Shown piece after piece: positions 1 through 64,000 of a stretch of 64,000 nucleotides of DNA. The DNA is from Favolaschia claudopus (taxonomy: Eukaryota > Basidiomycota > Agaricomycetes > Agaricales > Mycenaceae), in NCBI GenBank assembly GCA_037176885.1, contig JAWWNJ010000016.1, positions 1-64,000 on the forward strand, written 5' to 3'. The first letter of the stretch is position 1. Each line of letters begins with the position of its first letter. The notes under the pieces are model-generated. The model did no database searches and was not told the DNA's origin. It saw only the letters and a program-made list of their open reading frames with translations. A program made the translations under genes and the position numbers.

Positions 1-174
1 TGCACCCTTCCTTGGGCTGTTTTGTCCTGGTGAAAGGATTACAGGACCCGCGAAATTCTCGAACGTCTCGTCGATTTCGATGTTCTTCCCTCAATCCCAG
101 GGCGCCGATACGACTCAGATATACTACCTTGGATTTCTGGGGACCTGGACGGAGGTAACTTCCTGTCTTCTTGC
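1..174 (+). CDS. Possible 3'-terminal exon of an unidentified gene (partial)
   Basis: A plus-strand frame reads through roughly positions 45-174 and ends at a TAA at 172-174. It contains REILERLVDFDVLPSIPGRR followed by YDSDILPWISGDLDGG, which looks like real protein rather than noise. The rest of the gene would lie left of the window. No family was recognised. The exon start is not determined, and an acceptor AG near position 45 is possible. The call rests only on protein-like composition. Confidence 0.3.
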
Positions 175-475
175 TAACAAGTATCGCGGTAACACGTCCA
201 TCAGCGGAAGATGAGCGCGCCGATAACCGTTTACGAAGCGCAGGCAAATCTCGCGGACCACGAGAAAATACAGGGGACGGAGATGGGTTCGAGTTCGCCG
301 CAGTTTTGACGAGCCTCACGATGAAGAATAATACTGGACAGATATTGAGTTGGACCAATTACGATTGCGTTACATACTGTACAAACGAACTAGAAATACA
401 AACGAATATCTATAACAGCGTCTTCTAGCCTCCCCGCACCGTAAAAGTGTATAAAAGAATTCTACTGCGTGACTT

Positions 476-1755
476 CTAATCCGACTCGACGTCGCCGTCT
501 TGGAAACCGTGTCGCGCCAGCTCTTCGGAGAATGGAGACTCGACGACGTCGGGTGGGAGAGGGAAGATCTGAGGCATTGCAGTGGTCCGTGACGAAATTG
601 TACAATAGCGTGTTTGTTCTATGTATCCAATTCAGTCAATTCGAAGAAACGAATGGCGAATACTAGTCGGTATGTACTCACTCATCCGGGTGCGTTACGT
701 TCCCCCAATGCGGCGCCCCTTCAATAGTCTCTAGCTTCACATCGACATTCGCCGTACGAAGAAGGTTGAGGAGCTCCTCTGCATGAATTCTCGGGTACAC
801 GAAGTCCTCGCTGCAGTGTACGAGCAGCATCGGGCAGCGGATCCGTCGAAGCATCTCAAAAGTGTAGATCGGTTGATTTAGATGGAATTGAATCGTCAAA
901 AGCTCGATGTAATGCAGATTGTCCTCTGGTCCAATTGTGTTCGGCCTTTTCGATTGAGTAGTCTCGGATACTGCTGGTCGGTTAGCGGGGAGTAACTATG
1001 CCCAAATGAAATGTACGGACGCTCTGATCAACGGTGTTTCCATGTTGCTGTATGCTAGTTGCAATGACCCATATATGGCATCCTCAGCAGCGACTTTATC
1101 GGCCGCGTTTGCATTGGGCTGGTGAGCTTGCACCCAGTAGCGAGCTATCTCATGTCGGCCTTGCATGCTTTCTGCGGGCTGTGATGGTTGTATGTATTCG
1201 GGCTCTTTTAGAAGAGAATGTAGGGTGTCATACTTACTTCATGTTGTGGAGCTGCCGACATCATGAAGACGGACAAGATTCTTTCTGGGACTGCGATGGC
1301 CAATTGCAACGCTATGGAGCCGCCCGTGGAGATGCCCGCGACATGGAAATTGAAGATTTTGAGGCGGTCCTAAACGATGTCGAGAGTCAGTCGCAAGCAA
1401 ACGCCACGAAGATTAACGCACCATGAGTCTCAGCACGTCATCCGCTACGGTTTCACTGCTATACGAATCGTCCACGTTGCTGAGGTCCATCCGTGGCCGC
1501 GTAAATCATTGAAACGAGATTGAATCTTCTCAAGTGGCGGTTGGCATATATGGCTGGAATCAAGTAAGTTGGTTATGTATGCAGAGGTCGAAGGAGTAGT
1601 AGGCGGCTGACAATGAAAGATAGCTGAGCCTGTGTAGGCTGGATGTATCAAGACGAGAGTGGGTAGGGCTTGGATGATTGCGAAGCGGAGGGCTGGGACG
1701 GTGTGGCGATGGTGTAGAAGAATGTTTCTGAGGTCTCAAGATCGACATGGGGCAT
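476..1755 (-). pseudogene. Alpha/beta-hydrolase fold protein, frameshifted as read
   Basis: The minus strand reads as a spliced alpha/beta-hydrolase. The start is MPHVDLETSETFFYTIATPS at 1755. A LPTLVLIHPAYTGSAIF segment around 1680-1620 corresponds to the oxyanion-loop strand, and DLRGHGWTS follows near 1500. The nucleophile elbow GISTGG (G-x-S-x-G) lies near 1330. Near 840-700 comes RIRCPMLLVHCSEDFVYPR with the later APHWGNVTHPDE, the usual acid and histidine region. Short GT-AG introns fit near 1617-1561 and 1420-1370. At least two single-base shifts (about 1690 and 1490) break the frame, with no clear nonsense mutation in the correct frame. The gene is either recently decayed or damaged by consensus errors. 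The substrate cannot be inferred. The last exon probably ends at 476. Confidence 0.6.
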
Positions 1756-2811
1756 GGAGATGGAGATGGGTGCGAGCAAGAGTAGCGTACAGATAGGCGC
1801 CGTGCCCATTGTCGATGGTGGAGTTGCGCTAACTACGGGCCATTGTGAGGTTGCCCGCACGCTGCGGACTTGTCGATAGATATTTGCGGTAGTCCACCGT
1901 TATGAAAACTGGGCGAGGATCGCGGAATCAACAGATAACAGCTCTATGCCCAATGAAATAGTGAGCGCTCCGACGGTCGTGTGTCGCGGCACAGGAGCAT
2001 ATTCTTGCGTCCGATGAGCTACATATGCATTTTCAAGTTGTGCCATCTGTGGAAAAATCGACGAGACCTCGACCAAAGCTGCAAGCAGGGGATGAATCGT
2101 AGACGCGGGCATCATTAGCGCCGCTCGAGTTCACGCTTGAAGGGTGGGTGTTTTGAGTGCGGTCATTGAATGGTGGGTTAAGTATAGGTTGCTCAAGGCA
2201 GAGAACGTCTCGATGTTTGAAAGCGCATTGCATTGAACAATTCGAGAAAAGCACATTCGAGAAAAAACATATTGAGAAAAGCACATTGGGAATGGCAATA
2301 CCAAGATCTTCCAACGATCCGTTTTGTAACCCCGCAACGTCTGGCGGTTGAGAACCAACTAGAGGATCGGTGAGGATTTGATTCGATTGCCAGACGCGAG
2401 TGGTGGACAAGTTGTGCAGAAAATGGGTGAGCGAGTTCGATTACTTGAGTGGTTGTGAGCTGAGGCTATGCGAGCTTGCGAGCGGGCCTCAGTGGGAGTT
2501 AAGTCCCACGTTTTACGTGATCATTCGGCTTTACTTCTACTTACACTAGTATAGTGCTCTCGTCGTGTATTGTACCTGGTCCTACCAGAACTCCTCGCGT
2601 TCTACCACCCAAAATTTTGTGCCCCACCCCATCCCTGCTCTCTCGCGCTTGGGTAACGGTTGCTTTCAATTTAAATTTTGGCGTCCTTCCTCTTTGTCAC
2701 GTGACCGCGGTAAATTACAATATTAATTTACCACCGACTTTTGTTCCGCAATCCTAGTCCTCTTCCAGCCTCTTTCACACCTTTCATCTCTTATCCTTCC
2801 CGTTGCCCACC
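1756..2811. other. Intergenic region between divergent hydrolase and CAND1 genes
   Basis: No supported gene is visible. The segment should hold the promoters of the minus-strand hydrolase and plus-strand CAND1. At about 2239-2286 there is an imperfect triple repeat of a 15-16-bp unit resembling ATTCGAGAAAAGCAC. Confidence 0.5.
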
Positions 2812-5800
2812 ATGACAAAGGCATATCTAATGACCAGTCTTGTCGAGAAGGTCAGTCAACTTCCTCACTCCCTCTTTCATTTCTGACTCGTTATGTGCCC
2901 CAATAGATGCAGTCTCCCGACCAGGACTTTCGTTACATTCGACGCGCCTTTCATTCCCTCCACTCGATAGATGATCCATTCTCAGATTTATGGGCCTCAA
3001 TGATTTAATGAACGAGATCAAGCAGGATCAGACCTGCTTTGTGGGCGACGAAGCTGTAGAAAACAAAGTCTTGATGCAAGTCTTGGCCCTTGTCGAGGAC
3101 AAGATTTCAGAAGTGAAGAACCAAGCAGTCAAATGGTGCGTTTTAGCTTCCTCGTTGTTCTGCGTGTTCAAACAGCACTAGCCTCGGCCAATTGATCAAG
3201 ATTATCCGCCAACCGCAGATGGAAACTGTCGTAGATAAACTCATCGATTTCTCGGGCGGCCAGGACGAGGAATTGCGTGACATTTCCTGGCCTTGGTGAG
3301 TTTTTATGTTCTCGTATATTCTGTTGACTCCAGCTCTACTTAGCTCTCAAGACAATCACGGCTGAACTTCCACGCGATGGCAAGATTGCTGCAACTGCTT
3401 GTTCCAAATTGACCCCGAAATTGCTGGGTCAGATTTCCAACGTGAGCTTCCCCTCTCTATAACGCGCCCCTTACTAACTTCCTCCAGCCAACAACACCTC
3501 CAGAAGCTCTAGTTGAAACTCTCGCCATCCTTACCATCCTCATCTCACGCTTCCCAGCCATCTCTCCAGCGCCACTCTGTCTCCCCAACCACTGACTGTG
3601 CTTGCACCACTATTGGTTCACCCCCGCCCCGTCGTTCGTAAACGCGCTATCGTTACGCTCGCGCAGTTTGTTCCTATATCTCAAGGCTACCTGTTTACCG
3701 ACCTGCTTGCGACCCACGTCTTCCCTTTCCTCGCACCCAATGCCAATCTCGAGAAGCAGCGCACTACTGTACATCTTATCGCTGCTGTGGCGCGAACGGC
3801 ACCCACCCAGATCGCACCCGTCCTTGCAGAGATTGTTCCGGGTGTGCTCAAGGCCGTGGCAGCGCGACGACGACGAACTCCGAGAGGGCGGCTTGCAGGT
3901 AAGGTCATTTAGATTTTTTTGCGGGTGTTGTGCTGATGACGAGTTTAGGCGCTTGAGGCGTTGCTGTTGCGTTGCCCGACGGAGATTACGCCGTATGTCG
4001 CGCCCATCACACAGACAGGCATTCAATACATCAAGTATGATCCTGTATGCCTACAATTATATGCTGTTTTTTGCCATCCTTCTCACTCCTTTTCCTCCAG
4101 AACTACGCAGGCGACGATGAAGACGAGGAAATGGCAGACGCAGACGACGATGACGACGAGGCTGAGTTGGACGAGTAAGATCTTCAATTCATTTTCTGTT
4201 CCCTGCAACATTCCTGAATCTTTGAAGGTATTCCGATGACGAAGACACGTCTTACAAAATCCGTCGCTCGGCAACAAAACTACTCGCGGCCATCGTGGGC
4301 ACGCGCCCCGATCTGCTTTCCTCGATCTACAAAGACGTTTCGCCGGTTCTGATTTCGCGCTTTGGCGACCGCGAGGAAACTGTGAGGCTGGAGGTTTGGG
4401 CTACGTACGTCGTGCTGCTTAATCAGACTGCGCTCTATGCCAGCCAGCCGCAGACCAAAGCTCCAGAAGACTCTTCGCTGAAGCGGAAACGCGATCCGGA
4501 AACTATGGACGTTGAGGAGGGACGTACAGCTTGCTCAAGGGCGGCAGGTCCCTTCCCTTTCCAAGGCTCTGCTCAACCAGCTCAAGTCGGCGAAGACCCC
4601 GCCTGCGACTCTGCAGGCTGGGTTTGCGCTGCTTCATACGCTGCTTGATGTGCTTCCTGGGTCCCTGGCGAGCCAGGTGGCTTCGATTGCGGCGACTTCG
4701 AAGTCCATCCTTGCGCAACCCGCCAAGCACTTCGACCCTCGACACTCCATTTGGCGTGTTTGTCCTTCCTCGTCCTTTTCTTTGCAACACATTCTCCCCC
4801 GACTTTCACGCCATCCCTTCCCAACCTTACCCCGGCCCTCCTTCGCAGCCTCGGTGAACGTCCACCCCTCGTGTCGCCTCTGAGACTTTCCGCGTTTTCT
4901 CGGCCCTCCTGAACGCGTTGAAACCCGGTTAAGGCTGGGGGAGAGTGGGCGGAGGCGGTGTATGAGCAGGCTGTTGCGCGGCTCACCGCGCACGATACGG
5001 ACGCTGAGGTGCGGGCTTGTGCTGAGGCATGTGTTGGCGACTTGTGGGTGTGCGCGACGGATGTCGTAAGGAGTCGGGATCGTCGGGAATGGGAAGCTAT
5101 TTGTCGTGCGGGTGCGAAGACGGAGGGGGCGGTCAAGGTTGTTACGCCGGGTTGCGAGGGAGGTGCCTGGGGCGCTGGGAGATCAGTGGGTTAATGGATG
5201 CGTTGAGTGGGCGATGGGGTTGCTGAAGCGTGGAGGGCGAGGTGGTAAGATGGAGGTTTTCCAGGGGCTTGACGTTTTGTTGCGCAGGTCAGTGTGGGCT
5301 TGCATTTTCCCATGTATCTGTCCGCTGATGGTTTCTCATCTAGTTATACGGAGGGTGTTCCGGCAGCTCTGCCACCGGCTCTTGTGCCTCAGATCAAGCC
5401 CTACCTCTCGACTAGCGACATCCCTCTTTTGTCTCAGGGGCTTTCCCTGTTGGCCCTTTTGTTGGAGTTGGCGCCGACGACGACGTTCCCGGAGATAGAG
5501 AGCGACCTTCTCCCCTGACGTTTATCGCATTGCGCACTCGCCGTTGGTCTCTGGCGCTGCGCTGGACTCGCTCCTGAGCTTCTGCGCTGCGCTTGTGAGC
5601 GCGGACAATCAGATCGCGACGCATTTGGTGCCCAACCTTGTGATTGCTGTCGAGAAAGCGCCCAAGGCGGATGCGAGCCCGAGTAATGTAGCGAAAGCGG
5701 TGGCGCAGATTGTGAAGAGCCAGCAGGCTATCGCTGCGGGTACGATTGCGCAGTATGCTAAGAATATAAAGGTCGCGTCGCGTTTGTCTGGTTCTTGGTG

Positions 5801-7286
5801 TCTTTTGACTGATGCGTGTGTCCGTAGAAAACTTCCAAGGCGAAGACTCAAACTGTTGTGCTCAGTCTGCTCATCCTCGGAGAGCTGGGACGGTTCATGT
5901 ATGTGTGCTGATGTGACTATCCGCTAGGCCTTGGTTGTTCAACATATTTCGACAGTGATATGTCTAATCAGCAAGACATATTCCGGGATGCGATTGAGCA
6001 TTTTGCGGGAGAGCAAGAAGAAATACGTGCGGCTGCTTCGTTCGCGGCTGGGAACATCGCTATTGGGAATCTGCCGCAGTTCTTGCCTGCTATTGTTAAG
6101 ATTGTCAAGAGCGATCCGAAGAAGCGGCTGTTGTCGTTACATGCACTGAAAGAGGCTTGTGTTTTTCTTCTTGTGTCTGTTCATCAGGAGTCTGAGTTTT
6201 GGTATTGGTTTAGGTTGTGACGCATTGCTCTCAAGGACAGTTGGAGGGCGTTGCTGATCTGCTTTGGGTGCCGTTGTTTGAGAATTCTGAAAACTCTGAA
6301 GAGACCACGCGCAATGTGGCCGCCGCCTGTCTTGGGAAATTGGCTACGACTCATCCCTCGAGATATCTTCCGCAGCTACATGTAAGTGACTCTTCGGTTT
6401 CGTTTCATGTTCCTTCTCTCTGTCTTGTAGGCTCGTGTTCAAGACCCCAGTGCTGATGCTCGCGCCACGGTTGTGTCTGCAATCCGATACACTTTCGCTG
6501 AGACATCGTCCTCGTACGATGAGTTGCTCGCGCCGCTTCTTGTGGACTTCTTGTCTCTCATGCTTGATGAAGATCTGGTATCTTGGATAATTAGTTACCT
6601 TAACGAGCTCACTCTGACTTCTTACTACAGACTGTTCGACGACTGGCGCTGTCTGCCTTGAATTCGGCCGGCGCGCACGAAGCCTCATCTAATCCGCGAA
6701 CATCTACCCGCTCTCCTGCCTAGCTTGTACAGGGAAACGATCATCAACCCCGACCTCATCCGTACTGTGCAGATGGGCCGTGGACGCACAAGGTCGACGA
6801 CGGTTTGGATGCTCGAAAAACGGCTTACGAGACTATGTACACTCTGGTGCGAACATGGTGGTCTGATATCGTTGCGAGGCTAACATGGTATAACAGCTTG
6901 ACACTTGTCTGGCGAAGCTCGAGCTGCCCACGTTCCTTGGACGTGTGCTCCCCGGCTAGCAGACGATTCAGACGAGATCAAGGTCATTTCGCATATGATG
7001 CTCTTCAGGTTATCCCAGGTGGCTCCCGCTGCTGTCTCGCAGAAGCTGGACGAGGCAACGCCCGAATTGGAGAAGGACGATGAAAGGAGCGACGGTGACG
7101 AAAGACACCGTGAAGCAAGATTTGGAGCGTGCGGCGGAGCTACAGCGTAGTGCTCTCCGTGCAGTAGCTGCCCTCAGCAAGATTGCTGGTAATGGCGCTT
7201 CGCCCAGATTCGACGCATTTGTGGAGGAGCTGAAGAAGAACCCGCAGTGGGGGAGTGAATTTAAAGAATTAGCCGCACAAGCTTAA
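2812..7286 (+). CDS. CAND1: CAND1 (cullin-associated NEDD8-dissociated protein), many apparent frameshifts
   Basis: CAND1 is a HEAT-repeat protein that binds unneddylated cullin-RBX1 and exchanges F-box/substrate-receptor modules on SCF ligases. Seen here: start MTKAYLMTSLVEK at 2812, then SPDQDF, LNDLMNEIKQDQTCF, LVHPRPVVRKRAIVTLAQF, an acidic stretch (GDDEDEEMADADDDDDEAE, about 4100-4180) followed by YKIRRSATKLLAAIVGTRPD, and a C-terminal TATA-binding-protein-interaction region ending EFKELAAQA at 7286. These match CAND1 along its full length. About ten short introns are present, including one that appears to start with GC near 6155. About 13 single-base frame changes are needed (near 3290, 3565, 3862, 4520, 4735, 4870, 4930, 5150, 5515, 6680, 6775, 6965 and 7085). 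No nonsense codons appear in the corrected frames. This pattern fits sequence error better than decay, but a pseudogene cannot be excluded. Confidence 0.85.
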
Positions 7287-7713
7287 TGTACAAACAATCC
7301 TTGTTTTCAATTGCTTTCTACAGTATCAACAAATATCATACGCATTCAACATTCCTCTTCGAACTACCTCTAGCACAAGTCGTCGCTGTGTGTCTGTGGG
7401 GTTCTTCAGTGCGCGTGAAGCCATCTGATTCCACGATCCCGTGCCGTGCAAATAATGCACAAACAAACGGTTGGCGCTCTTTGCGCCTTTTTCTCGTGCC
7501 ACTTCCTCCCCCATTCCTCACCATATAACGCCTCCGTTACGACCGCCACGAATCATGCAAAGCCCAGGGTCCAAGAGCCAGTTCCAACAGACGTCCGCCG
7601 AAAGCTTTGAGGCCAGCTTAATGGCCGGGGGATATGGCGTTTATGTACGCAGCCGACCACTTGTTCCTATGCTTCAACTCTCTCACTACGTTGGCTGCAC
7701 AGAAAACTACTGA
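7287..7713. other. Intergenic spacer
   Basis: No gene is supported here. It would contain the CAND1 3' end and the promoter of the next plus-strand gene. Confidence 0.4.
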
Positions 7714-8379
7714 ATGGGTTCGTCACCGCAATTCTCTGGTGATTTCCCCACTCCGCCACCACGACCCCCCAAAACCCACAATCGTCCAACCCATTGAACT
7801 CCCACCCCCTTTGACGGAGAAACAGAAGCGGAAGAAACGGCGGGTAGACAAGTTTCGAAACGGCGGGTTTGGTCCTCCGCAGCGGTTGTTCGCGGGCTAT
7901 TTGAACGGGTTCGGCAGGGTGATATTAGACGAGAGTCCCCTCAACGGCAGTTACGTCGATGCAGCGGTGGGGGGCCGCGAGGCGTGCTATGGGTGAGAAG
8001 GGGCGCAAGAAGGCAACGACGGAGTTGGCAGCAAAGGAGCGGGAGAAGAAAGATCGGGAACTGACTTTGGACGACGTGCCGACGCATCCCAATTGGCCGG
8101 ATGACGATTTTCCATGGCGGTTGCAGGAGGAGCGGAGAGTGCAGCTTCAGAAGCAGGATCGAGAACTGAGAATGCGCTATATTGAGGAATTTTTCGCTGG
8201 GGACACAGACGACGAAGAACTGGAGGATGCCGTGGAGAGATCATATATGGAACGAGAGCCTGTAGCCCCGTGGTTCATGATTCACCATTTTTCCGCATTC
8301 TGGGAACACCGAAAGTGGGCAATTGTTTGCACCAATCTGTGTGCGCGTGCTTGCAGTCGCTGTCTCGACTTTCGGATTC
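7714..8379 (+). CDS. Hypothetical basic/acidic protein, frameshifted
   Basis: A plus-strand start at 7714 gives MGSSPQFSGDFPTPPPRPPK. After an apparent shift in a C6A4 run (about 7765) the protein continues PTIVQPIELPPPLTEKQKRK, then KKRRVDKFRNGGFGPPQRLF and GYLNGFGRVILDESPLNGSY. After a second shift near 7960 comes a charged helical segment, KKATTELAAKEREKKDRE to HPNWPDDDFPWRLQEERRV, ending in an acidic stretch GDTDDEELEDAVERS near 8240. The composition is protein-like and fits a small nuclear or ribosomal-type basic protein, but no family was recognised. The 3' end is uncertain because a repeat element may begin at about 8380. Confidence 0.45.
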
Positions 8380-9531
8380 TGGTACACCACCGTTTGTTCC
8401 GGACCTCGGAGGACGTTTTGACAGATGCTGTTAGCTGACATCTCCGAAACATTCCTGGAGACCGAAACATCGATTCCCAGACAATCCGTCGGCGATGATG
8501 TCCTGGGGACATTCTGCGCTGAAGCTCTCCAGGACATTAGAGCCAGTTTGCTGACGGCGCTTGCCATAAATAATATTTGAATTGCTTCTTAAATTCGATC
8601 AAAATACAAATAAAAAAATGGTATTGCAAGCAACAAAAGTATACATTGAGTGGCTACACAAATGATTCTAGGAGGGAGAGGAGAAGAGGAGGGGAGAGGA
8701 AGTAAATGATAATTTTCCGGAAGATGGAGAGAAAGAGAGGTGGGGAGAGGGCCGAAGCGTGTTGATGAGAGAGAGCTTGGGGAGGACGACGGCAAGGACT
8801 TTGATGAAGGTTTGCATGGGTTACACTCTTGAGAAGTTTTCAGCTTGCGGCCTTGGACTCTTGCGACCGTTGTCTTGCAGTCTCAGCCTTGCACAGTGAG
8901 GTTCTTGGATCTTGCGGACTTGCGACTCTTGCCTGAGGTGGAGAGATCTTCGTGCCACAACGGACTTGAAGAGGCTTGAAGATTGAAGCTTGAAGGGATG
9001 TTGAGGAGAGATGACAGTGTCAGAGGCTTCGAGCTTCCTTCTGGGGTGTCGTGAAAGACGAGGAGTTTGGAGGGGGGATGAGGGAAGAAGACAAGAGAGT
9101 GACGTGGCAGCGGAGACCGTAATGACAAACATCACCATTGAATGATGCCACGTCATGATGCGATGTGGGGGACTTCATCGTTTTCTCGAGTTCGACGCCA
9201 AATCCAGCAGCAAAAGGTTGCGTCCGCTCGAGGAACTTCATGAACTTCCTTGGAATACATTGTGCATTCAATACTAAGTCACAAGGAGTTTATTGGGGGA
9301 TATAGCTACTCCAAATACAGTACTTGTTGAATCAGACGAGCTTAAGATTCCAGTATATATCTTAAGATTTGAACAACCTTCTAGGATGTCCTTCAACCAT
9401 CCACAGGACTGTCCCAACCACGCTTCTGAGGACATTTCGAAATTGAGAGCTGTTGGAGCTCGCAAATCATGGTTCCGAGGACATCACACCTCGGACATTA
9501 TTTTGACATTTGAATAAAATGGTGGTGTACC
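8380..9531. mobile_element. Possible short non-autonomous element with 11-bp terminal inverted repeats
   Basis: GGTACACCACC at 8381-8391 is repeated inverted at 9521-9531. Inside both ends are scattered copies of a GGACAT/GTCCTCGG-like motif (for example CTCGGAGGACG near 8407, GATGTCCTGGGGACATT near 8495, GAGGACATTT near 9430 and CTCGGACATT near 9490). No transposase frame is seen, and the middle (about 8650-9150) is purine-rich low complexity. No target-site duplication is evident, so the call is tentative. Confidence 0.3.
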
Positions 9532-11390
9532 GGTCTAGGTTCCAGGTCTTTGAACGCGCGTTACTCTCAAAATCACGACCAGATCAGGGATCAGTGACCA
9601 AAAATGTCACTCACTGTGCTGCCGTAGGCTGCCGTTGCGGTAAGCTGAGTCTAAGCTACCGATTGGCTACCGACCCATCACAGCTGGGTTTCGGCAAGCA
9701 GTGACTGGACACGTCTTGCTTTCTTCCACCACGGGCATCGTCGACTCATCGCCAACCAGCAGCCCTGCTTAGCCACAATCACTGTAATCATGCGTTCCAA
9801 CACGCTTTTTGGGGAATTGGGCTGGGATGCCAATTGGGTGAGAAAAATTCAGCTCAAAGACAAATGGCACTGCACATAAATTGTGCAGGCATCGTTTTGA
9901 ATCGGAGCATATCAAAGTCACTTCAACTGTAATCAAATTGTCTCTGAATCATTGCAGCCTAGATTTCATTTGTATGAAGGATTCAGGATGGACTACAACT
10001 GTGATACTATCACTCCCCCTTTGCTCCAATAGCACGTACTAGTGGTCATGTTGTATTTCACGAAACATTTTGGAGACAATAACTGAAAGCGGTGAAACAC
10101 TGACTATAGGGCAACTATGGAAAACACCCAAGAAATGAAAGGAATTAAATCCCAAATCAAATCCTAAATATAATCCTAACCACTATGAGATCGACGTGCG
10201 AGGTTCGGGGTTCCAGTCCCAGTATAGACTGTGGCAATCCAACTATCCTAATACTCAAAATATACTAAACTTAAGCTTTCGCGATTGCTGACTTTGTACA
10301 GAGAATGTCTATAAGAGTCCTATGTTGACACAGGAAGTGTGGGTTTCAACAAAGGTTTGAGATGTAACTCTTCTCAAGAGGTTTAGGTGTTTTAGATGCT
10401 CGTAAAGCCGCCGATATATCACTCGCGAAAGATGTCTTATAACTGTTTCACAGCGTCCGTATGCCAAAAGTTCTTATAATTCCACGCATAAGTTCCCAAA
10501 ATTCCAATATTCACGCGTACAATTCAAGCGATGATCCAACAGACAATATATATCGACGAAACAAACCAAAGAAAACAAATAAGCTTCTGGAGTTTATCTC
10601 GAATGGAGTCCAACGTCTAGTTGTTCACGAAGCCAATACTGGCTTGACGCTCACAAACGAGAGGAGGGAATCCACTGGAGTACCAGTACAGGAAACGATG
10701 CCTTTTATACCTTCCACTAATAAATAATAAGAGACCGAACAATTGACAAACAGGTATATGGTGAGAGAAACATAGGGCCCGCCATGCCCTCTCGCCCTAT
10801 CCTTGGTTGCCAGAACAGGAAATGGATCAAAAGTGCATTGAATCCTACTCCCTTATCCCAATCATTATGTTATGACAGTGGCCCGCTGCGGCCCAATCAA
10901 TATTGCCCAAGTTGGCACTAATGGCCTTGTATCATTGTCCCCTCCTCGGACCGTGCTCCTTGATCGTAATACAGCGGCAGCCACCTCGGCATGACGTGTA
11001 GTTCCTTGTAGGAATATTCTACTTCCGCAAATCTCTCGCAATTGATTTATAGAATTATTCGTGAAAGCCTCTTGCCTCCAGGAAACACTCCTTCTGGCCT
11101 TTCAGCAGTTCTTATAAGTTCCAAGTAATATCCCACTCATTCTGCCTTTGGTCGGAACACAGGGCGACTCCCAATCCTGTTCCGATGGTTAGAGACCTTT
11201 CGTGATAGGTCTGTTCTGGAATATTATAACTTCCACGCTATACCAGCGCAGTCGTAGACAGTGCCAGACCTCCCACTTAGTGTATAATCCTTTAACTGGC
11301 CGCTCAGGCAAACACCAGTCCCTCATACGAGCGTATCCCCTTGGTATTTAATGTATTACTCTTTTAATACAATAGCACTTGAACTGAAAA
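9532..11390. other. Gene-poor repeat-derived sequence
   Basis: No convincing coding region was found. The segment lies directly upstream of an old gag fragment and may hold the decayed LTR and leader of that element, but no LTR boundary could be defined. A tRNA-like stretch near 10,170-10,235 was examined and rejected. Confidence 0.35.
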
Positions 11391-12617
11391 TGAATAAATT
11401 CAGCCCTGGCCCAATACCGGGTCTATCATCGCGTCTCTCTCCGCCCCTCGCCAATACTTCTCGTCTCTCTCCCATGCTGCCTAGTCTCTCTAGACATTCT
11501 CCTCCAGGGTTCAATGTACCTCTCCGTTCTCCTTCAGGAGCGGTTCCCCCGAGCTACTGCACAGTCGCCTCCTCTGTACGTGGCTCCGCATTCGAGAAGG
11601 ATATCCCCAAGTCCGGGAGTCCGTACCAGCACTCCTCGGCCTCAGCCTAGAAACGTCTCTCTGGCAACCGTACCATTGCCCGCTTCTGGATCGTCCCGAA
11701 CCGCGTCAACCAACTCTCCTCAAGCTCCTGCACCAAACCTCTTCTCTCAAGCTCCTGCACCAAACCTTTCCTCTCAACCACCGACTCTCGCGAGTCACCC
11801 TTCCTCCAATATTCCTCCAACCCAATCAGCCAACATCCCCTTTACCTCTCAGGCAGCCGGTCAAACCTTACAGCGCTGGACCGTCCAACGCTGGAAATAA
11901 AGGAAAAGGTTCCGGATTCGGAGGATTTGGAGGTGGACATGGAGGTGGCGGCGGTGGATTTGGGGGGCCAGGGGGAAGTGGATGGGGAGGAGGCGGATTT
12001 GGTACGCCAGGACCTTCAGGTCCTCCAGGGTCTGGACCACCGGGGCCCCCAGGACCGCCAGGGGGTCAAGGAGCTCCAGGAGGTCAAGCACCGCCAGGAG
12101 CACCAGGCCTGCCAGGGACTGCCAGGGCCTCCCGGTCCTCCCGGACCGCCAGGACCACCAGGAGGTGGAGGCGACGCACCAGATCCAAATAGACCACCTG
12201 CTCCCTATGAACGGCTATCCCTACAATAGATGTAAAATTAAAGCAAGCGGACTTGCCTAACTGGGATGGAGATCACGATACGGCGGTCAAATACTTCTGG
12301 GATATCTCTCAGAAGGCGGCCTTGCAAGGCGATCTGCCGCTAGCACTAGGATATTGGCTGGGGAGTAGATTAGTCGAAGGTTCTACAGTTCAACTCTGGT
12401 TCGCAACTTTGCCCGAAACTCACCAAGCTCACATGCGTTCGCACTGGGTTCGCTACGTCCAAGGGATCAAAGACTGGTTTTTAGGAAGCACCTGGCAACG
12501 AGCAATGAATCGTCAGTATGAGCTACAGAAATTTCGTCAAAAGGGACATGAAAACGAATCTCCTACCATGTTTGTGGGAAGGCGTATCATGTACACACGT
12601 ATTTTGGTACATGCCGA
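11391..12617 (+). pseudogene. Truncated gag of an older Ty3/Gypsy-type retrotransposon with collagen-like region
   Basis: The start MNKFSPGPIPGLSSRLSPP at 11391 opens a Ser/Pro-rich N-terminal part. Glycine-rich (about 11,905-12,000) and then collagen-like Gly-Pro-Pro repeats (about 12,003-12,170) follow. After these comes a conserved gag domain: LPNWDGDHDTAVKYFWDIS, LALGYWLGSRLVEG, THQAHMRSHWVRYVQGIKDW and FVGRRIMYTRILVHAD. This arrangement is typical of agaricomycete LTR-element Gag proteins. Four or so frameshifts (about 11,560, 11,880, 12,130 and 12,235) interrupt it. The frame is cut at 12,617, exactly where the large LTR element starts. Its continuation is not found on the far side of that element. 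Confidence 0.75.
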
Positions 12618-14428
12618 TGATAGGGCCGCTCAGCGGCTAGGCATGAAATGCCTGAAATTTATCGATTTTCGAGATCTATCAGCGGGAGAAGTGAGGCTAG
12701 GATAACAGAAGGTATGCCCGACCTCGCGGGCAGTATCTTATTGCTGTGGATAGCCGATAAGCTGGCAGGCCACTAACAGGTAGCGGCGGCTTAGCGACGT
12801 TTCCCTAAACACGGGTGCGAGACTCTGCCGCTGACTATTTCTACTGCCAGGCCGAGAGACTTAGTGGGAAACTACTATCTCAAGGTGCTGGAGGCGACCA
12901 AGAGGAACTACCGACCTCCCTGAGGTTAGGTGCTCACCCCGCCGACCCACATGAAGAAGATCTAGCGGGGGACCATCTGAGTTCAACTTCGAACTCAGGA
13001 CGGCCGCCACTCTACCGACGAACATCATCACCGGCAGACTCTAGCCGAGCGCGCCGGCCGATCACAGACAGCCGGGACTTAACCGACTACCAGCGGGAGC
13101 ACCGCGGAGCCAGCGGCTACCCAACCAACGGCTCTGTCAGCATGATGAGAAGGACATGGCGAGTTGCCGGGGGCATTTCCCGCTGATTGCGGACAACCCG
13201 AACGGCGGGTGGCGAGCCGCTCACGCGGCCCGGCTCTCCCTATTTCCCCTGGGACTTAGACTGTTCTGAAGATAGGAGACGGGACGAACTTGACCGCTGT
13301 CGAGCCGTTGACTAACTACTCAGCGGGAAGCCTTTTCGACTTCAACTCGACCAGCGGCAAGACCATATTATGAAGGAGGAATTTCGTGTCTCCTCTCGGG
13401 GACATGGCAACCAGCACGCCATTGCACCGCAATAAGGCGCAATACCCACCCGCCCGCATGGACTTTCTCCGGGAGGCAGTCTTTTCACTCACGACTCGCA
13501 ATCCTGAATATACCATTGGTTCCCAGCGGGCGCGGCATCAAACTTGGACACTCTCTCATCATGATTTTATCTGGTTGTTTCTGCTCCCGCTGCATGTATT
13601 TAATCTCCCGGTGTACTTTTTGTTACTCAGTCAATTACCTACCCGTAGACAAGGGCAGTTTGTAGCGGACTCTAGAATTTGAATTGAAGCTTTGAAAGAG
13701 ACTAGACTTGATATCTGAGAGAGACTCGAGTGATACGGAAAGACTTGTGGCATACCGAGCCGCCAGAACTTTGAGAGCCCCGCCAGCCTTTGAGCCCGCG
13801 CCCTCCTGAAATACGAAGCCCCGTCTCTTGCAGTTCCGCGGTATAACCAAGACCCCCGTTCGTGCTTGATTCCGCGCCGTCGACGCCCCGTGTGCCCTGC
13901 CGTTCCGCGGTATTCAAAGACCCCCGTTCGAGCTCGCCGCCGCGTAGTGGTGTAAGTGCCCCGGCCACTGTTAGTGTCCGCGCCATCGACGTAAGAGCCC
14001 CGCTCCTCGCCAGAGCCGCGCCAGTTGAATAAGAACCCCGTCCCGCTGAGCCGCGCCTTCTGCCCGCCGGTTGTCATCCAGAAAGCTTCTTCCCGGTGAC
14101 GATCCACTACCGGGCGACGCTTTTCTATTGGCACGGAGACCCTCCCCGCTAGACTCAGAATTTCTCATTTCGAAGTCTCAGAAAGAGTGACTCTTCGCTT
14201 CTCCCCGCTGCAAATCGTTTTGCCCGCTACGTTCTCGCTAGACAATCTAGTAGTTCGTCCCGCTCAAACGTAGCGACCTTGATTGATTGAAGCTTGCACA
14301 AGTATTCTGAGGGACGATACGTGCTCCCGCCACCCCCGAACACACACACACACACGTCGTATTGGATTAGATTTAGTGATTTTTATATTTCGGTATATTT
14401 CACGCCTACACCTACACGCACCGTTTCA
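12618..14428 (+). repeat. 5' long terminal repeat (1811 bp)
   Basis: It matches 31,200-33,011 over its full length. It starts TGATAGGGCC and ends ACGCACCGTTTCA, the TG...CA termini expected of an LTR. It contains 13 copies of AGCGGG or CCCGCT and a (CA)n tract near 14,340. No convincing gene lies inside it. Confidence 0.95.
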
Positions 14429-14430
14429 TC

Positions 14431-14449
14431 TGGAGCCCACCGCGAGGGG
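14431..14449 (+). other. Primer-binding site
   Basis: TGGAGCCCACCGCGAGGGG begins two bases after the LTR end. It starts with TGG, complementary to a tRNA 3' CCA. The priming tRNA was not identified. Confidence 0.7.
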
Positions 14450-14592
14450 TGACAGATTATTTGTGTCAAGTCGAAAGAAATCACTTGTGGACGCTGCTAT
14501 AAAACTAGCACGAACCATCCGCCGGTTGACTCGAGAATAGAATATACACCCGCCCCGTTGAGCCTTTAGCTCCAGGCCCGCGATAGAAGATT

Positions 14593-16517
14593 TTGCCATT
14601 TAGTTTCGGAGGAGACGTGGCTTCAGAAGGACGATCCGCTAGAGTACCACCACCAAAACCTCGATCTACCAACACTAGCCTACGCGCCGCTGCTGCCGCT
14701 CTCGATCTCGAACTTGCCGATTCTTCCCTCCCGCCTGTTGCTCTCGCCCGGGAAATCTATTCTCTGCGCGGACGATCCCAAGCACAAGCTTATCGTGCCC
14801 GCCGAACCCAGTCGTTGAGCCCCTCTGCTCCGCTGGAACAACAGACCCCGACTCAACCGCCCGGCACTAGACCTGTTACGCCCGACGGTGCAGCTACCCA
14901 GTCGTCAACGACTCTCTCGTCTGTCTCTTCACCACTACTCCAAACTTCACCAACCCCTTCAAACAATCCAATGGCTGAAGACGGCAATAATACTGTCGCC
15001 CGAGGAAAGAAGCGCGCGCCGGAACCATGGGACAGGAACGCCCCGCTCTTCAAAGAAGATGAGCCGGAGGAACTCGTTCGTTTCCTGGACCATGTGGAGC
15101 GTATGATGGAATTAGATGAGACGCTGGCCGACAAGAAGAACGAGTTCGTCTGCCGCTACACCGCTCAAGCTACGGCTGAGGAGTGGCGGCAGTTCGACTC
15201 GTTCTCCAAGACGTTCGACGACTTTAAGAAAGAAATCTTGGAAAAATTACCCGTCAGTCGTCGACCAGAAGAAGGGCTCTGTGCAGAAATTGCACAAGCA
15301 GCTTCGTAAGTTCGCCGAAGAGGGGATTGACCGGGATGATGAGGACGAGCTCATGCGCCTCACGCGAACCATGAACGTCGAGGCGAACAAACTCCTCGAT
15401 TCAAACTTGATTTCGCACCGGGAAGCCCTCCCGATGTTCTTCTCCAAATTGACTCGCGAGTTTAAAGAGCGAATCCTGGAGAATCTCGAGAGGAAAACCT
15501 CCCGCTGAGGACGACGACGAGCCAGACGCCCGCTCATGGACGCTGGCCGAAGTCATGAGTGAGGCCAAAAAGATCGCGAAACGTTCGACCGCCAACTCGG
15601 AGTTCTTTGGCACTTCTGATCGAGGTTACTCGAGCAAGTCAAAGAGCGCCAGCGGCTCTGGACGAGCGTCGAGCGGGCGGTCGATTCTCCCGAATCCGAA
15701 CGTTGCGATTAAGAAAGAAGAAGAGGACCCTAACAAGGCCCTTCTTGAGACGATTAAGGTGTCAGTCGTCACTATGATGGAGCGGCTGGATAATCAGACC
15801 TCCCAATTAAAAGAGATCGACGCCGCGACCAAGAAGAAGATGGCTGAGTTAGAGTCCTTCTATAAGTCCCTACCGGGCAGAGTCCCAGGCGCCGCTGACT
15901 CCCAGTCTTACCCGCGAATGCCTACCGTGCAATTCAAAGGGAACCTGGCGGATCAGGGGTGTCTTTATTGCGACAAGTTTGGGCACTTTAGAGATAAGTG
16001 TCTCATCCGGCAAGCCCACATAGGGAGTGGAAAGATGAAGGTCGTAGGATTCAGAGACTGTTTTCCCGATGGGATACCTATCCCGAAGGACGGGCACAAG
16101 TCCAAGAAGCAGCAGGTAGAGGAGTACCGCCCGGCCGCACAACCAACGGCCGCTGCGCAAAACTACCAGTCTGTCTTCGCTCAGCTCTCCGTTCTTGACA
16201 TGGACGAGCAGGAGCTGGAAGCCGCGCAAGCCGCGTTCAGCCAGAACGAGGAATTCTACTATGACCCGAGAGAAGAAGAATTGGTTTCCTTGCGAGCTGA
16301 GCAAGTAAACCTCCAGCGGCAAGTGACGCAACTCCAGTCGCATGGTTCAGGGGGTGTTCAACCACCCCTTGTGGCTCATCAAAGCCAACCTCCCCCGCCG
16401 CAATTCGACGCCAACGCTGTTGCGATTCTACTGGCGGCTGTCTCAGCGAACTCTCGCTCTCCCAACGGGGCTGGTCCCTCCCGAACGGGGAACAGCGCCG
16501 AAGGAGAGCATTTTTAG
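14593..16517 (+). CDS. gag: Retrotransposon Gag with CCHC zinc knuckle (two apparent frameshifts)
   Basis: This is the structural nucleocapsid protein of the large element. The frame is open from 14,593 (a TTG), and the first good ATG is at 14,971 (MAEDGNNTVARGKKRAPEPW). It continues LFKEDEPEELVRFLDHVERM and DFKKEILEKLP, the usual alpha-helical gag domain. After shifts near 15,270 and 15,500 it runs through KLHKQLRKFAEEGIDRDDED, FFSKLTREFKERILENLE and VMSEAKKIAKRSTANSEFFG. A CCHC knuckle, CLYCDKFGHFRDKC (C-x2-C-x4-H-x4-C), lies near 15,960-16,000. The C-terminal part is Gln/Pro-rich with a probable coiled coil. It ends GNSAEGEHF at a TAG (16,515-16,517), where the next frame continues without a gap. 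Confidence 0.85.
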
Positions 16518-17775
16518 AGAGTTCGAGGAAGGGGGCAAAGGGGAAACCCAGTGCGGATAAGCCCCCGGAGAACAGACAAGTACGCCCGCCCGTAGGAAAG
16601 AAAATGGAAGTTGTGATGCCGAAGTTGCCCTACAAGCCGAGGACGCTGCGAAAGCCCGCTGTCGAAGCACAGCCGGCGATCGTTGAAACCAAGGAGAAAG
16701 GGCGGGAGGAGACAGAAGAACAAAATGGCGCTCAGCCGCCGGAGCTTCCGTATAGGAACGTTCCTCCGGTCAAGCCAGCCAAAAGGCCCAACGAACCTAG
16801 AGTTCGGCCGGCGGGAGATCCGCCGTTAGTGGCCAACGAGAAGAACTACGAGTTGAAGGCGCCCATAGAGGACCAGGACGATGAGGAGGTCGAATCCTTG
16901 ATAAAGGAGATCTTCGGAAACCTGGAAATAGCTCTCCCGCTGGGGAGACTGTTCGCCCTCAGCCCGAAGTTGCTGCGCCAGGCTAAGGCGTTGCTCTCGA
17001 AGAAGAGAGTCTCGCCCGCTGTTCGAGTAACCCTAGAACAGTTGATTAGCCACGCAGAGAGAGAGGCCGACGAAGACGACGAGTCCTCCAGCGTAACCGT
17101 AGAGGACCTACCTTACGAAGTAATAGTTCAGGTCGCGACAGCGGCCGACGGACTTATGCCAGCGGGAGCCCTGATCACCGTCGACCCAGTAGTCCAATAT
17201 TGGCAGTCGATAGTGGAGGGAGAGCCGGTAAGGGATGTCTTCGTCGCCATCTCCGACAACGCTTCTGCCGGAGAATCAGCGGCCCTGAGGGTAGTCTTCC
17301 CGCTCATTCACGGCGCCGCTGAAGTTGAATGTATTCTGGACGGTGGATCGCAGATCGTGTCCATGGCCCTGTCGGTAGCCACCGAACTAGGAGTCAGCTG
17401 GGACCCAGATAACTGCATCCACATGATGAGCGCCAACGGGCAAACCGAGAAGTCAGTCGGTCTGGCCAGGAACGTCCCCTTCAGGTTCGGTGACATGACG
17501 GTGTACCTTCAAGTGCATGTCATACGAAACCCGGCCTACAAGGTGCTGTTGGGGCGACCCTTCGAAATCCTGACCGCCAGCGGTATCAAAAATACCTCTG
17601 ACGGGAACCAGTTCCTGACTTTGACCGACCCCTCCACGCAGAAGCGGTGTGGTCGTCCCTACCTTCCCCAGAGGCCAGCGGCGACAGGTGCGGCGCGTCC
17701 AGAACGACGCATCACCGGCTGAGCAGCCGAGCAGCCAGGAGGAGCAAAATTTTCAGAATTCGAGGAGTTGATTAA
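16518..17775 (+). CDS. Retrotransposon protease region
   Basis: The frame overlapping the gag stop continues ALESSRKGAK...PPENRQVRPPVGKK into a Lys/Pro/Glu-rich linker, then a retropepsin-like domain. Around 17,330 it reads ECILDGGSQIVSMA, where the active-site loop is DGGS rather than the usual D-[ST]-G. The flap-side region NPAYKVLLGRPFEILTASG lies near 17,530-17,585. It ends in the sequence GNQFLTLTDPSTQKR, typical of this fungal lineage. One extra base near 17,650 diverts the frame. With it removed the reading continues VVPTFPRGQRRQVRRVQND and stops near 17,773. The protease would process Gag and Pol. The start is set by frame continuity with gag, not by an ATG. Confidence 0.75.
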
Positions 17776-20700
17776 CCATCAAGGAGAATTAGCGGTTCAG
17801 ATAGAACTGGACGAGAATAATGTTCCTAGAATTTGCGCTTTGATGAAGTCTGGAGAAGAGGGATTTTCGATGGCCGAGACGAAAATGGCCTACCTGGCGG
17901 CTGCCATGCCAGAAATTGATGATGAACCCGCTGCTCAGTTATTCCAAGAATACAACGAGCAGCTGACAGAAGGAAAGGAAGTCGGCGAATCCTATGTGGC
18001 TATCGTAGCCAACATAACGGACAAAGTCAGAGAAAAACTGAAGGACCCGGCCGCTGTGTTTATGACTGCCGGCATCGATATTGAGTCGGTTAGGCAAGAG
18101 CAATCTCGTCATTCAGCGGGGGAGCGCTGTCAGTGCTGTGACTACGCCGATTGGGTAGTACCCGGGTTTGAACACAATGAGACGAAAGTCGCTTTGATGG
18201 AGGAAATCATTCCCGAGGATCACCCGCCCGAAGTCGAGGTGAAGGAGGTGTTCTCGAAGAAGTATAAACCGGTAGCGCTAAAAGTAAAGCCGGTCCTCGA
18301 GCCGCTCCCTCCCGAGTTCAGGATAGAAAGGAATATCATCGGGGATCCATTGCAGAACCTCGTCCCGCTAGACCCTCACCCGCCAGAATTCGTTCCCGTC
18401 GGAAGATACACTGCGGAGAGGAAGGCGGTGGTGGACGAACTGCATGACGATGGATTCTTGAATGATGAAGAGATGAAGCTGGTTCATCATATGTTATCTA
18501 TACACGAAAATACGGGTAGCATGGGATGACAGCGAAAGAGGAACTTTCAGAACGGATTTCTTCCCGCCAGTAAAGTTCCCGGTGAAGCCAGACCATAAGG
18601 TTTGGGTGGAGAGAAATATTCCCATCCCGCCGGGGCAGCTGGAGGAAGTCTGCAAGGTGCTTAGGGCGAGTATCGATGCCAATATATATGAACCATCTAA
18701 TGGCTCGTATCGCACCAAGTACTTTGGGGTTCTGAAGAGTGATAAGAAGTCAATTCGGTTAGTGCATTCGCTGGAGCCGCTGAACGCGGTAACCATTGCA
18801 CACTCTGGGGTGCCTCCCGGCGCCGCGGATCTGGCCGAACATTTCGCAGGAAGGGCTTGTGGGTCCACGTTTGATCTTTACTCTGGGTACAACCACCGGC
18901 TGATTGACCCGGAATCTCGAGATTACACAACCTTCCAAACTCCGTTTGGTGCGCTTCGATTGGTAAGATTGCCGCAGGGTTGGACCAACTCGGTGCCGAT
19001 CTTCCACGAAGACGTAACTTACATCCTGCGAGATGAAATTCCTGCGGTTACCCGGCCGTATATAGATGACGTGCCTGTCGCCGGCGGCTTCACTCGATAC
19101 GAAAAGCCTGACGGGACGTACGAGACCATCCCTGAGAACCCGCTGATAAGGGTCTTTGTGTGGTTACACTTGGTAGACTGCAACCGGGTACTTACCCGGC
19201 TAGCCTATTCTGGGGCGACTGTAAGCGGGAAGAAGTTGCAGATTTGCCGGGGAACTTTTAAGGTGGTCGGCCATGTCTGCTCATACGAGGGCATGCGCCC
19301 GGATGAAGATAGAATTGGCGTCATTGAGCGTTGGGGCCCGCTGAAGGATTTCCACGATGTGAAAGCTTTCCTGGGAACTGTGGGCGTTATGAGAATGTTC
19401 ATCCAAGACTATACAGTCAAGGCTGAGCCGATCCAGAAGCTCACCCGGAAGGAAGTCATATTCGAGTGGGGCCCGGCCCAAGACGCATGCATGAAAGTTT
19501 TGAAGAAGGCTTTGCGAGAATGTCCCGCGCTTAGACCTATAAGATATGAATGGGACACTGAAGTGGTGCTGGCGGTTGATACGTCGTACCTTGGAGTTGG
19601 GGTGCATGTGTACCAGCGGGATCCTTTGGACCTAAATAAGCGGTACTATGCCCGCTTCAGCTCCATACCTTTGAATGACCGGGAGTCGAGGTATTCTCAG
19701 CCCAAGCGGGAATTGTTTGGCTTGAAGAGGGCGCTAGACCACATGCAATATTGGCTGTTGGGCTGCCGCAAGCTGGTCGTCGAAACCGACGCTCAGTACC
19801 TCAAGGGCATGTTGGATCACCCGGGAATGGGGCCCAACGCTACGATCAACCGCTGGATTGAGGAGATCCTGATGTTTCATTTCACTCTGAAGCATGTACC
19901 GGGCAAGACTTTCGGGCCAGATGGACTCTCCCGCCGGCGTATTCAGCCGGGGGATCCAGAGTATGATCATCCAGAAGACGAGTTCGATAATAACGAGCCG
20001 CCGGGTCTTCATCCTGAAAGTAGTGCTTGGCCGCCTCTCAAGAACTTCGAGGATTTCAAGCACGATATTGACACCCGAGGTGGATATATGGTAGCGGAAT
20101 TGGCGGGAGACGAGGCTCGGTCAGCCGCTGACTTCGGAAACGACGCCGAGCAGGCTTGGGCTTACACCCGCCTTGGTAGAGAACATGTTTTCGAAGTCTT
20201 CTCTCAGTCAAAGGGTGGCGACAAGCCAGACGGCGAGCCGCTGATCCCTGACCTCGAATTGAAATACGACCCGACGAAGCGGGAACCGTATTCTGAAGAC
20301 CAACGATCGGTAGCAGCGAAGCTAGCGGACGAGCGGCTGCTCCTCATGAAGGACTGGCGGCGGAATACCCTGGCTCGCCCGGCTGGCATGAACGACAAGG
20401 AATACAAAGCCTTCTTGCGATTCGCCACCGGCTTCTTCGAGGACGCAGATGGAAAACTCTATCATAAATCCTCAACGGGGAGTGCACATCAGTTGGTGGT
20501 AGACAAAGATCACCGAATGTATATGATGCGGGCGGCTCATGATAGCCTGGCCCACCGCGGTGTCTTTGCTACCAAATCCTTGATAGAAATGCGTTTCTGG
20601 TGGCCTGAGATGGAGCGGGACGTCACCTGGTATATTAAAACTTGCGAATTGTGTCAGTTGAGGCAAAGGACTTTATTAAAGATCCCGCCCGTTGTCACCC

Positions 20701-21857
20701 ATACCCCTTCGCTCTTCCAGGTGGTGCACGTCGACGTGATGGTCGTTGGAACCCCTTCCAACGGCTTCAACAAAATTGTTGACGCCCGCTGCTCCCTCAG
20801 CAGCTATATAGAAGCGCGGCCGATAAAGAATGAGAATGCCAGAACATTGGCCTTGTTCTTACTTGAAGATGTGATTTGTAGGTGGGGCTGCCCGGAGGAA
20901 TTGGTGACAGATAATGCACCGGCCTTCCTAGCGGCTGTGGCCTACCTTGAGTCTAAGTATGGCATAAGGAATATTAGAGTTTCGCCGTACAATTCTCAAG
21001 CCAACGGGAAAATCGAAAATGGGCACTTCTCGATGAGGCAATCCTTATGGAAAGCTACTGGCGGGAATCCCAGCAAGTGGTACTGGTTCTTCCCGCAGAT
21101 GTTGTGGGCTGACCGGGTCACTATTCGACGAGGAACAGGTTGTTCACCCTACTTTATGGTAACGGGCGCACATCCGATCCTCCCGCTGGATATAGAAGAG
21201 GCGACTTGGCTAGTGCATCTGCCCGGCAGGACTCTGACGACCGCTGAATTAATCGGTTATCGAGCCCAGGCCTTGGCTAAGCACGCCACTCACGTCGAAC
21301 AGATGAGGGAGCGGGTCACCGACGAGAAACGAGCGAATTTACACCGGTATGAGATAGCGCATAAACACACTATCGAAGATTACCATTTCGAGCCGGGAGA
21401 CTTGGTGCTCATCAGGAATACGACCGTCGAGAAGTCGCTGAATACGAAGATGGCCGCCAGATACCTGGGACCAGTAATTATCATCCGTCGTACGAAAGGT
21501 GGAAGTTATATCGTAGCGGAGATGGACGGCTCTGTCTTTCAATCGAAGATTGCTCAGTTCAGGGTCGTCCCCTTCGAGCAGCGGCGCTCAATTAAGCTGC
21601 CCGCTGACATTCACGACTTAATCGACCTCTCGGCCGAGACGCTGGAAAAGATGGTCCAGGAGGAAGACGGTTATTCTGGAGACGACTTCCAATTCGGGAA
21701 TGTGAGGTTAACCCCCAGCGGGACGGCTGACGAAGAGCCAACTCTGGAGGAGGCCTTGCCCGAGGAAGAAGAAGAGGAAGAGGAGCCTGGCACGGATGAG
21801 CCGCTGCCTTTCAAACGAAAGACTCGTTCTGCCACAAAAGCCGCCGCGCGGAAATGA
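17768..21857 (+). CDS. pol: Retrotransposon Pol: reverse transcriptase, RNase H, integrase
   Basis: The frame opens near 17,768 (TTG; no clear ATG). It has one apparent extra base near 18,515 (HENT... then VAWDDSERGTFRTDFFPP) and is then open for 1091 codons to 21,857. The RT shows KSIRLVHSLEPLNAVTI, GALRLVRLPQGWTNSVPIF and the catalytic YIDD box near 19,062. RNase H follows with VLAVDTSYLGVGVHV and VVETDAQYLKGML. The integrase zinc finger is H-x3-H-like, AAHDSLAHRGV to CELCQLRQR near 20,535-20,665. The DDE core shows VVHVDVMV, LVTDNAPAFL and NGKIENGHF. The C-terminus has an acidic run (EEEEEEEEPGTDE) and a basic tail, with no chromodomain seen. The domain order is Ty3/Gypsy. Confidence 0.93.
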
Positions 21858-22079
21858 ATTACTGCTAAGATATCTACGTTACAATTTGAAACGGGATTCG
21901 AAGTCTTTAAGTAATTGGATTGTCTGCATCTCCCGCCAGTGAGCAGCGACTAAGTTGCGCACCCGGGGAGCGTGTGGCGGCCAGCAGAAGGATGAGCCGT
22001 GAGGTGTCCGAAACGATTGAGCCAGTACCGAGTATGCTGAAGAAGGGGGGACCCGCTGGGGAAGCTCCTTGGGAACGAG

Positions 22080-23329
22080 TCAAGGAACATGAGCATCGAC
22101 GCCGGCAGAGGAGGACTCGGGGAACTCGCGAAGGCGAGCCGAGATCTTCTCTCCTTCGTCGAGGAGCTGCTCGCGCCGGGCCAGAGAGCTACGAAGGTTC
22201 TCGTGGATGACCGCCAGCTCGACCATGATGAAATACATCCGCTTGCGCAAGGCAAGGTGGTTGCTCATGAACTCGGTACCCATCTCAACGACGCTAGCGG
22301 CCTCGTCGACGACGGCACCTGAAGCGGGTGCCGAAGCATAGAATTCAGCCGTTCGCTGCAAAAACACTCAGCGGGAGGAATCACTGACAGTGAACGGGAA
22401 ACTCACCGTGGGTGAGGAAGGAGTCCTCGTGGAACGGGACGCTGTCGATGCGGGCGCGCTTGTTACCCTTGCCCTTCTTAGCGGGGGCCGGGCTATGCTG
22501 AAAGAACTAAATTTTGAATGAATGAAATTGAAAAGCAGAAATAACGGGCGACTTACAGCGCGCACACCCTTCTTGCCCGCCAGGGCTGACTTAGCCTTGG
22601 GACCGGTAGGGGGAGCCTTGGGAGCAGGGACATGCTCATCGTCAACGAGCATCTGGGTGAACAAACACCCGACGGCGATGATAGAAGTATCAATCGTCAG
22701 CTCTACACAGGCCAGCTGTTAAATGAAAGAACGAACCTCGTCAGCACCAACGGTGGTGAGAGCGGGCGATGGAGCACGAACGGTGCCTTCGTCCTCGTCC
22801 TCAGACTCGGGTTCACCCTGAGACCGCCCGCGAGTACTCTTCTAGCGGGGGATGATGGTGAGTCAGTGGTGAACACGGCAATAAAAGTTAGTGAAACCGA
22901 CCCGGGTCCCCTTGGAAGAAGAAACGGTGGAGACGGGCGGGATCGCCCTCTTGGAACGGTCTTCGTGAATGGCCTTGGTGATCCGCCGCAGGGCATCGTA
23001 CCCAGCGGGGAAGGTCACGTCCCGTTTACCATCCGGGTCGTACAAGGAGTGGTAATATTCACGCGAAGTGAAGATTGCCTCACGAAGAACCGCGCTCTTG
23101 TCTTCCAAAATGAAAGGCATGAGCGGGGGAAGGCGCGCCTACGAACGAAAGAATAAATGTTAACGAAACGAGACTGGTCAATGTAGCCGGCGGCTCTTAC
23201 GAGAATCTCGGCGACGTCCTTGAGCTGGTTTTTACGAGACTCGGGCGGCGAATACTTGACGAGGTTGGCGGCAACGTCCATAGCCTTGAGGAAATCGGCT
23301 TTGACGGTGTTGTAATCGTTTTGAGACAT
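22080..23329 (-). CDS. Antisense accessory gene E: small charged protein, nuclear-type
   Basis: This spliced minus-strand gene lies inside the LTR element, just downstream of pol and antisense to it. Exon 1 (23,329-23,201) gives MSQNDYNTVKADFLKAMDVA and continues to KNQLKDVAEIL. Later exons give REAIFTSREYYHSLYDPDGK, then an Arg/Ser/acidic linker (RGRSQGEPESEDEDEG). A basic nuclear-localisation-like KKGKGNKRAR precedes a helical C-terminal part near 22,300-22,080 (LALRKRMYFIMVELAVIHEN). GT-AG introns fit phase by phase. The acceptor of the last intron is ambiguous: the one near 22,358 gives a stop, one near 22,325 keeps the frame. There is no cysteine cluster. The function is unknown, and the family was not recognised. 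Confidence 0.65.
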
Positions 23330-23751
23330 TTTTGAAGGAAGCAGAGTAAAGACAGTAGACGAGGCTGGGGAGTATACCCGTTCGCCCGCTGCTTCTTATA
23401 CTCGAGCGGCCGTAATATAACGCCGTAAGGATAATTAGGACGAAATTTGGACAACAGCCGAACTTGGATTACCATTTATGGTAGATGCACCCGCCGGTGG
23501 CGCAGAAAATTATTTCAAACGCGCCCGATCGTTCCGTGGCACAAAAATTTGCTGCCGGGGGACCTGAATTTCCTCTGATCGATCAACTGAGGACAGTTGA
23601 GATTTCTGAAAGGGGGAGAGGTGGGTCACCTAGCACGTCATTTGAGGGCAGCGGGCACATCTTTACCAAGAAATAAATGTTTCCAAGGCCTCACATGGGG
23701 CGGGAGCGTGTGTTATCGGAACGAACTATCCGAAAGTACATGTGCCTGTAT

Positions 23752-24380
23752 CTACACTGCCCGCATCCTAGCGGGAAGATCCAGGAAAAGATTATTTGCG
23801 AGAACGTCTAACCGCTCGCGGATAACAGCAACATACGCAGTCGGGAGATTAGCCGTTTTGGCCTCTTGCAGAAGATGGAAAACCTGGCGGGCCTCGAAGT
23901 AAAAAGACAGTCGTTGGGTTGCCTCTGCGACGTTTCGACCAACGATTACAGCATGGTATTGTTGCCAGAATGGGAACTGCGCCAGGGTCCCCTCGTGAAC
24001 GACGTCCCAAGCAGCAAGCTGTTCCTTCGTAGCCGCTAGAAGCGAGCGGAGGATCAGTTGTGGCGCAACAGATAAGAAAGAAGTCGTCACTTACGATCGG
24101 GACCCTCTTTGAAACGGTGCCGGCGGGCAGCTATTTCATCGGCCAGCTCAGCGGTCTGAGTGTACGAGCAGTTGTGCTTCAGCAAGAAACAGCGGGTACA
24201 CGGTGCTCCCCACTCAGTAAACTCGCAATGAGAACGGGCGTTGAGGCACGCAGAGCATACCCGGCCAGGCTGCCGAATGATGAGGAATTACCCGAGGCAA
24301 AATGTTCAGGAACGTACATAGTACTCCCTGAGCGGGCCGACGGGGTCATTCGGAAAGAGCGGATTTTCCAGCAAAGACAT
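23752..24380 (-). CDS. Antisense accessory gene D: Zn2Cys6-type protein, 173 aa
   Basis: Three exons (24,380-24,318; 24,269-24,095; 24,035-23,752) join in frame to 173 residues. Residues 26-55 form CSACLNARSHC, EFTEWGAP, CTRC, FLLKHNC: C-x2-C-x6-C-x8-C-x2-C-x6-C, the spacing of fungal Zn2Cys6 binuclear clusters. Intron 1 (48 bp, phase 0) lies exactly four residues before the first cysteine. The C-terminal half is helical (EQLAAWDVVHEG, EATQRLSFYFEARQVFHLL). The basic residues usual between Cys 2 and Cys 3 of GAL4-type proteins are sparse, so DNA binding is inferred, not shown. It is a paralogue of genes A, B and C by cluster and intron position. Confidence 0.78.
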
Positions 24381-24664
24381 GAGTAGACGACTGAAGCAAA
24401 TGGGACCTTCCCGCCAGCTTAAATACCCCTCTGAGACCTGGCGGGAGACCCAAAAACATAGAGATCGACGGTGGGACTCATTGCACCCGACGCTCCCGGA
24501 AGATCCGCAATACATGTGGAATATCCAACGAGGTGCTGAGCTCCCGCTGAGCGAAAAACACGAGGAAGCTTTGGTTTCTAAGAAGCCTTCCTAATCGGGC
24601 AGCTTGAAACAGAGTTTTAAAGATGCAAGTTCGTTTGACAGTGGGAATATATTTCCTACTACGC

Positions 24665-25335
24665 TTACGGCCCGATGAACATAACGGGCGGGAGCCTTGC
24701 GCCGGACTGGAGAGCTACAGCGTCTAACCTATCCCGGAGGAGATCTACAATTTCCTTTCGCATGCCCGCCCCCTTCGCATCAAACCACAGCCTATACAAG
24801 AAGCGTAGCTGGCCAAACCCAAGGGTGCCGAGCATGGACCTGGCGGCGAGGATGGTGCAAGTACGCACATCAATGTACAACTTCTCGTCGAATCGGGCAG
24901 CGGCAGCCCTGGCGTACCAGTCAAACTGAGCGATCCGCCCGGCGGAGGGAGCTAAAATCCAGTAAGCCCCCGCCGAGAGGTAGAAAGAGAGAAAGCAGAC
25001 TTGCCTGGCTGAGAGGCTAGAAGAGTGTCGCGACGACGGCTGTTCTCGGCCTGCCAGACGGACTTCTTAGTGTAGCAGCACAAGGCGGCGCGACCTATGA
25101 ACATGCAGCTGAGGCAGGCTTCACCCCACTGAATCCAGATGCAATGGCGGTAGTTCTTGAGGCAGCACTGGCATTCGTACTCCGGCTAAGAAGGGGCACC
25201 CGTCAGCGGGAGAGCACCGAGAAAGAACGAAAGACCCACAAACTGAGCTTGAAGTACGAGCTGGTACTCTGAGGGACCGGTAAAGCTCCTAAAGCGTTCT
25301 GAGTAAAAGGTCGCTGCCAAAGAAAAGGCGGGCAT
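24665..25335 (-). CDS. Antisense accessory gene C: Zn2Cys6-type protein, 187 aa
   Basis: Three exons (25,335-25,240; 25,185-25,005; 24,951-24,665) give 187 residues in an unbroken frame. Intron 2 is GC-AG. Residues 37-68 contain the pattern C-x2-C-x6-C-x8-C-x2-C-x8-C (CQCCLKNYRHC, IQWGEACLSC, then CC after MFIGRAAL). The WG two residues before the fourth cysteine is shared with genes B and D. Intron 1 is phase 0 and ends four residues before the first cysteine. The C-terminal part is helical (FGQLRFLYRLWFDAKGAGMR, EIVDLLRDRLDAVALQSGAR). It sits head-to-tail with B and D on the minus strand, antisense to pol. A regulatory role is inference. Confidence 0.75.
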
Positions 25336-25507
25336 CGCTCGAAGGACTCACTGGGCACCGGCCGCTATAAGTAAAATCTATAGCCGACGGGTGAGTACCG
25401 CCGGCTGCCGGACCAAAAGCTCAGGTGGAATCAGACATCACGATAACGGCTTGCAACCGGGCAAAGAGATTTATTTGACCCTAACGGGGAAAAGCTACTA
25501 GCCTGGA

Positions 25508-26249
25508 TTATCCCTCGAAGGTCTGGCGGCGCGTGCCTTGGGTCAAGGGCACGAAGGTCGGAACATGAGCGTCCCGCCGCCTGACATCATGAAGAGAGAT
25601 AGCCGCGTCGACATCGCATTGGGCATGGATCGAACGGTCCTGAGCGCGCCACTCGCGTAAAACTCGAGACAGGATGTTGTAGAAATACAGCCGCTGGCTG
25701 GAGTGAGCGGCGTGAGACAGGTCGTGAGCAATGTCCCAGTCACGAAGGTTGCCGGCAAATTCCTCCCGCCGAAGTAAAAAGTCAGCGGGCTCACCGTCCA
25801 CCGAGCCTATGAACATATCGGGGCTTAAGCCGCCAAGGCGTAGGTGGTACCAGAGTTCGAGGAATGCAAGGTCGTATAAAGTGCCGCCTGAGTAGCATAA
25901 GAAAGATGAGAATTTGAAGAGCGGCTAGACTTACCGCTGCGATAGATGAAAAGTGTCGGAAAGGTCGAAGATGGATAGGTAAACTTGAACCAATCCACCC
26001 CGGTGAACAGACACTTGGGGACCTTCGCCTCCCGGCACCGAGTGCACTTCGAGCCCCAGTGAAGAAATTCACAGTCTTCGCCGGCGTCGCTACAAGGCGT
26101 GCAGACGAGATTCGGCTAGCGGCTGGTTGGACTTGGCGCAGAAATGTGTTGAGGAAGCCTACCACAGTATAGATCTTGCGCACGAAGTCCTGACTGGCCA
26201 CCGGGAAGGAATGATAGTCGATTAAGACTTCACCTATGGGCTGAGGCAT
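25508..26249 (-). CDS. Antisense accessory gene B: Zn2Cys6-type protein, 215 aa
   Basis: Three exons (26,249-26,163; 26,115-25,935; 25,887-25,508) give 215 residues. The start is MPQPIGEVLIDYHSFPVASQ. Residues 34-64 contain CTPCSDAGEDC, EFLHWGSK, CTRC, REAKVPKC: C-x2-C-x6-C-x8-C-x2-C-x7-C. Intron 1 (47 bp, phase 0) lies four residues before the first cysteine. The region after the cluster is hydrophobic and helical (LYDLAFLELWYHLRL). The segment RDWDIAHDLSHAAHSSQRLY resembles the equivalent part of gene D (AAWDVVHEG, TQRLSFYF), which supports common descent. There is no frameshift or stop in 648 coding bases. The family name and target are unknown. Confidence 0.78.
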
Positions 26250-27048
26250 GGTAGTTGAAAGAAAAAGATGGTTTGATTGGCTATCTACCCCTATCGAATA
26301 CAAGTACGGTAGCGGGTAACTCGATCCGCCGGGCCGGTTCTACTCTACGTTATCACTCTTACGAGACCAGCGGGAGAAATGAGGAACTAGTCGCCCGATG
26401 GAATCCGAGGACAGCCGCTGACAGCTGGATGAGATGCCGCGGGCAATCCCCGCTATCTGATGATCCCGGTGATAAGCACCGTTGCCGCTCGGCATGTTGA
26501 AAAACTCGAAAAGTTCGAGTGTTCAGCTCGCCCTCCAAGTCGTGCTCAGCCGACGGGCGCAGCACTTAGTTGGAATTCCTCACTTCAGACTCTTACAAGA
26601 CACTTAGAGGCTCTAGTCGGGGACTCTGACTTTGGAACTTAGAAAGAACTTAGAAGTTGATCACACATAAATGAGAGCATCGTAAAATTCTTTATTTTGC
26701 GCTTCATCGGCTCTTTGGCCGGTACACGATACTACTCTACCCGGGGTACTTGATTTGAATCTAAAATTTTTATTTGGTGGGTCATGGCGGGTGGAATTCC
26801 ACCAGGCCAGACCCTTCGCAAGAAACGGGGTTATGGGACCCGTGCCCGTAGCTTTTGATGATTTTGGGGGCCGCTCGGCCCCCGCGATTATGAATACAGA
26901 AAAATTTCTGGAATGAAGTCAGTGTGAAGTCAAAGGCAGCGGGAGGTCGGGCGAGTCGCTTACTTGCCGCCCGCCCACCCACGAGGAAAGGCTGTAAAGA
27001 TGGTCAGCGGGGGATGAGACTCAGGAAAGGGGGAGCGTGCTTACCCGC
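26250..27048. other. Spacer between antisense genes B and A
   Basis: No coding region was seen. It would hold the promoter of gene B and the 3' end of gene A. It contains several AGCGGG/CCCGCT hexamers. Confidence 0.4.
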
Positions 27049-30000
27049 TCAGCTCTCGACAGTGTCGTCACCCGAAGGAGCAGGATGATCGGGAAAATGC
27101 ACGTCTGCATCTTCCTCGCCCACTGCATCTACTTCTGGCCCAAGGTCCTCCTCGCCGCTGGCTGCGAAATCGGCGGTGCCCGGGATTTCGACTTCCTCGA
27201 GGTCGCTGTCGCCTTCCTCATCGACTTCCCCCTGGACGCTCCCGCGAACCTCGGCCTCGCTGTCCTCCTCGCCGCTGGACTCGTCCTGTGCAAACGACTC
27301 AGCTAGGAAGTCCTCGACAGCGGGTGCACCCACCTCGCCGGACTCTCCTTCCTCTTCGTCGCTAGACGAAGGGATGGGCGGCTCGACTGCCCGCTGTTTG
27401 CCCTTCGGGCGCTTTTCAGGAGTCGGCGGGCGAGAGATATCCATGGCTAGCGGGAGAAGTTGACTTCAGCAATGAATTGGAAAGAAGAAATAAGAGGTAA
27501 CGTACGGTCGTCCGGGGCCTCGCCCATGTCTTCCTCTTGGGAAGTCGGGTCGGGTTTGAACTCGTCGTCGGCGTCGTCGTGAACCACAGAAGACGACTTC
27601 ACCTTGCCGCTGGACTTGGCCTTGCGCTTCGGCTCTGGCGGAGGAGCGTCGGGGATCTCGAAGAACGTACCCTTACGGTACAACATCTTGAAGAAGCCGG
27701 GCACGCTCTTGTGCTCCCAGCTGTAAGGCAAGACATTGCCGTCTTCGTCGTTTGGGTCGAGATTAATTGGACCTTTACCGTAGAGGAGGAGGCGCTGTCG
27801 GACTTTCGAGCCGTCGGGGATCTCTTCAGCGGCGTCCTCTCCCTTCAAGTCGTGGAAGAGGTCCACGCAGTCCTCCGGCTATGGGAATAAGAGGGTCAGC
27901 GGCCCAGAAGAATAATGTAAAGAAAGAATGGGACTTACTTGCACTTCGACCCACTGTGTCGGAATCGCGAGTTCAGGCTCAGCCGGGATGAGGTAGAAGG
28001 CGAGCGGGACATTTTGGTCCTGGCGGTCCTTGGCTTCGTAAAAGGCATAGGCGTCCTCGAAGCCGGGGATAGGGACTTCGTCGAGGACCTCGCCAGGGTA
28101 ATATTGCCAGCGGCGGTTCGACTTGATAGTCGACGAAGCGGTCAACCCCTGGGTCATGGCGATGCGCAAGACCTGGTCCATGTTCTTCTCCTGCTCCTCG
28201 GGGGTCTCGCCGGCGAAGCGTTTGATGAAATCCTCCCGCTGGATCTCCCGGCGGGTGACCAAGACAGAGAGAAGCATCTTGAAGGACTTCTGGTTCAAAT
28301 TCCAGCGCGCCTTCTCGAAAGCGTCTTGGATGGCGAAACAGGTGTCCGCGGCGGTGTTGACATCGGCGTTCAAGTCGAACCACTCTGTTGAAATGGTCAG
28401 CGGGCCTAAACGGGAAAGTAGTGGTTGACTTACCGGGCCGGGTCATCGAGACCCATTGCTTCAGCCCGGAGCCCATGGAGCTGATCTTTTCGCCGTCGAG
28501 AAGGAAAGTACAGTCCTTTGTGGACTTGCGGCTGGCGCAGGCCGTGCACTCGCCGGGGACGCCGGTGGATTCGCACTTGCTGCCGCAGGCGATGCACCGC
28601 AGGCAGCGGGGACCGTTCTAGATAGGGAAAGATTGAGGAAAGAAATAATCGGGAAAGAAAAAGCTGTCTTACATGAGCGACGTTCAGCTCGAGGTTGCCA
28701 ATGAGGTGATTGGCGACCAAAGCAAACTGCTCCTTCTCGGGGTCGTACGGGAGGTCCTGGCGGCGAGCGGCTTGCGGGTAATTAGTGAACAACTTGTTCA
28801 CGACGTCCTTGTTCGGCGGCCTGAACTCCCCATCGGGGCGAGGCTTGCTCTTCTTCTTGATCGGCTCCATCGACCTGATGGGCTGCTCGGGAAGCTAAGG
28901 AGGGAACGCGGGAGGTTAGCCAGAACTTTGAATTCCCCGCCCGTAGAAAGAAGAACTCGCCGGCTTGGCCGGTTTGATACCGACGCCCTCCAAAGCAGCG
29001 AGTTGAGCGGCGCGGGTGCCCAGCCCTTTGAGAGAGGGCACTGTGTCGACGGTGGCGGCTTTAGCCTTCTTGCTCTTTCGAGTGGCGGGCGGCTTGGTCT
29101 CTATCACTAAGAAAGATTTTCAGCGCAGAAAACAGGCGGCGTTGGACTGACTTACGAATTTCGAAGTCGGGAACGGGAACGCGCTCATCGCTGGAGCTCG
29201 GGACGCTAATGACAGACTACGAGAAGTTTATTGTTAATTCTATATCGGCCTTACATTGAGGGCAGCAGCGGGCGACGACTACCTGACTACGAGACGGGGC
29301 CTTGCCCGCTTTGTCCTTGACCGCCCTGTCCTCTTTCGCCTTTTTGGAGGGGGACGACTCGGCGCCGGTTGAGACCTTGCGTTTGATGCCGCTGCCGCTG
29401 GCGGTCGGGGTGTCGGCGGGAACCTTGATGGTCTTTTTGACTACCTTGACCCGCTCGGGCTTGGGATCGTCGGTAGTTGATGTGGTCTAAACGCGAACAG
29501 TCAGCCGGGAAGAATCAAGATAAACTAGAAATGAAACTCACCGTCTTCGTGAAATTTGGGAGTTTCTTGGGCTGGGGCCGGGGCGTGTCCTCCCCCTACA
29601 AGAAAGAATTAGAAAAAAAAGCGATTGACGGCTGCCCCGACTTACCTTGGCAGCGGCCTTGCCGCTGACTTTTTCAGACTCAGCGGGCGTCGTAGCGGCC
29701 TTTCCGCTGACTTTGCCAGACTCTTTGGCGGCGGGCGCGGCTTTGCCGCTAACTTTGCCAGACGAAGACGCGGCCTTAAAGGAAAATCTAGTCAGAATCG
29801 CCCGGTGAAAAGGTTGACAAAACTTACCGAGGCGGCTTTGGTCCTCTTCGGTACGAAGAGTTGAGTGGTCGGGACCGGTGGTATAGGGAATGCTTCCATA
29901 GCCTCAGTAGGGGGCGGGGGCAAGAATAGCTAGATGAACGATCAGCGGAAGCGAAGCCAAGAAAGTTACTGGCCGGGCGCACCTTCTTTTGCTTGAGCTC

Positions 30001-30520
30001 GGTCTTGCGGTAACGAAGGGCCTGAATATCGGGCAGGTGCTCCTCCGGGTCGAACGTCTGTATGGCCTTTTGAAGATGGACGCTTATGGCAAGGGCCATC
30101 GGGGGAGGCTCGAGACCTTTCTGGGCAACCCCCAAGATCGCCCGGTGCTCCCTCTAGAAAGAAATTAATAACTGAAAGAATAAACAGCCGATGAGAACTT
30201 ACCAGCGGCTGCTGGATGGAGCGCAACAGTTTGCCGATTCCAGACTGAGAGTAGTCCGCGAGCTTCGACGGGACAAGAAGCTCCTGCAGAGTCTTCCACT
30301 CCTCCGGCTTGTCGCGCCATACGGCGAACCAGTCCACGCTAGAAGAATCCAGCGGCGGCGGAGGGAGTTTGGTCGATTTTGAAGACGATGCGGCAGGCGG
30401 CTGCCCAGGACCAGAAAGCTGTTTTCGAGGAACCGGTGGTGGAGACGAAGCGACCGGGGCGCGACGGGAAGAGCGAGATTCAGAACGGGAGGCGGAGCCG
30501 CCGCTGGGTTTGGGAGCCAT
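27049..30520 (-). CDS. Antisense accessory gene A: large multi-exon Zn2Cys6-type protein, about 930 aa
   Basis: The minus-strand gene starts MAPKPSGGSASRSESRSSRR at 30,520 and ends VES at 27,049. Thirteen exons are supported by GT-AG introns and phase agreement (for example 30,520-30,203; 30,153-29,983; 29,929-29,828; 28,894-28,673; 28,617-28,434; 28,384-27,939; 27,878-27,506; 27,446-27,049). One junction near 28.95 kb is not resolved. The N-terminal half is Ser/Pro/Lys-rich with repeated GKVSGKAA units. At 28,605-28,510 lies CLRCIACGSKC, ESTGVPGE, CTAC, ASRKSTKDC: C-x2-C-x6-C-x8-C-x2-C-x8-C. A phase-0 intron ends four residues before the first cysteine. A folded middle (DTCFAIQDAFEKARWNLNQK, YYPGEVLDEVPIPGFEDAYA) and a strongly acidic tail follow. 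An activator-like architecture is possible but inferred. Confidence 0.78.
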
Positions 30521-31187
30521 TGCGGGACGAAATAATCAAAAAGAAGAGCTTCCCGGTGCAAGGCGCCAGAAATCCAGTCGGCGGGCGAAAGACAGAAAGA
30601 TTAAACGAAGGGAAGAGAGGGCAAGGGGGTACCCAATCGGGGAATCGGTGGGGAATCCGCCCAGAAACCTCCCGACTCTTTATACCCTGAAGAATCGGAG
30701 TTTGAATGTTTGATGGGATTCTCGAGAAAATTTCAGAGAAAAACATTTGAATGAAGAAGCGGGGGGTCCCCGCGGCTTCTTTGATCCAAAACATTCCAAA
30801 CTGCGGATGAATAGGACGGCTTTAGAGAGCGCAGGGTTAGAGTTTGATTCGAGCGCTTCTCTGATTTGATGTACTTCCGAAAAAGGCAGGAATGACGCCT
30901 CATAATGAAAGTGACGGCATCGCCGGCCGCGGCGAGAAGTTGAGTCCAGAAACTGTCAACGGAGGTAGAGTGGGATCTAAAATTAGGTCGCCACGAGTCC
31001 TTCGTTAAGGTTTTCTCTCATGAAATACCAAAGGGGACGAGCGGGAACCGGGCCTCACTGGCGGCCCGTTCGTTATCTAAATTTGTTCCAAGACAAAGTT
31101 TTTGTCTTGAAGTCCCCTTCCCCGGGAAGATGGATAAGATCTCTAGCGGGCGGTCCCAAGCCGTCAACTCGGGAGAGTTGAAATCTA
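30521..31187. other. 3' non-coding part of the LTR element
   Basis: No convincing gene is present. It lies between the start of antisense gene A and the polypurine tract, so it probably carries the gene A promoter. It still shows the AGCGGG signature (for example near 31,040 and 31,147). Confidence 0.45.
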
Positions 31188-31199
31188 GAAAGGGGGAGA
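31188..31199 (+). other. Polypurine tract
   Basis: GAAAGGGGGAGA lies immediately before the 3' LTR (TGATAG at 31,200), the expected plus-strand primer of an LTR retrotransposon. Confidence 0.8.
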
Positions 31200-33011
31200 T
31201 GATAGGGCCGCTCAGCGGCTAGGCATGAAATGCCTGAAATTTATCGATTTTCGAGATCTATCAGCGGGAGAAGTGAGGCTAGGATAACAGAAGGTATGCC
31301 CGACCTCGCGGGCAGTATCTTATTGCTGTGGATAGCCGATAAGCTGGCAGGCCACTAACAGGTAGCGGCGGCTTAGCGACGTTTCCCTAAACACGGGTGC
31401 GAGACTCTGCCGCTGACTATTTCTACTGCCAGGCCGAGAGACTTAGTGGGAAACTACTATCTCAAGGTGCTGGAGGCGACCAAGAGGAACTACCGACCTC
31501 CCTGAGGTTAGGCGCTCACCCGCCGACCCACATGAAGAAGATCTAGCGGGGGACCATCTGAGTTCAACTTCGAACTCAGGACGGCCGCCACTCTACCGAC
31601 GAACATCATCACCGGCAGACTCTAGCCGAGCGCGCCGGCCGATCACAGACAGCCGGGACTTAACCGACTACCAGCGGGAGCACCGCGGAGCCAGCGGCTA
31701 CCCAACCAACGGCTCTGTCAGCATGATGAGAAGGACATGGCGAGTTGCCGGGGGCATTTCCCGCTGATTGCGGACAACCCGAACGGCGAGTGGCGAGCCG
31801 CTCACGCGGCCCGGCTCTCCCTATTTCCCCTGGGACTTAGACTGTTCTGAAGATAGGAGACGGGACGAACTTGACCGCTGTCGAGCCGTTGACTAACTAC
31901 TCAGCGGGAAGCCTTTTCGACTTCAACTCGACCAGCGGCAAGACCATATTATGAAGGAGGAATTTCGTGTCTCCTCTCGGGGACATGGCAACCAGCACGC
32001 CATTGCACCGCAATAAGGCGCAATACCCACCCGCCCGCATGGACTTTCTCCGGGAGGCAGTCTTTTCACTCACGACTCGCAATCCTGAATATACCATTGG
32101 TTCCCAGCGGGCGCGGCATCAAACTTGGACACTCTCTCATCATGATTTTATTTGGTTGTTTCTGCTCCCGCTGCATGTATTTAATCTCCCGGTGTACTTT
32201 TTGTTACTCAGTCAATTACCTACCCGTAGACAAGGGCAGTTTGTAGCGGACTCTAGAATTTGAATTGGAACTTTGAAAGAGACTAGACTTGATATCTGAG
32301 AGAGACTCGAGTGATACGGAAAGACTTGTGGCATACCGAGCCGCCAGAACTTTGAGAGCCCCGCCAGCCTTTGAGCCCGCGCCCTCCTGAAATACGAAGC
32401 CCCGTCTCTTGCAGTTCCGCGGTATAACCAAGACCCCCGTTCGTGCTTGATTCCGCGCCGTCGACGCCCCGTGTGCCCTGCCGTTCCGCGGTATTCAAAG
32501 ACCCCCGTTCGAGCTCGCCGCCGCGTAGTGGTGTAAGTGCCCCGGCCACTGTCAGTGTCCGCGCCATCGACGTAAGAGCCCCGCTCCTCGCCAGAGCCGC
32601 GCCAGTTGAATAAGAACCCCGTCCCGCTGAGCCGCGCCTTCTGCCCGCCGGTTGTCATCCAGAAAGCTTCTTCCCGGTTGACGATCCACTACCGGGCGAC
32701 GCTTTTCTATTGGCACGGAGACCCTCCCCGCTAGACTCAGAATTTCTCATTTCGAAGTCTCAGAAAGAGTGACTCTTCGCTTCTCCCGCTGCGAATCGTT
32801 TTTGCCCGCTACGTTCTCGCTAGACAATCTAGTAGTTCGTCCCGCTCAAAACGTAGCGACCTTGATTGATTGAAGCTTGCACAAGTATTCTGAGGGACGA
32901 TACGTGCTCCCGCCACCCCGAACACACACACACACACACGTCGTATTGGATTAGATTTAGTGATTTTATATTTCGGTATATTTCACGCCTACACCTACAC
33001 GCACCGTTTCA
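31200..33011 (+). repeat. 3' long terminal repeat (1812 bp)
   Basis: It is a near-identical copy of 12,618-14,428. The differences seen are about seven substitutions, all transitions, and about eight 1-2-bp indels mainly in homopolymers or the CA tract. It ends CACCGTTTCA at 33,011. Confidence 0.95.
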
Positions 33012-34230
33012 CCGTGCGTCCTTCCGAGGAGGTTTCCGCCCAGAATCGGTTTGACGCTTCTTTGTGGCCGCTTTGGCGCCCCGATGAGGTCTTGGTTTCC
33101 TCTTTTTGCTCCCTGCCTCGTACTCGACATAATCCTCCTCGTCTTCTGAAAATGTGTCGTCGTCACCGTGGGCCGCAACATGTAAGGTTCGTCGCAATTC
33201 TTCAGAACTCAGCTTTACCCAACATTCCCACCCACTGTCACCTCCAGATAACGCGAATGTCTCAACGCCGTCTTGAGACTCGAGTATCCGCAAACCAGCA
33301 CCACTCATCAAGTAGACAAGTTCTGAGATCGGGCGTGTGTAAACAAGGCAAGACCGGGTGTTGCCCAGGAGGTGCCAAAACGCGAAAGATTTGTTGCCCA
33401 ATTAATAGACGATGTTGGATCATTTGTCGGCCCAGGTAAAAAAACACCGTACTGGTGAAAGAAGCACCAAGGAGGCGGTCGAATCTGTCCAGATCTTGGT
33501 TGGTATTCATGCAGCAAACGGGTTGTGAGGAGAATCTTGCTTTGGCAATAAGAACTGAGGGCCAGAACGGAATTCAATGCTCACGTAGCGACATTCAGGC
33601 GCTGACGGCAAACCAAAAGATGCTGAGCGGCTGACAAAAACTTTCGCATTTTCATTTTCAGCCACGGCTCAAGCCCGGTGTTCCTCCCCGCTGGATTGAC
33701 ATTGCTGGGCCAACATAGCGGCTCACCCAGTTTCGTCCCAATAACCGGTTCCCAACCCAGATGATTGCTGAGACAGGTATGTACATTCTCCGTCCCGTTC
33801 AAGCTCCTGATTCGACCACCAGCGTCCGTCGACCAATGCGAGAAGACGGGACACAAACTCGATACGGCTTGCGAGTTCAAGGTTTCTGTGCTTGGCCATG
33901 GAATACGTGGAGGATGAGCGGTGCGGGCTTGAGGGAGGCATGGGTGAGAGAAAACAGGTTTCAGGAGGTTCAGGTAGGTGGAGAAAGTGCTGGATGTGAC
34001 CGGGGCAGAGTTACAGGAGCGACAGAGGAGGATGGGGTGCACTGAGCGAAAGGTGTTGCCGAGCCACGGCCTCATGCGAGCCGAGTCATAAGCTTGCGAA
34101 GACGGTTCGACGGGCGGCGGGCGCAGTAAACAGCCAGAAAGATAGTCGAGGTGCATGCAAATTGGATCGTAGCACAGACTAGCCGCCAATATCCATCGGA
34201 CATTCAAAAAAGGATCCAGAAAGCTCCGCT
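33009..34230 (-). pseudogene. Unidentified host gene truncated by the 3' LTR
   Basis: A minus-strand frame (33,401-33,009) reads LVYTRPISELVYLMSGAGLR, then an acidic stretch (HGDDDTFSEDEEDYVEYEAG) and a basic tail (KKRKPRPHRGAKAATKKRQT). It stops at a TGA supplied by the last three bases of the LTR. The natural C-terminus is therefore missing. Upstream minus-strand frames to about 34,207 may be further exons, but their joining was not resolved. No family was recognised. Confidence 0.4.
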
Positions 34231-35556
34231 CCCAAGCACTTTACGACGAAGCTGAGATTTGTGGTACACGATAGAAGCGATGCAAAGTCTGTAAATCTCA
34301 TGGATCAAAATTCCGAGTTGAGACTCGGAAGAGGCCGAAAAAGGTTTACAACTCAAGATAGGAGCCCTCTCGACACTGAATGAGGTGCAGTGCGATGAAA
34401 CGAGCTCCAGATCCTTTCCAAGCATGAAAATGTCTGTCATGTAAGTATTCGACGTCGGAGAGATTTGTGAAACACTGAAAGTATACCTTAGCATCCGGAC
34501 TGACATCGATTCAACAACACAGCGGGGTTCAACATTCAGCGCCAGATGCTAGTGTGTCGGATGGCACGAAGATTGCCAAAGGCGAACTATTTTTGCCCGA
34601 GACGAGTAGGGATTCAGCGAGAGTTGCGAGTGCTTCCAAGTTCAATCAGCCCATTATGGGACCCGCATAAGCTTTGCATAAGCTCGAAGGATTCGGCATC
34701 TGAGACGGCGAAAAACAGAAGATGATCAAGTTCGGATTTTTGGCTCCGAAGCCTCTTGCCATCTTCCTCATCCAAGGCTTGCTCGTCGACGTCTCCGTCC
34801 GCGACCGCTCTACTTCAACGACCTCTACCCGCGCTTCTCGTCGCCTTGCGCCTTCATTCTCAAACTACCCCAGTCCTTGGAACCTCTACAACCCTCAAAC
34901 CTCACAATACTCCCAACTTCAGGTGTCTTCAACGGACGGATTTGCTTATCTATTTTCCATTCAGTTTCGTCCTAAGGAGACTTCTTTCCCAGTATCCTTC
35001 TTATACAGTTCATTTTAACGGATTTCTACACACACTCTCGGTCATCCCCCTCCTCGATTTGGCTCCAGTTGACACATCCAAATTCCCTGGTCGTTCTCAG
35101 GTGCCCGCTGTGGCTTCTGTTGCATCTCTCCGTCCACATCCTCCGTTTCTGTCTCCACTCGCCAACCCTCTCCCATCAACTTGAATTTCAATATCTTGTC
35201 AATGTCGAGACACGCCCCTGCCTCCTCCCTCCTTCTTGCAGCCTGAACAGTCACGGTATTCCTCGATTGGATGACCAGCTTTCCTCTGCCTCCAATTTCA
35301 CCGAGTACTCCCCAGCTAGGATTGAATGCACGGCGATGAAAGTCAGATAATCCATACATACTAACATACAACTTGACACATTATGTAGATAGTACTAGTA
35401 TAGGACACTGGCTGTTCGGTTTCCACTTTTAGTGTTGGTAAGGTCGGGCCGACGGGTATTTTTATGGCCTCGGCTTTGACATGTCCTCATTGAAAACACG
35501 AGGCTATCACAACTCTCGCCAACATCAAGGAGCACAAATCTGCACAGCATCTCAAG
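34231..35556. other. Intergenic, no supported gene
   Basis: Only short, uncharacteristic frames are present. It includes the upstream region of the NLR-like gene. Confidence 0.4.
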
Positions 35557-38500
35557 ATGGACTCGAGCTCTCAAACAGCTCCGAATTTGAACACTTTAGC
35601 TATTTATGGTATGATACTTTGTTGAGCCACTGTTCAGACCTGATACAAAGATTTGTGCCCTAGGTGGTACAGGAGGGGCAGGTGGTGTAGGGGGGTGTCA
35701 CGGTGGAGTTGGTGGCTCAGGACAAGGTCCTAATGTGAACATAACTTTCCATGGTGGTATGCTGGTTGTATCACATACCCCAAAGTGGAGTGCTGATGAC
35801 ATGTGCAACAGCCTCTCAAGTTGCTGTGAAGGACTTAACACAAACAATCAAGAAAAGAAAACAATGTCCTCCGCCAGTAGCCTCTTATACAGGTCGACAA
35901 GATATTCTTAAGAAGATGAATCAATTTTTTGGCCAATATCAAGGATCCAGACATATCTTTGTCTTGCATGGTCTTGGTGGCTCAGGAAAAAGTCAGCTGG
36001 CTCTGAAATTTGTACAGGAAGCAGAAACGTACAAGCGGTGTGTGTCAACAGTTTTCAAACTCCACAAATCACTACTTATGCTGCCCAAGCTTTTCTGATA
36101 TCTTCTTTGTTGATGCCACAAGTGAACAAACAGTAGAAGCAGACCTAAAGCTACTTGCACCCATTGGCTCTGAAGATAGTGCACAGGAAGGTTTGCAGTG
36201 GCTTGCAAGCCAGCAAACTGAATGGCTACTTCTTTTCGATAACGCTGATGACATCAAACTGGATATTGGGAAATTCTTCCCTCCTTGTTCATTTGGCAAT
36301 ATTATAATCACAACTCGGAATCCTGAAGTCTGTATGCATGCAGAACTCTGTCCAAATGGAGAGGTTTTCAGAGTAGCAGACTTGAAGATTGAAGATGCAA
36401 AGAACCTGCTATTGAAGCTGGTTGGTACCAAAGCCCAAGCTCCCAACAAAGAAGAGCTGGCTACAGCCATAGTAAAGGTGTGCAGAATTTTTGACAAATG
36501 AGTTCATGTAAGTTGATACAATCCAGGAACTTCACTGCTTTGCTCTTGCTGTTGCTCAAGCTGGAGGATACATTTATACATGTGGCAAACTGAATATCTA
36601 TCTGAAAGTCTATAAATTTTCTCGAGACAGGCTTTTGGCTCAAAGTGGGATTCAAGCTCAAAGCCAATATGCTTTAGCAGTATATGCAACTTGGGATCTG
36701 AGCTACAAGAAGCTAAGTTCACCTGCACAAACACTTTTACAGATATGTTCGCAATTACATCACCAAAACATAAGAGAAGAAATCTTCCAAAGGGCCATAC
36801 TGTCTGATGAGAAGCTTCAAGACTCAAATTTACAGGAAGCAGTCACAGAACTGCTGGCCCAAATTGGAGGAGGAAACGAAGACTGCCAGTGGGATTCTTT
36901 GGTTTTCCGTGAAGTAACCAGAGAGCTGCAGTCATATTCATTGATTGAGCAGAATCAGTTGGATGATTCATATAATGTCCATCCTTTGGTTCAGCATTGG
37001 AGTGCTTTGTCAATATCAAAGAACAAGATGAAAGAGTGTGTGCTTGCCATACTTGGATTATCTGTGCCATGGAGATTTGAAATGGAGGCCTATCAATATC
37101 GCTACCAGATTTTGAACCATATTATGCAAGATCTTGAACTATTTCTAAACAGCATAGACAAAGCTGTTGCGCCTAGGATAGCATTGGTACTGTATGACCA
37201 AGGCCATTTTCATCATGCAGAACAGCTTGAGGTAGCAGCTCTAGAATCCAGCAAACAGCTGCTGGGGGCGGAGCATCCTGACACTCTGGACAGCATGGCC
37301 AACCTTGCATCTACTTACTGGAGGCAGGGCAGATGGAGCGAGGCAGAACAACTCCAGGTCACAGTTTTAGAAGCGAGAAAGTGGGTGCTGGGCAAGGAGC
37401 ATCCAAACACTCTGGATAGCATGGCCGACCTTGCATCTACTTACTGGAGGCAGGGCAGATGGAGCAAGGCAGAACAGCTCGAAGTTGCAGTTCTAGAAAC
37501 AAGAAAGCGGGTGTTGGGCCAGGACCATCCAGACACTCTGTTTGGCATGGCCAGCCTTGCATCTACTTATCATGTTCAGGGCAGATGGAGTGAGGCAGAA
37601 GAGCTTGAGGTCCTAGTTCTAGAAGCAAGAAAGCAGGTGTTGGGCAAGGAGCATCCTAACACTCTGGACAGCATGGCCAACCTTGCATCTACTTACTGGA
37701 GGCAGGGTGGATGGAGCAAGGCAGAACAGCTCCAGGGTGCAGTTCTAGAAGCAAGAAAGCGGGTGTTGGGCAAGGAGCATCCTGACACTCTGAGAAGTAT
37801 GGCCAACCTTGCATGTACCTACCGGGACCAGGGTAGATTGAATGAGGCAGAACAGCTTGAGGTCACAGTTTTAGAGGCAAGAAAGCGGCTGCTGGAGAAG
37901 GAGCATCCTGACACTTTGACCAGCATGGCCAGCCTTGCATCTACCTACCAGAAGCAGGGCCAATGGAGCGAGGCAGAACAGCTTGAGGTCACAGTTCTGA
38001 AAGCAAGAAAGCGGCTGTTGGGGGAGGAGCATCCAGATACTCTGTTCAGCATGGCCAACCTTGCATGTACGTACCGGGACCAGGGCAGACTAAACGAGGC
38101 AGAACAGCTTGAGGTTACAGTTTTGGAGGCAAGAAAGCGGGTGTTGGGCAAGGAGCATCCTGACACTCTGAGAAGCATGGCCAACCTTGCATCTACTTAC
38201 CAGAACCAGGGGAGATTGAATGAAGCAGAAGAGCTTGAGGTTGCTGTTCTAGAAGCAAGAAAGCAAGTGTTGGGCAAGGAGCATCCCGACACTTTGACCA
38301 GCATGGCAAGCCTTGCACATACTCTCGAAAGTCAGTGCTGTTTCACTGAAGCTCAGGCTCTCCGACCAGCCGCAAAGCCCATTGAGGGATCAAATAACTG
38401 TGCTGTACAGAATGTCGTTGAACCTGTCAGCTTATCTCCCGTGCATGGCCACAACGAATCCGAGCCATTAGTGGACTCCTCTTCTGTTACTGCTCATTCA

Positions 38501-38614
38501 CTATTATCTGCACCTCTCTTCACTACCACAAATGTACATCCATTGGGGCAGAAAATCAAGACAAGGGTCATCAATTTTGTCAAGAAAACATTGAAACTGC
38601 ACAAATCACAGTAG
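35557..38614 (+). CDS. NLR-like STAND protein: Gly-rich N-terminus, NB-ARC, TPR array (948 aa)
   Basis: Five exons (35,557-35,608; 35,664-35,756; 35,812-36,037; 36,090-36,477; 36,527-38,614) join in frame to 948 residues. The N-terminus is glycine-rich (GGTGGAGGVGGCHGGVGG). An NB-ARC follows, with Walker A GLGGSGKS (102-109), Walker B LLLFDNADD (170-178) and IIITTRNP. From about residue 474 come nine 42-residue TPRs of kinesin-light-chain type plus a degenerate tenth. The units are close to AEQLEVTVLEARKRVLGKEH and SMANLASTY. Fungal STAND proteins of this layout are thought to act in non-self recognition: TPRs bind a ligand and the NTPase oligomerises. No known death-effector domain is visible at the N-terminus. 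The tail is Ser/Thr-rich and ends in a basic segment. Confidence 0.92.
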
Positions 38615-38977
38615 AAAATGAGCTCTTTGTAATCCTGTTTCTCTTGTGGTCATCAGTTCATTCCCAGTTCATCTGTATGTATCCCTGTACACCTGAATAT
38701 ACTATATACACAGTTTGCCTTCCCTAACAAAAGCAATGTGTGTGTAACAAATTCACTTACATTGTGAGCACTGTCACAGTATATTGAAGATATGGTCAAA
38801 GGCTTCATCAGTATCATGCATGCTACCTGAGTAACATCATTGTTGACTTCCCTTAATGGCTTCTTGGATATCACATCTATACTTGAGGAACAATGATCCC
38901 TGTGTTGCATGTGACTCAATGTGTCAAAACACATATTTCACCATGTTCGTTGATAGACACAAGCTTAAGCACCCTAC

Positions 38978-39950
38978 CTACGCGGGGTACACAGCTTGCC
39001 GGGGCCGCCTGGATTTTTTTTTGCTAGATTCCGTGCCCAGCGGCGAGCGCATCTGGTCTGCCGGTGGGTGGTGAACATCAACCTCCGGCACATTCGCAAC
39101 CTATTGAGACTTCAGTACACCTCACGACACCGGATTGGACACTTACAATAGCCGCTGCCCAAGTATTCAGATGAATTGGGGTCAGGCAGACGTGCTCCCC
39201 GGTTGCATTGCCCAAGTAACATGTCGGGGAAGAGCACTTCTTATCCGCACAGCTGTAAGTCGCCTTGAGCTGTGCCATTGTCTCTGCCATTTTATGTTTG
39301 TCTTCCGTCAACTGTCAAGCGGTGAGAGCCGTTAAGATCACACTATACATCAACATACTTTGCGTTTCTTTGATGCCAATCCTTCATTCTCTGCGCCAGC
39401 GCCTTCTTCCTCTGGCTGATTCCCCAAGTCAGTGCAGGTAACCAGATGAGGGACTAAAACACACCTCATCACCCTTCTCTATCAACTCCAACAGTGGGCT
39501 TGGCCTTTTCAGTGGCTGCTTCGACCATGCCGTCGTAATCATCGATGGGAGCAAATTCCATTTTATTGAAGTCGGTGCGCATGATAGACCAGGTTACACT
39601 GAAGTTTTTGGTGCGTAGCTTTCCAGACACAACCTTGAAGTCGAGTTTTCCTTCGTATTCCAGTCCCTCGATTGCTGCATTGAGAACCTGTCTCAAAGAT
39701 TCTTCTTCATGAGCATACATAGTGTGATTGATCGTGTCGGGTTTGGCGGCATTCTTTCGGTGTTTTTCGTTGGGCTGAGGGGGAGGTGGAAGCGGTTGAA
39801 AAGATACAAAGTACTGAATGCCGCGACCATCATTGTACTTTGACTCTGAGATGCGAAGAAGGAGTAAAGATTCTTGAAATGGATCCCAGCTCATGTACCT
39901 GGGTTGTCATCCACACCTTGAGTGAACTGGTCATCGTCATAATCAGACAT
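38978..39950 (-). CDS. Conserved-looking hypothetical protein, 258 aa, five exons
   Basis: Exons 39,950-39,899, 39,845-39,466, 39,415-39,359, 39,311-39,147 and 39,100-38,978 join in frame to 258 residues. The start is MSDYDDDQFTQGVDDNP. The middle part (QYFVSFQPLPPPPQPNEKHR; LNAAIEGLEYEGKLDFKVVS) alternates helix and strand. A C-terminal motif has cysteines (YSCADKKCSSPTCY) followed by GEHVCLTPIHLNTWAAAIV and a basic tail (KKKSRRPRQ). The order resembles small proteins that occur in many copies in mushroom genomes, often near transposons, but no name is assigned. There is no frameshift. Confidence 0.72.
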
Positions 39951-40331
39951 TGCACAAAGCCCACTAGCCCTTCCAAGGGTTACAGAGAGTCAGTGAAATT
40001 GTCTACCTATCAAAGAACAATAAGTATTGTGGCCACACACTCTTGCGTAGTTCATAACTAAATAAAAATCATAAATGATGTGGTGCCCAAAACTTGCTCG
40101 GTCGACGCGTGTGTCGACCAGCTCTCATTGGGACGACTCAAGGGCAAGGATTCCTACAATTAGTCACTGAGATGTAAGATTGAGGGTAATCCCCCAGCCC
40201 GCAGCGGGAAAAGAAATTCAACTGTCGGTTTCGAGCTCTATCTTATCTAGGCGGAGATTGCCGAAATCCGAATCTTAGCGACCTCCTCCATTTTCTGTAC
40301 GGTCCCGTGGCTGAGCATTCGGCCGAAAAGC

Positions 40332-40595
40332 TTTCTGTTCGAACAGTAAACTTTGCAGTAAATAGTGTCTACATTCATAATAGAAAGCTTACCAGTAAGT
40401 CATGAATACTGTCTCTCCAGTAATTGGAACAGAAAGCAAAGGTTTCGGGCACAACAGAAAGTGATGCCGAAAGTAATCCTTTCGGCAAAGCATTGCTTTC
40501 TGGAGCACTTTCTGGGGCCCAGAAAGCAAACCAGAAACAATAGCTTTCTGCGCGCACAGAAGGCACCGATTTCTGTCACACAGAAACCGATCCGG
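40332..40595 (+). repeat. Left terminal inverted repeat
   Basis: It pairs with 42,341-42,625 in inverse orientation. Shared blocks include GGAACAGAAAGCAAAGG, CTTTCTGGAGCACTTTCTGG and CAGAAACAATAGCTTTCTGC. Confidence 0.7.
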
Positions 40596-40638
40596 TAAGC
40601 AATACTTATTCCAAAATATTTACGCTCGGCGTCACGCA

Positions 40639-40983
40639 TCAGAGCGGTGCCGAGATGCCGTCACGTGACATGATGGCTCGGTGATCGTTCCAAATTGGGT
40701 GATGCACTTTCGTAGGCGGCGGCGCGTTGGTCGCGCTATATTGTCGTTCCAAAAGCTTTGCCACCTCGGTAATACGTGTCAATGTGTTTGTATCTTGGTC
40801 TGAAAGCTTCACGCAATTGAAACGAGCCAAAATGAGGAGAATATACTGTGATTTTTGTGTATTTTCAACTGTTAGCCTCAGTTTTCGGCGGAATTTCGCG
40901 CGGTATCTCTGCCAAGTAACGCGTTCAAGCTCCTGTATGTCCACATGAGTCATTTGAACGCAGAGAAGGTGTCCCGGGTACAT
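40639..40983 (-). CDS. Small orphan ORF inside the inverted-repeat element (114 aa)
   Basis: The ATG at 40,983 opens a 114-residue frame with helical, basic character (ELERVTWQRYRAKFRRKLRL, TEVAKLLERQYSA). It shows no recognisable domain. It could be a relic of a transposon protein or chance. Confidence 0.25.
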   Translation of the reverse strand: MYPGHLLCVQMTHVDIQELERVTWQRYRAKFRRKLRLTVENTQKSQYILLILARFNCVKLSDQDTNTLTRITEVAKLLERQYSATNAPPPTKVHHPIWNDHRAIMSRDGISAPL

Positions 40984-42340
40984 TTAGTGGAGAAACAGTG
41001 AAGAGAACCCGCCAATTTCCTTTTCAGGATGTTCAACTTGGCTTTGGCGCGAGTTTACGCCAAATATGCAGCCTCTTTCAACATTCTGAGGATACAAAAT
41101 CATCAAGTGGGTCTAGTGGACTCTCCCCAAAGAGTGGTGAGAGCAGGGTGTGCCAGAATCAAGTACATTGAATTTATTTTGCTGCGTAAGTGAATGTGGA
41201 GAGCGTAAGTAGTGTAAGTACTTAGGCTGGGTAAATTTACGGTAAAGATCGTAAATTTTGTAAATCGGCCCTCGGCTAACGGTCTAGGGCTTTCCATACG
41301 CAGTATATGACGGTAAATCCATCACGCCGCTTAGCGTTGTGATCAAGATTTACTTTCTCAACTTACTGCGTCAGTCCGCGCGTTTGCCAGCGTTCAGACA
41401 CGTTTTGAGCGTGTCTTATAATAATATGAGCATGAAATCATATTCTACACTCTCAAAAACGCGTCTTATTGATGTGTACGACACGCAAATCAGCCAACTT
41501 ACATCATTCCATCAAAACAACACTGAAGAGCAATATGGGACTTGCGCGTGTGCAGACCCGTACCTACGTCTGGAATTAGTCTCAGTAGATGTATATGAGC
41601 ATTCTAGCCTATTTTATGAGTACGGGAGCCCGTTTTCGACCCCAAATAATTACTTTTTTGTGAAAACCTCGTGATTTGGCATGTGCTGCTTCCTCAGCTT
41701 CAGTAGGGATTTGAAGGAACGCTCCTGATGTCAATATTGCGTGATTAATGAACATAGAGTACAGTCTGACCCTATATACAGGAGTCCTACCTCTTAAAGG
41801 GCATGCAGAAGTGGCAAACAAGCCACTGATTCCAAATGAGTCCAATTTTCTATCCCAAGTGCCATCAACTCAATAGAAAATCCTTCCCTCATCATACCTC
41901 TTTTAGTATGAGCTAAATGATGAGACTTTGGGTCCCGAAATACAGCTGTATTGTTCCTTGAGCTCAGCAATGAACCCGGTATGTATATTGCCTTGATTCT
42001 TACAAAAAACCGCTTTCAAAACATTCTTTTCTTTTCAGCAGGGAGCTATAGACTCAATGAACTTGACAATCTAAATGGGCTTCCAATCAGAGCACCCAAC
42101 ATGCAGGAGCGCGTGAGGGTGCTGCTTGTTTCCTAAACAGGAAACAGATTGACAGCTGATGGGATTCTGATGCCGACTCGGCGATTTACCGTGACGTGAC
42201 ATATTTACTGATCAAAACGTAAATATAAGCAGATAAAGAGACTTACCTAAAATTCAGAAACAATACCTTTCTGGTTCAGCTTCTGTGCACCTGTAACCGG
42301 ATCAGAATCTTATTGTTTCTGAATTTCAGGTAACTATTGT

Positions 42341-42625
42341 TTCCTGAATTGGTTTCTGTCAAACAGTAGCTGGTGCTTACTGCGCACGCAGAAAGCTATT
42401 GTTTCTGGTTCGCTTTCTGTGCCCCAGAAAGTGCTCCAGAAAGCATTGCTTTCCAGATCATTTACTGCATTGCCGAAATCATTACTTTTGGGATCACTTT
42501 CTGTCGTGTTGTAACCTTTGCTTTCTGTTCCGTTTACTGCAGAGGGAGTATTCATAGTTTACTGGTAAGCTTTCTGTCATAAATGTAAATAAAGTTTACT
42601 CCAAAGTTTACTGTCCGAACAGAAA
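42341..42625 (-). repeat. Right terminal inverted repeat
   Basis: It is the inverted copy of 40,332-40,595 and ends GTCCGAACAGAAA. Confidence 0.7.
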
Positions 42626-42761
42626 TTTCCAATTTTGCGGTGTGCCTGGTGGCGCGACCGTCAATTCATTGAACAGCCTGGTGGTCCGTGCGTACAGCCA
42701 ATAGAGTGGTGTCGTGTCGTCATGAGCCCGTGTGAGAGACCTGAGAGAGGAAAGTGAGATC

Positions 42762-42906
42762 GGCGCGATGCGCCCTAAAACCAAGTGGAAAAGGACGCTA
42801 CGCGTCCCCGGATTGAGGAAGGCGCTTTGCGCCTCAGTGAGTAAGGCGTTACACGCCTGCAATATCTCGGAGAGAAGGAGAAGAGAGGGAAAAAGGGCCT
42901 CTGGCC
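42762..42906. repeat. Series of five short palindromes with 3-nt centres
   Basis: Five interrupted palindromes occur in a row: GGCGC-GAT-GCGCC (42,762), GGACGC-TAC-GCGTCC (42,793), AGGCGC-TTT-GCGCCT (42,820), AGGCGT-TAC-ACGCCT (42,844) and GGCC-TCT-GGCC (42,896). Arm sequences differ but the 3-nt centre is constant and the first four are 24-31 bp apart. No gene was found around them. Confidence 0.6.
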
Positions 42907-43449
42907 GCGGGTCCCGGGGCGGGAAAGCGAGAGGACGCTTGAAGCGGATCGGCAGGCGAAACCGAAAAGGACCCCGGGAAAGACCCGCGGCAGAGGTCGG
43001 CGCGACGCGAGACTGAGCATGGAAGTCCGGTCGCCCAGGAAAGAGACGAAGCCGGACAGCCCAGAAGCGCATGGGGAGGCGGGTGGGGCGCGAAAATCTG
43101 GGCGACGTAGAGGGAGCGGGATGAGAGTCGGGAATAAGCCGCTGATGGCGGCATCACTTAGGCCGAGAGTCGAATATTCACACAAATATATCTTATTGGC
43201 TCTACCTCCCCTCACCACTCTATCTAACGCTGGGCCTCCTCGTGCCTCGGAGACCCAGCTGGCAATATCTGGCAAGCGGTGTTCTACAAGATGCCGACGA
43301 AAATCGGAGTGTTCGGCCGAACCGGAGCGCCACCCAAGACCCTACTACTATCTAAAGATAGATAGTGGGAATATTTTTGGTGAATGCCATTAGTTTTGAA
43401 AATAGCAATAAAACTACAAATTGACCGCCATAGATGTGTGTGGGTCCCC

Positions 43450-43745
43450 AACATACTGTACACTTTCGACCAAAGGTTCAGGTGACGGGCAACGGGCACC
43501 TGTGAACTGAACAATTTTGAACATGGTGATGGGTGACACTCCTATTTCTCGTTCAAAAAAGGGCAAAAACCGTCAAAATTTTCGGGCCGGCTCTATGGCG
43601 GTCCAAATGCACTTTTAATAAATGCCGCAACATATGTTGATTTTTGGCTGATCCGCAATATAAATAGTGTTGTTCCCGAAGTAGCCACAAGATTTGGCAG
43701 TGATAATCACTTCGTTTATCTTGCGGCAAAATCCACGGATCCCGC
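43450..43745 (+). repeat. Left inverted repeat of the 5.7-kb element
   Basis: It is inverted relative to 48,905-49,150; see the parent element. Confidence 0.6.
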
Positions 43746-46615
43746 AAGATAAATTGAACACGTCGCATTTTTCCCGCAACCCAAACTTGTTCAAGTCTGA
43801 GTGCCGCAACACATATATGTCAAAATTTCAACTTCGCTTAAAACTCCCGCAATTGCATTCAAGTGTGATTCCGACCCTCCTGCCTTGAACCATCGGGCGT
43901 GGTTCACTCTAAACCAGCCTTTGATGAATAAATTTTTGAATTCAAATCAGACCAGGAATCGAAGCCGATTCAGATCTAGTGGGAGCGGCTAACAACTTAC
44001 CTTGGCTTCAAACGAAGTTCCCTCGGCGTCTCCGATAGCGCTGGATTCAAACCGGTAAGTCATTTGAGCATTGACGATGAGCTCTGTACGGCTGATATTG
44101 GGTCTTACGCAGCCAGTCAGACTCCCATAACGTCTTCGAAAGGTTTACTACCTGGAATCTGACCATCACCTCGAATATAGCCATAAGCCCCAAGCTCAGG
44201 CCGGTTCACGAAGATTTGCAATCTTGGCCTTCCAACAGGCTTGTGAGTAAACTGAACCGCTGTGACCCCGGCTTTGGAGCCTTGCAAAGCAAAATCCACT
44301 CAATTGAAATCCCTGAATAAGCTCTATCTCTATTCATGGTTAGCTGGGACTATCTCTATCCTGAGCTTTTGAAATCGGCTTCACTCATTTGCTTCAAGGT
44401 GAGAAGAACTCACAACTACGATGTTTGAGTCTACAGCATTCAGGTAGGATTCAGCCTCTGATAGCCAACCAGGTTTATTCAAACATCGAAGCTTGAAGCT
44501 TAAAATCCGATCCCCAGACCTAGGTGGAGTTCAGGCCAGCCAATTTTTCCGTTCTTACTGTAACGACTTCAAGCGACTCACTTCTTATTTTGAGGTTGAA
44601 TCGAATCATTCAGCCTCTCCAAACGCCCTCGATTCAACCCGGTATGTGACTTGTCCACGGAGGAATTGGCTTATCGTTCTCAGCCCTAATTCCGAGTTCG
44701 GGATTTTCACGGGCTTGTACAATCTGCTCTTGAAGACCTCTTCAACTGTTCAAATACTGGAACCCAATAATCCCATCCCGGTTCTACTTACCAGGTAGAT
44801 TCAGTCCATTGATATCGTCTCACTTGCTTGGTGATCAGAACTGACTCCAACCTCGAGCGGGCAACGAATTGTCGAAAACAGAACTGACGCGATCACAAAC
44901 GATTCCCACGGTTCAAGGTATTTGCGCCGGCCACACCGGTAAAGCCAAACGGATGAAATGTGGAGAGGGAAGAGTGGGAGGTATTCAGGTAATATCGGCG
45001 AGATTGAACAGAGAGATTTATGTCTCATATTGCGGTGAACGTAGTGTTGACAGCAAGCTTTGACTTACTTCAAAATGGACCAGTCGACCTTCACTCCACA
45101 TGGAGGCGGAGAAGGCTGAGTCAGAATTCAGAGTCCGGAAAGGTGGTAAAAATTCCAAGACAAATCATAGTAGTACTCAGATGCCAGTCCAGATCACCAA
45201 GTAAGTGACACAAGCTGTTTAAGGCTAGCATATGACCTTATTTATCGTTGAAAATTATTTGGTTTTGGAATGAGGTTGAGCTCAGAGGTTTCGGCCGCTT
45301 ACGTGGTTATCAACCGAGGTTTTGATCACTAACGAGGTTCTCGACGGAGGTTTGGGCATCGAGCCGAGATTCAAGATTGAGGTATGCTGGGTATTCCTAA
45401 CTCTTGGAACGTGTCTTGGGAGTAGTGAAGTCGCCAGACCATATACAGCTCCCAAAAAAATAGGAAACTAAGCCCGAGAGGTCCGTGCCGTATGGAAGTC
45501 AAATGATGGCAACAGTCTTGCATGATCCGAAAGCTACTAAAGCAGTGTCTCTACAAAAATCACCATGGTTGGGTGGTATCTCGGCCAATGTGTACGCCAA
45601 GATACTATAATTGATCCAAGAGTAAATTCTGGGACTCTCTGCCTCCAGTATCAAGTGAAGTTCACTCGAAGGGTGGGTGGGATGAATATGGATTGCCACT
45701 CAAGTAATAGTTGTTTCATGACACTTTGATTGTAGCAAAACTTTCAAGAACCACTTTAAGTACCAGAGCTGGAACGCTGCGAGAGCTTTGAGATGAGCAG
45801 CGATTTTCTGCAGCCCCCATACCCTTCTATGAACCGTGAGAGCTTTTGATCATCAGCTAGCCGCTTCGGCTATGATTGATGTGATCAGCTAACCTCAGAC
45901 TTCGAACCTCTGACTTCAATCAGAGCACGAAACCTCAAGCGGCAACAGCGCAAACCACAGACGAAAATCAAAGTTTCCGCACCTCAAAATAAACAATGAG
46001 AAAAGCTTTTACACTAGCAAGTTGCCAAGCTGGCCTCTCCGAAGAGAGATAGAGAATTCTTGAAGGTCTCGATGGATTGAATTGTACCTAAGAGCAAGGG
46101 GTCCCAGTGTTCGGGTAGATCAAGAGTTCTTGAAACCAGACTGTACCAGCGCACGACAACTCCGAGCTCGGAATTGCTGATATTTGAGCAGATTGAATTG
46201 AGATTGAAGTCTGGATGAGACGAGTAGCCATTGCACAGCGGCTGCTACGACTGTGAGCGACATCAACCAACCCTGCCTGGCCGATAAACGTGGGCTCTTG
46301 ACACCATATGTGCCATCCGTCACGGTTTCTGATCCGCTCACTGACCTTAGTTTGGGCTATAGAGTATGTACCATTCAATTCCGATAAGCTATCCCAGTCT
46401 TATGACCGGTCGACCGAAAACAAATGGCTGGCAGCACAAGCAGAGAGAAATCTTGGTCAAGTCGAAGCAAGCCGAACTCACTTCGGGCTTCGACACAAGT
46501 CAGTTGAGTGGTCAGGAAATGTTAACAAGCCGTACCTCGATCATAACTAGCTCTTCGTACGAAGATCTATTGCCTCAGGAGCCTCTTAACACCTCTTAAC
46601 AAACAGCTAGATACT
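43746..46615. other. Gene-poor interior sequence
   Basis: No protein-like frame was recognised. A short block resembling GATTCAA-CCGGTA-GT-ACTTG occurs twice about 585 bp apart (near 44,046 and 44,632), suggesting decayed internal repeats. Confidence 0.4.
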
Positions 46616-46685
46616 TGAAGAGAATATCGAAGATTGGAGCACAATATTCCTGAAGAGAATATCGAAGATTGGAGCACAATATTCC
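46616..46685 (+). repeat. Perfect tandem duplication of a 35-bp unit
   Basis: Two adjacent identical 35-bp units (46,616-46,650 and 46,651-46,685) both start TGAAGAGAATATCG and end CACAATATTCC. Confidence 0.9.
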
Positions 46686-47023
46686 TGAGCTTGACAACGG
46701 AGTTGGAAGGATTTTTTTTGTAATCCATGTTATTTGCCCCTGACTGCTTACAGTATGTTAGGCATACTTCTACACTGCTACGTGCTATGAGATGATTGTG
46801 AATGTCCTGTAGATACGAGTACTTCCATCATGTCCACAAAGCCGACGTTAGGCTATAGCAGACGGGCGCGCCGTTGCGGAGCACCTATTAAAGGATGATT
46901 TGTTGTGACCTGGAGGAAGGATGAAAAGGTCAGAGCAAAGTAAGATATGGAGCTAGGCGCCCCGCGAGAGCGGGTGGGCACTGGTGTGTACAGTAGGCAA
47001 AAAGATGAGATGAGAGCATAGAA
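46686..47023. other. Short spacer without gene
   Basis: Nothing was recognised between the tandem duplication and the LINE fragment. Confidence 0.35.
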
Positions 47024-48085
47024 TCATGGGGATTGGGCAGGTGAAGGACTGCGAAGTTTTGGTCGGTAGTGAGAGACTCGACAAGCTGCGCCGAACATGT
47101 AACCACCATGCTGAACAAGACGCTCGGCATCTGCCTGGGAAGAGAGGGACAGACGTAGGGCCAGTGTCTTGTGGGATTTCATATCCGTTGGCCGTGACAA
47201 GATGGAAAATTCCCGTAATCTGCGCTGCGAGGAGGCTGAGGTAACCCAGCTGTTGACGCGGTCATGCGTGATGTATTCATTCAGGTCTGTGCGAGGGAAT
47301 GGGACGCCATGGAAAACCACTGAGTGCCATTTCTCGTCCGTGTCGAACATCGGGGGCGGGCGGTCATCAGATAAACCCAGAAGTGGGCAGATGGCTGCCC
47401 ATATGGTCTCGAAATGGCTGGCAAGAACTTCGGGAGTGCATGTATCGAGATCCGGGTGAAGAGAGATGTTGTCGCCCTTGGTCCACGCAATTCCCGCCAA
47501 GAGACGGTTGGGTGAAACTGAGGAAAGAGCAGCACTGGCTGCTTCGTACAAAGCTGCTGGGCTGCGTTTTACGGGCCGCGGGAGGTGTGCGGGTTCCCTG
47601 TCAAAGCGGATGACGACACAAGAAGGTCGCTCCTGAGCCTGAGGACAAGTAATGTGAAGAGGGGGAGGGGGGTCCTGCTGCAGCTGCGGCTGCGGAGCGG
47701 CTGTGTCATTGTTTGGTTCTGTTGTTGATGGGTCTGTGACAGTCGCATACGTGGCGAGCGGGGGCGAAAGAGACTCCCCAGCTGGGGGCGCAGGGGTTGT
47801 TTCTCTGCGCGGAGGGGTGATCTGGGATGATATTTTCCTGGTGATGAGGTGAAACACCGCGACGGAGTGTGGGGAATATGGAGGTGCGCTATTGGTCTCT
47901 GTTTCCGTGGTTTGTATCAGCGTCAAAGTGGCTAGAACAGAGTCCAGCAGAGATTCGAGGTGTTTGTGGTGTGTGAGGAGGTGGCTTTGTGCATCAATAG
48001 GTGAGTTGGAGGCGTCAAAGAGTGCAGGTGAGGCGGGGGCATGCTCCCGCGCCCGTTGATGGTGGTGGTCAGGTCGTGAGAACAT
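47024..48085 (-). CDS. LINE (Tad-like non-LTR retrotransposon) ORF1 protein, 3'-truncated element
   Basis: The frame is open on the minus strand from 48,244. The better start is MFSRPDHHHQRAREH at 48,085, because the upstream part reads the inverted-repeat sequence. The Pro/Thr-rich N-terminus is followed by SCVVIRFDREPAHLPRPVKR, LLAGIAWTKGDNISLHPD, FDTDEKWHSVVFHGVPFPR and LVQHGGYMFGAACRVSHY, the RRM-like core of ORF1 proteins of fungal Tad-type LINEs. The usual C-terminal CCHC knuckles and ORF2 (endonuclease/RT) are missing, so the element is truncated. It lies inside the 5.7-kb inverted-repeat element. Confidence 0.7.
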   Translation of the reverse strand: MFSRPDHHHQRAREHAPASPALFDASNSPIDAQSHLLTHHKHLESLLDSVLATLTLIQTTETETNSAPPYSPHSVAVFHLITRKISSQITPPRRETTPAPPAGESLSPPLATYATVTDPSTTEPNNDTAAPQPQLQQDPPPPLHITCPQAQERPSCVVIRFDREPAHLPRPVKRSPAALYEAASAALSSVSPNRLLAGIAWTKGDNISLHPDLDTCTPEVLASHFETIWAAICPLLGLSDDRPPPMFDTDEKWHSVVFHGVPFPRTDLNEYITHDRVNSWVTSASSQRRLREFSILSRPTDMKSHKTLALRLSLSSQADAERLVQHGGYMFGAACRVSHYRPKLRSPSPAQSP

Positions 48086-48419
48086 CCGTCCGTTGGAAGG
48101 ATTGAACCTTGCCACCGACGAAGTTCTCGTGAAACAGAACAGATTGAGCGAATCAGCCAGCGGCTTGGTGAAAAAAACTATAAGAGAGACCGATTGTGCG
48201 AGTTTGCGGGATGTTGAGAAATTGAAGTTTGTATGTTGCGGCACTCAACTTTTCCGCAACTTTATGTTGCGGCACTGGGTGACTTCCCGTAAGCCCAGAC
48301 ACTTTTTCTACAATATTTTCGACTATCCGGCGGAGATGCCGAGGCTTCCATCAGGACCCCATCGGGCTTGGATCTGGACTTTCGCACTTTTACCCTCTAC
48401 CAAACCTTGCTAGATGATA

Positions 48420-48455
48420 AATCTGAACAGGGGGTCCCGACCCCCTGTTCAGATT
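48420..48455. repeat. Perfect 36-bp hairpin palindrome
   Basis: 17-bp arms AATCTGAACAGGGGGTC and GACCCCCTGTTCAGATT are separated by CC. Confidence 0.9.
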
Positions 48456-48613
48456 CTAAACTACTTGAATAAACAGATTTGGAAGGCCTCTGCCTTTCCT
48501 CCGTTAGTTTCGTCACCGGCATTTTGCCGAGTCATCCTCGGCATCCTCCCCCGCAGCTGCCGCTGTGCCAGACATCTCGGGAAAAGATTTCGATCAACGA
48601 ACATCGGTGAAAT

Positions 48614-48661
48614 ACGCGTCAAGACGCGTTGAGTCGCGTGCAAGACGCGTAGGGGACGTGT
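48614..48661. repeat. Phased ACGCGT-like sites
   Basis: ACGCGT occurs at 48,614, 48,624 and 48,645, with TCGCGT at 48,634 and ACGTGT at 48,656. The spacing is 10-11 bp, one helical turn. Confidence 0.6.
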
Positions 48662-48904
48662 TTGATCGAGGCAGCAGGCTCGCGCCCCATGGGAGAATTT
48701 ACTGATAAACTTAGTTGGATTCTACTAATCTAGTCGGCAAAAAGGCTGAGGGAATAGAGTAGGATTATCTTCACGCCATCAAAGAACCGATGCCGATATC
48801 GTTGGCACCCCTCAAATATTCGCGAAAAAGTATCTAGGCTTACGGGAAGTCACCCACTTGCGATTCCGCAACTTTATGTTGCGGGATTTCGACCGAAATG
48901 CCGC

Positions 48905-49150
48905 AAGATAAACGAGGTGATTATCACTGACATATCTTGCGGCAATTCCGGCAAAAGCTCTATTTATATTGCGGAACAGTTGAAAAACGGCATATATTGC
49001 GGCATTTATTAAAAGTGCATTTAGACCGCCATACGGCTCTCGCCGGCCTACCATATCGGGTAATTTGCTGTGCTGGGAACTATTTGTTCAGTGAACAATG
49101 AAGGTGACGGGTGACACCCCGTGAACCTTTGGTCGAAAGTGTGCAGTATA
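48905..49150 (-). repeat. Right inverted repeat of the 5.7-kb element
   Basis: It is inverted relative to 43,450-43,745. Confidence 0.6.
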
Positions 49151-49646
49151 TGTTTGTGGTTTTCATATTGCAACGTCCGGAACGTCATACTTATGGGAGT
49201 CCAATAGCTTGCCCACAGAAAGTAGATACTCAATCAAAACACCTATACAAATGTACAAATTGCAACTGGAAAGCAAACAAACAAAGAGAAGAGCAGCGCC
49301 AACAACAAAGAAAATAAAATAAAAGTAAGAAACAATAAAACAAAGAACCGACTGACTACATAGCGTGCGTAAAGTGTAAGAAAGTTTGCTCGTACCGTAC
49401 GTATGATAGATAAGTTAGATTTTTCTCGACGACGACGACGACTTTCGCATCGTGCGTCAGCAAAGGGGATATACTGTATTTAGTTCGAATTTCTCTTTTC
49501 ACATCCTCCCATGTAAAGAGAGGACAGAGTGGATTCATCGACTCGCGTTTTCGGTTTTTTCTTCTAGGAGTTCGTTTGCATTGATTCGTCGACAGCCGCC
49601 CCCGAGTCGTTTTGTCGTCCTCGTCCCCCACCCCCACACCCCAAGC
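49151..49646. other. Intergenic spacer
   Basis: No gene was seen. It is AT-rich with an A/C-rich stretch near 49,290-49,330. It contains the 3' end of the xylulokinase gene. Confidence 0.4.
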
Positions 49647-52276
49647 TCAAACAATCCCCTTCACAAGCATCCCCTCCAACCGACAATACTCCGGCACAAT
49701 CGCCGCATACGCGCAAAACGCATCCGCATCAGGCTCCGCCACCTTCGCCAACCCAACCTGCATCTCCGCATCCCCCGTCGGCATCGGCGCAACAGGCGTC
49801 AACGGCGTCGGCGTCGTAGGCGTCCCCGCCGTCGCTCCATTCGACCCAATCTGCCCCGTCCCAGTGTTGTTAATCCCATTCCCATTCGCACCGCTGAGCC
49901 CCGGACTGAGTAACCCCAAATCGGGGGTGGTATACGCCGTCGACGGCGCCCCGATGCTGGAGGTAGACGTGGAGGTACCCATGCTGCTGTTACTCGAGCT
50001 CGGCGTCATGCCCACCCCATACCCCGCATGCTGCGCGCCACCAATGACACCAACCCCAGGACTCCCCCGCCCGCTGCTCAACGCCCTCTCCACCGCAAGC
50101 ACATGCGGCGTCCCACCCCGCTTCCTCCCCATCTCACTCTCATCCTCCTCGTCCTCCTCCAACAACGCATTCGCCGCCCTTGCCCCCCTCCCATATGGTG
50201 TACTCGTCCCACTCCCCGGTGCTGTGCCCGGCGGCCCATGCATACTCGGCCGCAACGGCGCGCCTGCAGTCGACGCCCACCGCTTCGCAAGCATACGCCG
50301 CATGTCGTCTTCGAAGCTCACAACGACGCCGTTCGCATTGGCATTGTTAGCCGCCCCACCAACACCCCACTCCCTCCCCCACACCCACCGCGCCATATAC
50401 GCCGCCCCCAGACTCGCACGCGACGGACACCCCGACGCAGGCGCGTTCCGATGCGGTGCCGTCTGCGCCGACGCAATCTGGCTCCCGGGCACGAACACCG
50501 GCGCGTTGAAGATGTCGCACACCAAATTCGCCACACTCGGGAAGTTCGCCGCCGCCCCGGTCGCAATCACCCGTGTGGGGAGCGGGGCGGAGTCGTACGG
50601 ATCGAACGCGAGTCCGAGGGCGCTGGATACGGGCGGCGCGGGACGGTATGTGGTGCTGCGGGTGGGTATAGAGCTGATAGCCATGGACGCGGTGGTGGCG
50701 GAGTTGGCAGGAGCGGGGAGAGCGCGCGCGAGGACGCCGGTGGTAAGCATTTTGGCGTAGCGTACGCGGAGGGAGAGGATTTGGGATTCGAGGAGGCAGC
50801 GTGGGTTGGCGCGGAGGTCGCGGAATTCAGTGACTTTGATGCCTGTTTCGAAGCGGTAGATGCCTTTGACGTGGGCGAATGGATGGGCGTCGCCTTGCAG
50901 GTGCCAGAAGGCAAAGAGTTTGTCGTCCAGTCTGAGCGGGATGCTGTTAGATTGATGATGATCGAAAATAAATAGAGACTTACCCGATGGAGCCTCCTGG
51001 AGGGACGATGGCGACAAGCCGGTCGAAGGCACTCCAGCTCTTGGTATACATGTCGCGAACGAGCGCGCGAGGGACGTCGGCGTTGCGGTTGGTGAGAACA
51101 GCGACGTAGCGGCGCTTCTCGGCAGGATCTTGAGCCGGGTGAGGGAACAAAGAATACAGTCGTGTCGGGATATAATGCTGAGCTGGCGCCATCATCACAT
51201 CCATAGGACCAAATTGAAGAACGACGTCCGAAGGCTGGGGAGCGACAGAGAGATAGGCGGCGAGCCCGTCACTGGTGAACGAAGTGACAATAGTTTCCGG
51301 GTCAAACCCATAGCGTTCCACGAGATAACGGCCAACAGTACCAGCACGGCGTCCACCGCCGCTCACATCAACATCGCCGAGCCATCCTCGTACATGACGG
51401 CCTTCCTCATGAGAGCCTCCAACAATATCAAGGACATTCTCGTCCCACTGCCCAGTGGTATGCGACCACATCCCCGAGGCACACGCTTCCGCCTCAGCCA
51501 TGGGCATCCATTTACCGGCAATCAGCGACGCAAGGAAGGCAGACGCGAGCTGCACACGCCCGGTACGAGCCCAGACTTCCTGTGGCCAAGTCTCGCGCAC
51601 GCGCAGCAGCTGCGCAGCGATGCAAGAGGGGGTAGCAGAACCGCCGACGCGCGCAGCCATATGATCAGGACCGCCGAGCAGAGCCTCGATGGTGAGGGCA
51701 TGAGTGTGCGACGAGACATCCTGGGCGATGGAGGTGTTGGGAAGCGAGAACAGTGCCTGAGAAAAGTGCTGAACGAGGGGGACGTGTGGGTCGAGAGACG
51801 ACAGCGAGGGGACGGTTGTGGACTTCCACCAGACGAGGGCATGTTGGGCGGAGCCTCCAATAGACTTTATACGAGTGAGGTCGTATGTGCGCTCGAGTTT
51901 CTCCAAAACGGTGTCTGTGTGATCGAAGCAACACGTGGAACGGAAGCAAATTTGTGAGTGTGAGAGCGACGAAAAAACTGGAGCGAAAGGGCGATCCCCC
52001 ACTTACCTAGCGCTTTAATCCACATCTCCACCGGCGTCGTGTAGGCATCCCCGGGCGTCGTGAAAATACCGCCCTGCGTTCTGAGAAGGAGAGAAACAAA
52101 GAAAATGAGAAAAAAAAATCAATCGATGGAGATGAAACGCACTGATATTCTGCGAGCTCAGTATCAAAGTCGACGCACTCGACGCCGACGAGCTCGAGAC
52201 TCTCGTCAACGAGTGAGGCTCTGAGCTGGTCGACAGCGAGCTCGAGACCGAGAAAAAGGGAAGATGCAACGGGCAT
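49647..52276 (-). CDS. XKS1: D-xylulokinase, FGGY family (807 aa)
   Basis: The enzyme phosphorylates D-xylulose to xylulose 5-phosphate, the cytosolic entry of pentoses into the pentose phosphate pathway. Four exons (52,276-52,143; 52,080-52,007; 51,914-50,984; 50,931-49,647) give 807 residues. Motifs: FLGLELAVDQLRA at the N-terminal nucleotide fold, GGIFTTPGDAYTTPVEMWIK, IKSIGGSAQHALVWW, SCIAAQLLRVRETWPQEVW, then VPPGGSIGLDDKLFAFWHLQ, TRVIATGAAANFPSVANLV and ARASLGAAYMARWVW. A Gly/Ser/Thr/Pro-rich insert of about 120 residues precedes the last conserved block KVAEPDADAFCAYAAIVPEY. The segment SFTSDGLAAY keeps an Asp, but the nearby loop reads FGPMDV where many family members have a G-T-S loop. 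No frameshift is present. Confidence 0.88.
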
Positions 52277-52614
52277 TTATGATAGATTTTGTTAGTGGGA
52301 GGATAGCGTAGATGGATAGAGTAGTGGTATCGTCGGCGCCGGGGTATTGAAGGAACGTTGAAGGCGAGCCCCCCGGTGGTGGTAGTAGTCGGAGTCGAAG
52401 TCAGCCAAGTGCTGGCAGAGAACACACGCACAACTTCGGGAAGAACAAGGGCCGCCTTCGCGTCGACTCCCATCACGTGGCTCCATCAACATTCCTCCTC
52501 TGCCGCTGCCATCGGCGACGTCCATCCATCCTCACTCTGGGCTGATATTCCCTTTGTAGTCCACTTCCATCACTCTGCTAATTACCACCTCGACTGATAC
52601 ATCACGCTGCTCTT
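52277..52614. other. Upstream region of xylulokinase
   Basis: No gene was recognised. It is the probable promoter region of the minus-strand XKS1. Confidence 0.4.
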
Positions 52615-52661
52615 GTGGGTCAACTCAGAGAACCACGGTTAAAATCTGTTCGTCGCCAACC

Positions 52662-53159
52662 GTGGACAGTCATCCCCCTCTCCCTCCGCGGCGATGGACT
52701 CGGGCAACATTCAGAATTTCGGACTGCGGGGCTCTGCGGGGCACCATCTGTTTCGACTGGCTCAAGCGCTGTCTCGGCGGCAAGATTGAGGACAAGTTGC
52801 GGACATGCAAAGGTCAAGAGAACAAGCAGAGGAGCACTCTCTTTTCTCTGGTCTCACCGCAGGGCGCCACTGACATCCTGTATTTTTGTCGACAACTCTG
52901 GCAACGCAAAGAATCTCAACGACGCTATCATCAAGAAATCACGAATAGCCAAGTCGGAGCTTTGCTTGTGGAAGATTACTTCAAGTTCAACAAGCTCGAA
53001 GCCATAGCTGCTCATCCTAGGGATCCACAAGGGAGCATCCAGCGTCGCCGCAGCTTTGGAACTCAACGCACCGGCAAGCACGACGAATTACTTACCCCTC
53101 GGCCAACATCTTACGCGAATTTTCATGGAATTTCCAGACATTGGAGCCAACATCTGTGA
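52662..53159 (+). pseudogene. Possible degraded Crinkler-like protein N-terminus
   Basis: One plus-strand frame near 52,870-53,005 reads VDNSGNAKNLNDAIIKKSRI then AKSELCLWKIT. A later shifted frame reads LPLGQHLTRIFMEFPDIG near 53,090-53,155. The order resembles the ubiquitin-like N-terminal domain of Crinkler (CRN) proteins, which has a 'LK..IK..' helix, an 'L.LWKV' strand and a later 'L.P...L..F' segment. The frames do not join without introns or shifts, and no C-terminal effector domain is seen. This is a resemblance only; it could be another ubiquitin-like fold. Confidence 0.35.
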
Positions 53160-53339
53160 GTAGTGGCGTCTGTCTGACAGTATGTGATGTTCTTTGCTCA
53201 ACGTATGTAAGTGAAGTAACGAAAACTCGACAAGCTGACGTTGCCAGCGCGCTGCGCGGAGAGTCCCCACCTCCATCATCAATCGATTCAACGAACAGGA
53301 ACTCAGCGCGGTTCAATTCATACACACCTGGCTGCACCT

Positions 53340-54495
53340 CGAGACTCTAGATCGAGCATCGAGCATCTACAGGATCACAGCAAGACCTCAGAAAGTACTC
53401 CGATATAACTCGATCCCATATCAAACCCGCAAACTTGTCGCTTGTAATCAAAGACGTCGTGGAACCGAGCTCGCATTTTCTTCTTCTTTTTTTTTTTTTT
53501 TGGTTTGCCGGAACAAAAAAGGAACCGCGAAAATGCTTCGCGCCACTCGGACGCGAAATACCGCAGGGGAACGGCCTCAAATAACTACACAACCAGGGAT
53601 AACCACGAGTCGAATCTCGGATGGATTTCAAAATGAGCTGCAAGTGACCGCCTTCTCAACATACTGCACTCCTCGTTCCAAGAGATTCCAGAATCCAGCA
53701 GGCTAATCAAGGGAAGGAAATCACAGCCTAGGCGATTTCAAACAAATCCAGATGCTTCAAGGACTGAGCTCCGCCACACAACCACCGAAGGAGGGAATCG
53801 ATACTCGCTATACACTCAAGGGAGATGAAGGCGGACATCTTCCGAGAACGCAAGCCGGCTCAATTTTTCTAGTTAACTTGTAACTTACGGCTGCGGCTTC
53901 GACTGAAATGAATAATCTCTCTCTTCGTAAAACTAGATCTCTGTGGCGACTCACTACTCAATAAAACCCGGACAGAAATTACTTAACACCGTGACAAAAT
54001 TTAAAACAATACTTCTTCTCAATCACGAGTAGTTCCTCTGGTTAGGTCCCTTCTCGAAGGCGGGACAAGAACGAAAACGATCCCTTGAATTAGGCGGGCG
54101 ACATCTGCGTGTGCGGGGGACAAGGTAATGAATGCATTTGTGGATCATTGGTATATAGGAAGCAACACCAACGTTCGCTGGAAAATAAAACCGAGTCTTT
54201 CAATAAGTTCGAGTCGTCGGTGCTAAGTTCTTGCGATGCTATCCAAGAAACAGGTAACGGCTTTGTAAGTTCGCTCGAAATATTTTCGCAACAGACTATG
54301 ACCGAGAAGCGTTGGTCTGTAACACACCGCAGTGAGCTGACGGCACAGATCGCATCCACGCAGAAGTCGTTGAAAAATTCGGATACTCACTGGCAAGATG
54401 TGTATTTTCCAAAGCGTCTGCTGGTCGTGTATCCGGCAGTCGTCGCACAGTCTTGCATGCATTGAGGTGTTTCTGCAAATTCCCTGTCCTGGTTT
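53340..54495. other. Gene-poor region with poly-T tract
   Basis: No gene is supported. A long T-rich tract lies near 53,478-53,502. Confidence 0.4.
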
Positions 54496-54923
54496 GTGTG
54501 CGCTAAAGTTAACACCCCCAATAACGCCAGGTTATGTATTAACCAGTTGTTCGAATGTTTTTGGGGCTTGGCCATGATCTTGTTGAGTTTGGGTGTACGA
54601 GCTCAACATGATCCGAGACCCACTTTCCCGTTTCCCGCGCGAACTATCTTTCTCGACACTCTCGATGGCTTCGCAAAGCCTGGATCTCGTCATGTCCCAG
54701 TGCTCATTCTGAGCGTTTGCGATTCTTGGAGAGACATTGCGGCGCCTACCCCCCAGCTGCGGTCCGCTGTTCATATCGCTTCCCCTGCGCCAAAGAGAAC
54801 TTGAAGAAGGAAGCCGTAAAAACCTTGCTTGATCGCGCCCGCAGCCGTCCTCTTTCCGTAATACTTGACGGAATATTCGCAGAATATGAACTTCATATGA
54901 GCATTAATTCGAACCGCGGTTGA
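54496..54923 (+). pseudogene. Possible F-box-like protein fragment, frame broken
   Basis: A frame reads VPVLILSVCDSWRDIAAPTP then QLRSAV, resembling the 'VC..WR.IA..TP.LW' part of basidiomycete F-box proteins. It stops at about 54,804. An overlapping shifted frame continues KKEAVKTLLDRARSRPLSVI, which resembles the next segment of the same proteins. N-terminal F-box residues and leucine-rich repeats are not visible. It is probably a decayed fragment. Confidence 0.35.
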
Positions 54924-55520
54924 GCTTCAGCTCCTCGATCGTAGATTTACGCAGCCGCCTCGCCAATTACTCCTGAAGAAGCCCTTGCTCAATAAAGGGC
55001 AAAGAATCCTGTCGCTGTCGCCGCTGCCTCTGAAAATTTTAGTGTACAATTATACATCATGAAACTTGGGTTCTCGGTCAAGGTAAAATTTGCGCACTTT
55101 GCAAACAATTAAAGAGGGGGAAAACGGTCAAGGTGGAGGCAATCCGAGTAGCTGAAAAAATACTCTCACAATGCTTTCAAAGTTCGAGCTTTGACCCGGG
55201 GAGAAATCGTCGGGGTCATCCGAGTCCAAGTCGAATTTTGAACTTGATCTAGTCGTTGAAGGTAGGCTCAAGTAGTGGCGATCATAGACACGTACATCTC
55301 GTGCAGTAAAGGCTATGTCGCCGACAACGAAGATCTGCCAGCGGAAAGCAATTTGGGCGGAAGTCAGATAATGGTTGAGTTCAACAAGCGCCGCGTGGCT
55401 TGTTTGTTCGATTCGGTATTTCCCGCCATCAAAATGCGACTTGGCCCCGCCAGTCGCGTACTGAAGAGGAACTAAATCAAGACTGACACTGGAGACCCAG
55501 TCACACTCAAAGATTGAGGA
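54924..55520. other. Intergenic spacer
   Basis: Nothing recognised. It contains the promoter of the RING gene. Confidence 0.4.
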
Positions 55521-58139
55521 ATGGGTCTATCTCGTAGTCCTTCGCCAAAACGCGTCAAGCTAGACCCTGACTCGCCTAGAATTCTCTCCCCTAGCAGGTC
55601 CAAGCTTGACCGAAGTCCCGATGCTTCGGCTGAGCAAATGTACGGACCGCTGCTCGAGGAAGAGGTAGAAGAAGATGAAGACAGATGCAGCATATGTCTG
55701 CAAGGAGTCATAGACCGCACAGTTGCCCCTATCTGCGCCCATGAATTTTGCTTCGACTGCTTAATTGTGTGGACCGGTATGTAAGAGAGTCATTCGCAAA
55801 ATTGAAATAAATATTCATCTAGCATTGCAGAGCAATCCCGAAGATGCCCTCTGTGCTCACAAGGAATTGGCCCGTTTCTAATACACAAAATACGCTCGCG
55901 CTACGACTATCAGAAACACTACTTGAATCCACTTCCGACGTCACCTGTTTCTCGGCCACTGCCTCCATTGGCAGCACGACAGAATCGCGCTCCCCGACGC
56001 CGCGCCCGCGAGCGGGAATGGGGAAGAAGAGCTACAGCTGAGTCAGACGAGGCTGACAGACTGGATCGGTCCATAGCTAAACGAAAATGGATTTACGAGC
56101 ATGATCTATACGCAAAGGTAACTGCCTCCAGGCGGTCTTCTACTCTATATCCCATACTGAATCGTGTCTCAGCACGTCGCTTCTAACGCCTACACCCGCT
56201 ATCGCCCATATCCTAGTCCACAGCAGTTTGCGGCAAGTCCAGAATATATTGCGCGAACGACCATGTTTCTGCGCCGAGAACTCCAAGTATGGGTTAATTT
56301 GGATGTCGAAGTAACTTCGTCTCCATGCATCGTGATACCTTTGGCTTACACCTCTCTCTCTAGTTTCTCACCACTTTCATTATATCAATCATGAAAGCGA
56401 TAGACATACGCTCTGAATCAGCAGTAAAGCTTCTTTCAGAATTCCTGGATCTAGACGCCCCTTATGTCGAAGGCGGCCGACATGTTAACGCTGAGCATTT
56501 CGCTCACGGTGAGCCGGATGCTTTTCTTTTTTACCGAAAGTGGCATTCTGAATGAATGAAAACCCTTTAGAGGTTTATTCCTACGTTCGGTCTCCGTACA
56601 AAGACTTATTCATCTACGACAGCGTGGTCCAGGTCCGTTTCTCTATTTCCGTCGACGACATCAGCGAATGCTTATCGAATTATCTTCTAGTATGAGGTCA
56701 CGCCGGATGTTCCTCCTCCGCGTGAGGAGCCCCGACGGAGGTGGCGCGAAGCTTCGCGCTCTAGATCGCCTGCAGCGCAGCGGACTGAGGACACCCAGCC
56801 CGCGCGTAATACTCGTGGGCAAGGCACTCGTCGGCGCCGTTCACGACACTCTCGCTCCTCATCTAGCTCCCGCTCTGGTCACCGGCGGCCAACCTCGTCG
56901 AGGGATAGAGAGCTTAATGAACACACGTCCCGCGGGAGCGATGGCTGGCGACAATCTATCGGCAGCCGGTCCACAAATCACCATCCCGATCACGATAGCA
57001 CTTTCCCCACCGGCGGCGCTGACCTGACTGATGCAACACGCATGCAGAAGGATCAGCCCGACCTCTCGCCCATTAATATTACCCCTGGTCCCACCACGAA
57101 AACAGCGGATCCTCAGGATTCGAAGGGAAAGGCGCGCTATATCTCTGAGCCCGATGCTTCTGAAGAGGAAAGGCTTGGAAATGCTGTCCTCCCAGGGGAG
57201 AGCAGCGCTGCAGAGCTAAATGAGCTTCCCGCAGTCGCCGCGGTATCACGCAGACCTATACGAGTGCGAAACCGCAGTTTATTTGAGAGCGTTCACGCCC
57301 ACCTTTCGGCCCCACTCCGAAAACGTGAGACCAAAATTGCGGCGGCGGAAGCTGTGCCGAGCTCTTCCTCCAAGTTTTTGGCGACCTCGACGTCCAAAAA
57401 AGAGGCTGCTGCTGGATCCGTGCCGTCTTTACTCACTCGTCTTTCCGATCCTGACACACTGCGGCCTATCTATACAAATCTCAATGGCCAATACGAGTCG
57501 CCCTCCGGTCTCGACAGCGGGGCGACGCCCTGCCTCGAAGAGAATCCTAGCACCGAGATCCCCGCTCGAGAGGAGGACTCATTCGCGGGTTCTCATCCCG
57601 AACGCACTTTTTCTGCTCCCGAAATAACGGCACGAACGCGCGCTCGGCTTAACCGGCTTTCTGCTCTTCAGACACCTGTCTCGATAGATGGTAGCGCAGC
57701 TCAGCCATCTGCTTCAATATCTTTAGGTGCGTCGTCGATTTGACCTCTACCAAGTCCTCTGAACGACTAGAATATATATTGATTTCATAAACAAGGTTCG
57801 CGACAGGATGGCAACGGTGACAATGCCGAAAATACCGGACGGAAGGAATCCCCACGTCGGGCAAAACTGTTGGGTCGGCTCGAAGAAGAGAAACTGAAAG
57901 CAGAAGAAGCACAACGTGGCCGAGGCAGTGCAGAATCTACTTCTATTTCTCCTGGATCCGCCGAGCCAGTGGCGTCGGACAGGATCTCTCAAGTCGAAAA
58001 ACCAGTTGTAGTTTCAACTGACAGCTTCACACGTTCCGCAGAGGATGTGGATGCTGTGGAAGCACGTCTGCGTCGGCAAGCTCAGTTGCGGGTTCGTCTC
58101 GCTGCTGAAAAACGACAGCACGCGAGCAGAGCACCGTAA
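55521..58139 (+). CDS. TOPORS-like RING-type E3 ubiquitin ligase (755 aa)
   Basis: Seven exons (55,521-55,776; 55,831-56,117; 56,173-56,310; 56,364-56,508; 56,571-56,632; 56,691-57,726; 57,796-58,139) join in frame to 755 residues. A C3HC4 RING occupies about residues 56-95: CSIC, then CAHEFCFDC, then CPLC. It is followed by IHKIRSRYDYQKHYL, FLRRELQVWVNLDVEFLTTF and VYSYVRSPYKDLFIYDSVVQ. This RING-plus-helical order is that of TOPORS-type nuclear ligases. Arg/Ser-rich and disordered regions follow, with a coiled-coil-like C-terminus (RLEEEKLKAEEAQRG; VEARLRRQAQLRVRLAAEKR). The likely role is nuclear ubiquitin (or SUMO) ligation; substrates are unknown. All intron phases fit. Confidence 0.82.
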
Positions 58140-58660
58140 TTTAGTTCTTAACATGTTACTGTACCTCCTTGACACTGACTGAATGCATCGGAATGTGTTG
58201 GTAACAGAGAGCGACTGAATTGAAAGAAATTATCCAATACGGAGAACAGCCTGAGGACAACAAACAACAATTTGAGATAACTAAATACTAGTGTACTGTA
58301 GGCTACTAAATATACTATTCAAGTTCGAGAGACAAATACTACACGGAGTTCAAGGGTCTGTTAGCTTAAGAGTATGTTGATACAGTAGGGTTCTTTGGAT
58401 TCTGTAGATTAACGAACGAGGAGGTAGAACCACGAGTTGGCTCCGAAAAGTACCATGTGGCCGCCATTAGAGAGGATGCGGGTGGCCATTAAGAGATCGT
58501 TAGAGTATAGAGGGAGCGAATTGTAGGGATCGTGATGGAAATCAAGGAAGGACGTTACGACTATTTTGGCAAAAGAGAGGCGGCGTCGTAAATCGACGTA
58601 TCGGGGTCGTTCAAGGCGTGACACCAATTATAAGGATTAAAGAGCGTGCTGGCTGCATGA
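58140..58660. other. Convergent 3' intergenic region
   Basis: This is the space between two converging genes, with no gene of its own recognised. Confidence 0.4.
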
Positions 58661-60327
58661 TTAAGGGGGTGAGGAGGAGGAGGAAGGACCGCGGGAGGTG
58701 GTGGGGGGCGAGTCACTAGTGGGGACGAATGCCGCGCGAACAGGATCGTAGCGTCGTGAGGGGACGGCGGGTCCCATGCGGGGCGTATCTCCGTTGTCTT
58801 CGGGTGACGGCTCTCTGAGGTAACTGCTCGGGGGCGAAGAGGAGCTGCTGCCTCGGGTGGAAGAGAGCGAACCGGAGGTCCCAGAGCGGGACCATGAGGT
58901 AGAAGAAGGTGGCCGGTGGGAGGAGGAACTATCCCACTGCGGCTGCGGCTGGAGAGTGAATGGCGGGGGTAGGCCGAGGGCGGAGGTGGAGTAAGGTTGA
59001 TGATGCTCAGGAGGAGGAAGATTATGGGCGAACGTCGGGGAGGGGGAGGGGGACGTTAAGAACGAAGCGTGTGAAGGGGTCGTTGGCGCGGATCGCGCGA
59101 GCATCAAGTGAGAGGAAGAAGGCAGATTTTGACGTCCAGAAGGTTGGTTGAAGGTGAGCGGTGGAAGAGTCCGCGATGGATCGGGGACATTCCCAGGAAT
59201 ACGATAGAAGGGGGACGAGGATGGAAGCATTTCAGAGGTTTCAGGATCGAGCGTTCGAAGGCCCGGTAGTGAGCGGCTTGAGAAAGGCGGGGGAGGAAGC
59301 TCGCGGCTGTAATCAGCCGACGCGCTTGACGCGAGTTGGAGCATGGGGCGGCCTCTCTGTGGACCCTGACCAGGCATGCCAGGACCCAACAACTGAGGCG
59401 GTGCCTCTACAGATCCGAGGAACTGCTCCGGTGGCGGGTAACCGCTGTAGGCATGCGGCATTACGCGTCCCTCGCGCTCTCCATGCGTGAACGCGTGCTC
59501 CGAAGACGCGCCGGGAGGATATGAACTTTGTGGCGCGCTCGGGAACGAGGTATAACGAGGAGGCCCAGGTTGCGAGGAAGCCTCGCTTTGACTTCCGGGG
59601 CGACGAGCCTTTTGGCGCTGATTCTACATTCATACAGGTAAGTGTTTCGCCGAGATGAGACGAATCAAAGCTCACTTGAAACCAGATCTGTTAATAGAGC
59701 GCGTCAGTATCGACGACGACAGCAGTAACGGGGAGGGTAGCTACCTGAACCTTCCGGGCACTGAGTCCGATAGAACGTCCAACCTCTTCCCGCTTTGCCG
59801 TGGTGGGGAATCGGGACTGAGATAGAGTTATATTATCAGCACGCGCCGTTGAGGATTATGATTTTGGCACGAACCTCAGCCAGTAGAGCGTGGAGCACAG
59901 CTGATTGGTGAGGTGTGGTGAGCGTGCGAGTACGCTTCTTTTTCAGTGGGGCGACCGGGGGAGGGGTGGTCTCGGAGTAAGGGCTCATGCCTTCGGGTTC
60001 AGTATCTGCCATCCCGCTCTGGGAATCAGAGGAATGGGATGTATCTTCGGGGGATTGGCGGCGCATTCGTTTGGCCATAGGTGGACTATCGGGGGAGGGA
60101 CGTCGGTCTAAAGGGTCGTGTGTAGAGGCTTGGGATGATACAAATGAATGAAAGTGGGTGAACTGCGTGGGAGACGTCTGAGAGCTCTCTCTAGTGGTAG
60201 TGGGTGCAGGAGTGGTAGTACTAGGGTCGTCGGGTAGAGTTCGTGAAGGTGTCAGGCCAGAGGAGGAGGAGTCGGGATTAGTGGAGTAGGTATTAGGTGT
60301 GGGAGTAACTGAACGGGATTTAGACAT
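58661..60327 (-). CDS. Homeodomain transcription factor (499 aa)
   Basis: Four exons (60,327-59,875; 59,816-59,745; 59,687-59,676; 59,623-58,661) give 499 residues in frame. One exon is only 12 bp (IWFQ). The homeodomain, about residues 128-190, reads KKKRTRTLTTPHQSAVLHAL, then KREEVGRSIGLSARKVQ, then IWFQNQRQKARRP, with the helix-3 WFQNQRQKAR. The flanks are Ser/Thr/Pro-rich and disordered, as in mushroom Hom-type regulators of development. Two introns interrupt the recognition-helix region, a common position in basidiomycetes. The start MSKSRSVTPTPNTYS at 60,327 is chosen over an upstream in-frame ATG because the upstream part is not protein-like. It is not a mating-type HD1/HD2 pair: no partner gene lies beside it. 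Confidence 0.82.
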
Positions 60328-62470
60328 GCAGCGTTGGGTTGAAGAACAGGTAGTGCAGACGATGCGCCGACGCACAAATTCAACGCATTGACGAGCCCAA
60401 ACACATGCAGTAGAGAACGAAACGGAAAAAGAGGTGGTGGTGGTAGAAGGAAGAAAGCAGCAACTTGGCAGCAACTGTACACCGGGCACCGATTGCGCGT
60501 CAAATTCATGTGAGCAACGGATAACCCCACACAGTGTCCACTTTATCAGTCGCAACCGACAAGCTCAATTAGTCGCTTAACGTCTTGAAAGATTCCGTAA
60601 AGGCGATCGGAAGCTGAATCTTGGGTTCTTGAAAACATTGCGAATCATTGGTGAACCATCCAAATCCAGGCAAGCCCTCCAAGAAGATCCACGCAAACAT
60701 CGCCAGAGGGCTCAGGTATGCTTGAAGGAGGGTGCTGTCCTGTCCGAGACGGCCGATGCAGCGAGAAAAAAACAGGCACATCGCGACCGTTGCACCCAGT
60801 TAACTTCGGCTGGATATTCTGGCAACCAACAGGCTCGCAAAAGTGTGACCGTGACGAACATATATCCTTCTATGGCATGTTTTGATCGGTTCTTTTTAAG
60901 CGACGGACATGAAAGGGCTAGAACCGTCGAGTTAAGCGAGGTCCTTGAGCGGAAGATAATGGGGAAACGGGCAAACGACAATATTCATTGAGGGTAGCAA
61001 TAGCGACCTCGTCCGTTGGGATAATTAAGAAGCCATAATGACCGAGAAGGAATTAATTATCGCGATCGTGAATAATTATGAGCATTCATAGAGTCCAGCG
61101 ATCTTTGGGTGAATCCATGACAGCACGTACCCATAGTTTGCATTTCAAGTCCAGTTTCTAGTCTCAGACGAGCCCTCATACAACTCTCATACAGGTGGCG
61201 AGGGCCGATGATCGCGTAAACAGCTCGGTCTCAGCGTGGAAGTAAGTGGAGAAACAAGTCTCAGATACAACTCGAACTCACACACCGGACCTGACTCCTG
61301 AGACAGCTCTCATGGTCTCTCATAGTCTGCACAATGACGAGGTATACCCCTAAACCTGGCACCAGTTATAGAAGGTGCATGGCCGACACATGGCTAATTC
61401 CATTCATCGAGGCAGTGTAGTTTTGCGTGGGACGACAAAATTAGTTGTCGGAGTTTTGTCTAGACCCACAGCAGAAGAAGCCGCCTCCAATGTCCATCGA
61501 ATTACAGCACTAATAATTCCAAGGTTAGCAAATCTCGTCCATCCACGCGGAAGGGAACTCTGTTTGGGCGGACTTACAATTCATAAACCCCCGTTGTCAA
61601 CCGGGACGGCCGAGCTAACAGGAATCGATATTGAGGACATGCGGCTGGCGGCGACGTATAAATATTCGGATAGCGGGAATACAGAATACCAGGAACACGT
61701 ACGTCCTCTAGCGCTTAAGCGGTCGCAACGCTTCGCAACGCTGGATTGTATTATTGCCCGATATAGGTTCGGAGGAGACGCGACCTGTCACTGGTCAGCA
61801 ACAAGATATGGACCGTCGGAACGGGTCGGACATGTCCGTAGATCATCTTGGCGAGACGTCGACGCTCGTCGACGTCGCCGTGTGAAGATTGCCAGACGCC
61901 GACGTCACTGCGCGTGCTGGTGCAGGTTTGTGCAAGTTCGAAGAAGACACGCAAACGCCCGAGTTCGTTCAGGTTCAGAGAGAAACAAGAAAAAAAGCTT
62001 GATGGCCACGGAACCAGTCCACGAGCCGATGTCATGAGATCGTCGAAGGAGACCTACCGAACGCAAGGTTTCCAAATTGGCAGGGGGTAGCGGGATTTCG
62101 AGGGAGTGTATTCAATTCCAGTAGGGGGTCAGAACAATTAAGGCCAATTGCTGCAAACGAGCTGCAGAGTGTCACTTCATACTATACTGCAATCGACCCG
62201 GAATTCCAAGAAGTCGTTGACGGAGTTGTAGAACCAAGAATTACTTAAGAATTCAATGTGTGACACGAGTTGAGAGAAGGGTCGACTCCAGCCGCCAGTA
62301 CAGAATAGACCAGAGCTCAGCCATACCAGAGACGAAGTCAACAAGGCTCCTTCGGCGTCGAGTTGGGTTGAGGACTTGGACGCTCTTGGACAACTCTTGG
62401 ACGTTGTTGAACAACAGGCGTGACAGGTCACAGAGTCAAGTCACACCTCTAATCTTGCTTGCTCCTCACC
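60328..62470. other. Gene-poor region, no supported gene
   Basis: Long frames exist (for example 61,375-62,037) but show Arg/His-rich shadow composition and no motif. The right part contains the DIB1 promoter. Confidence 0.4.
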
Positions 62471-63188
62471 ATGTCGTATTTCCTCCCTCATCTCCCCTCT
62501 GGCTGGCATGTCGACGAGGCTATTAAATCTGAAGACGATCGTGTCGTGGTTATTAGGTTTGGTCACGACTGGGACAGCCAGTGCATGACAATGGACGAGA
62601 CACTCTACTCTGTAGCAGAGAAAGTCCAAAATTTTGCGGTTGTGTATCTGGTGGATATCACGGAGGTTCCGGATTTCAATAAGGTATGTGGGCGGGCGCA
62701 CGCTATACCGTTGTTTTTGAATGAAGGGGTGTAGTGATTGACTTGCTTTCAGATGTACGAGTTGTATGACCCATGCACTGTGATGTTCTTCTATCGGTGA
62801 GCCTATAAAGCTTCCTGAGGCATTCGAAAAGTGCCTGGACTGACCCCGGAACTGGCAGCAACAAACATATCATGATCGATTTGGGAACAGGAAACAACAA
62901 CAAGATGTCAGTAACACTTTGTGGCATCCTTTCTCGAAAGCTAAACTTTACCGTCTTACCTCAGAAACTGGGCTATGGATAACAAGCAAGAGGTACGTGT
63001 CTCTTTGCTCGTCGTCTTTTTAGCATTAACAGTCTTCCAGATGATCGACATCATCGAAACTGTCTATCGAGGAGCGTCCAAAGGGCGTGGTCTTGTCGTC
63101 TCTCCGAAAGGTTGGTCAAGTATTCACCGTTGCATCCCTCTGATTCTGACACGTCTACTCAGACTATTCGACGCGCTACCGCTACTGA
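62471..63188 (+). CDS. DIB1: DIB1/DIM1, U5 snRNP thioredoxin-like splicing factor (142 aa)
   Basis: Six exons (62,471-62,683; 62,753-62,796; 62,859-62,906; 62,965-62,992; 63,041-63,110; 63,163-63,188) join to 142 residues, the usual family length. The sequence is close to eukaryotic TXNL4A/Dim1: MSYFLPHLPSGWHVDEAIKS, DRVVVIRFGHDWDSQCMTMD, VYLVDITEVPDFNKMYELYD, TVMFFYRNKHIMIDLGTGNN and the C-terminal SPKDYSTRYRY. The protein has a thioredoxin fold without a redox pair. It sits in the U4/U6.U5 tri-snRNP, where it keeps the spliceosome inactive until B-complex activation. It is essential in yeasts. Confidence 0.97.
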
Positions 63189-63384
63189 GGTTACGTCGCA
63201 TTCATTTCCCTTCTCGATGCATACTCGTGCTGTGTATTTTAGCTACCGTTCATATTATACAAATTGGTTATAAGTAACAAATAACAACGAGCGGAAGAGG
63301 CATGCGCATGCGCCTCGCGGCTCACAACTATGGTGACAAAGAACAAAATAAGTCAGGCAATACATAAAGACGAAAAAAGGACCT

Positions 63385-64000
63385 CTACGCATGATGCGCT
63401 GCAGGCAGGGGCACGAATATCTGCTGGATATCCGCCGGCACCAGTTCCCGAGGCAGTGGCGCAATAGTATCCACAGGCGCATGCTTGACAAGAGCCAGCA
63501 AATTCAGTCGTAAATTGCGCATCACAGCGCTCTCGCCGTCACCTGCACCGTTCATGACCACATCAGGGTCGGCCGCTTCCTGCTTCATAGGACCATCTCC
63601 ACCGCGTTCCGCCGCCTGCAACTGACGAATGATCAACCCCGCAACATGGTCAAGCACCGTATTCATCTGCGCCGGACCTCTCCCAACCAGATCTTTCCCA
63701 GCCCACTCCTTCTCGCTCTGCCCGACCTCTTCCGGTGTGCGTATCAGCGCAGCCATGTCCAGTTTCCCTGCGTATATGTGCCGCAGAGCTGCCAGTGCTG
63801 CGTCTGCATGAGGGCGCACGTGGAGTGCGGCGGAGACACGAGCAGGGAGTTTGTCGCCATCCTGAGCCTGCGCCTGCTTCGCGCCTTTGGCGGCGTCAGG
63901 TCTTGAATGAGCGAGTTCGAGGGCAGTGCGCTGGAGGAGGGTATGTCGGCCTTCAGTAATTGGCGTTACAATTTGCTGATCGACCCAGGATGCAAGTAAT
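63385..64000 (-). CDS. C-terminal part of an unidentified protein (runs off the window)
   Basis: The minus-strand frame is open from the window edge to a stop at 63,385 (about 204 residues). It reads LLASWVDQQIVTPITEGRHT, LQRTALELAHSRPDAAKGAK, AALAALRHIYAGKLDMAALI, MNTVLDHVAGLIIRQLQAAE and DTIAPLPRELVPADIQQIFV. It is helical, Ala/Leu-rich and clearly coding, with no recognised domain. No intron is needed in the visible part. Confidence 0.6.
   Translation of the reverse strand, partial: LLASWVDQQIVTPITEGRHTLLQRTALELAHSRPDAAKGAKQAQAQDGDKLPARVSAALHVRPHADAALAALRHIYAGKLDMAALIRTPEEVGQSEKEWAGKDLVGRGPAQMNTVLDHVAGLIIRQLQAAERGGDGPMKQEAADPDVVMNGAGDGESAVMRNLRLNLLALVKHAPVDTIAPLPRELVPADIQQIFVPLPAAHHA

What the first reader, a model, noticed from the sequence alone, without database searches (positions are those of the whole stretch)
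12618..33011. A 20-kb LTR retrotransposon carrying five antisense spliced genes
Seen: matching LTRs, PBS, PPT and gag-pol, with 8.5 kb between pol and the 3' LTR filled by five minus-strand, intron-containing genes in which exon phases join cleanly (B, C and D fully; A and E with one uncertain junction each). Known: plant elements such as Grande carry extra antisense frames, but a five-gene spliced module in a fungal Ty3/Gypsy element is not something I know. Inference: an accessory regulatory cassette mobilised with the element.
Basis: partly seen in the sequence, partly recalled or inferred. Interest (0 to 1): 0.92.

Follow-up and report, generated by a model that had tools for sequence, protein, structure and literature searches.

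The report
Retrotransposon with five reverse-strand spliced genes
A jumping element in a fungus carries, besides its usual copying genes, a block of five ordinary-looking genes written backwards and interrupted by introns, and natural selection keeps those genes about as intact as the copying genes, so the element apparently needs them.

Summary
Window 12618-33011 is a 20.4-kb Ty3/Gypsy-type LTR element: LTRs 99.1% identical, primer site matching tRNA-Arg(TCT), polypurine tract, gag-pol, then 9.3 kb with five minus-strand genes (23 introns of 47-66 nt). It is no one-off host insert: 31 of 40 listed pol copies in the host's 264.6-Mb genome (window included, lists capped) have cassette sequence downstream. 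Codon-position counts across copies show purifying selection on the antisense genes (pN/pS 0.06-0.19) near that on pol (0.08). B, C, D and E each hold a CX2CX6CX8CX2CX6-9C zinc-cluster-like motif; B-D look like paralogues. New here: gene E occurs as three strongly diverged types, each constrained with its Cys pattern kept, in elements otherwise mostly 96-99% alike in genes A-D, and type reassorts on the A-D tree, so E is a swapped module. An exact internal copy of the polypurine core is in 21 of 21 copies read. Single antisense accessory ORFs are known (Grande, Retand, RIRE2, Boty), hence a new variant of a known kind. Function, expression and occurrence in other species are untested. This copy has frames broken in gag and gene A and flanks from two insertion sites.

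The parts
12618..14428 (+). 5' LTR (TG...CA)
   Evidence: 99.1% identical to 3' LTR; same start and end seen in the C9 and C36 copies
14431..14449 (+). primer binding site, complementary to tRNA-Arg(TCT) 3' end
14587..17722 (+). gag and protease region, split over several frames in this copy
   Evidence: ORFs, Asp_protease_2 PF13650, 40 listed places at 91-100%
17723..21857 (+). pol: RT, RNase H, integrase
   Evidence: Pfam; 1405 homologues; pN/pS 0.078 over 8 copies incl. window
22081..23329 (-). gene A, 6 exons (23329-23201, 23138-22902, 22841-22782, 22715-22557, 22497-22407, 22355-22081); last exon out of frame in this copy
   Evidence: variable sites 7/3/42 by codon position, pN/pS 0.070, 18 of 21 copies; TATAAG 71 nt upstream of the ATG
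23608..23621 (+). internal polypurine tract beside a hairpin, copy of the 3' PPT core
   Evidence: exact 10-base core in 21 of 21 copies; hairpin sequence
23752..24380 (-). gene B, 3 exons, 173 codons, C6 motif at 24168-24257
   Evidence: pN/pS 0.104, 21 of 21 copies; motif; weak PF00172; TATTTAA 45 nt upstream of the ATG
24665..25335 (-). gene C, 3 exons, 187 codons, C6 motif at 25075-25173
   Evidence: pN/pS 0.056, 20 of 21 copies; motif
25508..26249 (-). gene D, 3 exons, 215 codons, C6 motif at 26011-26103
   Evidence: pN/pS 0.193, 20 of 21 copies; motif
27023..27035 (+). second internal polypurine core
   Evidence: 8 of 9 E1 copies incl. window, comparable place in 4 of 6 E3 copies, not at that place in E2 copies (3 of 6 have one elsewhere)
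27049..30520 (-). gene E (type E1), 13 exons, 935 codons, C6 motif at 28510-28605, acidic C-terminus
   Evidence: pN/pS 0.188, 9 of 9 E1 copies incl. window; E2 and E3 counterparts; TATAAAG 164 nt upstream of the ATG
31187..31199 (+). 3' polypurine tract
31200..33011 (+). 3' LTR

Best explanation
This is one copy of a high-copy Ty3/Gypsy-type LTR retrotransposon family with two gene programmes. Sense: gag-pol between LTRs, primed by tRNA-Arg. Antisense: five intron-bearing genes between pol and the 3' LTR, three of them with a TATA-like box close upstream. Shown: the cassette belongs to the element family, and its coding exons are under purifying selection of about the strength seen on pol. 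Established logic: because the genes are antisense, their introns are not spliceable in the sense genomic RNA that is reverse-transcribed, so intron-bearing genes survive rounds of copying. Shown: gene E exists as at least three strongly diverged types in elements that are otherwise mostly 96-99% alike in A-D, and E type reassorts against the rest. Inferred (my estimate 0.4): the products are nuclear accessory proteins, four with zinc-cluster-like motifs, that control the element's own expression, copying or silencing, with E giving type specificity. The confidence below is for the structural and selective core, not for this function.
For: Family membership: 31 of 40 listed pol copies, window included, have a cassette part downstream; L002-L008, fetched by pol alone, 7 of 7 have the gene A region; 20 of 20 copies fetched by cassette similarity end in the same PPT-LTR junction. 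Numbers: B+C 40 places at 95-100%, 145 first-look candidates; E1 40 places at 84-100% plus one small piece; E3-like pieces in 62 rows at 71-100%. Selection. C6 motif: B, D, E in 21 of 21 copies, C in 20 of 21. The only three TATA-like hits (one simple pattern) on the minus strand of the cassette lie within 250 nt upstream of A, B and E; A and B boxes exact in 20 of 20 copies, an E box in 8 of 8 E1 and 12 of 12 E2/E3 copies. Integration: empty allele on C28, 4-bp duplication in the C9 copy. E reassortment: 5 changes of E type on the A-D tree where 2 is the least possible; L021 (E2) nests among E1 copies under starred branches.
Against: No RNA evidence. No match above cut-off in Pfam for A-E, none in the protein database for E residues 400-780 or the B/C/D alignment, none significant in the PDB for B or the Cys-motif profile, so 'nuclear regulator' rests on Cys spacing, basic and acidic tracts and analogy. 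The basic stretch of classical Zn2Cys6 DNA-binding clusters is missing in most of the motifs. U3 does not track E between types 1 and 2, against a simple E-binds-U3 model. C and D have no TATA-like hit within 250 nt. Stop counts for B-E were read on window columns, so insertions in other copies were not judged. The 20 copies read in detail were chosen by cassette similarity; 9 of 40 pol copies are undecided. Occurrence outside this genome is untested.
Confidence: 0.85

Rival explanations
1. The cassette proteins are structural or transposition factors rather than regulators: for example parts of the pre-integration complex, nuclear import or target-choice factors.
For: Selection about as strong as on pol; presence next to pol in 31 of 40 listed copies; basic NLS-like tracts in A and E (read from the sequence).
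Against: No integrase-, capsid- or tethering-like domain above cut-off in A-E. Separate antisense promoters fit nuclear expression apart from gag-pol better than particle stoichiometry (inference).
Confidence: 0.25
2. The cassette is an anti-silencing or host-interaction module: the proteins counter the fungus's transposon defence, and E types diversify in an arms race.
For: E is the gene that differs most between copies, reassorts, yet keeps its Cys frame and low pN/pS within types.
Against: Within-type pN/pS of 0.09-0.19 shows constraint; positive selection was not tested; no target known.
Confidence: 0.2
3. A-E are a host gene cluster caught by chance in one insertion.
For: Introns and TATA-like boxes look like host genes.
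Against: Cassette parts beside 31 of 40 listed pol copies; different flanks and an empty allele show separate insertions; E types exchanged between copies.
Confidence: 0.02
4. Antisense transcription itself (double-stranded RNA or interference) is the function and the proteins are incidental.
For: Antisense transcripts may regulate elements (discussed in PMC7264820).
Against: Third-position bias and pN/pS of 0.06-0.19 show that protein sequence is selected.
Confidence: 0.05

Closest known systems
Retand lineage (plants), antisense ORFs with TRP28 domain (PMC11963269: abstract and passages seen)
   Same: [quoted passage not shown] regulatory role suspected by that author
   Different: pol-3'LTR region 2.9-6.6 kb there, 9.3 kb here; TRP28 in 97% of clusters there, no TRP28 here; 'intron' does not occur in that text; here five genes with 23 introns and a swapped gene
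Maize Grande gene23, rice RIRE2 (PMC7264820: parts 1 and 2 of 3 read)
   Same: Antisense accessory gene between pol and 3' LTR; own promoter and nuclear protein reported for Grande
   Different: Plants; described as ORFs, no Cys-cluster motif mentioned in what I read
Boty / BcGypsy1 of Botrytis cinerea with antisense gene brtn (seen only as cited in PMC7264820 and PMC8365987)
   Same: Fungal LTR element with an antisense gene between pol and 3' LTR
   Different: One additional antisense gene named there; primary paper not read; brtn sequence not compared
HTLV-1 HBZ (as mentioned in PMC7264820 and PMC11963269; splicing and bZIP recalled)
   Same: Antisense gene in a reverse-transcribing element, nuclear protein
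   Different: Antisense promoter within the 3' LTR there; here TATA-like boxes inside the internal region; no similarity tested
Fungal Zn2Cys6 cluster proteins (PF00172)
   Same: Cys spacing CX2CX6CX8CX2CX6-9C; only Pfam hit for the B, E2 and E3 motif exons
   Different: All below the curated cut-off (16.7, 14.0, 14.4 versus 21), E2 and E3 matching only the second half of the profile; basic stretch between Cys 2 and 3 missing in most

Membership tests
Ty3/Gypsy LTR retrotransposon | Two LTRs, PBS and PPT in place | tested here: met
Ty3/Gypsy LTR retrotransposon | PR-RT-RH-IN order with recognisable domains | tested here: met
   PR, RT, RNase H, integrase zinc domain in this order; RVT_1 28.3 bits versus cut-off 29.6; integrase core PF00665 not matched here but listed for several homologues
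Ty3/Gypsy LTR retrotransposon | Target-site duplication | tested here: inconclusive
   C9 copy CCGA/CCGA; window copy CCGA/CCGT with flanks of two sites; empty allele on C28 with one copy of the target, there CCCT
[quoted passage not shown]
   31 of 40 listed pol copies, 9 undecided; pN/pS near pol's
Retand lineage | TRP28 domain (PF04195) | tested here: not met
   no PF04195 hit in genes B, C, D, E nor in five of the six exons of gene A scanned singly
Zn2Cys6 binuclear cluster (PF00172) | Six-Cys spacing | tested here: met
Zn2Cys6 binuclear cluster (PF00172) | Curated HMM cut-off | tested here: not met
   B exon 16.7 bits, E2 exon 14.0, E3 exon 14.4 versus 21; no PF00172 hit for C, D and E1 exons
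Zn2Cys6 binuclear cluster (PF00172) | Basic DNA-contacting stretch between Cys 2 and Cys 3 (recalled) | tested here: not met
   sequences, e.g. SDAGED in D
Boty brtn | Sequence similarity to brtn | not tested
   brtn sequence not at hand
Central polypurine tract (lentiviruses, Ty1; recalled) | Second PPT identical in core to the 3' PPT | tested here: met
   21 of 21 copies
Central polypurine tract (lentiviruses, Ty1; recalled) | Primes plus-strand DNA | not testable with these tools
   needs mapping of plus-strand ends

The most novel reading that the evidence does not exclude
The element keeps a nuclear 'accessory genome' on its opposite strand, protected from intron loss by orientation, in which gene E acts as an exchangeable type determinant, much as immunity regions are swapped among otherwise alike lambdoid phages (recalled): E types coexist, each constrained, in elements with much the same gag, pol and A-D, and are shuffled by recombination during reverse transcription, possibly helped by internal polypurine tracts near gene borders. 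E would then set which copies a cell's existing elements repress or help.
Probability: 0.2. Interest if true: 0.92.

Novelty: new variant of a known kind. Interest (0 to 1): 0.76.

Why it matters
Antisense accessory ORFs of LTR elements have been known for a long time without a known function (PMC7264820). Here is a natural system with five such genes, clear codon-level selection, a Cys-cluster motif repeated in four of them, and three natural types of one gene in the same genome, which makes function testable by comparing types. It also shows in nature the trick that laboratory retrotransposition reporters use (recalled): an intron-bearing gene is kept in an RNA-copied element by placing it antisense.

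Tried and rejected
Host insert: rejected. E type follows U3 (promoter-specific regulator): not supported; E1 and E2 copies share one U3 type (91-100% among them), only E3 copies differ, at 64-69%, and 78-79% against the short U3 piece of L019. E type follows gag: not supported; gag identity to the window overlaps, 94-100% for the E1 copies and 91-99% for the E3 copies that I could pair in the lists; the two E2 copies whose 5' gag region was read are cut at different points with unrelated sequence upstream, i.e. truncated or interrupted. Automatic splice models with pol codon usage mis-split Cys-rich exons and were replaced by hand models checked against codon-phase data. The pN/pS of 0.393 for gene A used a wrong frame for the last exon; one search replaces it. 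Folding without alignment: E exon 11 pLDDT 37.5, useless; B last exon pLDDT 68, helical; no fold search was made. Relatives in viral contigs: 3 pattern matches, none a relative. Protein searches for E residues 400-780 and for the B/C/D alignment: none significant among 4072 and 7998 candidates, although pol has 1405; how many spliced fungal proteins that database holds is unknown to me, so this is weak evidence of absence. Gene A was not searched in the protein database; five of its six exons gave no Pfam hit above cut-off. PDB profile of six Cys motifs: best E 0.09 (neurotrophic factor fragment), LEU3, a Zn2Cys6 protein, at E 1.2. One search was a pointless bacterial promoter scan. Whether other Gypsy families of this genome carry such cassettes stayed open: the search with P0032 did not complete.
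Full report
What was checked. The element lies at 12618-33011: LTRs of 1811 and 1812 bases, 99.1% identical, starting TGATAGG and ending GTTTCA, the same ends being found in the C9 and C36 copies. The PBS (TGG, two bases after the LTR) is complementary to the 3' end of tRNA-Arg(TCT): the predicted tRNA end occurs at 15 places, its backward control at 0, and ARAGORN calls tRNA-Arg at the one place fetched. Pfam finds aspartyl protease, RT, RNase H and integrase zinc domain in Ty3/Gypsy order, RVT_1 slightly below its cut-off. pol has 1405 homologues among 7993 scored candidates; of the 120 listed the best is 78% identical, and the one with an organism name is Mycena chlorophos at 58%. An agaricomycete host is my inference.

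The cassette is part of the element. A DNA search with 21900-31190 found, besides the window, five full and two nearly full matches and many partial ones. Ten kilobases were then fetched for 20 copies chosen from that list, so that all 20 carry cassette sequence is by choice; what they add is that each ends in the same PPT-LTR junction as the window and how they differ: seven keep the whole cassette or nearly so (L013-L019; L018 and L019 with a divergent start), one (L020) lacks 1.07 kb including gene C, six (L021-L025, L027) and another six (L026, L028-L032) match through genes A-D and differ over gene E. Evidence not chosen by the cassette comes from pol: L002-L008, fetched by the pol search, all seven have the gene A region right after pol; and of the 40 pol places listed, window included, 31 have a cassette part on the same strand within 13.5 kb downstream in the capped lists. 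B+C gave 40 places at 95-100% from 145 candidates.

Integration of the unit. The C9 copy is flanked by CCGA on both sides. The window copy has the C9 left flank (identical over 119 bases; 100% over 418) but another right flank (CCGT); the C36 copy has CCGT on its left and the C9 right flank. The right flank of the window has an allele on C28 at 92% identity, and there the C36 left flank and the window right flank are joined with a single copy of the 4-bp target (CCCT there) and no element. So this site is probably heterozygous for the element, and the window and C36 copies look like reciprocal products of exchange between two insertions; whether this is real recombination or an assembly switch cannot be told here. 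LTR divergence of this copy is therefore not used as a date.

Gene models and selection. A (6 exons), B, C and D (3 each) and E (13 exons) give 23 introns of 47-66 nt, 21 GT-AG and 2 GC-AG. Variable sites by codon position: A 7/3/42 (18 of 21 copies; L018, L019, L027 left out for indels), B 6/0/21 (21 of 21), C 7/4/26 (20 of 21), D 21/18/72 (20 of 21; L020 left out for C and D), E 113/72/315 (9 of 9 E1 copies including the window). Binomial p against one third runs from 5e-6 to 9e-42; copies are related, so these are guides only. pN/pS: A 0.070, B 0.104, C 0.056, D 0.193, E 0.188, pol 0.078 over 8 copies including the window. Introns vary more than exons in E (206 of 664 versus 500 of 2808), D (30 of 94 versus 111 of 648) and C (20 of 107 versus 37 of 564), and only slightly more in B (8 of 107 versus 27 of 522). 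Caveat: stop counts use window columns and ignore insertions in other copies (0 to 1 base in B and C, 0 in D, up to 17 summed over E). In the window copy gene A is frameshifted at its last exon, not shared by the 16 of 16 other copies displayed (four left out there), and gag-pro is split over frames, the stretch being five bases longer than in the near-identical C9 copy; mutation or consensus error cannot be told apart.

What the proteins are. B, C, D and E each carry one Cys motif of spacing CX2CX6CX8CX2CX6-9C; of 21 copies all have it in B, D and E and 20 in C. B, C and D align over their length (C 25% and D 34% identical to B). Zn_clus PF00172 is the weak only hit for the B, E2 and E3 motif exons, below cut-off, in E2 and E3 over half the profile; the C and D exons hit nothing and the E1 exon two unrelated weak families. 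The basic stretch expected of DNA-binding Zn2Cys6 clusters (recalled) is missing in most. Gene A has no such motif and five of its six exons gave no Pfam hit above cut-off. E has a KVSGKAA-type repeat tract and an acidic tail. No homologue was found for E residues 400-780 or for the B/C/D alignment.

Promoters. With one simple pattern the minus strand of the cassette holds three TATA-like hits, all within 250 nt upstream of an ATG (A 71, B 45, E 164); C and D have none, and the plus strand holds two. The A and B boxes are exact in 20 of 20 copies and the E1 box in 8 of 8 E1 copies; E2 copies have TATAAAG and E3 copies TATAAAA in the corresponding region in 6 of 6 each.

Gene E is a swapped module. 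Against E1 the matched blocks of E2 (L021) are 27-62% identical in protein and those of E3 (L026, L029) 26-48%, with all six Cys kept, while over 21858-26640 the same copies are 96-99% identical to the window in 17 of 20 (L018 95.3%, L027 95.6%, L019 86.7%). E2 and E3 are constrained too: third-position variable sites 10 of 12 and 27 of 36 (two E2 exons) and 17 of 21 (one E3 exon), pN/pS 0.09-0.11, no stops in 6 of 6 copies each. Between E1 and E2 copies the block of no or weak DNA similarity runs from 26989-27007 to 30539-30609, tightly around the E reading frame 27049-30520, with only a 75-77% match at the Cys-motif exon in three of the six. On the tree of 23028-26250 (20 of 21 copies; L020 dropped) E type needs 5 changes where 2 is the least possible, and L021 (E2) nests among E1 copies under starred branches. 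U3 does not follow E1 versus E2, and pol identity does not separate E types in the seven copies compared.

Polypurine tracts. The core AAAGGGGGAG of the 3' PPT occurs twice more on the plus strand of the window cassette. The one at 23608-23621 is in 21 of 21 copies and, like the 3' PPT, has a CAACT...AGTTG hairpin on its 5' side; the one at 27023-27035 is in 8 of 9 E1 copies, with a counterpart in 4 of 6 E3 copies, and not at that place in E2 copies; the minus strands of all 21 stretches hold none. They may be internal plus-strand start sites or relics of module joining; read antisense they also resemble pyrimidine tracts before splice acceptors. The left edge of the E swap lies next to the second one in the window, which is suggestive only.

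Mechanism. Shown: family membership, insertion as a unit, coding constraint, E reassortment. From established knowledge: antisense introns are not removed from sense genomic RNA. Inferred: nuclear accessory proteins with a control function (0.4) and E as type determinant (0.2).

Known versus new. [quoted passage not shown] PMC8365987, passages) and mark the Retand lineage (PMC11963269, abstract and passages; the word intron does not occur in its main text). My paper searches listed no title or abstract start on an LTR element with a five-gene spliced antisense block or a Cys-cluster cassette; apart from the three papers named only listings were seen, and most subscription journals are missing from the library.

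Mended after a check of the draft: the 20 fetched copies are now said to be chosen by cassette similarity; counts for gene A's frameshift, E identities, gag pairing, one search matches and two passing notes were corrected; one search was added.

Noticed in passing
window 35745-38614: NB-ARC/TPR (NLR-like) gene 2.7 kb from the insertion, with about nine 42-residue TPR units about 80% alike in DNA; some 37 further related rows in a capped list of this genome.
   Followed up: partly
window 11494-12617: ORFs with collagen-like Gly-Pro repeats and a gag-like frame, apparently of another element, cut at 12617 by this insertion; weaker copies of 12200-12617 at C107, C60, C29.
   Followed up: partly
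window 12618 and 33011; C9, C36, C28: Left and right flanks belong to two insertion sites, and C36 has the reciprocal pair: ectopic recombination or assembly switch.
   Followed up: partly
G000 C19, C66, C121, C420 starts; C34 end; C268 both ends: Gene E copies spaced about 18.6 kb (one LTR-to-LTR unit) in C34 and C268, same offset from the start in four contigs, and C19 and C66 beginning inside gene E: head-to-tail arrays sharing LTRs, or assembly loops.
   Followed up: partly
window 8383-9529: About 1.15-kb repeat 99-100% identical in 40 listed rows, 477 candidates: a young high-copy element.
   Followed up: no
window 23585-23621 and 31160-31199: Internal copy of the 3' polypurine tract together with its hairpin.
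   Followed up: partly
window 29652-29763: 42-bp tandem repeat inside gene E coding for a KVSGKAA-type repeat.
   Followed up: no
window 40332-40608 / 42331-42625 and 43594-43728 / 48899-49033: Two inverted repeat pairs of 78% and 85% identity, origin not examined.
   Followed up: no
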